NCBI GenBank assembly: GCA_022340305.1
Contig: JAJDOF010000116.1
Location: 1-49,083 of the forward strand
Length of the DNA stretch: 49,083 nt
Origin: Gammaproteobacteria bacterium
Lineage (GTDB): Bacteria > Pseudomonadota > Gammaproteobacteria > GCA-001735895
Direction: 5' to 3'
Part shown: positions 1 to 49,083 of the stretch, in pieces
Layout of the letters: every line of letters starts with the position of its first letter
How positions within the stretch are numbered: position 1 is the stretch's first letter
Position numbers and translations under genes: made by a program
Notes under the pieces: generated by a model
The model's input: only the letters and a program-made list of their open reading frames with translations
Told to the model about the DNA's origin: nothing
The model's database searches: none

Positions 1-2
1 TA

Positions 3-79
3 TGGCGTCCCCAAGGGGATTCGAACCCCTGTTACCGCCGTGAAAGGGCGGTGTCCTAGGCCGACTAGACGATGGGGAC
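3..79 (-). tRNA. tRNA-Glu (anticodon TTC), CCA encoded
   Basis: Read on the minus strand this is a full cloverleaf: acceptor GTCCCC pairing with GGGGAC, anticodon arm CCGCC-CTTTCAC-GGCGG with TTC, a T-arm with GGTTCGAATCC, and an encoded CCA (plus positions 3-5). It lies 24 nt downstream of tRNA-Ala and is probably co-transcribed with it from the promoter at 194-222. Confidence 0.97.
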
Positions 80-103
80 ACTAGGGTTTACCAGTAAAAA
101 ACC

Positions 104-179
104 TGGTGGAGCCAGGCGGGATCGAACCGCCGACCTCAACACTGCCAGTGTTGCGCTCTCCCAGCTGAGCTATGGCCCC
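104..179 (-). tRNA. tRNA-Ala (anticodon GGC), CCA encoded
   Basis: The minus strand begins GGGGCCATAGCTCAGC, has anticodon loop CTGGCAG (GGC), a T-loop GGTTCGATCC and an encoded ACCA end at 104-107. The acceptor stem GGGGCC(A) pairs with (T)GGCTCC through a G-U pair. It is the first gene of a two-tRNA transcript with tRNA-Glu. Confidence 0.97.
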
Positions 180-193
180 GTGAGAGAGCGCGT

Positions 194-222
194 ACTTTAA
201 TCAAGCACCTATAGGCTGTCAA
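194..222 (-). promoter_or_regulatory. Sigma-70 promoter of the tRNA-Ala/tRNA-Glu operon
   Basis: On the minus strand a perfect -35 TTGACA (217-222) is followed after exactly 17 nt by TAAAGT (194-199) as -10, then a GC-rich discriminator GCGC just before the tRNA start at 179. A GC-rich discriminator is typical of stringently controlled stable-RNA promoters; that control is inferred. Confidence 0.75.
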
Positions 223-667
223 GCTGTGCGGCGAGGAAAAATGGGGGTTATGCAGGATTTTTATGACGCCCTGTCGTAATCTCGCAAATCGCGGCGAATT
301 AACTCTATAGTCGAAGCCTGATGCCGCGTTTAAAGCCCTGTCAATCGAATGGAAGTTGACCGTGGATAAGCCCGTTAAACAGGAGCATGGAGGCCGGCTG
401 CCAGCCTCTCCCAACGCCGTAGCAGCCGGCAACAGAATTTTGTGGCCGATGTGACGTCGGTTCAGTAATTTTACGGACGGCTGCATTAAACTTGCCGGGC
501 TTGTATTTGGTGGGCACCCTCCCGGCGCTTAATATTGGGTGCTGCTGATTGTAATATCGTTTAAAATCAGTGTATTCGACTATATTGTTATATATATTTA
601 TAGTTTAGTTTGACATGCCGCATATAATAACTGGCCAAAATTAAGGATTTCTTACAGGAATATAAGT
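223..667. other. Intergenic region, no gene recognised
   Basis: About 445 bases between the tRNA promoter and gspC. I see no plausible coding sequence. The last 120 bases are AT-rich with a TATAAT at 623-628 that could be the -10 of the gspC promoter, but no good -35 lies 16-18 nt upstream. A short AGGAA at 656-660 is the probable gspC ribosome binding site. Confidence 0.5.
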
Positions 668-1522
668 TTGACACCGGATTTAATCTTCAGAATATTGGGC
701 GATCGCTGGCTGAAGCTTGCCGTGTTGCTGCTGGTACTGGCGGCGCTCGCACACCAGGTTTCGCTGGTGGTCTGGCAACTGGTTCCATCACCACAAGTAG
801 CGATGGACCAGCAAACCACGCCCCAGGTGCGCGGCACCGGTGCCGCCGATACCGGTTCGAATTTTCAGCAGCAGGCCAATGCGATCAGCCGTGCGTTTCT
901 GTTTGGTAAGGTTGAGGTCGTGCAAAAGGCTGCGGTTGTCGAAGAGACCCCGGAAACCCGGCTCAATTACAAATTGCGCGGCGTTTATTTTTCACCGGAT
1001 GAACGATTGTCGTCGGCCATCGTGGAAACACGTCCCAACGATAGCAAAAGCTATATGCCTGGCCAGGAATTTGCCGATAAGATTTTTCTGGCTGGAATCG
1101 GACAGGACTATATCCTGATCAGCCGCTATGGCAAGCTCGAACGACTCAACCTGGAGAAGCCGGATCCACTGCTCAACCAGAGCAGTGACAGCAGCGATGG
1201 GTCGGGAAATGAGAGTGCCTTGTTGCGTAGCTATAAAAACAGGTACACCAGCAACCCGATGGCCCTGGCAACTCGATTCCAGGCTATTCCAGTACAACAG
1301 GATGGTGAAAATATCGGCTTTAAGCTCAAGGCCTTGAGGGGTGAAAGCCTGTTAGACAAGCTTAACTTTGAACCCGACGACGTATTTACCGCGGTAAATG
1401 GCGTCTCGCTCAAAAATCCCTTTGAAGCCCTGGATGCGCTAAAATCACTGACGACTGCGAGCAGTATTTCGGTTACCTTCATTCGCAATGGTTCCGAGCA
1501 GACGCAGGATTTCGAAATTTAG
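668..1522 (+). CDS. gspC: Type II secretion inner-membrane protein GspC
   Basis: GspC links the inner-membrane T2SS platform to the secretin GspD and helps select substrates. The 284-residue product has a short cytoplasmic N-terminus, one membrane helix at about residues 16-36, a periplasmic homology region around residues 85-150 (RGVYFSPDERLSSAIVE, then DYILISRYGKLERL) and a C-terminal PDZ-like domain from about residue 200, with a GESLLDKLNF turn and the VNGVSL motif. The start is TTG at 668, preceded by AGGAA. It is followed by gspD, as in classical gsp operons, but gspE lies 22 kb away. Confidence 0.93.
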   Translation: MTPDLIFRILGDRWLKLAVLLLVLAALAHQVSLVVWQLVPSPQVAMDQQTTPQVRGTGAADTGSNFQQQANAISRAFLFGKVEVVQKAAVVEETPETRLNYKLRGVYFSPDERLSSAIVETRPNDSKSYMPGQEFADKIFLAGIGQDYILISRYGKLERLNLEKPDPLLNQSSDSSDGSGNESALLRSYKNRYTSNPMALATRFQAIPVQQDGENIGFKLKALRGESLLDKLNFEPDDVFTAVNGVSLKNPFEALDALKSLTTASSISVTFIRNGSEQTQDFEI

Positions 1523-1525
1523 CCT

Positions 1526-1651
1526 ATGAACATGGACTCTCGACAACAACGGGTTCAACGCGACGCATATCAATCGGCGGGGTCTGAAGATCCGGGCCGG
1601 GGTTGCATATTTACTAGTAACGTCATCGAGGTAGACGAGTCGAAACAATGA
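1526..1651 (+). CDS. Possible 41-residue leader ORF between gspC and gspD
   Basis: An ORF of 41 codons starts ATG three bases after the gspC stop and its TGA overlaps the gspD ATG (ATGA at 1648-1651). It fills the gspC-gspD gap exactly. The product (starting MNMDSRQQRVQRDAYQSAG) is polar, with no signal or membrane segment and no family I recognise. No clear Shine-Dalgarno site precedes it. Its likely role, if translated, is coupling gspD translation to gspC; it could equally be a chance ORF. Confidence 0.35.
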   Translation: MNMDSRQQRVQRDAYQSAGSEDPGRGCIFTSNVIEVDESKQ

Positions 1652-3504
1652 AAATAATAAAGTGCACGTTACTATCCCTGGGCCTGCTGTTCACCAGTTT
1701 GCAGGCGTACGCCGAAGAGGTAACTCTGAATTTCAGTGATGCGGATCTGGTCGCGGTGATCAACAGCGTGTCGCAGATTACCGGGAAAAATTTCATTATC
1801 GATCCGCGCGTCAAGGGCAAGGTCACGGTGGTGTCGTCGAAGCCGTTGAACGAGGCCGAGGTCTACAACGTATTCCTGTCGATTTTGCAGGTGCATGGGT
1901 TCGCCACGGTGCCCACCGAAAATGCGATCAAGATCATTCCCGATGCAACGGCCAAGCAGAGCTCGACACCCTTTACCGCGGCAAGCGGCAACCCGGAGGA
2001 TCAACTGATTACCCGGGTGCTGACTATCAACCACATCAATGCGGCGCAACTGGTGCCGATCCTGCGGCCGCTGGTGGCTCAACAGGGGCACCTCGCGGCA
2101 TACCCGACGACCAATGTGTTGATTATTTCCGATCGTGCTTCGAATATTCTGCGCATCGATCGCATCATCGCGCAGATGGATAAGGAGATCGATTCCGATA
2201 TCGAGATTATCAAGCTCAAGCATGCCTTCGCCGCTGAAGTGGTGCGCCTGCTGACCGGTCTGAACCTCACTTCACCCGACCAGAAGGCGCAGGCCGGGGG
2301 TGGGATCAAGATCAATGCCGATGAACGCACCAACAGCGTACTTTTGATCGGCGAACGCACCGAGCGGCTCAAATACCGCGCTATCATTGCCGATCTCGAT
2401 TCGCCGGTTGAGTCGAGCGGTAATACGCACGTTATCTACCTGCGCTACGCTGATGCCAAGAATATTGCCACCATATTGAGCAGCGTCGGCCAGGAAGCGA
2501 TCAAGGCGGAAGCGAAAAACGTCAGCGCGGCCGGTGCCGGGGGCGGGCGTTCCGGTGAAACTGTCAACGTGCAGGCGGATGAGGAATCGAATGCGCTGGT
2601 CATCACTGCACCGGCATCGATATTCCCGTCACTACGCGCGGTCATCCAGCAACTCGACATACCGCGCGCGCAGGTGCACATCGAGGCGATTATCGCCGAA
2701 GTGTCGCTCGATACCTCAAACGAGCTTGGCGTGCAATGGCTGGCGGTCCAGGATGGCAAGGGCGCTTTCTCAACACGTTTCCCCGGGGAGACTACGATCG
2801 AAGATGTCGCCGCGGGCCGCATCCCGGACGGCCTGAGCCTGGGACTGGGCAATATCCAGGACAGTGGCCTCAGTTTCTTGACACTGATTCGCGCACTTTC
2901 CGGCGATGGTGAAACCAACCTGCTGTCGACACCGTCGATTGTTACGCTCGACAACCAGGAAGCCGAGATCATCGTCGGCCAGAACGTACCCTTCGTTACC
3001 GGTGAATCGACCGGCTCGAGTTCCGATACGTCGAATCCGTTTCGTACCATCGAGCGCCAGGACATCGGTATCAGCCTGAAGGTCAAACCACAGATCAATG
3101 AAGGTAACGCGATCACCCTCGAGATCGAGCAGGAGGTTTCCGCAATTGCAGCCAGCTCCGCCGGAGCGGTTGATATCGTCACCACCAAGCGCTCGATCCG
3201 CACCACGGTGCAGCTCGAAGACGAGGAAATGCTGGTGCTGGGTGGTTTGATCGATGATGCTTACATCGACAATGAGCAAAAAGTGCCGTTTCTCGGCGAT
3301 ATTCCTGGTTTGGGCGCGCTGTTTCGTTCCACCAAGACCAGCAAGGTCAAGCGCAATTTGATGGTGTTTATTCGGGCGACTGTCATCAAGGATCCCGACA
3401 AGGCACGCATTATGAGCATGAACAAGTACAACTTCATGCGTGATCTGCAGCTGGAGAGCGTTGGCGAAGAGGCGGTCGGACCGCTGCTGGTTCCTTACGA
3501 GTAA
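1648..3504 (+). CDS. gspD: Type II secretion outer-membrane secretin GspD
   Basis: GspD forms the multimeric outer-membrane channel of the T2SS. The 618-residue product starts with a signal peptide (residues 1-22, cleaved after AYA), followed by the N0 domain (LNFSDADLVAVINSVSQITGKNFIIDPRVKGKV region), three N1-N3 KH-like repeats (about 125-345), with Ser/Gly-rich linkers, and the secretin core from about 350. The core contains NLLSTPSIVTLDNQEAEI, VPFVTGE and the C-terminal VPFLGDIPGLGALF signature. The length is slightly short of the ~650-700 usual for the family. No GspS pilotin gene is visible. Confidence 0.97.
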   Translation: MKIIKCTLLSLGLLFTSLQAYAEEVTLNFSDADLVAVINSVSQITGKNFIIDPRVKGKVTVVSSKPLNEAEVYNVFLSILQVHGFATVPTENAIKIIPDATAKQSSTPFTAASGNPEDQLITRVLTINHINAAQLVPILRPLVAQQGHLAAYPTTNVLIISDRASNILRIDRIIAQMDKEIDSDIEIIKLKHAFAAEVVRLLTGLNLTSPDQKAQAGGGIKINADERTNSVLLIGERTERLKYRAIIADLDSPVESSGNTHVIYLRYADAKNIATILSSVGQEAIKAEAKNVSAAGAGGGRSGETVNVQADEESNALVITAPASIFPSLRAVIQQLDIPRAQVHIEAIIAEVSLDTSNELGVQWLAVQDGKGAFSTRFPGETTIEDVAAGRIPDGLSLGLGNIQDSGLSFLTLIRALSGDGETNLLSTPSIVTLDNQEAEIIVGQNVPFVTGESTGSSSDTSNPFRTIERQDIGISLKVKPQINEGNAITLEIEQEVSAIAASSAGAVDIVTTKRSIRTTVQLEDEEMLVLGGLIDDAYIDNEQKVPFLGDIPGLGALFRSTKTSKVKRNLMVFIRATVIKDPDKARIMSMNKYNFMRDLQLESVGEEAVGPLLVPYE

Positions 3505-3544
3505 TATCCTTACCCTTATTATCAGGGCTATCCTACAAGGTTTT

Positions 3545-3615
3545 GCGTCGGGCGCGCTTTGCCCGAGGCGACGCTGCGGTTAAGTTTTGCCTGGCGGGTA
3601 GCAAGCCCGCGCCAG
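3545..3615 (+). repeat. Two hairpins in the gspD 3' flank
   Basis: Two inverted repeats follow gspD: GCGTCGGGC (3545-3553) with GCCC (3561-3564) and GACGC (3570-3574), then CTGGCGGG (3591-3598) with CCCGCGCCAG (3606-3615). Neither has a T-tract, so they look more like mRNA-stabilising or REP-like structures than a Rho-independent terminator. Confidence 0.4.
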
Positions 3616-3642
3616 TTCACTTTAAACCTGACAAGGAGTGTC

Positions 3643-4488
3643 ATGATGAAGAAAGGAATCGCCCGCATGGGCATTTTCGGTTTATTCCCCCTGTTTGCCA
3701 GTCCGTGTTTCGCATTTTCCGGCGGCAATTTGCCAAACAGCGAAATCATGTTTGATCCGCGCGCAATAGCGGATACCTGGGATGAATGGCCTGAGCTTTA
3801 CAATCCCGGCATTGAACCGCTGAAGCTGCGCGACACCGTCCCCGGGGACGACGGCAGTAATCGCCAGCGATTCGACAGCGATCTGCTGATTTTACCCGGT
3901 GAGTTCCTGTCGCTGGCGCGCAGCACCGATCCCGGTTTCGTGGCGGATTCTGTCTACGACAATCTCACCTCGGCCAACGCTAACGGCGAGTTAGTCCTGC
4001 GCGATGGATCATCGAACTTGGTGCGCTTTGACTACGGCTCCCGGGTTGGGCAGGCGGGGATCTCAAGCGCACTGCAACAATTATCCATGACAGCGTCGAA
4101 CTATCGCCTGACGCCGGCAACACGTAATTCTGGTACAGGTGATCTCGGCGCTCCCGGGCGGTCACCTGGCGTTCTCCAGGCGCCACCGGCGGTGCCGCTG
4201 CCAGCCGCATCCTGGATGTTTATTAGCGGCCTGCTGGCCGTTTCTACGTCGATGGCTATCAAGTCGATCTCATCAACGCCTCCCGTCATCCCCGCCACTG
4301 TAGTCAACCCCATTAATCCTGTCATCCCCGGTACTCCCGTCAACCCTCTTAACACTGTCATCCCCGGTACTGTCGTCAACCCTCTTAACACTGTCATCCC
4401 CGCGCAAGCGGGGATCTCAAAATGGCCCACATTCCCGACCCCAGGCCCAATATTGTCACTCCGAAAAACCGGGGGCCTGCAATCATGA
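3643..4488 (+). CDS. VPLPA-CTERM protein with lamin-tail-like domain and repeat-encoded C-terminal extension
   Basis: Start ATG at 3643 follows AAGGAG (3633-3638); an in-frame ATG is at 3646. Signal peptide: residues 1 to about 25, ending FAFS. The body resembles a lamin-tail (LTD) fold: EWPELYNPG near the start, LVLRDGSSNLVRFDYG, then the closing GDLGAPGRSPG. Next comes a sorting motif VPLPAASWMF with a hydrophobic helix, which is what exosortase XrtD (encoded at 19447) would recognise. Normal VPLPA-CTERM proteins end a few basic residues later. Here the frame continues about 75 residues through 12-residue repeats (VIPGTVVNPLNT) encoded by REP-derived tandem DNA. The extension probably interferes with sorting. 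Exact substrate role unknown. Confidence 0.75.
   Translation: MMKKGIARMGIFGLFPLFASPCFAFSGGNLPNSEIMFDPRAIADTWDEWPELYNPGIEPLKLRDTVPGDDGSNRQRFDSDLLILPGEFLSLARSTDPGFVADSVYDNLTSANANGELVLRDGSSNLVRFDYGSRVGQAGISSALQQLSMTASNYRLTPATRNSGTGDLGAPGRSPGVLQAPPAVPLPAASWMFISGLLAVSTSMAIKSISSTPPVIPATVVNPINPVIPGTPVNPLNTVIPGTVVNPLNTVIPAQAGISKWPTFPTPGPILSLRKTGGLQS
4285..4417 (+). repeat. REP-anchored tandem array, 36-nt period
   Basis: Three 36-nt units start at 4285, 4321 and 4357, each opening GTCATCCCCG; the fourth (4393) continues as a full REP-like palindrome ATCCCCGC-GCAA-GCGGGGAT (4396-4415). Units 2 and 3 are nearly identical (GTACTCCCG versus GTACTGTCG). The array lies inside the coding frame of the upstream VPLPA-CTERM gene and just before the GIY-YIG gene. 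Confidence 0.9.
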
Positions 4489-4799
4489 GTACCCGTCACT
4501 GCACCTACATCCTCGCCAGCAAGCGTAACGGGGCGCTTTACGTGGGCGTAACCGCAGACCTCGTCAATTGCGTGCTCGACCATAAATGCAACCTGGTCGG
4601 CGGCATGACCCGGCAGTATGCGATCAATCAACTGGTCTATTTTGAATGGCTGCAGGACGCGGCCGCGGCACGGCGCCGCGAACAGGAAATTCGGCAACTG
4701 CACCGCATCTGGAAACTGGACCTGATCGAGCAGCAAAACCCGCATTGGCGCGACCTGTACGCGGATATCTCTTCGTCGAGCTGTTATCCCGCGGCCTGA
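4485..4799 (+). CDS. Small GIY-YIG family nuclease
   Basis: A 104-residue single-domain protein of the GIY-YIG superfamily (UvrC N-terminal-like; YhbQ/UPF0213-type). The two motif strands are CTYILASKRNGALYVGVTADL near the start, where Y-I-L and Y-V-G stand for GIY and YIG. They are followed by the helix with R (MTRQYAINQLVYFEW), then ARRREQEIRQL and the C-terminal NPHWRDLY typical of this subfamily. The expected Arg in the VxRVxxH segment is replaced by cysteine (VNCVLDHK), which may weaken catalysis. ATG 4485 is preferred to the in-frame ATG 4422, which lies in the repeat. Its function is unproven. It sits directly downstream of a REP palindrome at 4396-4415. Confidence 0.85.
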   Translation: MSTRHCTYILASKRNGALYVGVTADLVNCVLDHKCNLVGGMTRQYAINQLVYFEWLQDAAAARRREQEIRQLHRIWKLDLIEQQNPHWRDLYADISSSSCYPAA

Positions 4800-4901
4800 T
4801 TCGAATGGTGTGCATCGACAGGATTTAGCTGCATAAATGTGACCGCTGTCGTTGGGAAAGCAGGCATTTGTGTGCTAGCTTAAGTTGTATATCTTCTATT
4901 A

Positions 4902-5981
4902 TTGGTTTCGTCATTGAAAACTGTCATCGTCACCGGCGGAGCGGGCTTTATCGGCTCCGCCGTCATTCGTGATCTCATCGAGAATCGCGACTATCGAGTC
5001 ATCAACTTCGACAAGTTGACTTATGCCGGTAATCTCGAATCGTTGGCCTCGGTTGCCGATCACCCAAACTATCGTTTCGAGCGTGGTGACATCTGTGACC
5101 ACATAGCGGTTAAAAATCTGTTCATCGAGTACCCACCGGATGCAATCATGCACCTGGCGGCCGAGTCGCACGTCGATCGCTCCATCGACGGACCGGACGA
5201 ATTCATCAACACCAACATCGTCGGCACCAGCGTATTGCTCGAGGCCGCACGCAGTTACTGGAAAGGACTGGAAGACCAGACTGCCTTCCGCTTTCATCAC
5301 GTGTCGACGGACGAGGTATACGGCACCCTGGGTGATAGTGGTTTATTTGATGAGCAAAGCCCGTATCAGCCCAACTCGCCTTACTCGGCCAGTAAGGCAG
5401 CCTCCGATCACCTGGTGCGCGCCTGGCACGAAACCTATGGGCTGCCGGTGGTGATTACCAATTGTTCGAATAACTATGGACCCTGTCAGTTTCCCGAGAA
5501 ATTGATTCCGTTGATCATTCAGAATGCCCTGGCAGGCAAGCCGTTGCCGGTGTACGGCAAGGGTGAGCAGGTACGCGACTGGTTGTACGTCGACGATCAT
5601 GCGCGTGCCCTGTGCCTGGTCATGGAAGAGGGTCGGATGGGTGAAACCTATAATATTGGTGGACACAATGAGATGCAGAATATCGAGGTCGTCAAGACCG
5701 TGTGCCGCCTGCTGGATGAACGCATCGCCGAGCATCCTCCCGGTATTAGCGAATTTTCGGAGTTGATTTGTTTCGTCACCGATCGTCCCGGGCATGACCA
5801 GCGCTACGCAATCGATGCCGGCAAGATACACCAGGACCTCGGCTGGAAACCACGTGAGACCTTTGAAAGCGGCATAGCAAAGACCATCGACTGGTATCTC
5901 GCAAATCAGCAGTGGTGCGATCACGTGCGTGATGGCAGCTACCAGGGTGAGCGCCTCGGCCTCGCGGCTGGAGGGGTCTGA
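4902..5981 (+). CDS. rfbB: dTDP-glucose 4,6-dehydratase
   Basis: Second step of dTDP-L-rhamnose synthesis: converts dTDP-glucose to the 4-keto-6-deoxy sugar using bound NAD. Extended SDR enzyme of 359 residues with N-terminal GGAGFIGS, the [15 protein letters not shown] segment, the STDEVYG motif containing the active-site acid residues, and [15 protein letters not shown] carrying the Tyr-xxx-Lys pair. TTG at 4902 is the first start; TTG 4914 would give MKTVIVTGG and is equally plausible. No Shine-Dalgarno site is evident. First gene of rfbBACD; rfbA begins one base after its stop. Confidence 0.96.
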
Positions 5982-5982
5982 G

Positions 5983-6858
5983 ATGAAAGGTATTATTCTT
6001 GCCGGTGGCTCCGGAACACGCCTGCACCCGATCACCCTGTGTATCTCCAAGCAATTGATCCCGGTTTACGACAAGCCGATGGTGTATTACCCGTTGAGCA
6101 CGCTGATGCTGGCCGGTATTACCGAAATTTTGCTGATTTCGACGCCGCAGGATACGCCGCGTTTCGAACAATTACTCGGCGATGGCAGCCAATGGGGATT
6201 ACGGCTGAGCTATGCGGTACAGCCGAGCCCGGACGGACTGGCGCAGGCTTTCCTGATCGGCGAGGAGTTTATCGATGGCGACGCCTGCGCGCTGGTGCTT
6301 GGCGATAATATATTCTTTGGACACGATCTGGGTGATTCGCTCCAGCAGGGCGCCAGCGACCCTCAGGGCGCGACTGTGTTCGCCTATCCGGTAACCGATC
6401 CAGAACGCTACGGCGTGGTTGAATTCGACGATTCCGGCCGCGCGATCAGCCTCGAGGAAAAGCCCGCGAAACCGAAATCACGCTATGCCGTGACCGGGTT
6501 ATATTTCTACGATTCCAGCATCGTCGAGGTCGCCAAATCGATCAAGCCCTCGGCGCGCGGCGAACTGGAAATTACCGACGTCAACAAGCATTACCTGGAG
6601 CGGGGCAAACTTAAAGTAGTCAACATGGGGCGCGGTACCGCCTGGCTCGATACTGGAACCCACGAATCGTTACTGGAGGCATCGAGCTTCATCGAGACCC
6701 TGGAAAAACGGCAGGGACTGAAAATTTCCTGTCCCGAGGAAATCGCCTGGCGCCTTGGGCTGATTACCCGGGAACAACTGATCGCACTTGCCGAACCCCT
6801 GATAAAAAGCGGTTATGGTGAGTACCTGTTGCAGATCGTCGATGAACGCATATTCTGA
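5983..6858 (+). CDS. rfbA: Glucose-1-phosphate thymidylyltransferase
   Basis: First step of dTDP-rhamnose synthesis: dTTP plus glucose-1-phosphate gives dTDP-glucose. The 291-residue product has the nucleotidyltransferase loop [11 protein letters not shown] at its N-terminus, [17 protein letters not shown], the metal-binding [20 protein letters not shown] and a final [10 protein letters not shown] typical of RmlA. ATG 5983 sits next to the rfbB TGA with a GAGGGG upstream. An in-frame ATG at 5929 would overlap rfbB and is less likely. Confidence 0.97.
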
Positions 6859-6879
6859 ACATTTTGCGCCTCCTGTGAA

Positions 6880-6920
6880 GTCATGCCCGTGCAAGCGGCG
6901 CTCCGACGTATCGGGATCTA
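6880..6920 (+). repeat. REP-like element, type B (nested second palindrome)
   Basis: GTCATGCCCGTGCAAGCGGCG is followed by the inner palindrome TCCGACGTATCGGGA. It matches the copies at 10851, 27937, 35480 and 35786 and the inverted copy at 26168. It lies in the 225-nt gap between rfbA and rfbC. Confidence 0.85.
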
Positions 6921-6989
6921 CCAATAGTGCTACGAATCCGAGACACCCATTCAACAGGGAAGCAATCCGACAATTTGTTCGGGCTGCCT

Positions 6990-7069
6990 CTGCAGCGTCA
7001 TCCCAGCGCAACTCTGCAGCGTCATCCTCGCGAAACTCTGCAGTGTCATCCTCGCGAAAGCGGGGATCT
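6990..7069 (+). repeat. REP-anchored tandem array, 24-nt period
   Basis: Three 24-nt units begin at 6990, 7014 and 7038, each CTGCAGYGTCATCC plus a variable arm. The last unit runs into the closing half CGGGGATCT of the REP palindrome, only 14 nt before the rfbC start codon. The array occupies the place where an rfbC leader and ribosome binding site would be. Confidence 0.9.
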
Positions 7070-7083
7070 ACTAACGGCTTGTT

Positions 7084-7632
7084 ATGAATTTAATCAACAC
7101 GGATATCCCCGACGTCAAGATCATCGAACCCAAAGTGTTCGGTGATGCTCGCGGCTTTTTCTACGAGAGCTTCAACGCCAGGCAATTCCACGATGCGACT
7201 GGCCTCGACAGCGAGTTTGTGCAGGACAATCACTCGAAGTCCGGGCTTGGCGTGCTGCGTGGCCTGCACTACCAGATCGAACAACCACAGGGCAAACTGG
7301 TGCGCGTCGTCAGCGGCTCGGTGTTCGACGTGGCCGTCGATATTCGCCGGTCTTCCGCGACCTTCGGTCGCTGGGTGGGTCAGATCCTGTCAGCTGACAA
7401 TTGTCGGCAGCTGTGGGTTCCGCCCGGTTTCGCTCACGGGTTCGTGGTGCTGGCCGACGAAACCGAGTTCCTTTACAAGACTACCGACTATTATGCGCCT
7501 GAGCATGAACGCTGCATTAGCTGGGATGATCCCGATCTCGCGATCGACTGGCCCAGCGATGGCCTGGACCTGCGTCTATCCGCTAAAGATCAACAGGGCG
7601 TCCCCTTCGCCACAGCCGAGTATTTCTCCTGA
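7084..7632 (+). CDS. rfbC: dTDP-4-dehydrorhamnose 3,5-epimerase
   Basis: Third step of dTDP-rhamnose synthesis, a cupin-fold epimerase of 182 residues (family ~180-185). Recognisable are KVFGDARGFFYESFN, QDNHSKSGLGVLRGLHYQ with the catalytic His, GKLVRVVSGSVFDVAVDIR, WVPPGFAHGF, and YKTTDYYAPEHE with the catalytic Tyr. The ATG at 7084 lacks a clear Shine-Dalgarno site because REP-derived tandem DNA ends 14 nt upstream. The rfbD ATG follows its stop without a gap. Confidence 0.97.
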   Translation: MNLINTDIPDVKIIEPKVFGDARGFFYESFNARQFHDATGLDSEFVQDNHSKSGLGVLRGLHYQIEQPQGKLVRVVSGSVFDVAVDIRRSSATFGRWVGQILSADNCRQLWVPPGFAHGFVVLADETEFLYKTTDYYAPEHERCISWDDPDLAIDWPSDGLDLRLSAKDQQGVPFATAEYFS

Positions 7633-8508
7633 ATGACACATTCAATACTGATAACCGGGGCAGGTGGACAGGTCGCGCACGAACTCGCAATCACCAGCAG
7701 TGAGCATCGGCTCGTCGCCCTGTCGGCAAAGCAGCTGGATATTACCGACCTGCAGCAGATTAACGACGCATTTACCGAATACCGTCCCGACATTGTGATC
7801 AATGCAGCGGCCTACACCCAGGTTGACCGCGCCGAGGAGGAGACCGCAAGCGCATACGCGATCAATCGCGATGCCGTAGCCAACCTCGCACAGGCCTGCA
7901 GCAGCATCGATTGTCCGCTGCTGCACATTTCGACCGACTACGTCTTTGACGGCAACAAACCGGGAGCTTATTGCGAGGATGACGAAATCTCTCCCGCCGG
8001 CGTTTATGGCGCCAGTAAGGCGGCGGGCGATGCTGTGTTGCAATCCCTGCTCGAGCGTCACATCATACTGCGCACCAGCTGGGTGTTTTCGGCGACGGGC
8101 AATAACTTCGTCAAGACCATGTTGCGCCTGGGTGCGGAACGCGATGAACTGGGTATCGTCAATGACCAGCACGGGTGCCCGACTTCGGCCCGGAGCATTG
8201 CAGAAGCACTGCTGCAAATCACTGAACGCTACCTGTGTGGCGATGAGATTGAATGGGGCACGTATCATTTTTGCGGCCGACCCGAAACCACCTGGTACGG
8301 GTTTGCAAAACAGATATTTAAGCAGGCAAACGGTTTCGAAAACCTCAGGCTGAAAGAAATACCCACCAGCGAGTATCCAACCCCCGCGACCAGGCCACTG
8401 AACTCGGTGCTCGATTGCTCGAAAATCATCGCACAGTTTAAAACGCTACAGCCCGACTGGAGAGATGATTTAGATAATATACTGGAGCAGTTAGGCTACT
8501 TGTCTTAG
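7633..8508 (+). CDS. rfbD: dTDP-4-dehydrorhamnose reductase
   Basis: Last step of dTDP-L-rhamnose synthesis: NAD(P)H-dependent reduction of the 4-keto group. SDR fold, 291 residues, with GAGGQVAHEL (nucleotide binding), INAAAYTQVDRAEEE, STDYVFDG, and YGASKAAGD carrying the catalytic Tyr-xxx-Lys. ILRTSWVFSATGNNFVKTML and the substrate-loop DQHGCPTSARSIAEAL also match RfbD. It abuts rfbC (TGA-ATG), indicating translational coupling, and ends the rfb block. Confidence 0.97.
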   Translation: MTHSILITGAGGQVAHELAITSSEHRLVALSAKQLDITDLQQINDAFTEYRPDIVINAAAYTQVDRAEEETASAYAINRDAVANLAQACSSIDCPLLHISTDYVFDGNKPGAYCEDDEISPAGVYGASKAAGDAVLQSLLERHIILRTSWVFSATGNNFVKTMLRLGAERDELGIVNDQHGCPTSARSIAEALLQITERYLCGDEIEWGTYHFCGRPETTWYGFAKQIFKQANGFENLRLKEIPTSEYPTPATRPLNSVLDCSKIIAQFKTLQPDWRDDLDNILEQLGYLS

Positions 8509-8670
8509 TTGTTGAAACTGGTCCGGGCGATCCTGAGAATAGCAACGACTTGGCGTCGATCCGGGCTGTGGGGATATCGTCAACCTGGGACGAATTTCAG
8601 CGCACGGGCGCCGATATGATTCATACACCATTGGATCCTGTACTAACCCCTTCGGGGCTGGCGAGCAATT

Positions 8671-9246
8671 ATGTTTGAAGCCTATGGTTGGCATCCGGGA
8701 ATTGGAGACCCGTCGATCATGGGATGGGTCACCGTCGCTGCCTATTTCCTGACCTCGCTGCTCGCTTTAGGGATTGCTTTGAATTCCGGACGACGCTTTC
8801 CTGCCGACACCTGGCCGACGCAACGGCGTTTCTGGCTGATCGTATGCCTGCTGCTGCTGGCCCTTGGTATAAATAAGCAATTGGACCTGCAGTCCCTGGT
8901 TACTGCAATGGGCAGGTATTACGCCGTGCGCGACGGCTGGCTCGAATACAAGCGATATGTCCAGGTCGGCGTGATCATTTCAATTCTGGCCGTGGTTGCG
9001 CTAAGCCTGCTATTTTTCTTTTTTCGAATGAGGGACCTGTTACGGACCAATTGGTTGGCGTTTGCCGGTTTAACCTGTCTGCTGGTTTTCATCGTGTCCC
9101 GGGCGACATCGTTTCACCACATGGATATTTTCATTAATGCCTGGTTTTTAGGTGCCAGGGCGAACTGGCTGCTGGAACTCGGTGGATTGGCGGCGATAGC
9201 ACTGTCCGCGATTACGCCTGGTAAAAGCGAAATTGTAGAAAGCTGA
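8671..9246 (+). CDS. Multi-pass inner-membrane protein of unknown function
   Basis: A 191-residue hydrophobic protein with five predicted membrane helices at about residues 17-38, 54-70, 97-118, 126-144 and 165-184. I do not recognise the family. Conserved-looking polar positions are GINKQLDLQSLVTAMGR after helix 2 and SRATSFHHMD after helix 4, which might line a periplasmic site. It lies alone between rfbD (162 nt upstream) and the convergent wcaJ-like gene, so a role in envelope polysaccharide is only positional inference. No signal peptide or sorting tail is visible. Confidence 0.7.
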   Translation: MFEAYGWHPGIGDPSIMGWVTVAAYFLTSLLALGIALNSGRRFPADTWPTQRRFWLIVCLLLLALGINKQLDLQSLVTAMGRYYAVRDGWLEYKRYVQVGVIISILAVVALSLLFFFFRMRDLLRTNWLAFAGLTCLLVFIVSRATSFHHMDIFINAWFLGARANWLLELGGLAAIALSAITPGKSEIVES

Positions 9247-9352
9247 ATGGACGGGTAGCCGTTACTCGATGTGCACCGAAAGGTGAGGTTGGCATGAGCT
9301 CGCCGCACAATTGTCTGCAGATGACCACTTCAGGGATTTTCTGACCAGTAGT

Positions 9353-9382
9353 CCTGACATCTCAGGGCCGTGTTGACACGGC
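9353..9382 (-). terminator. Paired hairpins at the 3' end of the wcaJ-like gene
   Basis: Immediately after the minus-strand stop codon lie two adjoining inverted repeats: GCCGTG-TCAA-CACGGC (9367-9382) and CCTGA-GATG-TCAGG (9353-9366). There is no U-tract, so this is either a weak or Rho-assisted terminator or a transcript-stabilising end between convergent genes. Confidence 0.4.
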
Positions 9383-10804
9383 TCAGTAAGCTTCGTTTCT
9401 CAGCAGCGCTGGAATCGTCTTGATCAGTATTTTGATGTCCAGCCAGAAAGACCAGTTGTTGATGTATTGCATGTCGTATTCGACACGCTTCTTCATCTTG
9501 TCGAGCGTATCCGTTTCCCCGCGGTAGCCGTTGATCTGAGCAAGCCCGGTGATGCCAGGCTTGATGCGGTGGCGCGTCATGTAGGAATTGATGCGCTTGT
9601 CGTAATCGGAATTGTGCTGGACGGCGTGCGGGCGCGGGCCGACCATCGACATAGTGCCGCTCAGTACGTTAAACAGCTGTGGCAACTCATCGATACTGGT
9701 CTTGCGGATGAAGCGGCCGATGCGTGTCACGCGATCATCATCGCGCGTGGCTTGCTTGAGGTCGTCAGACTGTGGTTGATGGACTTTCATGCTGCGGAAT
9801 TTCCAGATAGGAAATTCACGACCATTCCACCCGGTGCGGCCCTGGCGAAAGATCACCGGTCCGGGCGAATCGAGCTTGATCAGAATCGCGATAATGATCA
9901 TGAGTGGACTTAACAAGATCAATGCAATCAGGCCGATCACACGATCCTCGACGGCCTTGAACATGAGGTGATTGCCGATCAGTGGCGACTCGGACAGGGT
10001 CAGCAGGGGCAGGCCGGCTATTTCCTTGACGCTGTGATTTATCAGGTTCATCGAGAAGATATTCGGCACCCAGTGGATGTCGATATTTTCATTGGCAAGA
10101 TCGAGATAGAGTTGTTCCACCAACTGCGAATTGTCCAGTGAAACTGCAATGTATACCGTGCGCACGTTATTCTCGCGCACCACGTTGATGATGTCGTCAC
10201 GCGATCCGAGCACGGGCACCGGCATGTCATCGTCATCGGTTTCGTTACAGGTGCGAATCCGCCCGATTGCCTTTTCCTGCAGCCAGGGATTGCCGTTGAT
10301 ATTGTCGTAAAGATGTTTCACCAGCGGGCCGCCGCCGATCAACAGCACTTTGTTGCGATCTTCATTGGAATGGGCGGTTTGCACGCGCAGGGTAACCAGG
10401 ATCAGGCGATTCGCCAGCTGGCCGGCAAAGGCGATGAAGAACATCGCCATCAACACCGGGCGCGAGAACTGGTCGAAATATTTCGCCATGATGAAGATAA
10501 AGAGGGTAATTGCGAAGCTGATCGCCCAGGCAAAAAACAGCTTGCGCGTCGAGCGAATCAGGCCTCCGAACTGGCGGTAAATGCCCATTTGATCGTAAGT
10601 AACACCCATGATGGCCAGCAGCGTGATGGTGAAAACGGCATCGATGGTGGTGAAAAAACCCTGCGCGTTGAAAAACGCGTAATACACGGTGAGCAGGACG
10701 ATCAGTCCATCGACCAGTGCCTGAAAGGTGGTCGTCAGCGACTTGCGCCGCTGCAGCAATGACCTTTGCGTCTGAAGGCCTCCCGGTGGCATTACAGCAG
10801 CCAT
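9383..10804 (-). CDS. Undecaprenyl-phosphate glucose phosphotransferase (WcaJ-type)
   Basis: Initiates repeat-unit assembly by moving a hexose-1-phosphate (probably glucose) from a UDP-sugar to undecaprenyl phosphate at the inner membrane. The 473-residue product has four N-terminal helices (about 27-130), a Rossmann-like CoA-binding-type domain ([17 protein letters not shown]) and a C-terminal bacterial sugar transferase domain after a helix near 290. That domain contains the motifs [42 protein letters not shown] and [16 protein letters not shown]. Start ATG 10804; ATG 10792 is an alternative. It shares the minus strand with the LuxR-type gene 177 nt upstream, with a REP copy between them. 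Confidence 0.93.
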
Positions 10805-10850
10805 CCCGAACAGCCCCCGGAAAAGAAGTTACTCGTCATGTTGCTACCCT

Positions 10851-10893
10851 TATTCCCGTGCAAGCGGTGGTCCGACGTATCGGAATCTTTCAG
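10851..10893 (+). repeat. REP-like element, type B
   Basis: TATTCCCGTGCAAGCGGTGG is followed by the inner palindrome TCCGACGTATCGGAATC and TTTCAGCG. Same composite as at 27937 and 35480. It lies between the wcaJ-like gene and the regulator gene. Confidence 0.85.
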
Positions 10894-10981
10894 CGTCCCA
10901 CCATCGGTGAAGAAACTGAAATCCACTACGCAAAACCGTTCGAATCCAGATCTCTCAGATGAAATCAATATGGACATGGGA

Positions 10982-12139
10982 TCAGCCTGCGGAAGATCGT
11001 CGGCGTTGTGCAAACGGTCCAGTCAACAGCAGCTTGATCAGATCACTTTGTCTGGAGACTCCGGTCTTGCGGAAAACTGACTTCAGTTGCGAACGGATAG
11101 TGTGCGCACTGTGACATGAACTCTCGGCAATTTCGTCGATGCTGTGGCCATTGGCCAGGCTGATGGCGACCTGGGCCTCGGAGGGCGTCACGTTATAAAC
11201 GCTGACCAGGTTCTCGATCGAAATCGGTTGTTGCATGTTTGGATCGCTGAGAAACACGGCGACCTTGGCCCCGTCGTAGTCGAGGTCGGAGGTGATCAGG
11301 TTGGCGTGCATCGGGGTGATGAGCAGGGGCAACGGCGCTTCCACATCGGGATGGGTGATGCCGATGGCAACGCTTTGCTTCCACGAATCGTCAGGATCGA
11401 TCCCGGCCGTGTCGAGGATGGCTTTGCGCAGGCCCTTTTCATCTTCGGAGTTGGTTAGAAACAGATCCCCGTTCTGCAGCTGCATGCCGGGATGGCCATC
11501 GATGATGGCGAGCGCGGTCGGGTTGATGTAGACCGGCTTGGCGTTGCTATCGTAAAGGATAAGGCCGATTACCAGGCGATCGAGTCCCTTGAGCAGCGCG
11601 TCCTGCTTGAGCCGCAGATGAGTAAATTCCGAGTGGATATTAAGCGCGCGGCGCAGGTGCGGCAGGATTTCATCGATGACGCGCAGTTCGCCGTCGGTCC
11701 ACACACCCGCCTTCTCGTCGCGCAGGATAGCAATGCCTGCCTTGTGGCTCGGGGTGTTGACAAGTTGCGCGCCACCGACATGGTAAATGTCGTGCGGCTT
11801 CATCCAGTCCACGTAGAGTTCCGAATCGTTTTGCATCACGCCATTGCTGCCTGGATAAAACTGGGTGCAGGAAGGATCCACCGAGGTGTCGGTATGTTTG
11901 CTGCAAAACATGTTATCGAGGGTGTCGCACTGGTCGTTAAAGCTCATCCGCTCTCCTTCCGGCAGGCCGAATTGAGCAATGGTGCTGGCGATATCCATTT
12001 CCTTGTTCTTGTAATACAGGCAGGCGGATTTTGAGTGCGTGAGCTTCGCAATCATGGTCACCACGTAGTCCCAATGGTTCGGGTCGATGGTGGCCTCGTA
12101 AATCTCGGGAACTATGTGCGATGATCTTCTACGGTCCAT
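10982..12139 (-). CDS. LuxR-type helix-turn-helix transcriptional regulator
   Basis: A 385-residue regulator. The C-terminus (about 310-375) is a LuxR/GerE helix-turn-helix: VTPSEAQVAISLANGHSIDE, IAESSCHSAHTIRSQLKSVF, RKTGVSRQSDLIKLL. The N-terminal ~180 residues begin with the IYEATIDPNHW segment and look like a PAS/GAF-type sensor of the kind found in stand-alone LuxR proteins. A second sensor-like stretch lies at 185-290 (LIGLILYDSNAKPVYINPTA). There is no receiver domain, so control by a phosphorelay is unlikely. It is transcribed away from the VPLPA-CTERM/export genes and may regulate them; that is inferred from position. The ligand is unknown. Confidence 0.88.
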   Translation of the reverse strand: MDRRRSSHIVPEIYEATIDPNHWDYVVTMIAKLTHSKSACLYYKNKEMDIASTIAQFGLPEGERMSFNDQCDTLDNMFCSKHTDTSVDPSCTQFYPGSNGVMQNDSELYVDWMKPHDIYHVGGAQLVNTPSHKAGIAILRDEKAGVWTDGELRVIDEILPHLRRALNIHSEFTHLRLKQDALLKGLDRLVIGLILYDSNAKPVYINPTALAIIDGHPGMQLQNGDLFLTNSEDEKGLRKAILDTAGIDPDDSWKQSVAIGITHPDVEAPLPLLITPMHANLITSDLDYDGAKVAVFLSDPNMQQPISIENLVSVYNVTPSEAQVAISLANGHSIDEIAESSCHSAHTIRSQLKSVFRKTGVSRQSDLIKLLLTGPFAQRRRSSAG

Positions 12140-12742
12140 AATTGATTCCTGGCATTTTTGCGTCCATATTTGAATCCTGCTGGTTTTTCAATTCCCATGT
12201 GGGACTGAATTTGGATTGCTTTCAGCAGTGTTTAACCATGGGTATGGAATATATAGACCACCCATATCAATACGGTGATGGCAATCACAAAAAGTTCGAA
12301 TTATTTGAAAAATTTAACCCAAACGAGGGATGAGTCGCACATTGAAAGGGCGTAGGATCGCGGGTCAATTACCGTCAGTACCCGGTAAATGGCATCGGTG
12401 GCGAGCGTCCTGACAAAGACTAAGGAGTAGTATCGCCGACAGGCTTTGCATGCACTCCAATTAGCAGCCTCAGCAACCACGGTTTTGCGATAAGGAGCAC
12501 CTGTTTTTTATCTTGTTCGGTAACGTTTGGTTGTTCCGATCATAACGCAAGCCGACACCGATAATATTGATGTCGATACCGCCTGCTGGCTTCGGGTTCA
12601 CTAATCCAGGATGCATTGTCTATTCATGGTCATAAGGCCAGAAATCGCAAATTAAACTGAAATTTACCTTGTTTGGGTGATGAAGTGGTATCCCGCAATC
12701 CGTTACCATTTGCCCAGATTCAATAACTTTGGAAGGAAACCA
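12140..12742. promoter_or_regulatory. Intergenic control region between the regulator and the VPLPA-CTERM gene
   Basis: About 600 bases without a convincing gene. Two inverted repeats lie near the regulator start: TCCCA-TG-TGGGA (12193-12204) and ATGGGT (12238-12243) with ACCCAT (12260-12265). Both share the TGGG/CCCA core and could be operator sites for the LuxR-type protein. A GGAAGGAA at 12731-12738 is the ribosome binding site of the next gene. A 63-codon ORF at 12142-12333 is probably spurious. Confidence 0.45.
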
Positions 12743-13387
12743 ATGAAGACAACTCATCTTAGTATCTTGTTCGCGATCGCCAGTTTGGTCAGCGGTCAGG
12801 CAGCAGCAATAACCGTCGATACATTAGACGGTGGTGTTGTATCAGCCCAGGAGTCGACCGCTATCGTTATCGGTGATTTTGACAGAATGAATCCCAATGG
12901 CAGAGAGTCAGACGGAACGAGTCCGGTCCTCAGCGCCAACGACGGTGATACGATTAACCAATGGGTTGCAATCGATGTTGTCGCTCTTAACGCTCTTTCC
13001 GATATTAATGCGACCGCTGACGCGACGTCCGGTACATTCAGTTTTCCGTTCCTGGTTAATTTATATCGTGCTTCTGTCGTCGGAGATTTGTGGACCGTCA
13101 TTGATGACGATCTGGGGACAGCCGGTCTGCAGACCTATGTCAGTTCTACATCTTCACCGCTTAAGGATGTAGCTCTTTCGGCCGGTCAGTACTTACTGCA
13201 ATATACGACAATCGGTGCTGCGGCAGCAGGCGGAACCGATGTGCTGCCAACCATTGGCGGTGACAATTCATGGGACTACAGCGTTCGTATCTCGTCAGTT
13301 GTTCCGGTTCCCGCTGCAGTGTGGTTATTCGGCACGGCTTTAGCTGGACTGATGGGCTTTCGTCGCAAGGCGCAATTAGCCGCATAA
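12743..13387 (+). CDS. VPLPA-CTERM (PEP-CTERM-like) exported protein
   Basis: Predicted surface or matrix protein processed by exosortase. ATG 12743 is preceded by GGAAGGAA. The product (214 residues) has a signal peptide ending GQAAA (about residue 22), a Thr/Asp/Ser-rich beta-type body without a family I recognise, and a C-terminal sorting signal. That signal is the motif VPVPAAVWLF, a hydrophobic helix (GTALAGLMGF) and a basic end RRKAQLAA. It stands just upstream of the export genes and shares the sorting motif type with the protein at 3643, matching the exosortase at 19447. Upstream in-frame ATGs (12677, 12680) lack a ribosome binding site. A strong terminator follows. Confidence 0.88.
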   Translation: MKTTHLSILFAIASLVSGQAAAITVDTLDGGVVSAQESTAIVIGDFDRMNPNGRESDGTSPVLSANDGDTINQWVAIDVVALNALSDINATADATSGTFSFPFLVNLYRASVVGDLWTVIDDDLGTAGLQTYVSSTSSPLKDVALSAGQYLLQYTTIGAAAAGGTDVLPTIGGDNSWDYSVRISSVVPVPAAVWLFGTALAGLMGFRRKAQLAA

Positions 13388-13410
13388 GCAGTCGTTTCAT
13401 GTTGAATAAA

Positions 13411-13436
13411 AGAGGGCTTTAGAGCCCTCTTTTTTT
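13411..13436 (+). terminator. Rho-independent terminator after the VPLPA-CTERM gene
   Basis: Perfect 8-bp stem AGAGGGCT (13411-13418), loop TTAG, AGCCCTCT (13423-13430), followed by a run of six further T (13431-13436). It separates the VPLPA-CTERM gene from the export operon, so the two are separate transcripts. Confidence 0.93.
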
Positions 13437-13559
13437 ATGTGCGCAATAAAAATGAAAGTACATTATTTTCTCTCGATGCCTGGACGATCTGGCGATACCG
13501 GGTTAGTTAAAGGGACGAGAAATCGACAGGAAAGCCGGAAGGATTTGTGAGCCCGACAT

Positions 13560-13586
13560 TTGTAATTACTGACCTCTGGCTAAAAT
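13560..13586 (+). promoter_or_regulatory. Possible promoter of the polysaccharide export operon
   Basis: TTGTAA (13560-13565) and TAAAAT (13581-13586) with a 15-nt spacer, 62 nt before the export gene. The spacer is shorter than ideal. The strong terminator upstream means a promoter must lie in 13437-13648. Confidence 0.35.
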
Positions 13587-13648
13587 AGTGAATTTATCTG
13601 AGATTAAGCTGCTACGATATTGATATTGGAGCAACTATTACCCTTGAT

Positions 13649-14197
13649 ATGAAAATAGCCAAACTAACCGCTTTGATTGCATTACTGTTTTTGTCATTTG
13701 TGGCGGGCGCCCAGGAACCCTATCGTCTCAACCCCGGGGATATTATGGATATCTCGGTGTGGAACGAAGAAGCGCTTCAGCAGCAGATACTGGTTTTACC
13801 AGACGGCACGATATCTTTCCCTCTTGTCGGAATAATCGAGGTAGCCAATAGAACGCCTGCAGAGGTTCAGGAGGCGTTAAAGGCAAAACTGTCGCGCCTT
13901 ATCCCCGATCCAGAGATCAACTTGTCCGTGCGCGCCGTCGATGGCAACAATATCTATATTATCGGCAAGGTCAACCAGCCCGGCCGAATTCCGATGACGA
14001 GACCGACCGACGTGATGCAGGCGTTAAGCCTCGCCGGCGGCTTTACGACTTACGCAAAATCGGACAGTATCCAGATTTTGCGCAGGACGGGTAACAAGCA
14101 GCAAGTTATTCGCTTCGACTATACTAAAATAGAGGACGGGAAGGCGCTCGAGACTAACATCCTGCTCAGAAGCGGGGATACAATAGTCGTCCCATGA
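13649..14197 (+). CDS. Polysaccharide export protein (Wza/EpsE-like, short form)
   Basis: Periplasmic/outer-membrane export component of the exopolysaccharide machine. The 182-residue product has a signal peptide ending VAGA (about residue 21) and no lipobox Cys, unlike Wza. It has a poly-export domain (YRLNPGDIMDISVWNEE, LPDGTISFPLVGII, VQEALKAKLSRLIPDPEINLSV) and an SLBB domain (YIIGKVNQPGRIPM, ALSLAGGFTTYAKSD), ending LLRSGDTIVVP. It is about half the length of Wza, as usual in exosortase-associated loci. First gene of an operon with the barrel protein 29 nt downstream. Confidence 0.93.
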   Translation: MKIAKLTALIALLFLSFVAGAQEPYRLNPGDIMDISVWNEEALQQQILVLPDGTISFPLVGIIEVANRTPAEVQEALKAKLSRLIPDPEINLSVRAVDGNNIYIIGKVNQPGRIPMTRPTDVMQALSLAGGFTTYAKSDSIQILRRTGNKQQVIRFDYTKIEDGKALETNILLRSGDTIVVP

Positions 14198-14226
14198 GTT
14201 GAAGTTTTTTTGGACCATGACATCAG

Positions 14227-15345
14227 GTGATCAACATTAGCCAATCTAGACTTTTCGGGTTCGCCAGGCAGGTTTGCCTGTTGCCTGCGCTTTGCGTACC
14301 TGTGTTTGTTTGTAGTTCCGCGAGCGCTTACGACTGGAACAGTGATTATGGAATCGATGCTTCGCTTGAGAGGGATGATAATTTCCGCCTTAGCGAAGCC
14401 GATCCGGTTGCTACCACCTCTACCGGCGTTGGGGTCTTCGCCGATCTGCAGGGACTCACCGAGATCTCGAGCCTGCGCTTCTCTGTCCGCGCCAGGGCAA
14501 CCCGATACTCTGAATCGAGTATCGAGGATAGCGACAATTACAATCTATTGCTGGCGACGGCTCGAAGTGGTGAACGCTGGTCAGGCACTTTTGACCTGTC
14601 GCTCGCTGCGGAATCGACAACCGAGACGGAATTGCTGGACAGCGGTAATGTGCTCGACGGGGAAAGAAAATCGGCCAGGGTTGCCCCCGGCTTAAGGTAT
14701 CAGCTAGATGAAAGAAACTCGATTTACGGAAACCTGGCATTCAGCGATGTTACTTACGACACAGTTTCGCTGACCGAATACACCGACAATACCGCCTCGG
14801 CTGGCTGGGTAAACCAGTTCAGTGAGACGAGCGAAGTATCGGTGAATGTCAGCGTCTCCGAGTATGATCCTGACGCCGGCGACACGACGACTGTCACCAG
14901 CGTTAACGTCGGTTACGGTTTCAACGCATCCGAGGCCACCCGCTACAATTTTCAGCTGGGCGCTTCTGAAAGGGACAATCCAGTTGGAACCGATCGGGAT
15001 GGAAATTCGTCGTTCGAGATTTTGCACAGCATTGATGACCGTAATGGCTTTTCACTATTTGTCGGCAACGGTTACGCGGGAAGTGGAGTAGGCGAAGTGC
15101 GTTACGAGACTAGATTGAAGCTGCGCTGGGACCATGCATTGGCGGAAAGAATGCAGCTCAAGTTAACCGGTGAGGGCGTCAGCACCGATGACCGTGATTA
15201 TATCGAGATAGTGGCTGGTGGCAGCCATCAATATACCAGGGAGCTCAGCTTTGCAGCCAACTTGCGTTATCGAAGCCAACAAAGCGATATCAACGACGCG
15301 GATTCCACGAGCGTGCTGGTTTCACTATCCTATTCTCCAATCTAG
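14227..15345 (+). CDS. Outer-membrane beta-barrel protein of the exosortase-linked polysaccharide locus
   Basis: A 372-residue protein with a signal peptide (about 1-34, ending SSASA) followed by alternating amphipathic beta strands. Examples are LRFSVRARATRYSES, YNFQLGASERDN and ELSFAANLRYRSQQSD; the closing strand is VLVSLSYSPI. It most resembles the barrel proteins encoded beside the Wza-like gene in PEP-CTERM/exosortase loci, where it may be the outer-membrane outlet. Start GTG 14227 is chosen because it gives the signal peptide; no good ribosome binding site is seen. Between the export and chain-length genes in the same operon. Confidence 0.8.
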   Translation: MINISQSRLFGFARQVCLLPALCVPVFVCSSASAYDWNSDYGIDASLERDDNFRLSEADPVATTSTGVGVFADLQGLTEISSLRFSVRARATRYSESSIEDSDNYNLLLATARSGERWSGTFDLSLAAESTTETELLDSGNVLDGERKSARVAPGLRYQLDERNSIYGNLAFSDVTYDTVSLTEYTDNTASAGWVNQFSETSEVSVNVSVSEYDPDAGDTTTVTSVNVGYGFNASEATRYNFQLGASERDNPVGTDRDGNSSFEILHSIDDRNGFSLFVGNGYAGSGVGEVRYETRLKLRWDHALAERMQLKLTGEGVSTDDRDYIEIVAGGSHQYTRELSFAANLRYRSQQSDINDADSTSVLVSLSYSPI

Positions 15346-15372
15346 CTGACCAGTAGCCCCAGAAGTTAAACT

Positions 15373-17118
15373 ATGGAAGATGACGTTAAAACGTTGGGCG
15401 ATTACATTTCGATCGCCTGGCGACGAAAGTTTCATATCCTGATCCCTTTCATCGTCGTGCTACTGATCACGGTGGCGACCGTGTTTTTGTTGCCACCGGT
15501 CTACAAGTCGACTGGCACCATCCTGATCGAGTCGCAGCAAATTCCCGAAGAGCTGGTCCAGTCCATGGTGACCAGTTTCGCGGACGAGCGAATCCAGGTG
15601 ATAAAGCAACGTATCATGACTGGCCAGCAGCTTTTCGGCATTATCAAAAAGTTCAACCTTTACAGCGACGAACTGGATTTCACGCCGCGTTCTGAAATTC
15701 TTGAAGATATGCGCAACAGGATTCAGATCGATCGAGTGAGTGCCGATGTCACCAGCAGGCGTAATCGATCGGCTGCAATAATTGCGTTTACGGTGTCTTT
15801 CGAACACTCCTCTGCAGGGTTGGCGCAGAAGGTGGCCAACGAACTGGTGACGTTGTTCCTCGATGAAAATATCCGTACCCGTACTGCCAGGGCCGAGGAA
15901 ACATCCGATTTCCTGAAAAAGGAAAGCGAACGTCTCGGTGCGCAAATTGCGGAAATGGAAGCACAGATCGCGAACTACAAGCAGGAAAATGAGGGCAGTT
16001 TGCCGGAGAATCTGCCGCTCAACCTGCAGCGCGTGGTCACGATGCGCTCCGCTTTAATGAATTCCGAGGCCGAGCTCAATGAGTTGAACGAGCGTAAGAA
16101 GTTGCTGTTAGTCGATCTGGAAACGCTGCAGTACAATCTCGCCGCCGGTAGCGGCATGAGCGAGGAGCAACAGCGGCAGAAAGCGGAACTGGAAGCGCTG
16201 CAAAACCAGTTTATCAGCCTGTCCGCGCGTTACGGCACCGAGCACCCGGATGTCAAAGCCATTCAGCGCCAGATCAGGGCCTTTGAACAGGAATATGGCG
16301 ATCTGAGCGATATCACCGAGCTGCAGTCCCAGCGCCAGCTTGTCAGCCAGGAAATGAGCGAACTCACCCGCAAATATTCGGCTGAGCATCCCGATGTCAA
16401 GAGACTCGAGCGTAAACTCGAGGGTATTGATGCGATGATCAGGAAATCCGAGAAAGAAGGGAAAACGGATGAATCACCGGTCAAGGATGGCGCCAACCCG
16501 GAGCTGATGCAGGTACAGGCCAAACTCGAGTCGCTCAACAGCGGGATCGAACGGGTCAAGAAGGCGCGTGTCGATGCCGAGAAGCAGATGGTAGAGCTTG
16601 ATCTTCGAATCAACCGTACCCCCCAGGTCGAACGAGGGCTCGATGCGTTGGAACGGGACTACGAGAACACCAAGAATAAATACCAGGAGATGAAAAACAA
16701 GCAGTTGCAGGCAGAACTGTCTAAAAGCCTCGAGGAAGAACAGAAAGGCGAACGCTTTACTTTGCTTGAACCACCGCTGCTGCCCGATACACCGGTTAAG
16801 CCCAATCGGCCCAAGCTATTCATGCTCGGCCTGATTCTGTCCATGGTGGGCGGCATTGGCGTGGCAGGGCTCGCCGAATCGCTCGACGGTGGCATCCGCG
16901 GCAGTCGAACGCTCGCCTCGGTAACCAAGATGACACCGCTAGTGACGATTCCCTATATCGTGACACGTAAAGACGAGGTGACCAGGAAGCGCAATGTGAG
17001 GCTCTTTATCCTGGCGATCATTATTCTCGGGGTTTGTGCTGTTGCGTCTGTGCATTTTTTCTACAAGCCGCTCGACCTGCTATGGTTTATAGTGTTGCGC
17101 AAGCTCAACCTGACTTAA
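15373..17118 (+). CDS. Polysaccharide chain-length regulator (Wzz/GNVR family)
   Basis: Inner-membrane co-polymerase that sets chain length and works with the kinase encoded next. The 581-residue product has a Wzz N-terminus (DYISIAWRRKFHILIPFIVVLL, first helix about 20-40). A long periplasmic coiled coil (about 180-470) follows, then the GNVR-type segment (TPQVERGLDALERDYENTKNKYQEM) with LEPPLLPDTPVKPNRPK and helices near 480-500 and 545-565. It is longer than most XrtA-type homologues. The coiled coil contains an internal duplication: YGTEHPDVKAIQRQI and YSAEHPDVKRLERKL, 48 residues apart. Confidence 0.93.
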   Translation: MEDDVKTLGDYISIAWRRKFHILIPFIVVLLITVATVFLLPPVYKSTGTILIESQQIPEELVQSMVTSFADERIQVIKQRIMTGQQLFGIIKKFNLYSDELDFTPRSEILEDMRNRIQIDRVSADVTSRRNRSAAIIAFTVSFEHSSAGLAQKVANELVTLFLDENIRTRTARAEETSDFLKKESERLGAQIAEMEAQIANYKQENEGSLPENLPLNLQRVVTMRSALMNSEAELNELNERKKLLLVDLETLQYNLAAGSGMSEEQQRQKAELEALQNQFISLSARYGTEHPDVKAIQRQIRAFEQEYGDLSDITELQSQRQLVSQEMSELTRKYSAEHPDVKRLERKLEGIDAMIRKSEKEGKTDESPVKDGANPELMQVQAKLESLNSGIERVKKARVDAEKQMVELDLRINRTPQVERGLDALERDYENTKNKYQEMKNKQLQAELSKSLEEEQKGERFTLLEPPLLPDTPVKPNRPKLFMLGLILSMVGGIGVAGLAESLDGGIRGSRTLASVTKMTPLVTIPYIVTRKDEVTRKRNVRLFILAIIILGVCAVASVHFFYKPLDLLWFIVLRKLNLT

Positions 17119-17121
17119 GCT

Positions 17122-17928
17122 ATGGACCGAATCAAGAAAGCACTCGATAAAAGCAGGACCCGTAAACGACGGGAACTGGTGCAGCCTGCGCCACTTCAGT
17201 CAGTGGATTCTGAAAAGCATCCGTTCGAGAATATCGAGTATACCCAGACACGGCACATCGACGTGTCGCAGGCCGTGTTGGCGGAAAAGCGTCTTATCGC
17301 CGGCAACCGCACCGACCCGAGGGCTACCGCCTTTCGCATGTTACGCACCCAGGTGTTGCAGACGATGCGCGAAAATAACTGGACCTCGATCGCGGTGACC
17401 GGCCCAACCAGCGGCGTCGGCAAGTCGCTGGTTTCAGCCAACCTGGCAATCAGTATCTCGCGCGAGGTCAACCAGACCGTGTTGCTGGTTGATGTGGATC
17501 TGCGCCGTCCCGCGATCCACAAATACTTCGACTTCGAGCCCGACTACGGCCTGCTCGATTACCTGCGCGGCGATGCGGAATTAAAAGATCTGTTCGTCAA
17601 CCCTGTTTTCAAGCGCCTGGTGTTGTTGCCGGGGCGCGATACGACAAGCGAATCGTCGGAACTGTTGTCTTCGCCACGCATGGTCAACCTGGTAAAGGAT
17701 CTTAAAAACCGTTACCAGTCGCGAATCATCATCTTTGATTTACCTCCGTTGTTGAATGTTGACGATGCGATGGTGTTCCTGCCGAATGTCGATTCGACCC
17801 TGCTGGTCGTCGAAAATGGCCGCAACAAGCAGTCCGAGGTCCAGGATTCGATGCGCTTGCTGGAGGGCACCAATTTAATCGGTACAGTTTTAAACAAGGC
17901 TGACGAGGAAGTCAGAGAGTATTACTAG
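17122..17928 (+). CDS. Exosortase-locus tyrosine autokinase (CpsD/CapB family)
   Basis: Cytoplasmic BY-kinase that regulates polysaccharide polymerisation through the chain-length protein encoded 3 nt upstream. In 268 residues it has a Walker A loop GPTSGVGKS (about 94-102), Walker A' VLLVDVDLRRPA (about 116-127) and Walker B IIIFDLPP (about 200). An N-terminal basic helix (MDRIKKALDKSRTRKRREL) is typical of PEP-CTERM-locus kinases. The tyrosine cluster normally at the C-terminus is reduced to EYY, so autophosphorylation capacity may be limited. It lies 14 nt before the ATPase gene. Confidence 0.92.
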   Translation: MDRIKKALDKSRTRKRRELVQPAPLQSVDSEKHPFENIEYTQTRHIDVSQAVLAEKRLIAGNRTDPRATAFRMLRTQVLQTMRENNWTSIAVTGPTSGVGKSLVSANLAISISREVNQTVLLVDVDLRRPAIHKYFDFEPDYGLLDYLRGDAELKDLFVNPVFKRLVLLPGRDTTSESSELLSSPRMVNLVKDLKNRYQSRIIIFDLPPLLNVDDAMVFLPNVDSTLLVVENGRNKQSEVQDSMRLLEGTNLIGTVLNKADEEVREYY

Positions 17929-17942
17929 GGCTCAAGGCTGAT

Positions 17943-18845
17943 ATGTACGAAGAATTTTATCATTTCACGGAGAGACCGTTCACATTGTCTCCCGATCCGT
18001 CATTCCTGTTTCTTGGCAAAAGCCATCGACGTGCAATGAATATCCTGGAATACGGCGTTGCCAGTGATGCCGGCATCACGGTGATTTCGGGAGAAGTGGG
18101 TACCGGTAAGACCACCCTGGTGCGCAACCTGCTGGCTGAAATTGGCGAAGACTACACGGTTGGCATGATTACCAATACGCAGCATGATTTCTCTGATTTG
18201 CTGAAGTGGGTACTACATGCCTACGGTATCGAAACCGAAGATAATGATCGCGTCAAACTCTATAAACAACTGGTCGATTTTATTACCCGCGAACATCGCT
18301 CTGGGCATCGCGTTATCCTGATCATTGACGAGGCGCAAAATCTCGGCACGGAAGCGCTTGAGGATATCAGGATGCTGACCAACATCAATGTTGATAAAGA
18401 CATCGTGCTGCAACTCATCCTGGTCGGACAACCGGAATTGATCGAAATGCTGCAGAAGAAGGAATTACGGCAGTTTGCGCAGCGCGTATCGGCGGATTAT
18501 CTACTGCAACCGTTGACGTTCAGAGAAACGGAAAGATACATCAAGCATCGCATCATTGTGGCCGGGGGCGATGAAGACCTGTTTGCGCAAACCGCATTTG
18601 CCACCGTCTATTATCACAGTGGCGGAATTCCCCGGGTTATCAACACAATCTGTGATATGGCCCTGGTGTATGGATATGCGGACGAAGCTCCCAAGATTCG
18701 CAAGGAGATCATCCTCGACGCAATCAGGGACCGTAAAGTCGGGGGCTTGGTGATTCGCGACGATCAGAACTTCAACCAGGCAGCCGAGAGCCTGCGTCGG
18801 CAGATCATCGAAAAAACGGGTGTTGATATCGCGGAAATTGGATAG
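17943..18845 (+). CDS. ExeA-like AAA ATPase of the exosortase/polysaccharide locus
   Basis: A 300-residue ATPase of the type found beside the tyrosine kinase in XrtA/PEP-CTERM loci. It opens MYEEFYHFTERPFTLSPDPS, FLFLGKSHRRAMNILEYGV, then Walker A GEVGTGKTT (about 46-54), Walker B VILIIDEAQNL (about 121-131) and GQPELIEML with the AAA sensor region. There is no membrane helix or peptidoglycan-binding tail, unlike true T2SS ExeA. Its role in export is not established; location suggests it energises assembly. It ends the export operon. Confidence 0.9.
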   Translation: MYEEFYHFTERPFTLSPDPSFLFLGKSHRRAMNILEYGVASDAGITVISGEVGTGKTTLVRNLLAEIGEDYTVGMITNTQHDFSDLLKWVLHAYGIETEDNDRVKLYKQLVDFITREHRSGHRVILIIDEAQNLGTEALEDIRMLTNINVDKDIVLQLILVGQPELIEMLQKKELRQFAQRVSADYLLQPLTFRETERYIKHRIIVAGGDEDLFAQTAFATVYYHSGGIPRVINTICDMALVYGYADEAPKIRKEIILDAIRDRKVGGLVIRDDQNFNQAAESLRRQIIEKTGVDIAEIG

Positions 18846-18852
18846 TTCCGGG

Positions 18853-18874
18853 AGCGCTTGATACAGGCGCTTTT
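18853..18874 (+). terminator. Weak Rho-independent terminator after the ATPase gene
   Basis: AGCGC (18853-18857) and GCGCT (18867-18871) with a 9-nt loop, followed by TTT. Short stem and short T-run, so termination is likely partial. Confidence 0.35.
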
Positions 18875-19446
18875 AGGCAACAAGTACTGCGTTCGTGGTC
18901 GTCAAAAAATAGAAGGCGTTAACTGTTTAGACGATTCGATATTTTGTAGGTCGCCTGCAAACCACTGCAGCCCGATGACAGGATTTTCTCTAGCAGGAAG
19001 TTCTTATCACGAACAAGCGATTAACCGAGTGCCAGTCGAAGCCCATGTTGAAGGAGGTTTTGACAAGGCTTCCATCCCTGATTTCTGGCAGTTGCCCCCA
19101 CGATGTGTGTAAACCGTTTCGTTCAGTGTTTTCCAGGCAGTTTGGCGAGTCGAACATTATCGAAATCGACCTTGCTGCCGCACCGATGATCGACCGCGCC
19201 CCTCTACAGCGGTGTTTGATACGCCTGCAAAACCTGAGTAGTGCAAGCGCTGCCCGGTAATTTTCAAGCCTGAAGCTCGTCGTAACGCGGATATTTCGCT
19301 GGCATTGTGTCGAATTTCTCCTATAGGTCTGTTTTGTGACGCATTACCTATGGATAAATCGTCGGGTACGACAGAATACCGGACTACCACTTCATCGTTA
19401 GTTCATCGCGGATCTCAAAAAGTATATCTCTGGGTACAGACTCATA
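18875..19446. other. Intergenic region before the exosortase, no gene recognised
   Basis: About 570 bases. A GGAGG at 19052 precedes a short frame with no family resemblance, and other frames are equally unconvincing. I see no tRNA, REP copy or clear promoter. It may hold the exosortase promoter or an untranslated leader. Confidence 0.45.
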
Positions 19447-21018
19447 ATGGGACGACATATCATAATCTGGAAATTTTCATACCCTGTACTGGCATTGATT
19501 GCCGGGGGATTCCTGCTGTTGTTACCGACGTTCTGGGGCGGGATCGCCGATTTGACAGGGCGCTGGGATAGCCAGGAGGAATATAGCCATGGCTACATGA
19601 TTCCCCTGGTATCGGCCTATTTAATCTGGCAACGAAAGGATTTATTGCAAACCCTCCAGTTCAGGCCATCATGGGTTCCAATCGGCCTTGTGCTTCTGGG
19701 GCTAGCGGTTTCGGTTCTCGGCGAAATCAGCGCCCTCTACATTCTGATTCATTTCTCCCTGATCCTGATTATCCTGGCGATGGCCTGGTCAATCATGGGA
19801 TGGAATGCGTTCAAGTACGTGTTGATTCCCCTGGGACTGCTTGTCTTCGCAATTCCCCTGCCTTATTTCCTCGAGGCCTCGTTAACTGCGGATCTGCAAC
19901 TGATCTCATCCAAACTCGGGGTTGGTTTTATACGCCTGTTTGGTATCTCGGTGTTTGCCGAGGGCAATGTAATCGATCTCGGTAGCTATCAACTTCAGGT
20001 AGTCGAGGCCTGCAGTGGCTTGCGCTACCTGTATCCGCTGATGGGTGTCGGCTTTATCGCTGCCTATCTCTACCAGGTTGAATTCTGGAAACGTGCACTC
20101 GTTTTCTTCTCGACGATCCCGCTAACCATCCTGATGAACAGCTTGCGCATCGGTGTCATCGGTATCCTGGTGGAACACTGGGGTATAGGAATGGCGGAAG
20201 GTTTTCTGCATTATTTCGAGGGCTGGATTATTTTCATCGCCTGCCTCGCAATCCTGGTCGGAGAAATGTGGTTACTCAATCGATTTTCTGCGAACCGGCT
20301 CAGTTTCGCGCAATCGTTTACCATGCCTGCGGGTCCGGATATCAGTGCCGAGGAAGTAGAACCGCGGACAAGGGAATTGCCCCGGCCATTTATCGCCTGC
20401 ATGGCCCTGGTAATTCTATCCTATTTCGTTATTCAGTCGATCGATACCCGTAACGAGGTCATTCCAGATCGTGATGATTTCGTGACATTCCCGCTCTATT
20501 TCGATGGCTGGTCCGGGCAACAGGAAAATCTCCAGTCGATTGTGACTGATAAGTTGAAGCTCACCGATTACCTTATGAACAATTATGCTCGAGATGAAAA
20601 ACCGCCGATCAACTTTTATGTCGCTTATTATGCATCCCAGCGCAAGGGAATATCACCACATTCGCCGCGAGTTTGTGTCCCGGGTGGAGGATGGTCGATT
20701 ACCGATATCGAACGCACGATTATTAATCTCAATAATGACGGCGGGCAGGTCAAGGTCAATCGGGCGATAATCCAGAATGGTGTAAATAAACAACTGGTGT
20801 ATTACTGGTTCAAGCAGCGCGGTCGCGACATTGCTAACGAATACTGGATGAAATGGTACCTGTTGACGGATTCGATATCGTTGAATCGCACCGACGGCTC
20901 CCTGGTTCGGCTAACCACCCCCATTCTCCCCAATGAAAAAGAGCGTGATGCAGAACTGCGATTGAAGGAGTTTTTGTCTACCGTTAATCCAATGCTGGAA
21001 GACTATGTTCCAATCTGA
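19447..21018 (+). CDS. xrtD: Exosortase XrtD (VPLPA-CTERM type) fused to an EpsI domain
   Basis: Integral-membrane cysteine transpeptidase-like enzyme that cleaves C-terminal sorting signals. Residues 1-290 form the exosortase core with about eight membrane helices and the expected triad: Cys in VVEACSGLRYLYP, Arg in ILMNSLRIGVIG, and His in GFLHYFEGW. Residues ~320-523 form a periplasmic EpsI-type domain with FPLYFDGWSGQ, the NFYVAYYASQRKG strand and the HSPRVCVPGGGW motif. A single fused polypeptide is what VPLPA-CTERM-specific exosortases (XrtD) have, and two proteins with that signal are encoded at 3643 and 12743. It is followed by the PrsT-like gene. Start ATG 19447, weak ribosome binding site. 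Confidence 0.92.
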   Translation: MGRHIIIWKFSYPVLALIAGGFLLLLPTFWGGIADLTGRWDSQEEYSHGYMIPLVSAYLIWQRKDLLQTLQFRPSWVPIGLVLLGLAVSVLGEISALYILIHFSLILIILAMAWSIMGWNAFKYVLIPLGLLVFAIPLPYFLEASLTADLQLISSKLGVGFIRLFGISVFAEGNVIDLGSYQLQVVEACSGLRYLYPLMGVGFIAAYLYQVEFWKRALVFFSTIPLTILMNSLRIGVIGILVEHWGIGMAEGFLHYFEGWIIFIACLAILVGEMWLLNRFSANRLSFAQSFTMPAGPDISAEEVEPRTRELPRPFIACMALVILSYFVIQSIDTRNEVIPDRDDFVTFPLYFDGWSGQQENLQSIVTDKLKLTDYLMNNYARDEKPPINFYVAYYASQRKGISPHSPRVCVPGGGWSITDIERTIINLNNDGGQVKVNRAIIQNGVNKQLVYYWFKQRGRDIANEYWMKWYLLTDSISLNRTDGSLVRLTTPILPNEKERDAELRLKEFLSTVNPMLEDYVPI

Positions 21019-21068
21019 TCGCTATGGTTACCCGACGCACACTTCTAATTAATTTTGAGAACGTCACC

Positions 21069-23459
21069 ATGTATAGAAAAATGATGAAACCTGTAATTAT
21101 TATCCTTCTGATCAGCGGTCTGGCCGCCTGTAGTAGTCCGGAGGAGAAGGCGGCGGACTACATTCAGAATGCAACCGCGTTGTTGCAGGAAGGCAACCTG
21201 GATAAGGCCGAGCTCGAGTATAAGAACGCCCTGCAAATCAACCAGAATCAGCCCGACGCCTGGTATGGCCTGGCAAAAATTTATGAGCGCAAGCAGCAGT
21301 GGCGCCAGATATATGCAACGTTGCAGAGAATCCGGGAAATGGCGCCTGATCACGTCGATGGCAGAATCATGCTGGCGCAGCTTTTGCTGGCCTCCAATCA
21401 ACTGGAGCAGGCTCTGAAGGATGCCGGTGAAATTTTGGAACTCGCACCCGCTGATGCGCGCGCGCATGCGCTAATGGCCGCCGTGCAATTCCGGCTCGAT
21501 AATTTCGCGGGTGCCCAGGATGAAGTCGACCGGGCACTGGCCATAGACCCCGGACATATCGAGGCTGTACTGGTGCGGTCACGCATACTCATAGTGGAGG
21601 AAAAGTATGACGATGCAATCCGCCTGCTGGATGGTTCCATAAAAGATAATCCGGACAACGTTTCTTTGTATTTGATGAAAATAAAGGCTTACGCGGAAAC
21701 GGGTAACAGCAAGGATACTGAGCAGACTTATCTCAGTTTGATCAAGCAAAATCCTGATAAAAATGCCTTCAAGCAGGCCCTTGTAAGCCACTATATCAGT
21801 CAGAAAGACATTGACGGCGCCGAAGCGGTAATCGAGCAGCTTATTCAGTCTGACCCGGACAGCGTCGACCTGAAACGGCAGTTGATTGGTTTCAAAAACC
21901 AGTATCGCTCGACCGCCGAAGCGATTGCCCTGGTAAAGTCTTATATTGATTCAGACGGGGACGAGTACCGCTACCGATTTATGCTGGCGGAATTGTATGA
22001 GCGCAACAAGCAAAGTGAACTGGCTTTAAAAGTCTACGAGGAGATTGCGGTTGACGATGGGTTCCAGCCCAATGGACTGGAAGCGCGCATTAAAACTGCG
22101 GTCATCGAATTGATCGCGGGCAACGAGGAGCGGGCCAGGGCTCTGGTGAATGAAGTCCTGGAGCAGGATAAAAACAATGAGAACGGTCTGCTGTTACTGT
22201 CAGGTTTTCAAATCACGGACCGTAAATATGACGATGCACTGGTCAGCGCGCGAACCGTGTTGCGCGATAACCCGGATTCCATTAAGGCACTGGGCCTGCT
22301 GGGGAAAGCTTACAGCGCCATGGGCTCAACTGAGCTCGCGGTAGAGTCATATACCAAGGCCTTTCAGCTCAACAAGGGTACGCCCATCATTGCGAATGAA
22401 CTCGCAACCAGTTTCATTCAGCAGCGAAAATTCACCCAGGCGGATGAAGTGTTGCAGGAATCGATCGCCCAGGGCAATCAAAGTCTGGATGCAATCAAGT
22501 TGTTAACCCAGGTTAAGCTGGCATTGGGTGAATGGGATGTGGCGGAAAAATTGGCCCGGCAATTGCAGAAGGTCGAAGGTCAGGAAGCATTATCAGAACA
22601 ATTACTGGGTGTGGCTTACCAGGGAAAGGATTTGCAGGGCGAGAGTATCAAGGCGTTTCAGCGGGCGCATGACCTCGCTCCATCGGCCGTGCAACCGATC
22701 GTGTCCATCGCTCAGGCCTACTTTCGCTCGGGGGAACTCGAAAAAGCACGGCAGTTTCTGGATTCGGTTTTAGCTGCGGATAAAGAAAACATTACCGCCT
22801 ACCTGTTACTTGGGCAGTTGAGCCAGGCTGAGGGTAAGCAGGCGGAAGCCGTTGCACATTTTAACAAGGTCATTGAAATTGACCCGAAACAGGGCGTTGG
22901 TTATCGCAACCTGGCTATTGTATACCGGCGCAGTAACGAACTGGAAAAGGAAGAAGAAACGATAAATCGTGCCGTTGCGGCTATGCCGGAGCGCCCTATT
23001 TTAACCATGGGCCAGGCTTCGATATATGAACGTCAGGGAAATTTCGACAAGGCGATTGAGACCTATGAGGCACTGTTAAAAACCGACTCCAACCTGCTGG
23101 TGGCGAAAAATAACCTGGCAAGCCTGCTGACTGATCACCGGCAGGATCAGGCGAGTATTGATAAGGCGCGGAGTATAGCGGCTGAACTCAGGAGCTCTTC
23201 GATTCCGCAGTTCCGTGACACCTATGCCTGGGTATCGGTTAAATCCGGAACAAATCTCGAGGAGGCGGTAGTAATTCTTGAAGGCATTGTAAAAGAAAAT
23301 GATCAGGTCGATGTATACCAGTATCACCTGGGCGAGGCTTATCGTAAGAAGGGTGATTCCGAAAAAGCGATGCTGCACCTGAATAAGGCCGTTAAGCTGG
23401 CCAATCCGGAATCCGACGTCGCTGAAAAAGCAAAAGAGTCGCTTCAGCAGTTGAAGTAA
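21069..23459 (+). CDS. PrsT-like TPR lipoprotein of the exosortase system
   Basis: Large TPR scaffold found in PEP-CTERM/exosortase loci. The chosen start ATG 21069 gives a 796-residue product whose N-terminus is a lipoprotein signal with lipobox LAAC (MYRKMMKPVIIILLISGLAA then Cys); the ATG at 21024 adds 15 residues with no ribosome binding site. From about residue 35 to the end there are more than 15 TPR-like 34-residue units, for example ALLQEGNLDKAELEYKNALQ, AYRKKGDSEKAMLHLNKAV. Role in assembly of the polysaccharide or sorted proteins is unproven. Follows xrtD by 50 nt and precedes galE by 21 nt. Confidence 0.9.
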   Translation: MYRKMMKPVIIILLISGLAACSSPEEKAADYIQNATALLQEGNLDKAELEYKNALQINQNQPDAWYGLAKIYERKQQWRQIYATLQRIREMAPDHVDGRIMLAQLLLASNQLEQALKDAGEILELAPADARAHALMAAVQFRLDNFAGAQDEVDRALAIDPGHIEAVLVRSRILIVEEKYDDAIRLLDGSIKDNPDNVSLYLMKIKAYAETGNSKDTEQTYLSLIKQNPDKNAFKQALVSHYISQKDIDGAEAVIEQLIQSDPDSVDLKRQLIGFKNQYRSTAEAIALVKSYIDSDGDEYRYRFMLAELYERNKQSELALKVYEEIAVDDGFQPNGLEARIKTAVIELIAGNEERARALVNEVLEQDKNNENGLLLLSGFQITDRKYDDALVSARTVLRDNPDSIKALGLLGKAYSAMGSTELAVESYTKAFQLNKGTPIIANELATSFIQQRKFTQADEVLQESIAQGNQSLDAIKLLTQVKLALGEWDVAEKLARQLQKVEGQEALSEQLLGVAYQGKDLQGESIKAFQRAHDLAPSAVQPIVSIAQAYFRSGELEKARQFLDSVLAADKENITAYLLLGQLSQAEGKQAEAVAHFNKVIEIDPKQGVGYRNLAIVYRRSNELEKEEETINRAVAAMPERPILTMGQASIYERQGNFDKAIETYEALLKTDSNLLVAKNNLASLLTDHRQDQASIDKARSIAAELRSSSIPQFRDTYAWVSVKSGTNLEEAVVILEGIVKENDQVDVYQYHLGEAYRKKGDSEKAMLHLNKAVKLANPESDVAEKAKESLQQLK

Positions 23460-23480
23460 CGGCAAGTAGCGGGGGAGCCT

Positions 23481-24461
23481 TTGTTGAATATTCTGATTGT
23501 GGGTGGTGCGGGTTATATTGGCTCGCACATGGTTAAACTTCTGTCGGTTGCGGGTCATCAGGTCGTGGTCTTTGATAATCTCTCCAAGGGTTATCGGGAC
23601 GCGGTTCTCGAGGGTGAATTTATCGAGGGTGATCTGGCTAATCTCGAGCAGCTCGAGCGCTTGTTTAGCTCCAGTCGCTTTGATGCGGTGATGCATTTTG
23701 CCTCATTTATCGAGGTTGGCGAATCCGTAAGGGATCCGGCGAAGTACTACCGAAACAATTTCTCGAATACCCAGAATCTTCTCGATAGCATGGTGGCCCA
23801 TGACGTCGGTCATTTTATCTTTTCGTCGACGGCTGCTATTTTCGGTGAGCCGCGATATACCCCGATCGATGAAGTGCATGCAAAATCACCGATCAATCCC
23901 TATGGCAGATCAAAATTCATGGTTGAGCAAATGCTCGAGGATTACGATAAAGCCCATGGATTGAAGTCTGTATGTTTGCGTTATTTCAATGCGGCAGGCG
24001 CCGATGTCGAGGGTGATCTCGGTGAACGCCATAACCCCGAAACCCATCTTATCCCTCTCGTCTTGCAGGCTGCGTCAGGCCGCAGAGACGCTATCGCGAT
24101 TTATGGAAACGACTACGATACTGCCGATGGCACCTGTGTTCGAGATTATATCCACGTTCAGGATCTCTGCGCTGCACATTTGCTCGCGCTGGATTCTTTG
24201 CGGAAGACCGGTAACAGCAATCAATTCAACCTGGGAAATGGGCTGGGATTCTCGGTTCGACAGGTGATCGATTGCGCGCGCGAGGTGACCGGCCGGGAAA
24301 TAAAGGTGGTGAACGAAGAACGCCGGGCAGGCGATCCGGCCGTGCTGGTGGCCGACGCTGCCAGGGCCAAAACGGTTCTTGGCTGGAAGCCTTCCTTATC
24401 GAGCCTGGAAAAAATTATCGAAACCGCCTGGAACTGGGAGCAGTCATTTTTTTCACATTAG
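23481..24461 (+). CDS. galE: UDP-glucose 4-epimerase
   Basis: Interconverts UDP-glucose and UDP-galactose for the polysaccharide. SDR enzyme of 326 residues with NAD-binding GGAGYIGSHM, FDNLSKGYRDAV, HFASFIEVGESV, SSTAAIFGEP, NPYGRSKFMVEQML carrying Tyr-xxx-Lys, and YFNAAGADVEGDLGE. The start is TTG 23481 with GGGGGAG at 23471-23477. In the operon with xrtD and the TPR gene. Specificity for N-acetylated sugars cannot be excluded. Confidence 0.95.
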   Translation: MLNILIVGGAGYIGSHMVKLLSVAGHQVVVFDNLSKGYRDAVLEGEFIEGDLANLEQLERLFSSSRFDAVMHFASFIEVGESVRDPAKYYRNNFSNTQNLLDSMVAHDVGHFIFSSTAAIFGEPRYTPIDEVHAKSPINPYGRSKFMVEQMLEDYDKAHGLKSVCLRYFNAAGADVEGDLGERHNPETHLIPLVLQAASGRRDAIAIYGNDYDTADGTCVRDYIHVQDLCAAHLLALDSLRKTGNSNQFNLGNGLGFSVRQVIDCAREVTGREIKVVNEERRAGDPAVLVADAARAKTVLGWKPSLSSLEKIIETAWNWEQSFFSH

Positions 24462-24518
24462 TGTAAGATCCACGTCTGCGATATTACGAATCACTTCAAT
24501 TTCCAGGGCACCTGAATC

Positions 24519-25853
24519 ATGAATATAACTATCTTTGGCTCGGGCTATGTCGGCCTGGTCACCGGGGCCTGTCTGGCCGAGGTCGGCAATCATGTCGTCT
24601 GTATGGATGTCGATCGAGATAAGATCGATCGGTTGAATAACGGCGAAATCCCGATTTATGAACCGGGTCTTGAAGAATTGATCCAGCATGCCCGCGACCA
24701 GGGTAACATCGAGTTCACGACCGACCTCGAAAAAGCCGTCGGGCACGGTGTGTTCCAGATGATCGCCGTCGGCACACCGCCGGATGAAGACGGGTCGGCT
24801 GACATGCAATACGTGTTGGCGGTAGCGGAGTCTATCGGTCAGCATATGAACGACTACAAGATTATTATCGATAAGTCGACGGTGCCGGTGGGCACTGCAG
24901 AGATGGTGCGCGCCAAGGTCAACGAGTTGCTGGGAAAGCGCAACAAGTCGCTAGAGTTTGATGTGGTCTCGAACCCTGAATTCCTGAAAGAGGGTGCCGC
25001 GATCGATGATTTCATGAAACCGGATCGTATTGTGATCGGCACCGATAATCCGCGTACCACCGAGCTCCTGCGGGTGCTCTATACGCCGTTCAATCGTAAC
25101 CATGACCGCATCATTGCGATGGACATTCCCTCGGCGGAGCTGACCAAGTATGCCGCGAATGCGATGCTCGCGACCAAGATCAGCTTTATGAACGAGATGG
25201 CCAATATTGCGGAACGCGTTGGCGCGGATATCGAGCACGTGCGCCAGGGGATAGGCTCGGATCACCGTATCGGGTTCCAGTTTATTTATCCCGGTTGTGG
25301 TTATGGTGGTTCCTGCTTCCCGAAGGACGTGCAGGCCCTGAGCCGAACGGCTACCTCGATCGGATACGACGCCAAGGTTCTGAATGCCGTCGAGGCAACG
25401 AACGAGCTGCAGAAAGAAAAGCTGTTTGGGAAAATCAGCAAGTTCTATAACGGCGACCTCGCGGGCAAGGTTATCGCGCTGTGGGGCCTCTCGTTCAAGC
25501 CGCGTACCGACGATATGCGTGCGGCGCCGAGCCGCAATTTACTGGAACGCCTGATCGCCGAAGGCGCGAGCGTGCGTGCCTTCGATCCGGTCGCCATGGA
25601 TGAAGCCCGGCACATTTACGGTGACACCCAGGGACTCGAATTCTGCGACAGCGCCGAAGAGGCCGTGCAGGGTGCAGACGTGCTGGCCATCGTGACTGAG
25701 TGGAAGAATTTCTGGGGTCCGGATTTCGCCAATCTTGCCGAAAAACTCGCCGACAAGGCGATATTCGATGGCCGCAATCTTTACGATCCGGCCGTCGTCA
25801 AACCGTTCGGGCTGCGCTATTTCGCAATCGGGCGCGGCGAGCAGCTGAATTGA
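24519..25853 (+). CDS. ugd: UDP-glucose 6-dehydrogenase (active-site intact)
   Basis: Oxidises UDP-glucose to UDP-glucuronate with two NAD. The 444-residue product has N-terminal [18 protein letters not shown], the [15 protein letters not shown] segment, [24 protein letters not shown] and [20 protein letters not shown] with catalytic Lys and Asn. It also has [16 protein letters not shown] with the nucleophilic Cys, then the C-terminal domain [14 protein letters not shown] and DGRNLYDP. It ends the polysaccharide locus. A diverged paralogue lies at 35884-37152 on the opposite strand. Confidence 0.96.
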
Positions 25854-26347
25854 TCAGAAGCCGATTCTTTTCGAAAATTTGATAAAACCGAGCCGGTTGG
25901 TGCCACCATTGTGGGGCTGGCGAATTCGACCGCTGCGCAATCTTCGCCATCGGCACAGGTCAGCATCGCTCGCGTTACTCGCGGCTCGGCGAAAGCAAGG
26001 TGTCGGTGATCGAGTTTATCGTCATATTCAGTAGATTTTTCGCATGAGTCGCTAAATATTGAAACCGATCGAAAGACGTTTCACCGAAACGGGATAAAAT
26101 TTTGATTTATCAATGGTCATTCAAATGGATAAGGATCCGCGCAATCGCTCAACGCACAACCATTGCATGATTCCGACACGTCAGGCCGCCGCTGGTGCGG
26201 GAATGACAGGTAAGTAGCGCAGTGAACGGCCGTGAGTGGTGAAAGTTTTATTTATTTGACCTGGTCGGCTTTATTTTTGTGAATTTGTGGTCAAATAGCA
26301 GATTGAACTCTAATATAATTCAGTAACATAGAAAGTTAAGTTATCAA
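25854..26347. other. Intergenic region between ugd and gspE
   Basis: About 490 bases with no intact gene. It holds an inverted type B REP copy at 26168-26208. A possible gspE promoter -10 TATAAT lies at 26314-26319, without a good -35. The stretch 25890-26040 reads like coding DNA for short runs but has no start and no recognisable product. Confidence 0.5.
26168..26208 (-). repeat. REP-like element, type B, inverted copy
   Basis: GATTCCGACACGTCAGGCC, then GCCGCTGGTGCGGGAATGAC, is the reverse complement of the composite at 27937 and 35786, including the inner TCCGACGTGTCGGA palindrome (one mismatch). It is the only clear inverse copy of type B in the window. Confidence 0.8.
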
Positions 26348-27823
26348 ATGTCCTCAACTAGTGATCTACCATATTCCTTTTGCAAACGTTACGGCGTTAT
26401 TGCGGCCCAGTCGCCGGTTAGCGGCAAGCTGCGGTTAACGCTCAAAAACGGTGCGCCCGCCGATGCGGTAACCGAGGCTCAGCGCGTACTCGGGATGGTC
26501 GACGAGATCGAATTCGAGTCCGATATCGAGTTTAACCGCATGTTGAGCCAGCATTTCGAGAGTAATCGAGAAACCTCGTTTAACGAGGCCGAGAAAATTG
26601 GAGGTGAACTCAATCTCGACGATGTCGCACGCGAACTTTCGGAGCCCGAGGATTTGCTCGAGAGCGACGACGATGCCCCCATCATTCGCCTGATCAACGC
26701 GCTCATCACCGAGGCGATCAAGGAGAACGCGTCGGATATACACGTCGAGCCCTTCGAATCGCGCCTGTCGATCCGTTTCCGTGTCGATGGTGTGTTGCGT
26801 GAGGTGCTGGAGCCGCCGCGTCAGATCGCAAGCTTGCTCACCTCACGCATCAAGGTCATGGCGCAGCTCGATATCGCCGAAAAGCGACTGCCGCAAGACG
26901 GTCGTATTGCGCTCAAGGTCGCCAATCGCCCGGTTGACATTCGCGTATCCACACTGCCTTCGGGTCATGGTGAGCGGGTGGTTATGCGCCTGCTCGACAA
27001 GCAGGCTGGACGTCTCGACCTGAAGCAACTGGGGATGGATGCAGAAGAAGATAAACGCCTCGAGGCGATGATTCAGAAGCCGTACGGCATCGTTCTGGTG
27101 ACCGGTCCTACCGGCTCCGGTAAAACCACGTCCCTCTACGCGATGCTGTCGGTGTTGAACGATACCAAGCGTAATATTCTGACAGTCGAAGATCCGGTCG
27201 AGTACGACCTCGACGGCATTGGCCAAACGCCGGTCAATACCAAGGTCGATATGACTTTCGCCAAGGGTTTGCGCGCGATTCTGCGACAGGATCCGGACGT
27301 GGTGATGGTAGGTGAGATTCGTGATGGAGAGACCGCGCAGATTGCGGTGCAGGCGAGCCTGACAGGGCACCTGGTGTTGTCAACTTTACATACTAACTCG
27401 GCGGTCGGCGCGATTACACGCCTGCAGGACATGGGGGTCGAGCCGTTTCTGCTGTCATCGACGCTACTGGGTGTCATTTCGCAGCGCCTGGTGCGCAAGC
27501 TGTGCCCGCATTGCAAGACGGTCACCCATCTTGGCGTCGAGGAGATCAACGGCATTGCGATCACACCCGAAGATGAAATCTACAAGGCGAATGGCTGCAG
27601 TGAATGTTTGCAGACCGGGTTTCGCGGGCGTACCGGCATATATGAGATCATCGAGGTCGACGAGACACTGGCGTCGATGATCCACGATGGTGCCAGCCAG
27701 CCCAAGCTCGAAAAATATTGCCGTACGCGCAGCAAGAGTTTGCGCGACGATGGAGTCCGCAAGGTGTTGGAGGGCGAAACCACGCTCGATGAAGTATTGC
27801 GGGTGTCGCGCGATGGGGGGTAG
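26348..27823 (+). CDS. gspE: Type II secretion ATPase GspE
   Basis: Cytoplasmic hexameric ATPase that powers pseudopilus assembly. The 491-residue product has the N1/N2 region, Walker A GPTGSGKTTSLYA, the Asp box VEDPVEYDLDGIGQTPVN, Walker B EIRDGETAQIAVQAS with the LSTLHTN motif, and a C-terminal tetracysteine zinc module CPHC...CSEC. ATG 26348 follows a leader with TATAAT at 26314. It starts the second T2SS cluster; gspC and gspD are at 668-3504 and are not adjacent. Confidence 0.97.
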   Translation: MSSTSDLPYSFCKRYGVIAAQSPVSGKLRLTLKNGAPADAVTEAQRVLGMVDEIEFESDIEFNRMLSQHFESNRETSFNEAEKIGGELNLDDVARELSEPEDLLESDDDAPIIRLINALITEAIKENASDIHVEPFESRLSIRFRVDGVLREVLEPPRQIASLLTSRIKVMAQLDIAEKRLPQDGRIALKVANRPVDIRVSTLPSGHGERVVMRLLDKQAGRLDLKQLGMDAEEDKRLEAMIQKPYGIVLVTGPTGSGKTTSLYAMLSVLNDTKRNILTVEDPVEYDLDGIGQTPVNTKVDMTFAKGLRAILRQDPDVVMVGEIRDGETAQIAVQASLTGHLVLSTLHTNSAVGAITRLQDMGVEPFLLSSTLLGVISQRLVRKLCPHCKTVTHLGVEEINGIAITPEDEIYKANGCSECLQTGFRGRTGIYEIIEVDETLASMIHDGASQPKLEKYCRTRSKSLRDDGVRKVLEGETTLDEVLRVSRDGG

Positions 27824-27897
27824 TCATCATCATCCCCATGTGTCGGACCACGGCCCAAACCTGAATCTCTGGTCAATTCACCGCCCGGGGCTCCCAA

Positions 27898-28100
27898 GTC
27901 ATTCCCGCGCAAGCGGGAATCTCCCGGGGCCGCTAAGTCATTCCCGCGCAAGCGGCGGTCCGACCTGTCGGAGTCTTTCAATGGTGGCCCGTTGCAAGAT
28001 CCCCGCTTACGCGGGGATGACGATAAGCCTGCATGGGAATTTCTTCAGAGCGGGGATGACGATAAGCCGGCATGCGAATTCCTCCAGCGCGGGGATGACC
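27898..28100 (+). repeat. REP cluster between gspE and gspF, with 39-nt tandem array
   Basis: Several related elements occur here. A simple palindrome GTCATTCCCGCGCAAGCGGGAAT lies at about 27899-27920. A type B composite with TCCGACCTGTCGGA lies at 27937-27980. An inverted simple copy AGATCCCCGCTTACGCGGGGATGAC lies at 27996-28021. A tandem array with a GCGGGGATGAC core at 28011, 28050 and 28089 gives a period of exactly 39 nt. The cluster fills the 322-nt gap between gspE and gspF. Confidence 0.9.
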
Positions 28101-28145
28101 AGGGGCTCGAGCGAAATCACGGTTGGCCGGGCTGGTTGAGACGAG

Positions 28146-29354
28146 ATGGCGGCGTATGAATACCAGGCGGTTGATGCCAAAGGTAAGACCCAGAAAGGTC
28201 TGATCGAGGCGGATACCGCGCGCCAGGCGCGCCAGCAACTGCGCGGTATGAACCTGATGCCGCTGGAAGTCGGTGTTGTCAGCTCGCGCGAATCGGATAC
28301 CGGTAAGCGTCGCAGCCGCGATAAACTGAACGTACAGACCCTGTCGCTGATCACCCGACAACTGGCGACGCTGATCAGTGCCGGGCAACCAATCGAGTCG
28401 GCTTACCACGCGGTTTCGCGTCAAACCCCCAAACCTGCCGCCAAGCGCGTGTTGCTCGCGGTGCGTGCTCGCGTACTGGAAGGTTACGCACTCTCCGATG
28501 CGTTGCGCGACTATCCACGTATTTTCGATTCGATGTATTGTGCATCAGTGCATGCCGGCGAACAGTCGGGATTACTTGATATCGTCATGGAGCGACTCGC
28601 CGACCACATGGAAGCGCGGCAGGATCTGCAGCGTCGCACCGGCCAGGCACTGATTTACCCGATACTGCTAAGCGTGGTGGCTTTTGGCCTGGTCTCGGCT
28701 TTGCTGACCTTCGTGGTCCCCAAAATCGTGCAGGTATTCGAAGGCTTCGATCAGGAACTGCCAATGGTTACGACCTGGCTGATCGCAATATCCGATTTCT
28801 TCAAGAATTACGGCCTGGCGCTGATTATCTCGGTTATTGTCCTGGCTCTCGTCTATGCGCAACTCCTCAAACTGCCCGGGTTCCGCTTGCTGCGCGATCG
28901 GATTTACCTGCGATTACCCCTGATCTCCTACCTCGTACGCCTGTCCAATACGGCACGTTTCACGCGCACCATGAGCATCCTGGTGTCAAGTGGTGTTACT
29001 GCCCTTGATTCGATGCATATCTCGACCGAGGTTATCAATAATCAACCGATCAAAGCCGCGGTGCAAAAGGCCGCCAGCCGAGTTCGCGAAGGCGAGCATA
29101 TTTCGGTCTCGCTCGATAATACCGGCTATTTCAGCCCGCTGGTGGTGCAGCTGGTGCAAAATGGGGAGGCCAGTGGCAAGCTCGGCGATATGATGGAACG
29201 CTCGGCGCGGGCCGAGGAAAACGAATTTGCGGGTGTCACTGCCTTGTTCATCGGTCTTTTCGAGCCGGCGATGATCCTGCTGATGGGCATGGTCGTGCTG
29301 TTTATCGTGGTCGCGATCCTGATCCCGATATTCGATATGAACGAATTGGTGTAG
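28146..29354 (+). CDS. gspF: Type II secretion inner-membrane platform protein GspF
   Basis: Polytopic platform protein that couples the ATPase to pseudopilin insertion. The 402-residue product opens MAAYEYQAVDAKGKTQKG and has two cytoplasmic repeats each with a T2SS F-domain. Examples are LITRQLATLISAGQPIESA and the second RFTRTMSILVSSGVTALDSM. Membrane helices lie at about 170-195, 220-240 and 375-398. It lies downstream of the REP cluster; the rhombosortase GTG starts 2 nt after its stop. Confidence 0.96.
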   Translation: MAAYEYQAVDAKGKTQKGLIEADTARQARQQLRGMNLMPLEVGVVSSRESDTGKRRSRDKLNVQTLSLITRQLATLISAGQPIESAYHAVSRQTPKPAAKRVLLAVRARVLEGYALSDALRDYPRIFDSMYCASVHAGEQSGLLDIVMERLADHMEARQDLQRRTGQALIYPILLSVVAFGLVSALLTFVVPKIVQVFEGFDQELPMVTTWLIAISDFFKNYGLALIISVIVLALVYAQLLKLPGFRLLRDRIYLRLPLISYLVRLSNTARFTRTMSILVSSGVTALDSMHISTEVINNQPIKAAVQKAASRVREGEHISVSLDNTGYFSPLVVQLVQNGEASGKLGDMMERSARAEENEFAGVTALFIGLFEPAMILLMGMVVLFIVVAILIPIFDMNELV

Positions 29355-29356
29355 CC

Positions 29357-29953
29357 GTGGAGCATCGCTTTCTGCATTCTCCGGACTGGCGTTTTGTCGC
29401 CATGATGATACCGTTAATGACTTTGTTACAGGCAGTCGGGCCCGAGCATTTTCGCTACCAGCAGAACCTGGTCGCGCAAGGGCAGTGGTGGCGCATTATC
29501 AGTGCCCACTGGGTGCACGTCGGCTGGCTGCATCTGCTGTTGAATGGGCTTGGCCTGGTGATCTGTGTGAGTCTTACCAGCCCCGGATGGCCTCCCGCTC
29601 GCTGGTTGCTGTGTTGCGTCATCATGGCCGTCGGTATCTCGCTATTGCTTACCCTTTATAACCCGGAAGTCGTCGATTATGCGGGGCTTTCCGGGGTTCT
29701 GTTCGGACTCTATATGCTGACGGCGCTGGATTTGTACTCACGCGACCGCCTGATAGCAGTGTTGATTATCGCGGCCATCGTGACCAAGGTCGCGATGGAG
29801 CAGTTCAATTTTTATGACTTTAACAGTGGCGAACTCATTGGCGCCCGCGTTATCGTCGACGCCCACCTCTACGGCCTGTTGATGGCGATTGCAATTGCGC
29901 TCGCATGGGCTACGTATACAATGAACCAATGCCAAACCAGACAATCTGACTAA
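29357..29953 (+). CDS. Rhombosortase (rhomboid-family GlyGly-CTERM processing protease)
   Basis: A six-helix rhomboid-like intramembrane serine protease of 198 residues. The catalytic Ser is in GLSGVLFGLY and the catalytic His in DAHLYGLL. WWRIISAHWVHVGWLHLLLNGLGL matches the N-terminal rhomboid signature with the conserved His and Asn. Rhombosortases cut the C-terminal GlyGly-CTERM tail of T2SS substrates. The unusual feature is position: it is inserted, co-directionally, between gspF and gspG, 2 nt from gspF and 1 nt from gspG. Start GTG 29357. No GlyGly-CTERM protein is encoded in the window. Confidence 0.88.
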   Translation: MEHRFLHSPDWRFVAMMIPLMTLLQAVGPEHFRYQQNLVAQGQWWRIISAHWVHVGWLHLLLNGLGLVICVSLTSPGWPPARWLLCCVIMAVGISLLLTLYNPEVVDYAGLSGVLFGLYMLTALDLYSRDRLIAVLIIAAIVTKVAMEQFNFYDFNSGELIGARVIVDAHLYGLLMAIAIALAWATYTMNQCQTRQSD

Positions 29954-29954
29954 C

Positions 29955-30389
29955 ATGAATAAAGTACGTACAAACAAGGGATTTACCCTCCTCGAAATTA
30001 TCGTCGTGGTGGCCATCATTGCGATTCTCGCTGCTTATATCGCGCCCAAGGTTGCCGGGCGCGTCGACGATGCGCGCATCAGCAAGGCGAAGAGCGATAT
30101 CCGTGTGCTGGAATCGTCGCTCGAGCTCTACAAGTTGGATAATTTCGTCTATCCGTCCGCTGACCAGGGGCTCGATGCGCTGGTCAACAAGCCCGCGGGT
30201 GAAAATGCTCGCAACTGGCGCGAAGGCGGCTATATCAAGAAACTTACCAAGGACCCCTGGGGTAATGAATACCGTTACCTCTATCCGGGTTCCAATGGCG
30301 AATTCGACATCTTTTCGCTAGGGGCAGATGCCGCGGTCGGAGGAGAAGGTGAAGCTGCCGATATCGGTAACTGGAATCTCGATTCGTAA
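29955..30389 (+). CDS. gspG: Type II secretion major pseudopilin GspG
   Basis: Major subunit of the T2SS pseudopilus. The 144-residue prepilin has a 9-residue leader ending KG and the processing motif GFTLLEIIVVVAII with the hydrophobic helix. YPSADQGLDALVNKP, DPWGNEYRYLYPG and FSLGADAAVGGEGEAADIGNW complete the calcium-binding C-terminal half of GspG. It lies one base after the rhombosortase stop codon. The prepilin peptidase (GspO/PilD) that cleaves the leader is not in the window. Confidence 0.97.
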   Translation: MNKVRTNKGFTLLEIIVVVAIIAILAAYIAPKVAGRVDDARISKAKSDIRVLESSLELYKLDNFVYPSADQGLDALVNKPAGENARNWREGGYIKKLTKDPWGNEYRYLYPGSNGEFDIFSLGADAAVGGEGEAADIGNWNLDS

Positions 30390-30921
30390 GCGCGTATTGC
30401 AACCCGGCAGTTGTTCAGGAAGGGACCGGCAGCGGGGGTTCACGCTCTGGGAATTGCTGATCGTGGTGGCGATCGTCGCCATCACCCTGTCCATGATGCA
30501 ATTTTCGATGGGCCTTGGCGATGAACATCGTGAGTTGAATCGTGTCGGCAAGGACCTCGGCAAATTGTTCCGCCTGTTGAACCAGGAAGCGGTGTTCGAG
30601 GGCCGCAATTATGCGATCTCGGTACAGGAAAATGGATTTATCGTGCTCGAATTCGACGGCTCTGCATGGGCGCCTGCCGGCGAATCCTTTTTTACCCGAT
30701 TCAAAATGGCCGAATCGCAAAGATCCGAGCTGATCATTGAGGACAGGGTCATCGATATCTCCAAAAAAAACGAGCCAGAGCCACACATCCTGATTCTTTC
30801 CAGCGGTGAAATGACGCCTTTCGAGTGGCACATCCGTGACGACTACTCGCATTCCGGCATCGTGTTGCAGGGCGACATGCTCGGCGGTGTGCTAATGACC
30901 GGGCCGGAGCCGCTGGGATGA
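30349..30921 (+). CDS. gspH: Type II secretion minor pseudopilin GspH
   Basis: Minor pseudopilin, with the processing site QRGFTLWELLIVVAIVAITLS. The start is uncertain. GTG 30349, preceded by GGAGG at 30339-30343, gives a 29-residue leader and overlaps the gspG 3' end. The in-frame ATG 30328 is longer still, and TTG 30397, after the gspG stop, would give a typical short leader but lacks a ribosome binding site. The globular half contains QEAVFEGRNYAISVQENGF. Ends by ATGA overlap with gspI. Confidence 0.85.
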   Translation: MKLPISVTGISIRKRVLQPGSCSGRDRQRGFTLWELLIVVAIVAITLSMMQFSMGLGDEHRELNRVGKDLGKLFRLLNQEAVFEGRNYAISVQENGFIVLEFDGSAWAPAGESFFTRFKMAESQRSELIIEDRVIDISKKNEPEPHILILSSGEMTPFEWHIRDDYSHSGIVLQGDMLGGVLMTGPEPLG

Positions 30922-31325
30922 GCTCGCATTTATCCCCCTTCTGTCCGCGGGTTGTCGGCAACATCAGGCGCAACTGTGGATTTACCCTGCTCGAGGTCAT
31001 GATCGCATTGTTGGTGATCACCCTTGGTATGGGGGCGGTAATCGTCACCACCGGAGAATCAGGCTGGAAATCGTCGCATCTGCGCGAATCCACCATCGCC
31101 AGCTGGGTCGCCTACAACGAGATTGCCCTGTTCCGCGCCAAGCGCACCTGGAGTGGAGCCAACAGCCGTTCAGGCGAAGCCGAGATGGCGAACGCGCAAT
31201 GGAACTGGCAAATGAAGATTTCGGCGACTGATGATCCGTCAATTCGCCGGGTCGACGTTGAAGTGTTCATCAAGGGTGAAACCGCGGTTAAATCGCGCGT
31301 TACCGGGTTTATTGCGCGCTTATGA
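30918..31325 (+). CDS. gspI: Type II secretion minor pseudopilin GspI
   Basis: Minor pseudopilin of the tip complex with GspJ and GspK. The 135-residue product has a prepilin site GFTLLEVMIALLVITLGMGA (leader 20 residues) and the family core SWVAYNEIALFR, WNWQMKISATDDPSIRRVDVEV. ATG 30918 overlaps the gspH stop, and its own TGA overlaps ATG 31322 of gspJ, indicating translational coupling. Confidence 0.93.
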   Translation: MSSHLSPFCPRVVGNIRRNCGFTLLEVMIALLVITLGMGAVIVTTGESGWKSSHLRESTIASWVAYNEIALFRAKRTWSGANSRSGEAEMANAQWNWQMKISATDDPSIRRVDVEVFIKGETAVKSRVTGFIARL

Positions 31326-32053
31326 ATGGGGGCTCGACTGGTTACTGTGGTTATCCCCGATGCGTCGGAACGCGCGCAGGCAGGGAGGTTGTAGCGCGTC
31401 ACGATTCCAGGGTCCACGCTTGCACGGGGATGAGCATGAGCATCGCGGGGATGACTTTGCAGCGTGGCAGCCGCGGATTCACGCTGTTCGAGATGCTGAT
31501 TGCGGTATCGATCTTCGCGATTATCGGGGTGGTTGCGTTCGGCGGACTCGGGCAGATGACTCGCACCGGGCAGGCCGTCGCCGATGCCAACAATCGCCTG
31601 TCTGCGTTGCAGTTTGCGGTGGTTTATTTCAGTCGTGACTGGACCCAGGTTTCGCCGCGCAAGATTCGCGATCAGTACGGCGACGAACAATCCAATATCA
31701 TACTCGAGGAAGGCATCATCACCTTCACTCGCAGTGGCTGGAGTAACCTGCTCGGCCATAAACGCAGCAACTTGCAGCGCGTGCAATACCTGGTTGTCGA
31801 TAAACAGTTGGTGCGACGGCACTGGCGCTCGCTCGATCAGGGGATTGGCGAGTTGCCGCTGCAGGTGGTATTGCTGGATGACGTGGAATCCATGGAAGTA
31901 GAATTTCTGGATGCCCTCGAAAAACCGATTCGCATCTGGCCGGTCGAATCCGCGCTCGAGGCTGGCAATCCGATAGTCCTGGTGTTTCGCCTGGATTTGT
32001 CCGATATCGGTGAAATCACGCGCGTACTGGAGTTTCCGAGCAGTGTCCTCTAG
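31322..32053 (+). CDS. gspJ: Type II secretion minor pseudopilin GspJ with REP-derived leader
   Basis: Minor pseudopilin of the tip complex. The processing site is RGFTLFEMLIAVSIFAIIGV at about residue 52, so the frame from ATG 31322 (ATGA overlap with gspI) has an atypically long 52-residue leader. The part from about residue 27 to 43 is encoded by REP-like DNA (31401-31455). Internal ATGs at 31430, 31436 and 31451 would give leaders of 16, 14 and 9 residues; the last (MTLQRGSRG) looks ancestral. The globular part has the J-type FSRDWTQVSPRKIRDQYG and VEFLDALEKPIRIWPVE. Confidence 0.88.
   Translation: MNGGSTGYCGYPRCVGTRAGREVVARHDSRVHACTGMSMSIAGMTLQRGSRGFTLFEMLIAVSIFAIIGVVAFGGLGQMTRTGQAVADANNRLSALQFAVVYFSRDWTQVSPRKIRDQYGDEQSNIILEEGIITFTRSGWSNLLGHKRSNLQRVQYLVVDKQLVRRHWRSLDQGIGELPLQVVLLDDVESMEVEFLDALEKPIRIWPVESALEAGNPIVLVFRLDLSDIGEITRVLEFPSSVL
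31401..31455 (+). repeat. REP-like sequence in the gspJ 5' coding region, 21-nt repeat
   Basis: The core GGGGATGA occurs at 31426 and 31447, a 21-nt period, in the sequence ACGCTTGCACGGGGATGAGC then ATGAGCATCGCGGGGATGAC. This is the right half of the REP family. It lies in frame upstream of the GspJ processing site and supplies two of the possible start codons. Confidence 0.75.
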
Positions 32054-32930
32054 CCTGCGACATCAGGGTGGTCTGGTGCTGTTGATGGCGATGTTGATCG
32101 TAGTCATCGCGACCACGGTTGCCGTCAGTATCGTGCACGAGGAAAAATTCACCATTCGTAAAAGTGGGCACATTCAAAGCATGGATCGTGCATCGCTATA
32201 CGCGGTTGGGCTCGAGGACTGGGCGCAGGTTTTCCTCAGGAAAGACCGCGAGGATTCGCAAATTGACAGTCTCGATGAAGACTGGGCGATCGCTATTCCG
32301 GGATTGCCGATCGAAGGCGGTTATCTTGCCGGATACCTGGAAGACGAACAGGCAAAGATCAACCTGAATTCAATCGTTATATCGGAAATCGCGCTAAACA
32401 GGTTTCGGCGCTTATGCGATAATCTCGAGGTTGACAATCAGTTCATCCCGGCGCTGTTGGACTGGATCGATCAGGATTTCGATATTCGCTATCCCGACGG
32501 TATGGAAGAGAACTATGAGAATTATCGGGTTGCTAATCGTGAAATGGTCGACATAAGTGAATTGTTACTTGTGCATAATGTTACTGTGGAAATTTACCAA
32601 AAATTGCAACCTCATATTACGGCCTTGCCGGGAACGTCTACACTTAATGTCAACACTTTGTCCGAAGCGGTATTTATGAGTCTTGGTCCCGATCTTGATG
32701 TGACTGAATATATGAAACAGCGCGAAGAGGAAGCCTTTGCAAGTGTCGAGGCATTTATCGAGCGTATGCAAATTCCCGTGGAGATCGAGGGGCTGTCGGT
32801 CGATACGCGTTATTTCCGGGCCCACGGGCAAGTTGTGCAGGGTGAACTGTCCTTTAACCTCGCATCGCTGATCTACCGTGACGAAGCAGGCAAGACCCAC
32901 GTGATTAGTCGTACCCTGGGGCTGTTGTGA
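32043..32930 (+). CDS. gspK: Type II secretion minor pseudopilin GspK
   Basis: The largest minor pseudopilin, capping the pseudopilus tip. GTG 32043 is chosen: GGAG at 32029-32032, overlap with the gspJ stop, and a leader ending QGG before LVLLMAMLIVVIATTVAVSI. GTG 32010 would add 11 residues. The 295-residue product contains YLEDEQAKINLNSI, WIDQDFDIRYPDGMEE (the GspK D-domain) and LGPDLDVTEYMKQREEEAF. The final TGA overlaps ATG 32930 of gspL. Confidence 0.93.
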   Translation: MSSSLRHQGGLVLLMAMLIVVIATTVAVSIVHEEKFTIRKSGHIQSMDRASLYAVGLEDWAQVFLRKDREDSQIDSLDEDWAIAIPGLPIEGGYLAGYLEDEQAKINLNSIVISEIALNRFRRLCDNLEVDNQFIPALLDWIDQDFDIRYPDGMEENYENYRVANREMVDISELLLVHNVTVEIYQKLQPHITALPGTSTLNVNTLSEAVFMSLGPDLDVTEYMKQREEEAFASVEAFIERMQIPVEIEGLSVDTRYFRAHGQVVQGELSFNLASLIYRDEAGKTHVISRTLGLL

Positions 32931-34126
32931 TGGCACGCCTGCTGATCCAGTTTTTTACCGATGAACTAGCCGAGTTTCGCTGGGCGGTTATCGACGAGGC
33001 CCAGCAGACTGCTGATATCAACTGGCAGCTGGCTGGCGACAACGAACTCGCAACGGTTGCGGCCCAGAATCCGCATCCGGTGATCCTGATTATTCCGCAG
33101 CAATGCGTATACATGACTCATATCGTGTTACCGCAAAGAGCAGGGCGGCAACTGCTTTCAGCCATTGAATACCAGATCGAAGAGCAACTCGCCCAGGACG
33201 TGGAATCACAGCATTGTGCCCTCGGCGACGTCAACGCCAATCCGATTTCGATCGCGGTGGTCGAGCGTACCATCATGATGCGTTGCATGGCACTGGCCCA
33301 CGCACACGGCTTACGCCTGATTAACATCTACCCCGAGCTATTTCTTTGCCCGTGGTCCGGTAGTGGCGTAGCGCTGATGCTGGGCCATGATGGTTACCTG
33401 CTGCGGTATGGCGATTACCGGGGACTCAAATGCAGTGAGCAAACCCTGGCGGCCATGCTCGAGATGATCGGCCGAGATGTTGAGTTCGACAGCATTGATT
33501 GTTATCTAGCCGAGTCCGAGGCTTTGCCACAACTGGATGGTCTCGAGCTGGAGCACAAAGCGCTGTCGGCGGTGCGCCCGGGCTTTCTCGGTGCGCCGGT
33601 CATTGATTTACAGCAACGCGATTACCAGTTGTCGTCCCCCTGGCGGGGGTTGGCGAAGACATGGAAATGGGCTGCCCTGTTGCTTGCCTCCCTGCTGCTC
33701 GTGGGGGCCTATAACAAGGCAGTCGCGCTGCACGGCATGGAACAGGATCTGGCAGCGATCAAGCAGCAGCAATATGAATTATTGAAGCCACATCTCGGCG
33801 CAGACATGGGCCCGAATGACAATTTGAAGAAAGTCCTGATCGATCGGCTCAAGCAATTGCAGTCCAATCAGAACGAGCAGGAATTTCTGCAATTGTTGCT
33901 CGAGTTTACCCGCGCTCGCGAGCAGTTTCCGGAAGTGAACATCACCCGTATTGGCTACCAGGGAAAGGAACTTATTTTCGATATCAGCAGCACGCAGTTG
34001 AATAAGATCGAAACACTGCTGGAAGTGGTACAGAAGCAGGGCGTCGATGCAAACCTCGTCAGCCTCAATATCAAGCCGGAGCTCAGCTCCGGACGCCTGG
34101 TGATGCGTGGAGGCGACGATGTCTGA
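32930..34126 (+). CDS. gspL: Type II secretion platform protein GspL
   Basis: Links GspE to GspM: an actin-like cytoplasmic domain (residues 1-235; HIVLPQRAGRQLLSAIEYQIEEQL), one membrane helix (WKWAALLLASLLLVGAYN, about 245-262) and a periplasmic ferredoxin-like domain near the end (INITRIGYQGKELIFDISST). In 398 residues. The ATG 32930 overlaps the gspK TGA (TGATG). Confidence 0.92.
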   Translation: MARLLIQFFTDELAEFRWAVIDEAQQTADINWQLAGDNELATVAAQNPHPVILIIPQQCVYMTHIVLPQRAGRQLLSAIEYQIEEQLAQDVESQHCALGDVNANPISIAVVERTIMMRCMALAHAHGLRLINIYPELFLCPWSGSGVALMLGHDGYLLRYGDYRGLKCSEQTLAAMLEMIGRDVEFDSIDCYLAESEALPQLDGLELEHKALSAVRPGFLGAPVIDLQQRDYQLSSPWRGLAKTWKWAALLLASLLLVGAYNKAVALHGMEQDLAAIKQQQYELLKPHLGADMGPNDNLKKVLIDRLKQLQSNQNEQEFLQLLLEFTRAREQFPEVNITRIGYQGKELIFDISSTQLNKIETLLEVVQKQGVDANLVSLNIKPELSSGRLVMRGGDDV

Positions 34127-34604
34127 TTGGCTTGCACGTTATTCGCTGCGCGAAAAGATGATTGTGTTTGTGGCACTGCTGGTAATGGTGGTTCTCGGTG
34201 TGCATTCGCTGGTGATTGAGCCTTACCAGTTGCGCGTCGCCGAATTGCAAAGTGAATTGCAACAACAGCGTGCCGATCTCGACTGGATGAAATCCGCAGT
34301 GGCCGGTCTACCCGCCGCCGCAGCCTCATCCAGCCCCGCAGAAATCGACGGAACACTGGCTAGTTTTGTCGATCAGGTGGTGCGTCGCCAGAGGCTCAGC
34401 GGACAATTGACGCAGATGTCGCCGGTAGGAAGTGATGAAATTCGCATGCGTTACAGCGCGGTCGATTTCAATCGGTTGATCAGTTTTATCGCGCAGGTGA
34501 ATGCCAGTGGTCTCGACGTCAAGGATATCCGTATTTCGCCTGGCGATAATCCCGGTATCGTCGATAGCAATGTCGTACTCGTGCGCCGCCAAATGAACAA
34601 CTAG
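34119..34604 (+). CDS. gspM: Type II secretion platform protein GspM
   Basis: Binds GspL; one N-terminal helix (MIVFVALLVMVVLGVHSLVI) after a short cytoplasmic part (SDWLARYSLREK), then a coiled-coil and a ferredoxin-like periplasmic domain (ASGLDVKDIRISPGDNPGIVDSNVVLV). 161 residues from ATG 34119, which has GGAGG at 34109-34113; overlaps the gspL stop. Confidence 0.92.
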   Translation: MSDWLARYSLREKMIVFVALLVMVVLGVHSLVIEPYQLRVAELQSELQQQRADLDWMKSAVAGLPAAAASSSPAEIDGTLASFVDQVVRRQRLSGQLTQMSPVGSDEIRMRYSAVDFNRLISFIAQVNASGLDVKDIRISPGDNPGIVDSNVVLVRRQMNN

Positions 34605-35387
34605 ATGCTCAAGTTCTGGAAGTTTACCCTGTTCTTTCTGTTATGCCTGGTGGTGGCGCTGTTGGTCAATCTGCCGGTCCAGCATGTCCTGGCGTATGTC
34701 AAAATACCGCAATCGGTGCGAATGGCTGGTATTGACGGCAATTTGTATAGCGGCAATGCAGCCGAAGTCCGCATCAATGACTTTCCGTTTCGCGGTATTC
34801 ACTATCGTTATATGCCTTCCTGTATTCTCCGCCTGAAGCTTTGCTACCACGTGGATTATGACGAAGGTCAGCTGCAGCTAGCCTACGATTTATTAAACGG
34901 TGACACCGAGGTCAGCCGCAGTCGTGTCGAGTACCCGGTCACTGCCTTGCTGGCGCACTTGCCCATGTCTGCGCTGGTTAAACCCACGGGTCGCCTGCAA
35001 CTGGATATCGATGACCTGTCGATGCAGCAGGACAAGCTGGTGTCGCTTGATGGCAAGCTGATCTGGCATGATCTCGGTCTCGACGACAACGACACCAATA
35101 TCGATATCGGCGACTACCAGGTCGATATCAGCGGCGGCGCGAATGGATTCGATTTCACGTTCAGCGATCTGGATGCGATCCTCGACGTCAGTGGTGACGG
35201 CAGTATCAGCCCACTCGGCCTCTACGAGGTCGATGTCGACATTACGGTGCAAGCGGGCCTGGATCCAAAGATCAAAAGCATACTCAACCTGGTCGCGGCG
35301 CGCAGCAGTGACGCCAACCGGTACCGTGTCAAACAGCAAGGGCGGTTACCCGCCAACATTGCCCGCCAGTTGTTGCTCCACCAGTAA
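34605..35387 (+). CDS. gspN: Type II secretion protein GspN
   Basis: Optional T2SS component with an N-terminal membrane helix (about 8-26, FFLLCLVVALLVNLPVQHVLAY) and a periplasmic domain with GIDGNLYSGNAAEVRINDFP, a pair Cys residues (PSCILRLKLCYH) and GDGSISPLGLYEVDVDITVQ. The 260-residue length fits the family. It starts directly after the gspM stop and ends the cluster. Only about 25 bases separate it from REP DNA. Confidence 0.9.
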   Translation: MLKFWKFTLFFLLCLVVALLVNLPVQHVLAYVKIPQSVRMAGIDGNLYSGNAAEVRINDFPFRGIHYRYMPSCILRLKLCYHVDYDEGQLQLAYDLLNGDTEVSRSRVEYPVTALLAHLPMSALVKPTGRLQLDIDDLSMQQDKLVSLDGKLIWHDLGLDDNDTNIDIGDYQVDISGGANGFDFTFSDLDAILDVSGDGSISPLGLYEVDVDITVQAGLDPKIKSILNLVAARSSDANRYRVKQQGRLPANIARQLLLHQ

Positions 35388-35409
35388 CCACTACCCCACA
35401 ACTAAGCGC

Positions 35410-35520
35410 CATTGCAAGATCCCCGCTTGCGCGGGGATGACAAGAAGCCCCGCTTGCGCGGGGACGACAAGAAGCCCGGGGCATTCCCGCGTAAACGGCG
35501 GTCCGACGTATCGGAATCCG
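35410..35520 (+). repeat. REP cluster, left copy, with 27-nt tandem
   Basis: AAGATCCCCGCTTGCGCGGGGATGAC (35416-35441) is followed by a second unit starting CGCTTGC at 35451, 27 nt after the first at 35424. The type B composite CATTCCCGCGTAAACGGCGG then TCCGACGTATCGGAATC follows at 35482-35518. Confidence 0.88.
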
Positions 35521-35573
35521 CGATGGCGGCTCCCGGAAGTATCGAAGTCTTGGCAGGTTAGCGCAAAGGCGAG

Positions 35574-35743
35574 GGAGTTACTTAACGATACCGTAATAAG
35601 TGAAGCCGGGCGATTCGACCTGTGCGCGGTCGAAAATATTGCGCCCGTCGACAATGACCGGTGATTTCATCTGCTTCCGCATCAATTCGAAATCGGGTGA
35701 CCAGTATTCCGGTCACCCGGTGAGCAGCACCAGCGCATCGACA
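35574..35743 (-). pseudogene. Duplicated 3'-terminal fragment of the ugd-like gene
   Basis: About 170 bases nearly identical to 35883-36050, the 3' end of the ugd-like gene. I count roughly seven differences. The copy ends abruptly at GACATT, after which REP sequence begins, whereas the real gene continues into CTTCAACGC. It has the stop and the last ~55 codons but no upstream coding part, so it cannot make a protein. It lies between gspN and the intact gene. Confidence 0.92.
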
Positions 35744-35870
35744 TTGCAAGATCCCCGCTTGCGCGGGGATGACAAGAAGCCCGGGGCATTCCCGCCTAAG
35801 CGGCGGTCCGACGTGTCGGAATCCTGCAATGGCGGCTCCCGGAAGTATTGGAATTTTGACCGGTTAGCGC
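35741..35870 (+). repeat. REP cluster, right copy, start of the second duplication unit
   Basis: CATTGCAAGATCCCCGCTTGCG then CGGGGATGACAAGAAGCCC lacks the extra 27-nt unit of the left copy. It continues with the type B composite (TCCGACGTGTCGGAATCC). The flanking GCAATGGCGGCTCCCGGAAGTAT also occurs at 35522 in near-identical form (GCGATGGCGGCTCCCGGAAGTAT), so REP plus gene tail were duplicated as a unit of about 330 bases. Confidence 0.88.
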
Positions 35871-35883
35871 ATAGGCCAGGGAG

Positions 35884-37152
35884 TTACTTACCGATACCGT
35901 AATAAGTGAAACCGAGCGATTCGACCTGTGCGCGGTCGAAAATATTGCGCCCGTCAACAATGACCGGTGATTTCATCTGCTTCAGCATCAATTCGAAATC
36001 GGGTGACCAGTATTCCGGCCACTCGGTGAGCAGCACCAGCGCATCGACATTCTTCAACGCATCGTATTTGCCACTGATGGTCTTGACGCTGGGGTTATCG
36101 CGATATACATGATGCACATTCTCGGAGGCTTCCGGGTCGTGCACGCGCACCTCGGCCTGCTGGGCGACGATGGCATCGATCACGCGCAGGCTCGGCGCCG
36201 CATCGAGCGAGGCCGAGCCGGGCTTGAACGATGCTCCCCAGATGGCAATCTTGCGATCGTGCAGATCGGCACGATAATGCCGCCACAACTTGCGAAAAGG
36301 CAGTTCCTTCTGCTTTTCATTTTGCTGCAGCAGGGTTTGCATCAGCGTCGATTCGTTCTTTTCTGACAATAATTGCGCGAGACTGTCGAGCGTTTGCGGG
36401 AAGGTGTTACCACCGAAGCCGCAACCGGGCGCCAGGTGGTGTCGACCGATACGTGGGTCGGCGCCCATGCCACGTCGAATCACGTCGATGTCGACGCCGA
36501 GCTGCTCACCAAGGTTCGCGAGCTCATTGATATAGCCGATCCGCAATGCCAGCATGCCGATGATCGACAGCTTGGTGAATTCCGCTTCGCGCGGGCTCAT
36601 CACAAAAAGATGTTCAAGCTGGGTGCTGAACGGTTTGAACAGCGCTTGCAGGGTGAGCGTGGCCGCCTCGTCGTCACTGCCGAGAATCAGTGACTTCGGA
36701 TTGCGAATCCTTTCGAGCGCCTCGCCCTCTGAAATGTTCTCTGCAAAATAGACGGCGACCTGCTTTTTGCGGCGATCCAGCAATGCCTGCAGGCGGTCGG
36801 TTGCACCGACGCCGAAGTGACTCTGGTTGATCACCAGCAGTGGTCCTTCCGCCTTGCTCGCCAGTTGTTCGACTAATGCATAGGCACGCTCGAACTCACT
36901 CGGATTCATGCTCAGCACGTGGGCCTGAATGCCGAGTGCAGTGCGTGTCTGCGCCAGGCGAATGCGCTTGTTCTCAAAGCCGTCGAGAACCAGGTCGCGC
37001 AGGCCCGGTTCGTTGCGTATGCTGCGCCCCATCAGGGTGATCGGATCCTTGATCTGGCTGTTGCTGACGAAGCAAACATCATTGCCGGTTTGCGCAAGTG
37101 CTGCCGCGGTTACCCAGGCGGTCAATTCACTACCCCAGATGGCAATTTTCAT
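35884..37152 (-). CDS. UDP-glucose dehydrogenase-like protein lacking catalytic residues
   Basis: A 422-residue protein with the fold of the UDP-glucose/GDP-mannose dehydrogenase family, aligning end to end with the enzyme at 24519. The nucleotide loop is GSELTAWVTAAAL instead of [13 protein letters not shown]. The active-site segment GCGFGGNTFPQT replaces [12 protein letters not shown]: the nucleophilic Cys is Thr and the following Lys-Asp pair is Gln-Thr. In AEFTKLSIIGMLALRIGY the Lys is kept but the Asn of the family is Ile. FKPGSASLDAAPS and DGRNIFDRAQVESLGF are kept. It cannot do the two-step oxidation as known enzymes do; a regulatory or binding role is possible. Third gene of a galU-pgi operon, with an ATGA overlap with pgi. 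Confidence 0.9.
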   Translation of the reverse strand: MKIAIWGSELTAWVTAAALAQTGNDVCFVSNSQIKDPITLMGRSIRNEPGLRDLVLDGFENKRIRLAQTRTALGIQAHVLSMNPSEFERAYALVEQLASKAEGPLLVINQSHFGVGATDRLQALLDRRKKQVAVYFAENISEGEALERIRNPKSLILGSDDEAATLTLQALFKPFSTQLEHLFVMSPREAEFTKLSIIGMLALRIGYINELANLGEQLGVDIDVIRRGMGADPRIGRHHLAPGCGFGGNTFPQTLDSLAQLLSEKNESTLMQTLLQQNEKQKELPFRKLWRHYRADLHDRKIAIWGASFKPGSASLDAAPSLRVIDAIVAQQAEVRVHDPEASENVHHVYRDNPSVKTISGKYDALKNVDALVLLTEWPEYWSPDFELMLKQMKSPVIVDGRNIFDRAQVESLGFTYYGIGK

Positions 37153-38789
37153 GAGTCCCTGTCCTGTTGTTCGAGTATTGTCTTGAGCAAGCCATTGGTA
37201 GAGCTGTCGAATTCGTTACTGACTATCGATTGAGACAGGGGCTCGGTCAGGGTAGTCGCGACCTCCTTACCCAGTTCCACACCCCACTGATCGAAGGGAT
37301 TGATATTCCAGATCACGGATTGCACAAACACCTTGTGTTCATAGAGCGCGATCAGTTGGCCGAAACTGAACGGTGTAAGCTCGTCCAGCAATAGCGTGGT
37401 GCTCGGCTGATTGCCGCGGTAGCGTTTGAAAACGGGCGCGGTTTCCTCGCTGTCGATCACGGTATCGCCAAGCGCCAGAATACGTGACTGCGCCAGGCAA
37501 TTGGCGAGTGTCAATTTGTGTTGTTCCTGCAGTTCGGGGTTGCCTGAATCCTGGTAACGTCGCGCCGGCACCACGAAATCACACATCACCGACTCGGTTC
37601 CCTGGTGTAGCAACTGGTAAAACGCGTGTTGCGCATTGGGGCCGATTTCGCCCCACAAGATGGGACAGGTGTTGTAATCGATGCTGGCGCCGTCGCGACT
37701 GACACTCTTGCCGTTGCTTTCCATCTCGAGTTGCCCGAGGTATGCCGGTAAATGGCCCATGCGGCCGTCGTAGGGCAAAATGGCATGCGCGCGGATGTTG
37801 AGGAAATTGATGTTCCAGATGCCGATCATGGCGAGCATTACCGGCAGGTTTTTTTCGAAATCCTGCGTGCGGAAATGCTGATCCATCTGATGCGCGCCGG
37901 CCAGCATCTGGCGAAACCCGTCCATACCTATCTCAAGCGCGATCGGCAGGCCGATCGCCGACCACATCGAGTAACGGCCACCGATCCAGTCCCACAGCGC
38001 GAGACGACTGTTGGGTGGAATACCCCAGTCGGCCATGCGTTCGTTATTGGCCGAAACGCCGATGAAGTGGCGGCGGAACAGAACCTCATCGTCGGCGCCG
38101 CTGACCTGGCGCAGCCATTGCAGCGCTGTATTGGCGTTGGACAGGGTGTCGATAGTGGTAAACGATTTCGATGAAATGATAAACAGCGTGGTTGCCGGGT
38201 TCAGGCGATCCAGGTGCTCAACGATCTGGCTGCCATCCATGGTGGATACGAAAAAGATTTCGAGCTGGGTAGCACCGGGAGCGTCCGGGTCAGTCAGGGC
38301 CTTTGACGCCATGAACGGACCGAGATCGGAACCACCGACCCCGATGTTGACGATGGTATCGACGGGCCGGCCGGAAAAACCGCGCCACTGTCCGGCGTGA
38401 ACACGATTGACGATCTGCTCCATGCGCTCGAGCGTGTCATGAATATCGCCGACGATATCTTCACCGTCGACCATTAATTTGTTACCTGCCGGTAGCCGCA
38501 GGGCGGTGTGTAACGCCGCCCTGTTTTCCGAGTTGTTGACCCTGTCGCCAGTGAATAACTTCTCGATCCACGAATTCAGCTCTGTTGCGCGCGCGAGTTC
38601 ACACAGCAACTCGATCGTTTTGCGACTGACCCGCTGCTTGGAGTAATCGAATAGCAGGTTACCCTCGCGCAGGCTGAAGTGCTCGAACCGATTGCGGTCT
38701 TCAGCGAACAGTTCCGCGAGGTGCAGGTTACCGGTTTTTACAGAGTGCTTGCGCAGGTTTTTCCAGGCCTTGCTATCGGTCAGTTTCAT
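37149..38789 (-). CDS. pgi: Glucose-6-phosphate isomerase
   Basis: Interconverts glucose-6-phosphate and fructose-6-phosphate. 546 residues (family ~545-550). Motifs: VNIGVGGSDLGPFMASKAL, STMDGSQIVEHLDRLNP, SKSFTTIDTLSNA, GGRYSMWSAIGLPIAL, ILWGEIGPNAQHAFYQLLHQ with the catalytic Glu-xxx-His region and the C-terminal INPFDQWGVELGK. ATG 38789 is preferred to 38873 because the latter lies inside galU. Overlaps the next gene (ATGA) and is 4 nt after galU. Confidence 0.97.
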   Translation of the reverse strand: MKLTDSKAWKNLRKHSVKTGNLHLAELFAEDRNRFEHFSLREGNLLFDYSKQRVSRKTIELLCELARATELNSWIEKLFTGDRVNNSENRAALHTALRLPAGNKLMVDGEDIVGDIHDTLERMEQIVNRVHAGQWRGFSGRPVDTIVNIGVGGSDLGPFMASKALTDPDAPGATQLEIFFVSTMDGSQIVEHLDRLNPATTLFIISSKSFTTIDTLSNANTALQWLRQVSGADDEVLFRRHFIGVSANNERMADWGIPPNSRLALWDWIGGRYSMWSAIGLPIALEIGMDGFRQMLAGAHQMDQHFRTQDFEKNLPVMLAMIGIWNINFLNIRAHAILPYDGRMGHLPAYLGQLEMESNGKSVSRDGASIDYNTCPILWGEIGPNAQHAFYQLLHQGTESVMCDFVVPARRYQDSGNPELQEQHKLTLANCLAQSRILALGDTVIDSEETAPVFKRYRGNQPSTTLLLDELTPFSFGQLIALYEHKVFVQSVIWNINPFDQWGVELGKEVATTLTEPLSQSIVSNEFDSSTNGLLKTILEQQDRDS

Positions 38790-38793
38790 CGGC

Positions 38794-39684
38794 TTACAGT
38801 TCCTGCTGCCGGATCCACGCCGCAAGATCGGCACCGATTTCGGGATGGTTGAGGCCGAACTTGATGTTCGCAATCAGGTAACCCAGCTTGTTGCCGCAAT
38901 CGTAGGTGCGACCCTGCATGCTGGTCGCCTGCACCGGCATTTCGGCGATCAGCGCATTGATCGCATCGGTTAGCTGGATTTCGCCGCCCGCGCCGGGTCT
39001 GGTCTCACGCAGCAGGGTCATGGTGCGTGCGGGCAGTATGTAACGACCGATAATTGACTGGTTGGACGGCGCCTCACCCACGGGCGGCTTTTCCACCATC
39101 GCGATTACGTTATGGCTTTCACCAGGTAGAAACTCCGCACCGCCACAATCGACGATGCCATAGCTGCTGACCTTGTCGTCGGCGACTGCCTCGACCATGA
39201 TCTGGGCGGCGTGATTCTGTTTGAAGGCATGCACAATCGCCTTGAGATCATGCGCGTGATCACCATCGGCATTAAACACCAGCACATCGGGCAGGGTCAC
39301 CGCGAAATCCTCGTCGCCAATCAACTTCGCCGCGCACAGCACCGCGTGGCCGAGGCCCAGCGGCTGGTGTTGATACACCGTGGACAGGCGCACATTATCC
39401 GGCAGCATGTCGCGCACCGATGCCAGCAGGGCAACCTTGCCCTTATGTTCCAGCGCGGTTTCGAGTTCACTATGCGTTTCGAAATGGTTTTCAATGGACT
39501 CCTTGCCGGGACGGGTTACCAGGATGATTTCCTTGAAACCGGCCTCGATCGCCTCCTCGATAACATACTGAATCACCGGTTTATCGACCACCGTCAGCAT
39601 TTCTTTGGGGATGACTTTGCTGGCGGGCAATACGCGAGTCCCGAGGCCAGCCACGGGGATGACCATTTTTGTCAATTCTGTCAT
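38794..39684 (-). CDS. galU: UTP-glucose-1-phosphate uridylyltransferase
   Basis: Makes UDP-glucose, the precursor of UDP-galactose and UDP-glucuronate used by galE and ugd at 23481 and 24519. 296 residues with the loop GLGTRVLPASKVIPKEMLTV, the HQPLGLGHAVLCAAKLIG segment, LPDVLV, VEKPPVGEAPSNQSIIGRYI and the EIQLTDAI motif. First gene of the operon galU-pgi-ugd-like, transcribed towards the T2SS cluster. ATG 39684. Confidence 0.96.
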   Translation of the reverse strand: MTELTKMVIPVAGLGTRVLPASKVIPKEMLTVVDKPVIQYVIEEAIEAGFKEIILVTRPGKESIENHFETHSELETALEHKGKVALLASVRDMLPDNVRLSTVYQHQPLGLGHAVLCAAKLIGDEDFAVTLPDVLVFNADGDHAHDLKAIVHAFKQNHAAQIMVEAVADDKVSSYGIVDCGGAEFLPGESHNVIAMVEKPPVGEAPSNQSIIGRYILPARTMTLLRETRPGAGGEIQLTDAINALIAEMPVQATSMQGRTYDCGNKLGYLIANIKFGLNHPEIGADLAAWIRQQEL

Positions 39685-39830
39685 ATGTCAGGCAACGATC
39701 TTGGAGTTAGTTTAGGATGGCCATTGATTTTAGTGTGAATTCAGCTCGACCACTAGTGCAATCGCGTTGAATTGCGACTCTATCTACAAAAAAGACCTGG
39801 TGGCAGCGATTCGAGCCCTGCCTAATCCTG

Positions 39831-41783
39831 TCAGGGCTTAACGACCTCTATACTGACCAGTCCAGCGTCTGCTGCGACTCCATCAAAAACGGTAAAGGGA
39901 ATACTTACCGTGCCAGAAAATCCGCTGTCAGGGGAAAATGACCAGGCACCGTTCGATTCAACCAGGCGACCTCCCGCGGGCGCATCGATGAATGAGGTTA
40001 TCAGCTGATTGTCTGCATCGGGGCCTGTTGCAGTTAAACTGATCGTGATTTCCTGTCCTGCCGGCGTTGCAAGGAATTGATCAGCGGCCCTTGGAGGCGC
40101 GTTATTCACCACTGCAAATGTCCCTTGCGAAAAGGTGTAAAAGGAGCCCGCATAGACCTCTTTCAGGGCATGAGCACGAACCATGTACCAGGCGCCGGGA
40201 ACCGGGTTCGGGTCGACATACTGATGCCCGTCATGCAGTTCCATTGGATTCAACGGCTGATATGGTCCGAATCGTTCCAATGCGCGGTAGATTCGGTATT
40301 TTGGCCGCGCTCCGCTATCTGCTTCGGCCCAGTTGAGGTGGACACTATTTCCTCGCCTTTCAGCCCGTAATTCGCTGACGGGCTGCAGCGGGAATGGATG
40401 TAATGTCGGGTCTCCGAGGAGGTTGACCCAGATCGGATTAAGCCAGGTGTAATGCCCCGTTGGCGTATATTCCAGCGTCTCCGGGCCGCCGAAGGTGCTG
40501 GTGCCGTTGTTGACCGTGCGTAAATGGCTGTAACCAATGGTTTTCCCCAGCGCCATGTGGTGCAACTGCCAGGCTGGTCGAGCCCCCCATCCCGTAGTCA
40601 GGCCATACCATCGTTGCGCCAGCATGGCTTTCATGGTGTTGTTCCACTTTGAAAAATCAAGCTTGCCGCTGCCGAAATTTAGGGAGAATACGGTCTTGAT
40701 GGGATCAGCGTTGGTGTAGTCTGAATATTTCCAGCTGCCGAAATCCACACCGAACAACCACGGCTTCTGCGTGCCGGTGTCATGATGGCCGCCTTTCACA
40801 AGTGCATCGGGTCCAACGATATTACGCAGCGCACTGGATTCGACTGACAGATGGTTGTTGCTGCCGCCATATGCTTGCCGCAAATCCCCCAGGCGCCCGT
40901 GGCGCCAGTGATGGTCTTTGTCGAAATACCGTTTGAACAGGGAAATCTTGTCACCGAGCACGCCATCCATATTGGAAAAATCGATTCGTCCCACCTGCAT
41001 TTCGATGTGATCGCTTGGGATAGCGTTATGCTGAAATATCCCCTGACGGTCATCACGCCAGACTCCATTCATATCGGCATAGAATAAATCCGTTTCCAAC
41101 GGGCGACGATCGTGCCCGTCAGGATTTGCATGGCCGCTTTTGATGACCGGGATCTGGCCGACCAGGATCAAGGCATGGGGTGTCGATGCTGCTGTATAGT
41201 AAAGACGCTTAATCCAGGCCCGTATTTTTCGTGCAGCCTGCAAATTCGCAACGAAATCCCCGTCTTTAGCCGGCGGCACATCGTGACGAACAACTGCCCA
41301 GCCATCACCGATCAAATCCAGCATGAAACGATCCAGGCGAGCACCCAGATCCCCGGCCAGGGTTTCATCGACGACCACGAGGGCCACGCCGTGCTGCTCC
41401 TCGGCCGGTAGATATCGTCCTGTTGTCCAGTAGCCTGTCTCGATTTTCTTATTGCCGGGGCGTGAAATTCGATACTCGTAAGCGACACCTGGCTCGACAT
41501 CCTCGTCTACATAGACCCTGGAGAAACCGCTGAGTGATGCAATGTCCTGCCATGACGTCTTGAAGGTTTCACCCAGGAGGCGTCGTTGAATACTGACTCG
41601 ATCGATATTTGAACCGGTTGCCCTGGCCCAGTTCATCTCAACGCGGGCGCCGTCTTCACTGATCCTGCCATCGACAGCTAGAAATCGTTCTGGTATGGGT
41701 TCGGCGGCCCCCACATTCCCCTCGATAAGGAATATGAACCAACAAGAAACCAGGATTAATCGAAACGGTCGGTAACGAGCCAC
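39831..41783 (-). CDS. Secreted caspase/gingipain-fold (C25-like) protein lacking the catalytic dyad
   Basis: About 650 residues. GTG 41783 is preferred: GAGG lies 8 nt upstream and it gives a signal peptide (residues 1 to about 27, ending VGAA). TTG 41801 adds 6 residues. Domains: an FN3-like module (about 30-120), then a C25 gingipain-like fold (about 125-440; HALILVGQIPVI, TDLFYADMNGVWRDD, and NLLGDPTLHPFP closing the domain). An FN3-like stretch (VHLNWAEADSGARPKYRIYR) and a cadherin/Ig-like C-terminus (FSPDSGFSGTVSIPFTVFDG) follow. The family's catalytic GHG is DFGSW and the Cys segment reads VFSLNFGSG, so it is probably not a peptidase. Homology is remote; confidence is moderate. Confidence 0.6.
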   Translation of the reverse strand: MARYRPFRLILVSCWFIFLIEGNVGAAEPIPERFLAVDGRISEDGARVEMNWARATGSNIDRVSIQRRLLGETFKTSWQDIASLSGFSRVYVDEDVEPGVAYEYRISRPGNKKIETGYWTTGRYLPAEEQHGVALVVVDETLAGDLGARLDRFMLDLIGDGWAVVRHDVPPAKDGDFVANLQAARKIRAWIKRLYYTAASTPHALILVGQIPVIKSGHANPDGHDRRPLETDLFYADMNGVWRDDRQGIFQHNAIPSDHIEMQVGRIDFSNMDGVLGDKISLFKRYFDKDHHWRHGRLGDLRQAYGGSNNHLSVESSALRNIVGPDALVKGGHHDTGTQKPWLFGVDFGSWKYSDYTNADPIKTVFSLNFGSGKLDFSKWNNTMKAMLAQRWYGLTTGWGARPAWQLHHMALGKTIGYSHLRTVNNGTSTFGGPETLEYTPTGHYTWLNPIWVNLLGDPTLHPFPLQPVSELRAERRGNSVHLNWAEADSGARPKYRIYRALERFGPYQPLNPMELHDGHQYVDPNPVPGAWYMVRAHALKEVYAGSFYTFSQGTFAVVNNAPPRAADQFLATPAGQEITISLTATGPDADNQLITSFIDAPAGGRLVESNGAWSFSPDSGFSGTVSIPFTVFDGVAADAGLVSIEVVKP

Positions 41784-42347
41784 CGCTAAAACCTCACACA
41801 AAACATTAGCCTAGTTTGATCAAGCAGCTAAGTCCATTCACCGGTGACTCCCGTGTTAAAGGATTATTGTGCCTGGGCGCCCGAATCAAGTACCTAAAAC
41901 AATGGTTTATACTAATGATTCATTAGTTGAGAACAACCAATTCATCGGTAGCAGGCCAGAACTGGGTAACTGAAAAATCTCAAAAGGTGATGCCAAGGTT
42001 CTTTTTCGCTGGTATTCTTACGTCAGGCTTGTTCGCCTGGCTATTCAACAAAGCTCACTGAATCTGTAATCTTGAGCCGTGTTGGGTAGATTTTATTCGA
42101 CAGGTTTCGATCGAGCAGCGTTCTGGCACCGCTGTGGCGTTCGGCCCCGGAATTATTTGGTAGACGGATCTAACTTATAAGGTCAATAAAAACAATAATC
42201 TATAGTGGTAAGTTCAAGTGAGATATCACTATGCTGCACTGCCAAATATGAGTCGTTGACAGTCGCGGCTGGTATAACCAGCTCAAAGTCAGCGAGCGGG
42301 ATGTTTTCCGGAGTGGTTACCTGTCGGCAGCGATGGGGTTTTTCCCG
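41784..42347. promoter_or_regulatory. Intergenic region between the C25-like gene and the giant exoprotein
   Basis: About 560 bases without a convincing gene, between divergently transcribed genes. It holds a 17-nt perfect palindrome (41911-41927) and a smaller inverted repeat AGTGA-GATA-TCACT at 42217-42230. TATACT at 41908-41913 overlaps the large palindrome and could be a plus-strand -10, with no good -35. Confidence 0.5.
41911..41927. promoter_or_regulatory. 17-nt perfect palindrome, candidate operator
   Basis: ACTAATGA-T-TCATTAGT is fully symmetric around the central T, the shape expected of a dimeric TetR- or MarR-type repressor site. It overlaps a TATACT (41908-41913). No such regulator is encoded in the window. 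Confidence 0.5.
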
Positions 42348-45300
42348 ATGGATCGAAGTAACAGTAATCACGGGGTGCGCGGCAAGCGCTTAATTTTCGC
42401 CTGCTGCCTGGCATTTCTGTCTTCACCGACGCCTGGCGCCGGAATTGAAGCGAGCGGCGAGACCAGCACCACGCTCGATACAGCGGCAAATGGCGTCGCC
42501 GTCGTCAATATTGCCAGTCCGAATAAACGCGGCCTTTCACACAACAAGTACCAGCGCTTCAACGTCGATAAATCCGGTCTTATTCTCAATAATTCGGACC
42601 AGAATTTTGTCGATACCCAGCTCGGTGGCAAGATAGTCGGCAATTCGCGGCTGAAATCGCCCGCCAGCGTCATAATCAACGAGGTCACCAGTACCCGCCG
42701 TAGCGCGCTCGAGGGATACACCGAGGTTGCCGGCCAGCGCGCCGATATCGTCATCGCCAATCCCAATGGCATCTCGATCAACGGTGCCGGATTCATCAAC
42801 TCTTCACGCGTCACGCTGACCACCGGCATCCCCACCATTGACGCCGAGGGCGATCTTGCCGGCTTCGATGTGCGCGGCGGCGAGATCACGATCGATGGCC
42901 TCGGGCTCGACGCCCGCGCTCAGGACGCGACCTCGATCTACAGCCACTATCTGCAGTTGAATGCGAGCCTGCATGCCCGTGACCTCGATATCGCGCTCGG
43001 TCGCAATGAGATCGACTATCCGGGGCGCAGGATCGTTACCACCAGATCGGGGCAGGGCCAACGGATCCTGCTGGATTCATCGGCCCTCGGCGGTATGTAT
43101 GCCAATAAGATTGTCCTGGTCGGCACCGAGCGCGGCCTCGGTATGAATCTGCCGGCGCGAGTGATTGCCTCGACGGGTGACATCAAGATCAGCGCCGATG
43201 GTCGCTTGCAGTTGCAGCAGCTCGATGCAGGCGGTGATATTCAAGTGCAGTCCACCGCAGCGATCGACAGTAATGCCAGCGTATACGCCGCTGGTAGTGT
43301 CGAGCTGCTGTCAGGTGAGCGAATAAACGTTAATTCCGGCCTGGTGGCCTCCCGGGGCAAGCTGTCGCTCGCAGCGCCACAGATCGAAAACAACGCGAGC
43401 CTGCTGGCAGGGCTCGAAGTTGATGGTTTATCGAATGACTGGGGCGAACTCGACATCCAGTCGCAGCAGCTGATCAATTCAGCTGAGATAATGGCGACCA
43501 ATCGTATCGACATCGACAGCGGCGAGTTGCTGAACCGGGGCCTTATCAACGCCGACGACTACTTGCAGGTTAACGCCGATTCGCTGGTCAACGAGGCGAC
43601 ACTGTTCTCCGGGTGGAATATGCAACTGCAGGTGCGCACCAGTTTGCTCAATTCGACCGATGCCGTCATTTTTACGGTCAACGACCTGTTGCTGGCGGCG
43701 GATCGCGAGCAGGGCAGGACCGCGAAAATAACCAACGAGCTGGGATTGATACAGAGCCTGCGGGGAGATATCGCCGTATTCGCAAAACGCTTCGACAATC
43801 TCGGCACTTCTGTGCTTGGCTACGAGACAATTTACTACGATCTCGGCAACGGCCACGAGGTCAGTACACCCGATGCTGCGATGAACATCGATCTGGCTTA
43901 CAGTAGCGGCTACACCAAGCACAACGCCAAGGCCCGCGATCGCTGGGTCAGGGAGGTGCTCGCGCGCCTCAATCGCCAGGCGCCGTTGCTCTACGACGCG
44001 AACGCCGCGGATATCCGCAACGAACGCAGTGCGCGCTTCGACGCCATCGAGACCCGCCTGGTCGATCATTCGACAACAACGCCTGCCTATCTCGACAGTG
44101 GCGGGGATCTCACGCTGCACGTCGATGAGTTCAACAACCAAGACTCGGTGACCTCGGCGGCCGGCGATATACATTTCGACGTGAGTGGTGATTACCACAA
44201 CCAGGCCTCTTCGATCGGGGAAACGGTAACCGACTACCAGTACTACACCTATGCCGATCACGACAGGAACTGGCTGAGTGAGGACAAGTATTCATCCATC
44301 GGGCACAGCGGATACATCAACCAGCAGCGCAGTAAAAGTGTCAGTGCCGACACGGTTACCCAGGCCGGTGGAAGCATCGACGGTGAAATCGGCGGCCAGC
44401 TTGCCAGCGCCGGGGTTCTGCAGGGGGAATACCAGTCATCGGCGCTACTCGACCCCGCGAGTTACGGTGCGGCGGGTATCGTGTTGCCGCAGAACGACTT
44501 CGGTTTATTTGTACGTACAACCGACCCGCAAAGCCATTACCTGATCGAAACCAATCCGCGTTTTACCGACTTCGGCAGTTTCATCAGCAGCAATTACCTG
44601 CTGGAGCGGCTCGATTACGCACCGAATCAATCACTGAAACTTATCGGCGATGCCTTCTACGAGTCCAGATTGATCCGTGACAGCGTGTTCGCGCAATCCG
44701 GTCGGCGCTTCCTCGACTCCGCCATATTGGACGATAACCGGCAATTTCAGTACCTGATGGATAACGCCTTGCTGGTGCGAGAATCTCTCGAACTCGCTCC
44801 CGGGATTGCGCTCGACGCCGACCAGGTCAATCGCCTGAACCGCGACATCGTGTGGCTAGTCAAACAGCGCATCGACGGCGAAGAAGTGCTGGTGCCCAGG
44901 TTATATCTCGCCAATGGTTCCGGTGCCGAGGTACGCGGCGGAAAAATTATCGCGGGCGGCGATACCCGGTTACAGGTCGCGACGCTGGCCAACTCCGGCC
45001 TGATCGAAAGCGGCGCCAACCTCGGGGTCGATGCCGAAGACGAGATTGAAAATCGGGGTTTGCTACGTGCGCGGGGTGATCTCCGGCTTGCAGCCAAGCG
45101 CGATATTACCAACCAGTCGGGGCGTATCGAGGCTGAAAACATCAATATTACTTCACGCGCGGGCAATATTATCCACCAGCGCGAGCGCGAGGATTTTGCT
45201 CATGTACGGGGCGAAGTCGCTTACTCCGGGTCGTCGCTCGGCGCGGCAGCCGAGATCAGGGCGAGTGGCACGGTCGACCTCGAAGCCGCCGGTGCCATCG

Positions 45301-48300
45301 AGGTCCACGGCTCGATTGTCTCGGGCCGCGATGTACGGCTAGATGCTGACACGATAACCATCGGCGCGGCCGAAACGGCGGAAGAATTCAATGCCGGTGA
45401 TCGGCGCGACCACTTCAGGGGATCGTCGGTTAAGCATTTTGCCTCGATGCTCAATGGCGAGGATATCGTCATCGTGAGTAACGGCCAGACCAGGGTCCTG
45501 GGGTCGCAGCTGACTGCATCCGACAGCTTGAGTATTGCCGCGGGAGCGATTGCTATCGATGCGGTTAGTGACAGCGAAGCGCGCGCCAGCAAGGATACCC
45601 TGGCCGGCAGTTTCAGCGAAACCGTCAGCTCGAAGCGGTCGTTTCGCAGCCAGAGTGTCGGTAGCGAGGTCAATGCGGCGACGGTGGTGCTGATTACCGA
45701 GCAGGGCGATATCGAACTGACCGGGTCGGCAATCAACGCCTCTGGCCAACTCGTCATGACCAGTGCCGGTGATATTCGTATAGAGGCCGGGCGACAAAGC
45801 GAATTCGAGGAAAGCTATACGCGCAAATCAGGGTGGTTCTCTGGTAGTTCGATCTACGCGGAAAGTGAAGATCTACAGGGACACATGGATGACATCGCCG
45901 TCAACGGGCAGATCGCCGCGGGAAGCGTCACGCTGGATGCCCTGGTCGATATCGAAATGGTCGGCGTCGATATCGTGGTGGAGCAGGACCTGACCGCGAA
46001 CGGACGTAACATTACGCTGCGCCATGCGACCAGTGAAGAGACTGAGTACTCGCAGCACACCGAGGTCAGTATCGGGGCAACAGACCTGGTGAGCGGATTA
46101 GCCCACGTTGGCGAGCTCGTCACCCAGCAGGATGGACGCCTGAAGTTGAAGCTCACCGAGGCTCAATTTGACGACATGGAATCCGTGGCCACGCGCACCA
46201 GCGTGGTTGCCTCGCAGGTTCAGTCGGGATCGTTGCAGTTCAATGCGGGTGACGATGCCAGCGGTAACATTCTGATCGTGGGAAGTGATATCCAGGTGGT
46301 GGATTCGCTTGAATTGAATGCCCTTGGCGATGTTGCATTGCTCGACGCGCACCACGTTTCCACCAGCGAAACCAACCACAAGAGCGGAACGGCCGAGGTC
46401 TATCTGAGCGTCCAGAATGAATATGAACAGGCGGTTCGGGCAATCCGCGACGTGCGTGACGCCGAGCGCGATTTGCAGCACGCGCGCAAGGATTATGACC
46501 AGTATCAAAGTGATCTGAAAGCGCAACAGGAGGAACTTGAACGCTTGCGGCAGGCGCTGGCCGCGGGTGAGGGATTCGTAGAACAGGCTGATGTCGATGA
46601 ATTCGAACGACACCTCGAACGATTGCAGGACGACGAGGATTTCTATCGTAGCAATATGTTGTTTGCCAGCGCGACACTGGTTTCGCAGACGACTGCATTA
46701 GCCGAGCAGACGGCGCGGGCGGCTGCCTCGAGCGCTACCTACGGTTTCAATGCCTCGCTGGAACTCGATATCGACGCAGTGGAACGCGAGGTAGAAGACT
46801 ATTACCGGCAGAGCAGGGCGTCCAACTTGAGCGCCAACCGCATTGCCGTAAACGCTGGAGAGACGGCGCTATTGCGTGCAGCGAATCTGCAGGCCCGGGA
46901 AGAAATCGACATAGCGGCAGCTGACATCGAGATACTCGCGGGTGTCGATACCAGCGAGCAAGCCGAACGCAGCCGTCATACCGAGCTCAGCTATCGCTGG
47001 GATCTGCTGGGCAAAAGTTCGACGCAGGAGCCGAGCCGCCTCGGCGGCAGTATCGGCGGGGACATCAGCCACAGCAACTCGGACTCGGAGCGACGGATCA
47101 ATACACAGCTGAATGCCGCCAATATCCGCCTGACTGCAAACGCCGATACGGTAATTCGGGGTGCTGCAATCGCGGCGGCGGAGAAGCTCGAAATAACTAC
47201 CGGGAATCTCGAGGTCGCCTCTGTGCAGGATTACGCATTCAATGATTCCCGCACGCAGGGGCTTGCGTATTCAGGTGAAGGTGCCGGATTGAATGAGTCC
47301 AGTGCTGAAGGGGAGAGTCTCCGCACACAGGTGACGCGATTGAGCGGGCAGCAGGTCGCTATCGAGGTTGCTGATCACACCGAGCTACGCGGTGCAATAA
47401 TCGCAGCCGTCGATGCCGAAGGCCGGGATAACGGTCAACTGTCGTTGTCAACCAACACCCTGACGGTCAGTTCACTGAATAACACCAACAACAGCAAATA
47501 TAGCTCGGGTGGACTGCATATCGGAGAAACCTCCAGCCTTGACTACCAGGGCGACAAGCTGTCTGAGAAAACCAAATCCCTTGCCACGCTCGGCAGCGGC
47601 GACATCCAGCTCAATGACCGGGATGGCTCCGATATCCGCTACCTGAATACCGACATCACCAACACCGAGGTCGCGATCTATGACATCGAATCCCACCAGG
47701 GCCTGAGCGGCGAACTCGATATGCGCCTGCTGAGCGAATCGGGCAGGGACGAGATCGTCGAAGACTGGATGAAAACCGAAATGATCGGCCAGGCAATCGA
47801 GATGATTGCGACAAATAAAACCGTTGGGTTGACGGATTATTTTGCTGAAACCGGAAAGTTGAACGATACCTATGACGCCTTGAAAGAAGCGGTTGCAAAT
47901 AGCCCCGAACTTGCCGATTTTTTGCAGAACCCTGCCATTAGCGGCGCACAGAAAGAGCAAATGATGGATCAACTCACTGCCTCGGTGATGCTCAAGCTCG
48001 GATATAACCCTTACCAGAACCAGGTTATCGCAACTGGCGAAACGGGTAGAGACGGATTGGAAATCAGGGGCTTTTATTCGACCGAGGTCGGACAGGCATT
48101 TATCAACGATCAGAACATTGCGAGCATCGATGAGCTGGTTACGACCGCGGGTCATGAAGCAACGCGCGCGATGGACCATCAGGAAGGGGCCGATTTTGAT
48201 TCAGATCGACAGGACCGGACTGACTATGCAGAAAGTTATGGCAGCCTGTTCAGTGCCTACACCAACCATGCCCTGGATATGGCGGGCTACGATGCGGGCG

Positions 48301-49083
48301 TATCTCAGGATAATCATCACGTTGGCAACGATAGCCTGTCGATAACAGGCAACAATGCCGTGTTTGACAGCCTGGATAAGTCCATGGGCGATAATTTCCT
48401 CCAGCATCAAGATAAGCTGCGCTACGTTCTGCTGACTGATGCCCTGGATGATTGTCGAATATCTGGGAGTTGTTCGGATGCACAACTGGAGTCCATGCTG
48501 GCTGTTGCAGTCAGGCTGTTAAAGGAAGACAAAGAGTCGGACCAGAAGCTGGCAAATGCCTGCCGGTCCTCGAGTTCCAGCCCCGCTTGTCGCGCAGAAG
48601 TTAATAAACTCAAGGCCGCGTTTGATACCTATGGGAATCTGCCCGATGGTGAGCAGTCCACCACCGACACATGGTCCGAGTATGTCGATGTTGGCTACCT
48701 GTATGGTACTTATCGCAGTAAAGCCTATTCGGAAAATGCCAGACGCGCCACCGAGACGATGACCAGAGAAGCCGTCAGTGCAGCCGGCGAGCTAACCCTG
48801 ATTGCGGTTAAGGCCGCCGCCGGAAATGAGGCGGCCCAACATCAACTCGCGGTAATTGCCGAAGACATCAAGGCATTGGTAAAAGACCCGGTCGGCACCG
48901 TCGAACAAGGCATCAAGTCGCGACTCGATGAAGCCGATCGCTACGAAGCCCTGGGTGATATCAACCAGGCGGAAGAAATCCGCTCCCAGGTGTTCCTCGA
49001 AGGCGCCTTCACCGTTGCGGGGCTATCGAGCGGCGCCGTCAGTATCATCCGGCACGGGGCAAATCTGGCCGGTATCAAAACAA
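42348..49083 (+). CDS. Giant two-partner-secretion exoprotein (FhaB/CdiA-like TpsA), truncated by the window end
   Basis: One uninterrupted frame from ATG 42348 (or in-frame ATG 42333) to the window end, about 2245 codons and still open. Signal peptide at about residues 15-36, then a TPS domain (FNVDKSGLILNN, the IANPNGISINGAGFINSSRVTLTTG motif of FHA-type proteins). It continues with hundreds of residues of filamentous-haemagglutinin beta-helix repeats and a coiled coil rich in Glu/Gln near codons 1360-1450 (46430-46700). A pre-C-terminal region contains GGLHIGETSSL, SLATLGSGDIQL and a HEATRAMDHQEG motif (48153-48188). HEATR resembles the HExxH-type segment seen before CdiA toxin ends, but the second His is Arg. 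The effector end and the TpsB partner lie outside. Confidence 0.93.
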   Translation, partial: MDRSNSNHGVRGKRLIFACCLAFLSSPTPGAGIEASGETSTTLDTAANGVAVVNIASPNKRGLSHNKYQRFNVDKSGLILNNSDQNFVDTQLGGKIVGNSRLKSPASVIINEVTSTRRSALEGYTEVAGQRADIVIANPNGISINGAGFINSSRVTLTTGIPTIDAEGDLAGFDVRGGEITIDGLGLDARAQDATSIYSHYLQLNASLHARDLDIALGRNEIDYPGRRIVTTRSGQGQRILLDSSALGGMYANKIVLVGTERGLGMNLPARVIASTGDIKISADGRLQLQQLDAGGDIQVQSTAAIDSNASVYAAGSVELLSGERINVNSGLVASRGKLSLAAPQIENNASLLAGLEVDGLSNDWGELDIQSQQLINSAEIMATNRIDIDSGELLNRGLINADDYLQVNADSLVNEATLFSGWNMQLQVRTSLLNSTDAVIFTVNDLLLAADREQGRTAKITNELGLIQSLRGDIAVFAKRFDNLGTSVLGYETIYYDLGNGHEVSTPDAAMNIDLAYSSGYTKHNAKARDRWVREVLARLNRQAPLLYDANAADIRNERSARFDAIETRLVDHSTTTPAYLDSGGDLTLHVDEFNNQDSVTSAAGDIHFDVSGDYHNQASSIGETVTDYQYYTYADHDRNWLSEDKYSSIGHSGYINQQRSKSVSADTVTQAGGSIDGEIGGQLASAGVLQGEYQSSALLDPASYGAAGIVLPQNDFGLFVRTTDPQSHYLIETNPRFTDFGSFISSNYLLERLDYAPNQSLKLIGDAFYESRLIRDSVFAQSGRRFLDSAILDDNRQFQYLMDNALLVRESLELAPGIALDADQVNRLNRDIVWLVKQRIDGEEVLVPRLYLANGSGAEVRGGKIIAGGDTRLQVATLANSGLIESGANLGVDAEDEIENRGLLRARGDLRLAAKRDITNQSGRIEAENINITSRAGNIIHQREREDFAHVRGEVAYSGSSLGAAAEIRASGTVDLEAAGAIEVHGSIVSGRDVRLDADTITIGAAETAEEFNAGDRRDHFRGSSVKHFASMLNGEDIVIVSNGQTRVLGSQLTASDSLSIAAGAIAIDAVSDSEARASKDTLAGSFSETVSSKRSFRSQSVGSEVNAATVVLITEQGDIELTGSAINASGQLVMTSAGDIRIEAGRQSEFEESYTRKSGWFSGSSIYAESEDLQGHMDDIAVNGQIAAGSVTLDALVDIEMVGVDIVVEQDLTANGRNITLRHATSEETEYSQHTEVSIGATDLVSGLAHVGELVTQQDGRLKLKLTEAQFDDMESVATRTSVVASQVQSGSLQFNAGDDASGNILIVGSDIQVVDSLELNALGDVALLDAHHVSTSETNHKSGTAEVYLSVQNEYEQAVRAIRDVRDAERDLQHARKDYDQYQSDLKAQQEELERLRQALAAGEGFVEQADVDEFERHLERLQDDEDFYRSNMLFASATLVSQTTALAEQTARAAASSATYGFNASLELDIDAVEREVEDYYRQSRASNLSANRIAVNAGETALLRAANLQAREEIDIAAADIEILAGVDTSEQAERSRHTELSYRWDLLGKSSTQEPSRLGGSIGGDISHSNSDSERRINTQLNAANIRLTANADTVIRGAAIAAAEKLEITTGNLEVASVQDYAFNDSRTQGLAYSGEGAGLNESSAEGESLRTQVTRLSGQQVAIEVADHTELRGAIIAAVDAEGRDNGQLSLSTNTLTVSSLNNTNNSKYSSGGLHIGETSSLDYQGDKLSEKTKSLATLGSGDIQLNDRDGSDIRYLNTDITNTEVAIYDIESHQGLSGELDMRLLSESGRDEIVEDWMKTEMIGQAIEMIATNKTVGLTDYFAETGKLNDTYDALKEAVANSPELADFLQNPAISGAQKEQMMDQLTASVMLKLGYNPYQNQVIATGETGRDGLEIRGFYSTEVGQAFINDQNIASIDELVTTAGHEATRAMDHQEGADFDSDRQDRTDYAESYGSLFSAYTNHALDMAGYDAGVSQDNHHVGNDSLSITGNNAVFDSLDKSMGDNFLQHQDKLRYVLLTDALDDCRISGSCSDAQLESMLAVAVRLLKEDKESDQKLANACRSSSSSPACRAEVNKLKAAFDTYGNLPDGEQSTTDTWSEYVDVGYLYGTYRSKAYSENARRATETMTREAVSAAGELTLIAVKAAAGNEAAQHQLAVIAEDIKALVKDPVGTVEQGIKSRLDEADRYEALGDINQAEEIRSQVFLEGAFTVAGLSSGAVSIIRHGANLAGIKT

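Follow-up and report, generated by a model that had tools for sequence, protein, structure and literature searches.

The window, by which we mean the whole stretch of 49,083 nt that was analysed (Gammaproteobacteria bacterium, GCA_022340305.1, contig JAJDOF010000116.1), contains REP palindromes with tandem arrays beside them and a small GIY-YIG nuclease gene directly after one of the palindromes. The features are:

4285–4392, plus strand: head-side array of three 36-nt units upstream of a full palindrome (repeat finding), each unit an 18-nt doublet, GTCATCCCCG.. / GTCAACCC..
4393–4416, plus strand: full REP palindrome GTCATCCCCGCGCAAGCGGGGATC, with GTC tag, 8-bp stem and 4-nt loop (pattern search, single-strand DNA fold)
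4422–4799, plus strand: ORF for a small GIY-YIG nuclease, immediately downstream of the REP (Pfam PF01541, 1.2e-9)
6997–7044, plus strand: head-side half-REP array of two 24-nt units
7045–7068, plus strand: full REP palindrome, altered at one stem position (GTCATCCTCGCGAAAGCGGGGATC)
27898–27921, plus strand: full REP, ATTCCCGC variant, first in a 39-nt direct pair
27937–28021, no strand: 85-nt inverted REP pair with tags outside (HH dimer, REPIN-like)
28022–28099, minus strand: pair of 39-nt half-REP units flanking the minus-strand REP 27998–28021 at its head
35418–35468, minus strand: two tandem REPs, period 27
35448–36051, no strand: tandem duplication of 306 nt whose left edge falls inside a REP
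35750–35773, minus strand: full REP lying within copy two of the 306-nt duplication

Five arrays with a shared anchor had been proposed in the original prediction. Four are real, and each adjoins a palindrome of the form GTCATYCCCGC-NNNN-GCGGGRATC; their units start at 4285/4321/4357/4393 (36 nt; TRF score 173), 6997/7021/7045 (24 nt; 102), 28011/28050/28089 (39 nt; 143) and 35424/35451 (27 nt; 107), with the adjoining palindromes at 4393–4416, 7045–7068 and, on the minus strand, 27998–28021 and 35418–35441. The fifth, at 31426/31447, has no palindrome and is not listed by TRF. Its second GGGGATGAC contains the codon ATG 31451, which shares its frame with ORF 31322–32053 (T2SSJ, N_methyl) and reads MTLQRGSRGFTLFEM; we interpret ATG 31451 as the likely start of gspJ, and the supposed array is likely start-codon context instead. 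The window contains 13 copies of GTCATCCC, where 2.05 are expected; 0 of 100 shuffles reach that number, and one pair of copies (39608/39656) sits within ORF 38794–39684 (minus strand).

In the 24-nt array, the flank preceding the first unit (CTCTGCAGC) is the same as the end of the first spacer. Neither the 39-nt direct palindrome pair at 27898/27937, the second member of which is a composite form, nor the inverted pair at 27937–28021 had been noted in the original prediction; as single-stranded DNA the latter folds along its whole length (z -6.4), and approximately 86 nt of it match many sites in the genome and genus. The outer REP of the tandem at 35418–35468 starts with GTCGT and is without the ATC end, and the 306-nt duplication takes in the 3′ end of a UDP-glucose/GDP-mannose dehydrogenase ORF (35884–37152, minus strand). 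An Rfam scan of the window returned two tRNAs only.

The repeats largely fit the CGTC-1 REPs (dRS3-like). In a 2013 survey, the hallmarks of this family include an unpaired CGTC (often TGTC) tag and a 3-nt unpaired tail, mostly CCA; its members, including Neisseria dRS3, are reported to be without a dedicated transposase, and the question is raised whether such REPs are still forming (Di Nocera et al. 2013, PMC3733652). The repeats described here share the unpaired GTC tag at one end, the 8-bp stem starting with AT, the 4-nt loop and the inverted dimers with tags outside. G, T and C are each present in 97–99% of 149 tag sites, percentages that are partly built in since the sites were chosen by likeness to the consensus; the base before the tag played no part in that choice and is C in 49, T in 47, A in 39 and G in 14. 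The stem pattern (ATYCCCGC / GCGGGRAT, loop NNNN) has 152 matches in the genome at up to one mismatch, and the reversed pattern none. The tail differs from that of CGTC-1, being CTT(G) where CCA is usual there (positions 23–26 have the consensus C, T, T, G). The dimers may differ too: HH dimers, described as predominant over negligible HT dimers in that survey (PMC3733652), are here the commonest arrangement but not dominant, with 24 HH, 19 HT and 15 TT among 58 close REP pairs (within 160 nt, at loci selected for REPs). Hairpins near the GIY-YIG genes of several relatives end in ATCCA.

What the arrays repeat is in most cases (34 of 47 units with exact anchors) just the palindrome's left half, made up of the GTC tag and the left arm, joined to a mostly locus-specific spacer and stacked on the tag side of a REP. 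A fixed anchor with unrelated spacers, as originally predicted for the window, holds genome-wide and across much of the genus: spacer similarity within arrays is 0.68 in genome G000, 0.64 in G029 and 0.96 in G017, against 0.05–0.10 between arrays, with G021 as an exception (0.55 within arrays, from two comparisons, and 0.36 between). Units break mostly at the arm end or in the loop. Half arms that precede another half arm match the REP over 10–14 nt in 28 of 34 cases and over 8–9 nt in 6, while lone half arms match over only 8–9 nt in 26 of 39, the range of 8–14 nt being partly set by the definitions used. The largest array seen has nine extra units, and genomes with more REPs have more arrays (Spearman 0.92 over the 31 genomes compared within the genus).

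These arrays are one-sided. Over 76 genomes, 284 half-arm pairs lie on the tag side and one in the mirror position on the tail side; all 284 come from 21 genomes of one genus, and reversed-pattern controls for the head-side and tail-side patterns in the 76 genomes both gave 0. Among 106 hairpins (from the window and 67 loci fetched for their REPs), a left half-arm lies upstream of 18 and a right half-arm downstream of 2 (p 4e-4), a count from which loci known from pair searches were excluded, which works against the tag-side bias. Hairpins near the relatives' GIY-YIG genes give 6 upstream left half-arms versus 1 downstream right half-arm for the CCCGC stem (n=28), and 2 versus 0 for CCGCGG (n=13); wider counts (50 versus 1 of 123 and 6 versus 1 of 22, respectively) include loci fetched for anchor pairs and are not relied on, and the CCGGC family was left out owing to its overlap with CCCGC at the mismatch limit used. 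The distinct arrays on contig C1 of G029 comprise 11 on the plus and 10 on the minus strand (manual tally). Given a symmetric stem and arrays in both orientations, plain slippage at a palindrome should build both sides, and neither such slippage nor fork direction explains the bias. This suggests that something reads the one-sided GTC tag of the hairpin during DNA copying or repair. The proposed process that repeatedly duplicates sequence beside a REP end fits, and is more one-sided than was first seen.

Small GIY-YIG genes, of which the window has one at 4422–4799, are the leading but unproven candidate for a reader of the tag. The window gene encodes 125 residues, a small domain as in Ssn-type nucleases; NCBIfam gave no match for the protein, a PDB sequence search gave nothing useful (best E 0.43), and no second relative of this kind was found in the genome. 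The alignment places a Cys in the column which we take to hold the usual active-site Arg, such that the site is not intact in this copy; Arg is present there in 24 of 31 aligned relatives and absent in 7 (manual count). Thirty-two GIY-YIG places were retained from 41, nine being dropped for an E-value of at least 1e-12 or because one flank was shorter than 300 nt. An outward tagged hairpin lies within 400 nt of the gene at 20 of the 32 (19 of 31 if two places that are pieces of one broken gene, L158, are merged), that of the window included, and on both sides at 12; the scan used found no tagged hairpin at 12 of the 32. At control loci, which are unmatched, such a hairpin lies within 800 nt of the centre in 2 of 14.

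Presence of a GIY-YIG gene goes with REP number (one-sided p 0.026) and weakly with arrays (p 0.063). No relative of the window protein was found in G029, although this genome has the most half-arm pairs (78; assembly 87% complete), nor in G015, G021, G028, G007, G008 and G026, which also have half-arm pairs. The Cys-for-Arg substitution in the window and the lack of a detected copy in the array-richest genome, G029, count against the GIY-YIG candidate. Coupled evolution of stem and protein was considered and set aside, as their distances do not co-vary significantly (Mantel r 0.09, p 0.18, n 19); in 11 of 19 cases the stem of the nearest protein is no more than 1 nt different, versus 5.9 expected.

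Dispersed miniature inverted hairpin pairs, with a nuclease gene adjoining the same hairpins, are reminiscent of REPIN / RAYT systems, but the tag is GTC rather than GTAG and the neighbouring gene is of the GIY-YIG rather than the Y1 HUH transposase type. RAYT as a driver is unsupported, since none of the five Y1 (RAYT-type) genes of this genome has a full REP within ~1.5 kb on each side; one of the five loci carries a lone GTCATTCC. Ssn, a family of site-specific single-strand GIY-YIG nucleases associated with the NTS repeat in Neisseria, offers a further likeness, namely a small GIY-YIG protein paired with its own hairpin repeat of the GTCATTCCCGC type, the activity of the protein described here being predicted from sequence. 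The neisserial intergenic mosaic elements, which are repeats flanked by dRS3, are likewise intergenic mosaics in which palindromes are combined with other repeats. To our knowledge, one-sided half-repeat arrays have not been described for Ssn / NTS, nor half-arm arrays for the mosaic elements. The literature searched, including searches aimed at the arrays or their sequence, held no description of one-sided half-REP arrays. Reiteration in tandem with flanking DNA segments is reported for GTAG-family REPs or their dimers in the 2013 survey, and the words 'half' and 'truncated' are absent from its text (PMC3733652).

We favour, tentatively and with somewhat less than even confidence, a tag-reading process which stacks 5′ REP halves and short stretches of other sequence on the tag side by GIY-YIG cutting and re-priming. 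The REP would fold into a hairpin in single-stranded DNA, and a nuclease recognising the GTC-tagged hairpin, most likely a small GIY-YIG enzyme like those encoded beside such hairpins, would cut it in the loop region. The 3′ end bearing the left arm could then re-prime a few bases upstream, whereby the flank and left arm would be copied again, and slippage between two existing half arms would subsequently expand the array. The anchor, the one-sidedness, the break points, the mostly private spacers and the GIY-YIG genes near tagged hairpins are observed; the cut, the re-priming and the identity of the enzyme are inferred. In favour of this process, the first spacer resembles the flank more closely than shuffled pairs resemble each other, in all four genomes compared (in a separate comparison, 3.54 versus 0.55). 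Against it, the flank before the first unit scores below 5 against the spacer in 25 of 35 arrays, where simple flank duplication is insufficient unless old flanks have decayed. The idea first proposed, a nick at the palindrome and then slipped repair, agrees with these data as regards duplication beside a REP end, the nick and the slip themselves being the best guess. That a GIY-YIG nuclease cuts REP hairpins, with repair ratcheting half units onto the tag side only, and that the same enzyme also mobilises the inverted pairs, is a possible but doubtful extension.

Plain replication slippage, in which REPs stall synthesis and short duplications form without a dedicated enzyme and expand in the manner of minisatellites, is an unlikely account of the whole. 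It would explain why units within an array are often identical, as in G017, and expansion needs nothing further once two copies exist. Flank–spacer identity in a minority of arrays is the trace that slippage leaves. For the founding step, the ratio of 284 to 1, with arrays in both orientations, stands against the two-sided growth expected of a symmetric stem.

Selection for half sites appears less probable again. The tag and left arm might form a protein-binding site (for regulation, DNA uptake or the nucleoid), with extra copies being kept; the part common to the units is indeed the asymmetric tag and arm, and the period differs between genomes, with medians of 21, 19, 20 and 22 nt (periods up to 30 nt; Kruskal-Wallis p 1e-5), near two helical turns. 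Against this, the arrays occur at many loci with unrelated spacers, and outer copies are degenerate in some genomes.

We give a similarly low probability to half units being remnants of tandem full REPs with deleted right arms, or products of repeated insertion beside older REPs. Full-unit arrays with a 36–45 nt period do occur, the 19 HT pairs among the 58 are direct, and the gspE-gspF gap carries different hairpins in different species, indicating that insertion near one spot recurs (a comparison that left out 4 of 10 loci, L292, L293, L295 and L298, in reverse orientation). Nevertheless, half units are often identical within an array and the last REP is whole, which copying of a half unit fits better than independent deletions, and leftover right arms are seldom found next to REPs (2 of 106 hairpins; one pair over 76 genomes).

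A codon-like constraint or a mechanism making periods divisible by three, as the original prediction had noted for all its arrays, is very improbable. All four real window arrays have such periods, but outside the window they are found in 11 of the genome's 31 other arrays (p 0.47) and in 21 of 61 in four relatives, which makes 32 of 92 when the five genomes are pooled (p 0.83). The array definitions differ slightly between the two counts: a GTCATYC anchor at up to 60 nt plus palindrome in this genome, and GTCATYCC at up to 48 nt in the relatives. The rule thus fails the check set out in the original prediction, and the spacing is chance.

REP palindromes are common in bacteria, and for the CGTC kind the 2013 survey found no dedicated enzyme (PMC3733652). 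The 284-to-1 bias at a symmetric stem implies a reader of the tag, for which the GIY-YIG neighbours provide a concrete candidate. If the mechanism outlined here, with its extension to the inverted pairs, is true, each REP would write a private minisatellite beside itself, the GIY-YIG enzyme would be the missing 'transposase' of CGTC REPs, and the arrays would be a bacterial example of minisatellites born one-directionally from a defined break site.

The shared anchor of the window's arrays, as claimed in the original prediction, holds up. It is part of a strongly one-sided system of arrays on CGTC-type REPs, of which we found no description in the literature searched. The REP consensus, derived from 149 near-full sites at the loci examined in the window's own genome (G000; a 4.35-Mb draft assembly of 169 contigs, with the window at C133:1-49083), is GTCATYCCCGCGCAAGCGGGRATCTTGCA. 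These sites were selected on the 24-nt core; since the bases preceding the GTC tag (none above 42%) and a weak TTGCA tail were outside the selection, the sharp 5′ edge of the repeat is real. At ≤1 mismatch the core has 152 matches in G000, and the reversed core pattern has none. The CGTC-1 REPs of Di Nocera et al. (2013, PMC3733652), which include Neisseria dRS3, fit these repeats in structure and tag but differ in tail sequence and dimer proportions.

Pairs of GTCATYCC are frequent in G000, with 44 at 5–35 nt and 19 at 36–66 nt apart (nested pairs within one array counted separately), whilst a reversed-pattern control gave no matches in the same searches. Of 47 exact anchors with another anchor ≤69 nt on at the G000 loci examined, 34 are half arms (GTC tag plus left stem arm) and 13 near-full palindromes. 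The half arms match the REP for 8–9 nt in six cases, 10–11 nt in 18 and 13–14 nt in ten, a range that is partly definitional, as 8 nt is the minimum for an anchor and any break far into the right arm is scored as near-full (for example, the 29-nt array of contig C39, which keeps GTCATCCCCGCGCAAGCG); among lone half arms, 26/39 match for 8–9 nt only. Relatives' arrays were taken from 60 stretches selected because they contain anchor pairs or REPs, those of G029 from one contig. Among arrays containing one or more half units, a terminal palindrome (up to 4 mismatches accepted) is present in 22/25 in G000, 17/17 in G017, 9/11 in G021 and 10/22 in G029. One of the three G000 exceptions is a coding pair at 39608; in most G029 exceptions one of a few recurring sequences, resembling insertion-sequence ends, breaks the REP at its loop or right arm. 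At seven G029 loci (L216, L220, L224, L225, L227, L230 and L232) several REPs are broken there by the same long sequences, GCACTGCTGTCCGGAATAAATT.. and AGGCTGTGTAAAAACCCG.., reminiscent of insertion-sequence ends targeting the REP. Array spacers are private to their locus, except in G021 (L255-L268), where a CTACTACTCC-like sequence is common to spacers of different arrays; the other three genomes examined show no such sharing.

Within the window, four of the five claimed arrays stand as described, each adjoining a full palindrome; the pair at 31426 was rejected as an array, and is likely the start of gspJ. That all periods are multiples of three is due to chance: no excess is seen in G000 with the window included (15/35 arrays, p 0.15) or left out (11/31, p 0.47), nor with 21/61 arrays of four relatives (pooled 32/92, p 0.83). 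Further features of the window, the first two absent from the original prediction, are:

27898/27937, additional 39-nt direct pair
27937-28021, additional 85-nt inverted pair, giving an end-to-end single-stranded DNA fold (z -6.4)
27937-27975, composite REP with an inner GGTCCGACGTATCGG-like palindrome, a form recurring at other REPs of the genome and in relatives
35448-36051, 306-nt tandem duplication with an edge inside a REP; a UDP-glucose/GDP-mannose dehydrogenase ORF has its 3′ end within the duplication
4422-4799 (+), ORF directly after the first array, encoding a small GIY-YIG protein

The GIY-YIG protein is a candidate enzyme. Relatives of it occur in 42/76 genomes (E ≤ 1e-3). At 32 well-matched places with enough sequence on either side (two being fragments of a single broken gene), an outward tagged hairpin lies ≤400 nt from the gene in 20 cases, 12 of them on both sides, and is absent in 12; the 14 control loci (five Y1 loci, the C159 locus and eight gspF loci of relatives) were unmatched for genome. 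Stems at these genes are of several kinds (CCCGC, CCGCGG, CCGGC, TGCGG), and half-arm arrays also occur with CCGCGG-type stems (L165, L180). G000 has two further GIY-YIG genes, a long one on C135 and a small one on C159, the latter with no REP palindrome in the 3 kb around it. Counting against an enzymatic role, seven genomes with half-arm pairs (G029, G015, G021, G028, G007, G008, G026) have no detected relative, the association with arrays is weak (p 0.063), no stem–protein covariation was found for the GIY-YIG places, and the active-site Arg column holds Cys in the window's copy. This connection should be read as a lead rather than a finding. Cys, Thr or Ser occupies this column in 7/31 aligned proteins, including the window's (relatives L279, L280, L281, L282); members of this subgroup adjoin a canonical or broken copy in G004, G012, G013 and G020, and such neighbours are perhaps active/inactive pairs. 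At L161 and L080, 189-nt tandem repeats bearing tagged hairpins lie beside a GIY-YIG gene.

The gspE–gspF gap differs between genomes. Up to the first aligned base it spans 29 nt in G016 and 37 nt in G018 and is free of hairpins, but it contains hairpin elements in G000 (322 nt), G005, G021 and G023; hairpin elements therefore come and go. One relative, G067, has three copies (L275, L276, L277) of a 344–378-nt element, 99.1–99.5% identical with unrelated flanks, carrying a short GIY-YIG-like frame that matches residues 55–118 of the window's protein. The frame is bracketed by imperfect inverted hairpins whose ends read GTCGT or CTCAT or are GTCGT-like; the strict tagged-hairpin scan of GIY-YIG places left these hairpins uncounted.

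As regards the birth of arrays, sharing between flank and first spacer exceeds that of shuffled pairs in 4/4 genomes (means 1.88, 2.76, 1.89 and 2.33 versus 0.61, 0.70, 0.83 and 1.59). Scores of at least 5 are reached by only 10/35 arrays in G000, and by 7/41, 6/21, 2/18 and 2/12 across the four-genome comparison. Some arrays are therefore simple copies of flank plus half arm; in the remainder, either the outer flank has decayed or a half arm came in without it. Where an array has at least four units, mismatches in outer units versus the unit adjoining the palindrome were higher in G029 (0.60 versus 0.10; 10 arrays), slightly higher in G000 (0.50 versus 0.33; 6 arrays) and the same in G017 (0.11 each; 9 arrays), a pattern that fits growth beside the palindrome only in part.

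The half-arm pairs are strongly one-sided. Searches of the same 76 genomes, matched for pattern information and gap range, gave 284 head-side half-arm pairs in 21 genomes and one tail-side pair (an array of n units counting n-1 times). All 21 are among the 31 genomes of the window's genus, with 0/45 elsewhere; the largest contributors are G029 (78), G017 (44), G003 (35) and G000 (26). At loci fetched for the REP only, a left half arm lies upstream of 18/106 hairpins and a right half arm downstream of 2/106 (p 4e-4). Across all loci examined, 31/152 left and 14/117 right arms lie outside any palindrome, and inspection of each of the 14 stray right arms revealed no tail-side array. Fork direction is an unlikely cause of this one-sidedness, as G029 arrays run both ways (11 plus, 10 minus) along one 1.9-Mb contig. 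The stem reads alike on both strands, and an agent seeing the stem alone has no basis for picking one side, so the tag or the tail of the REP must matter.
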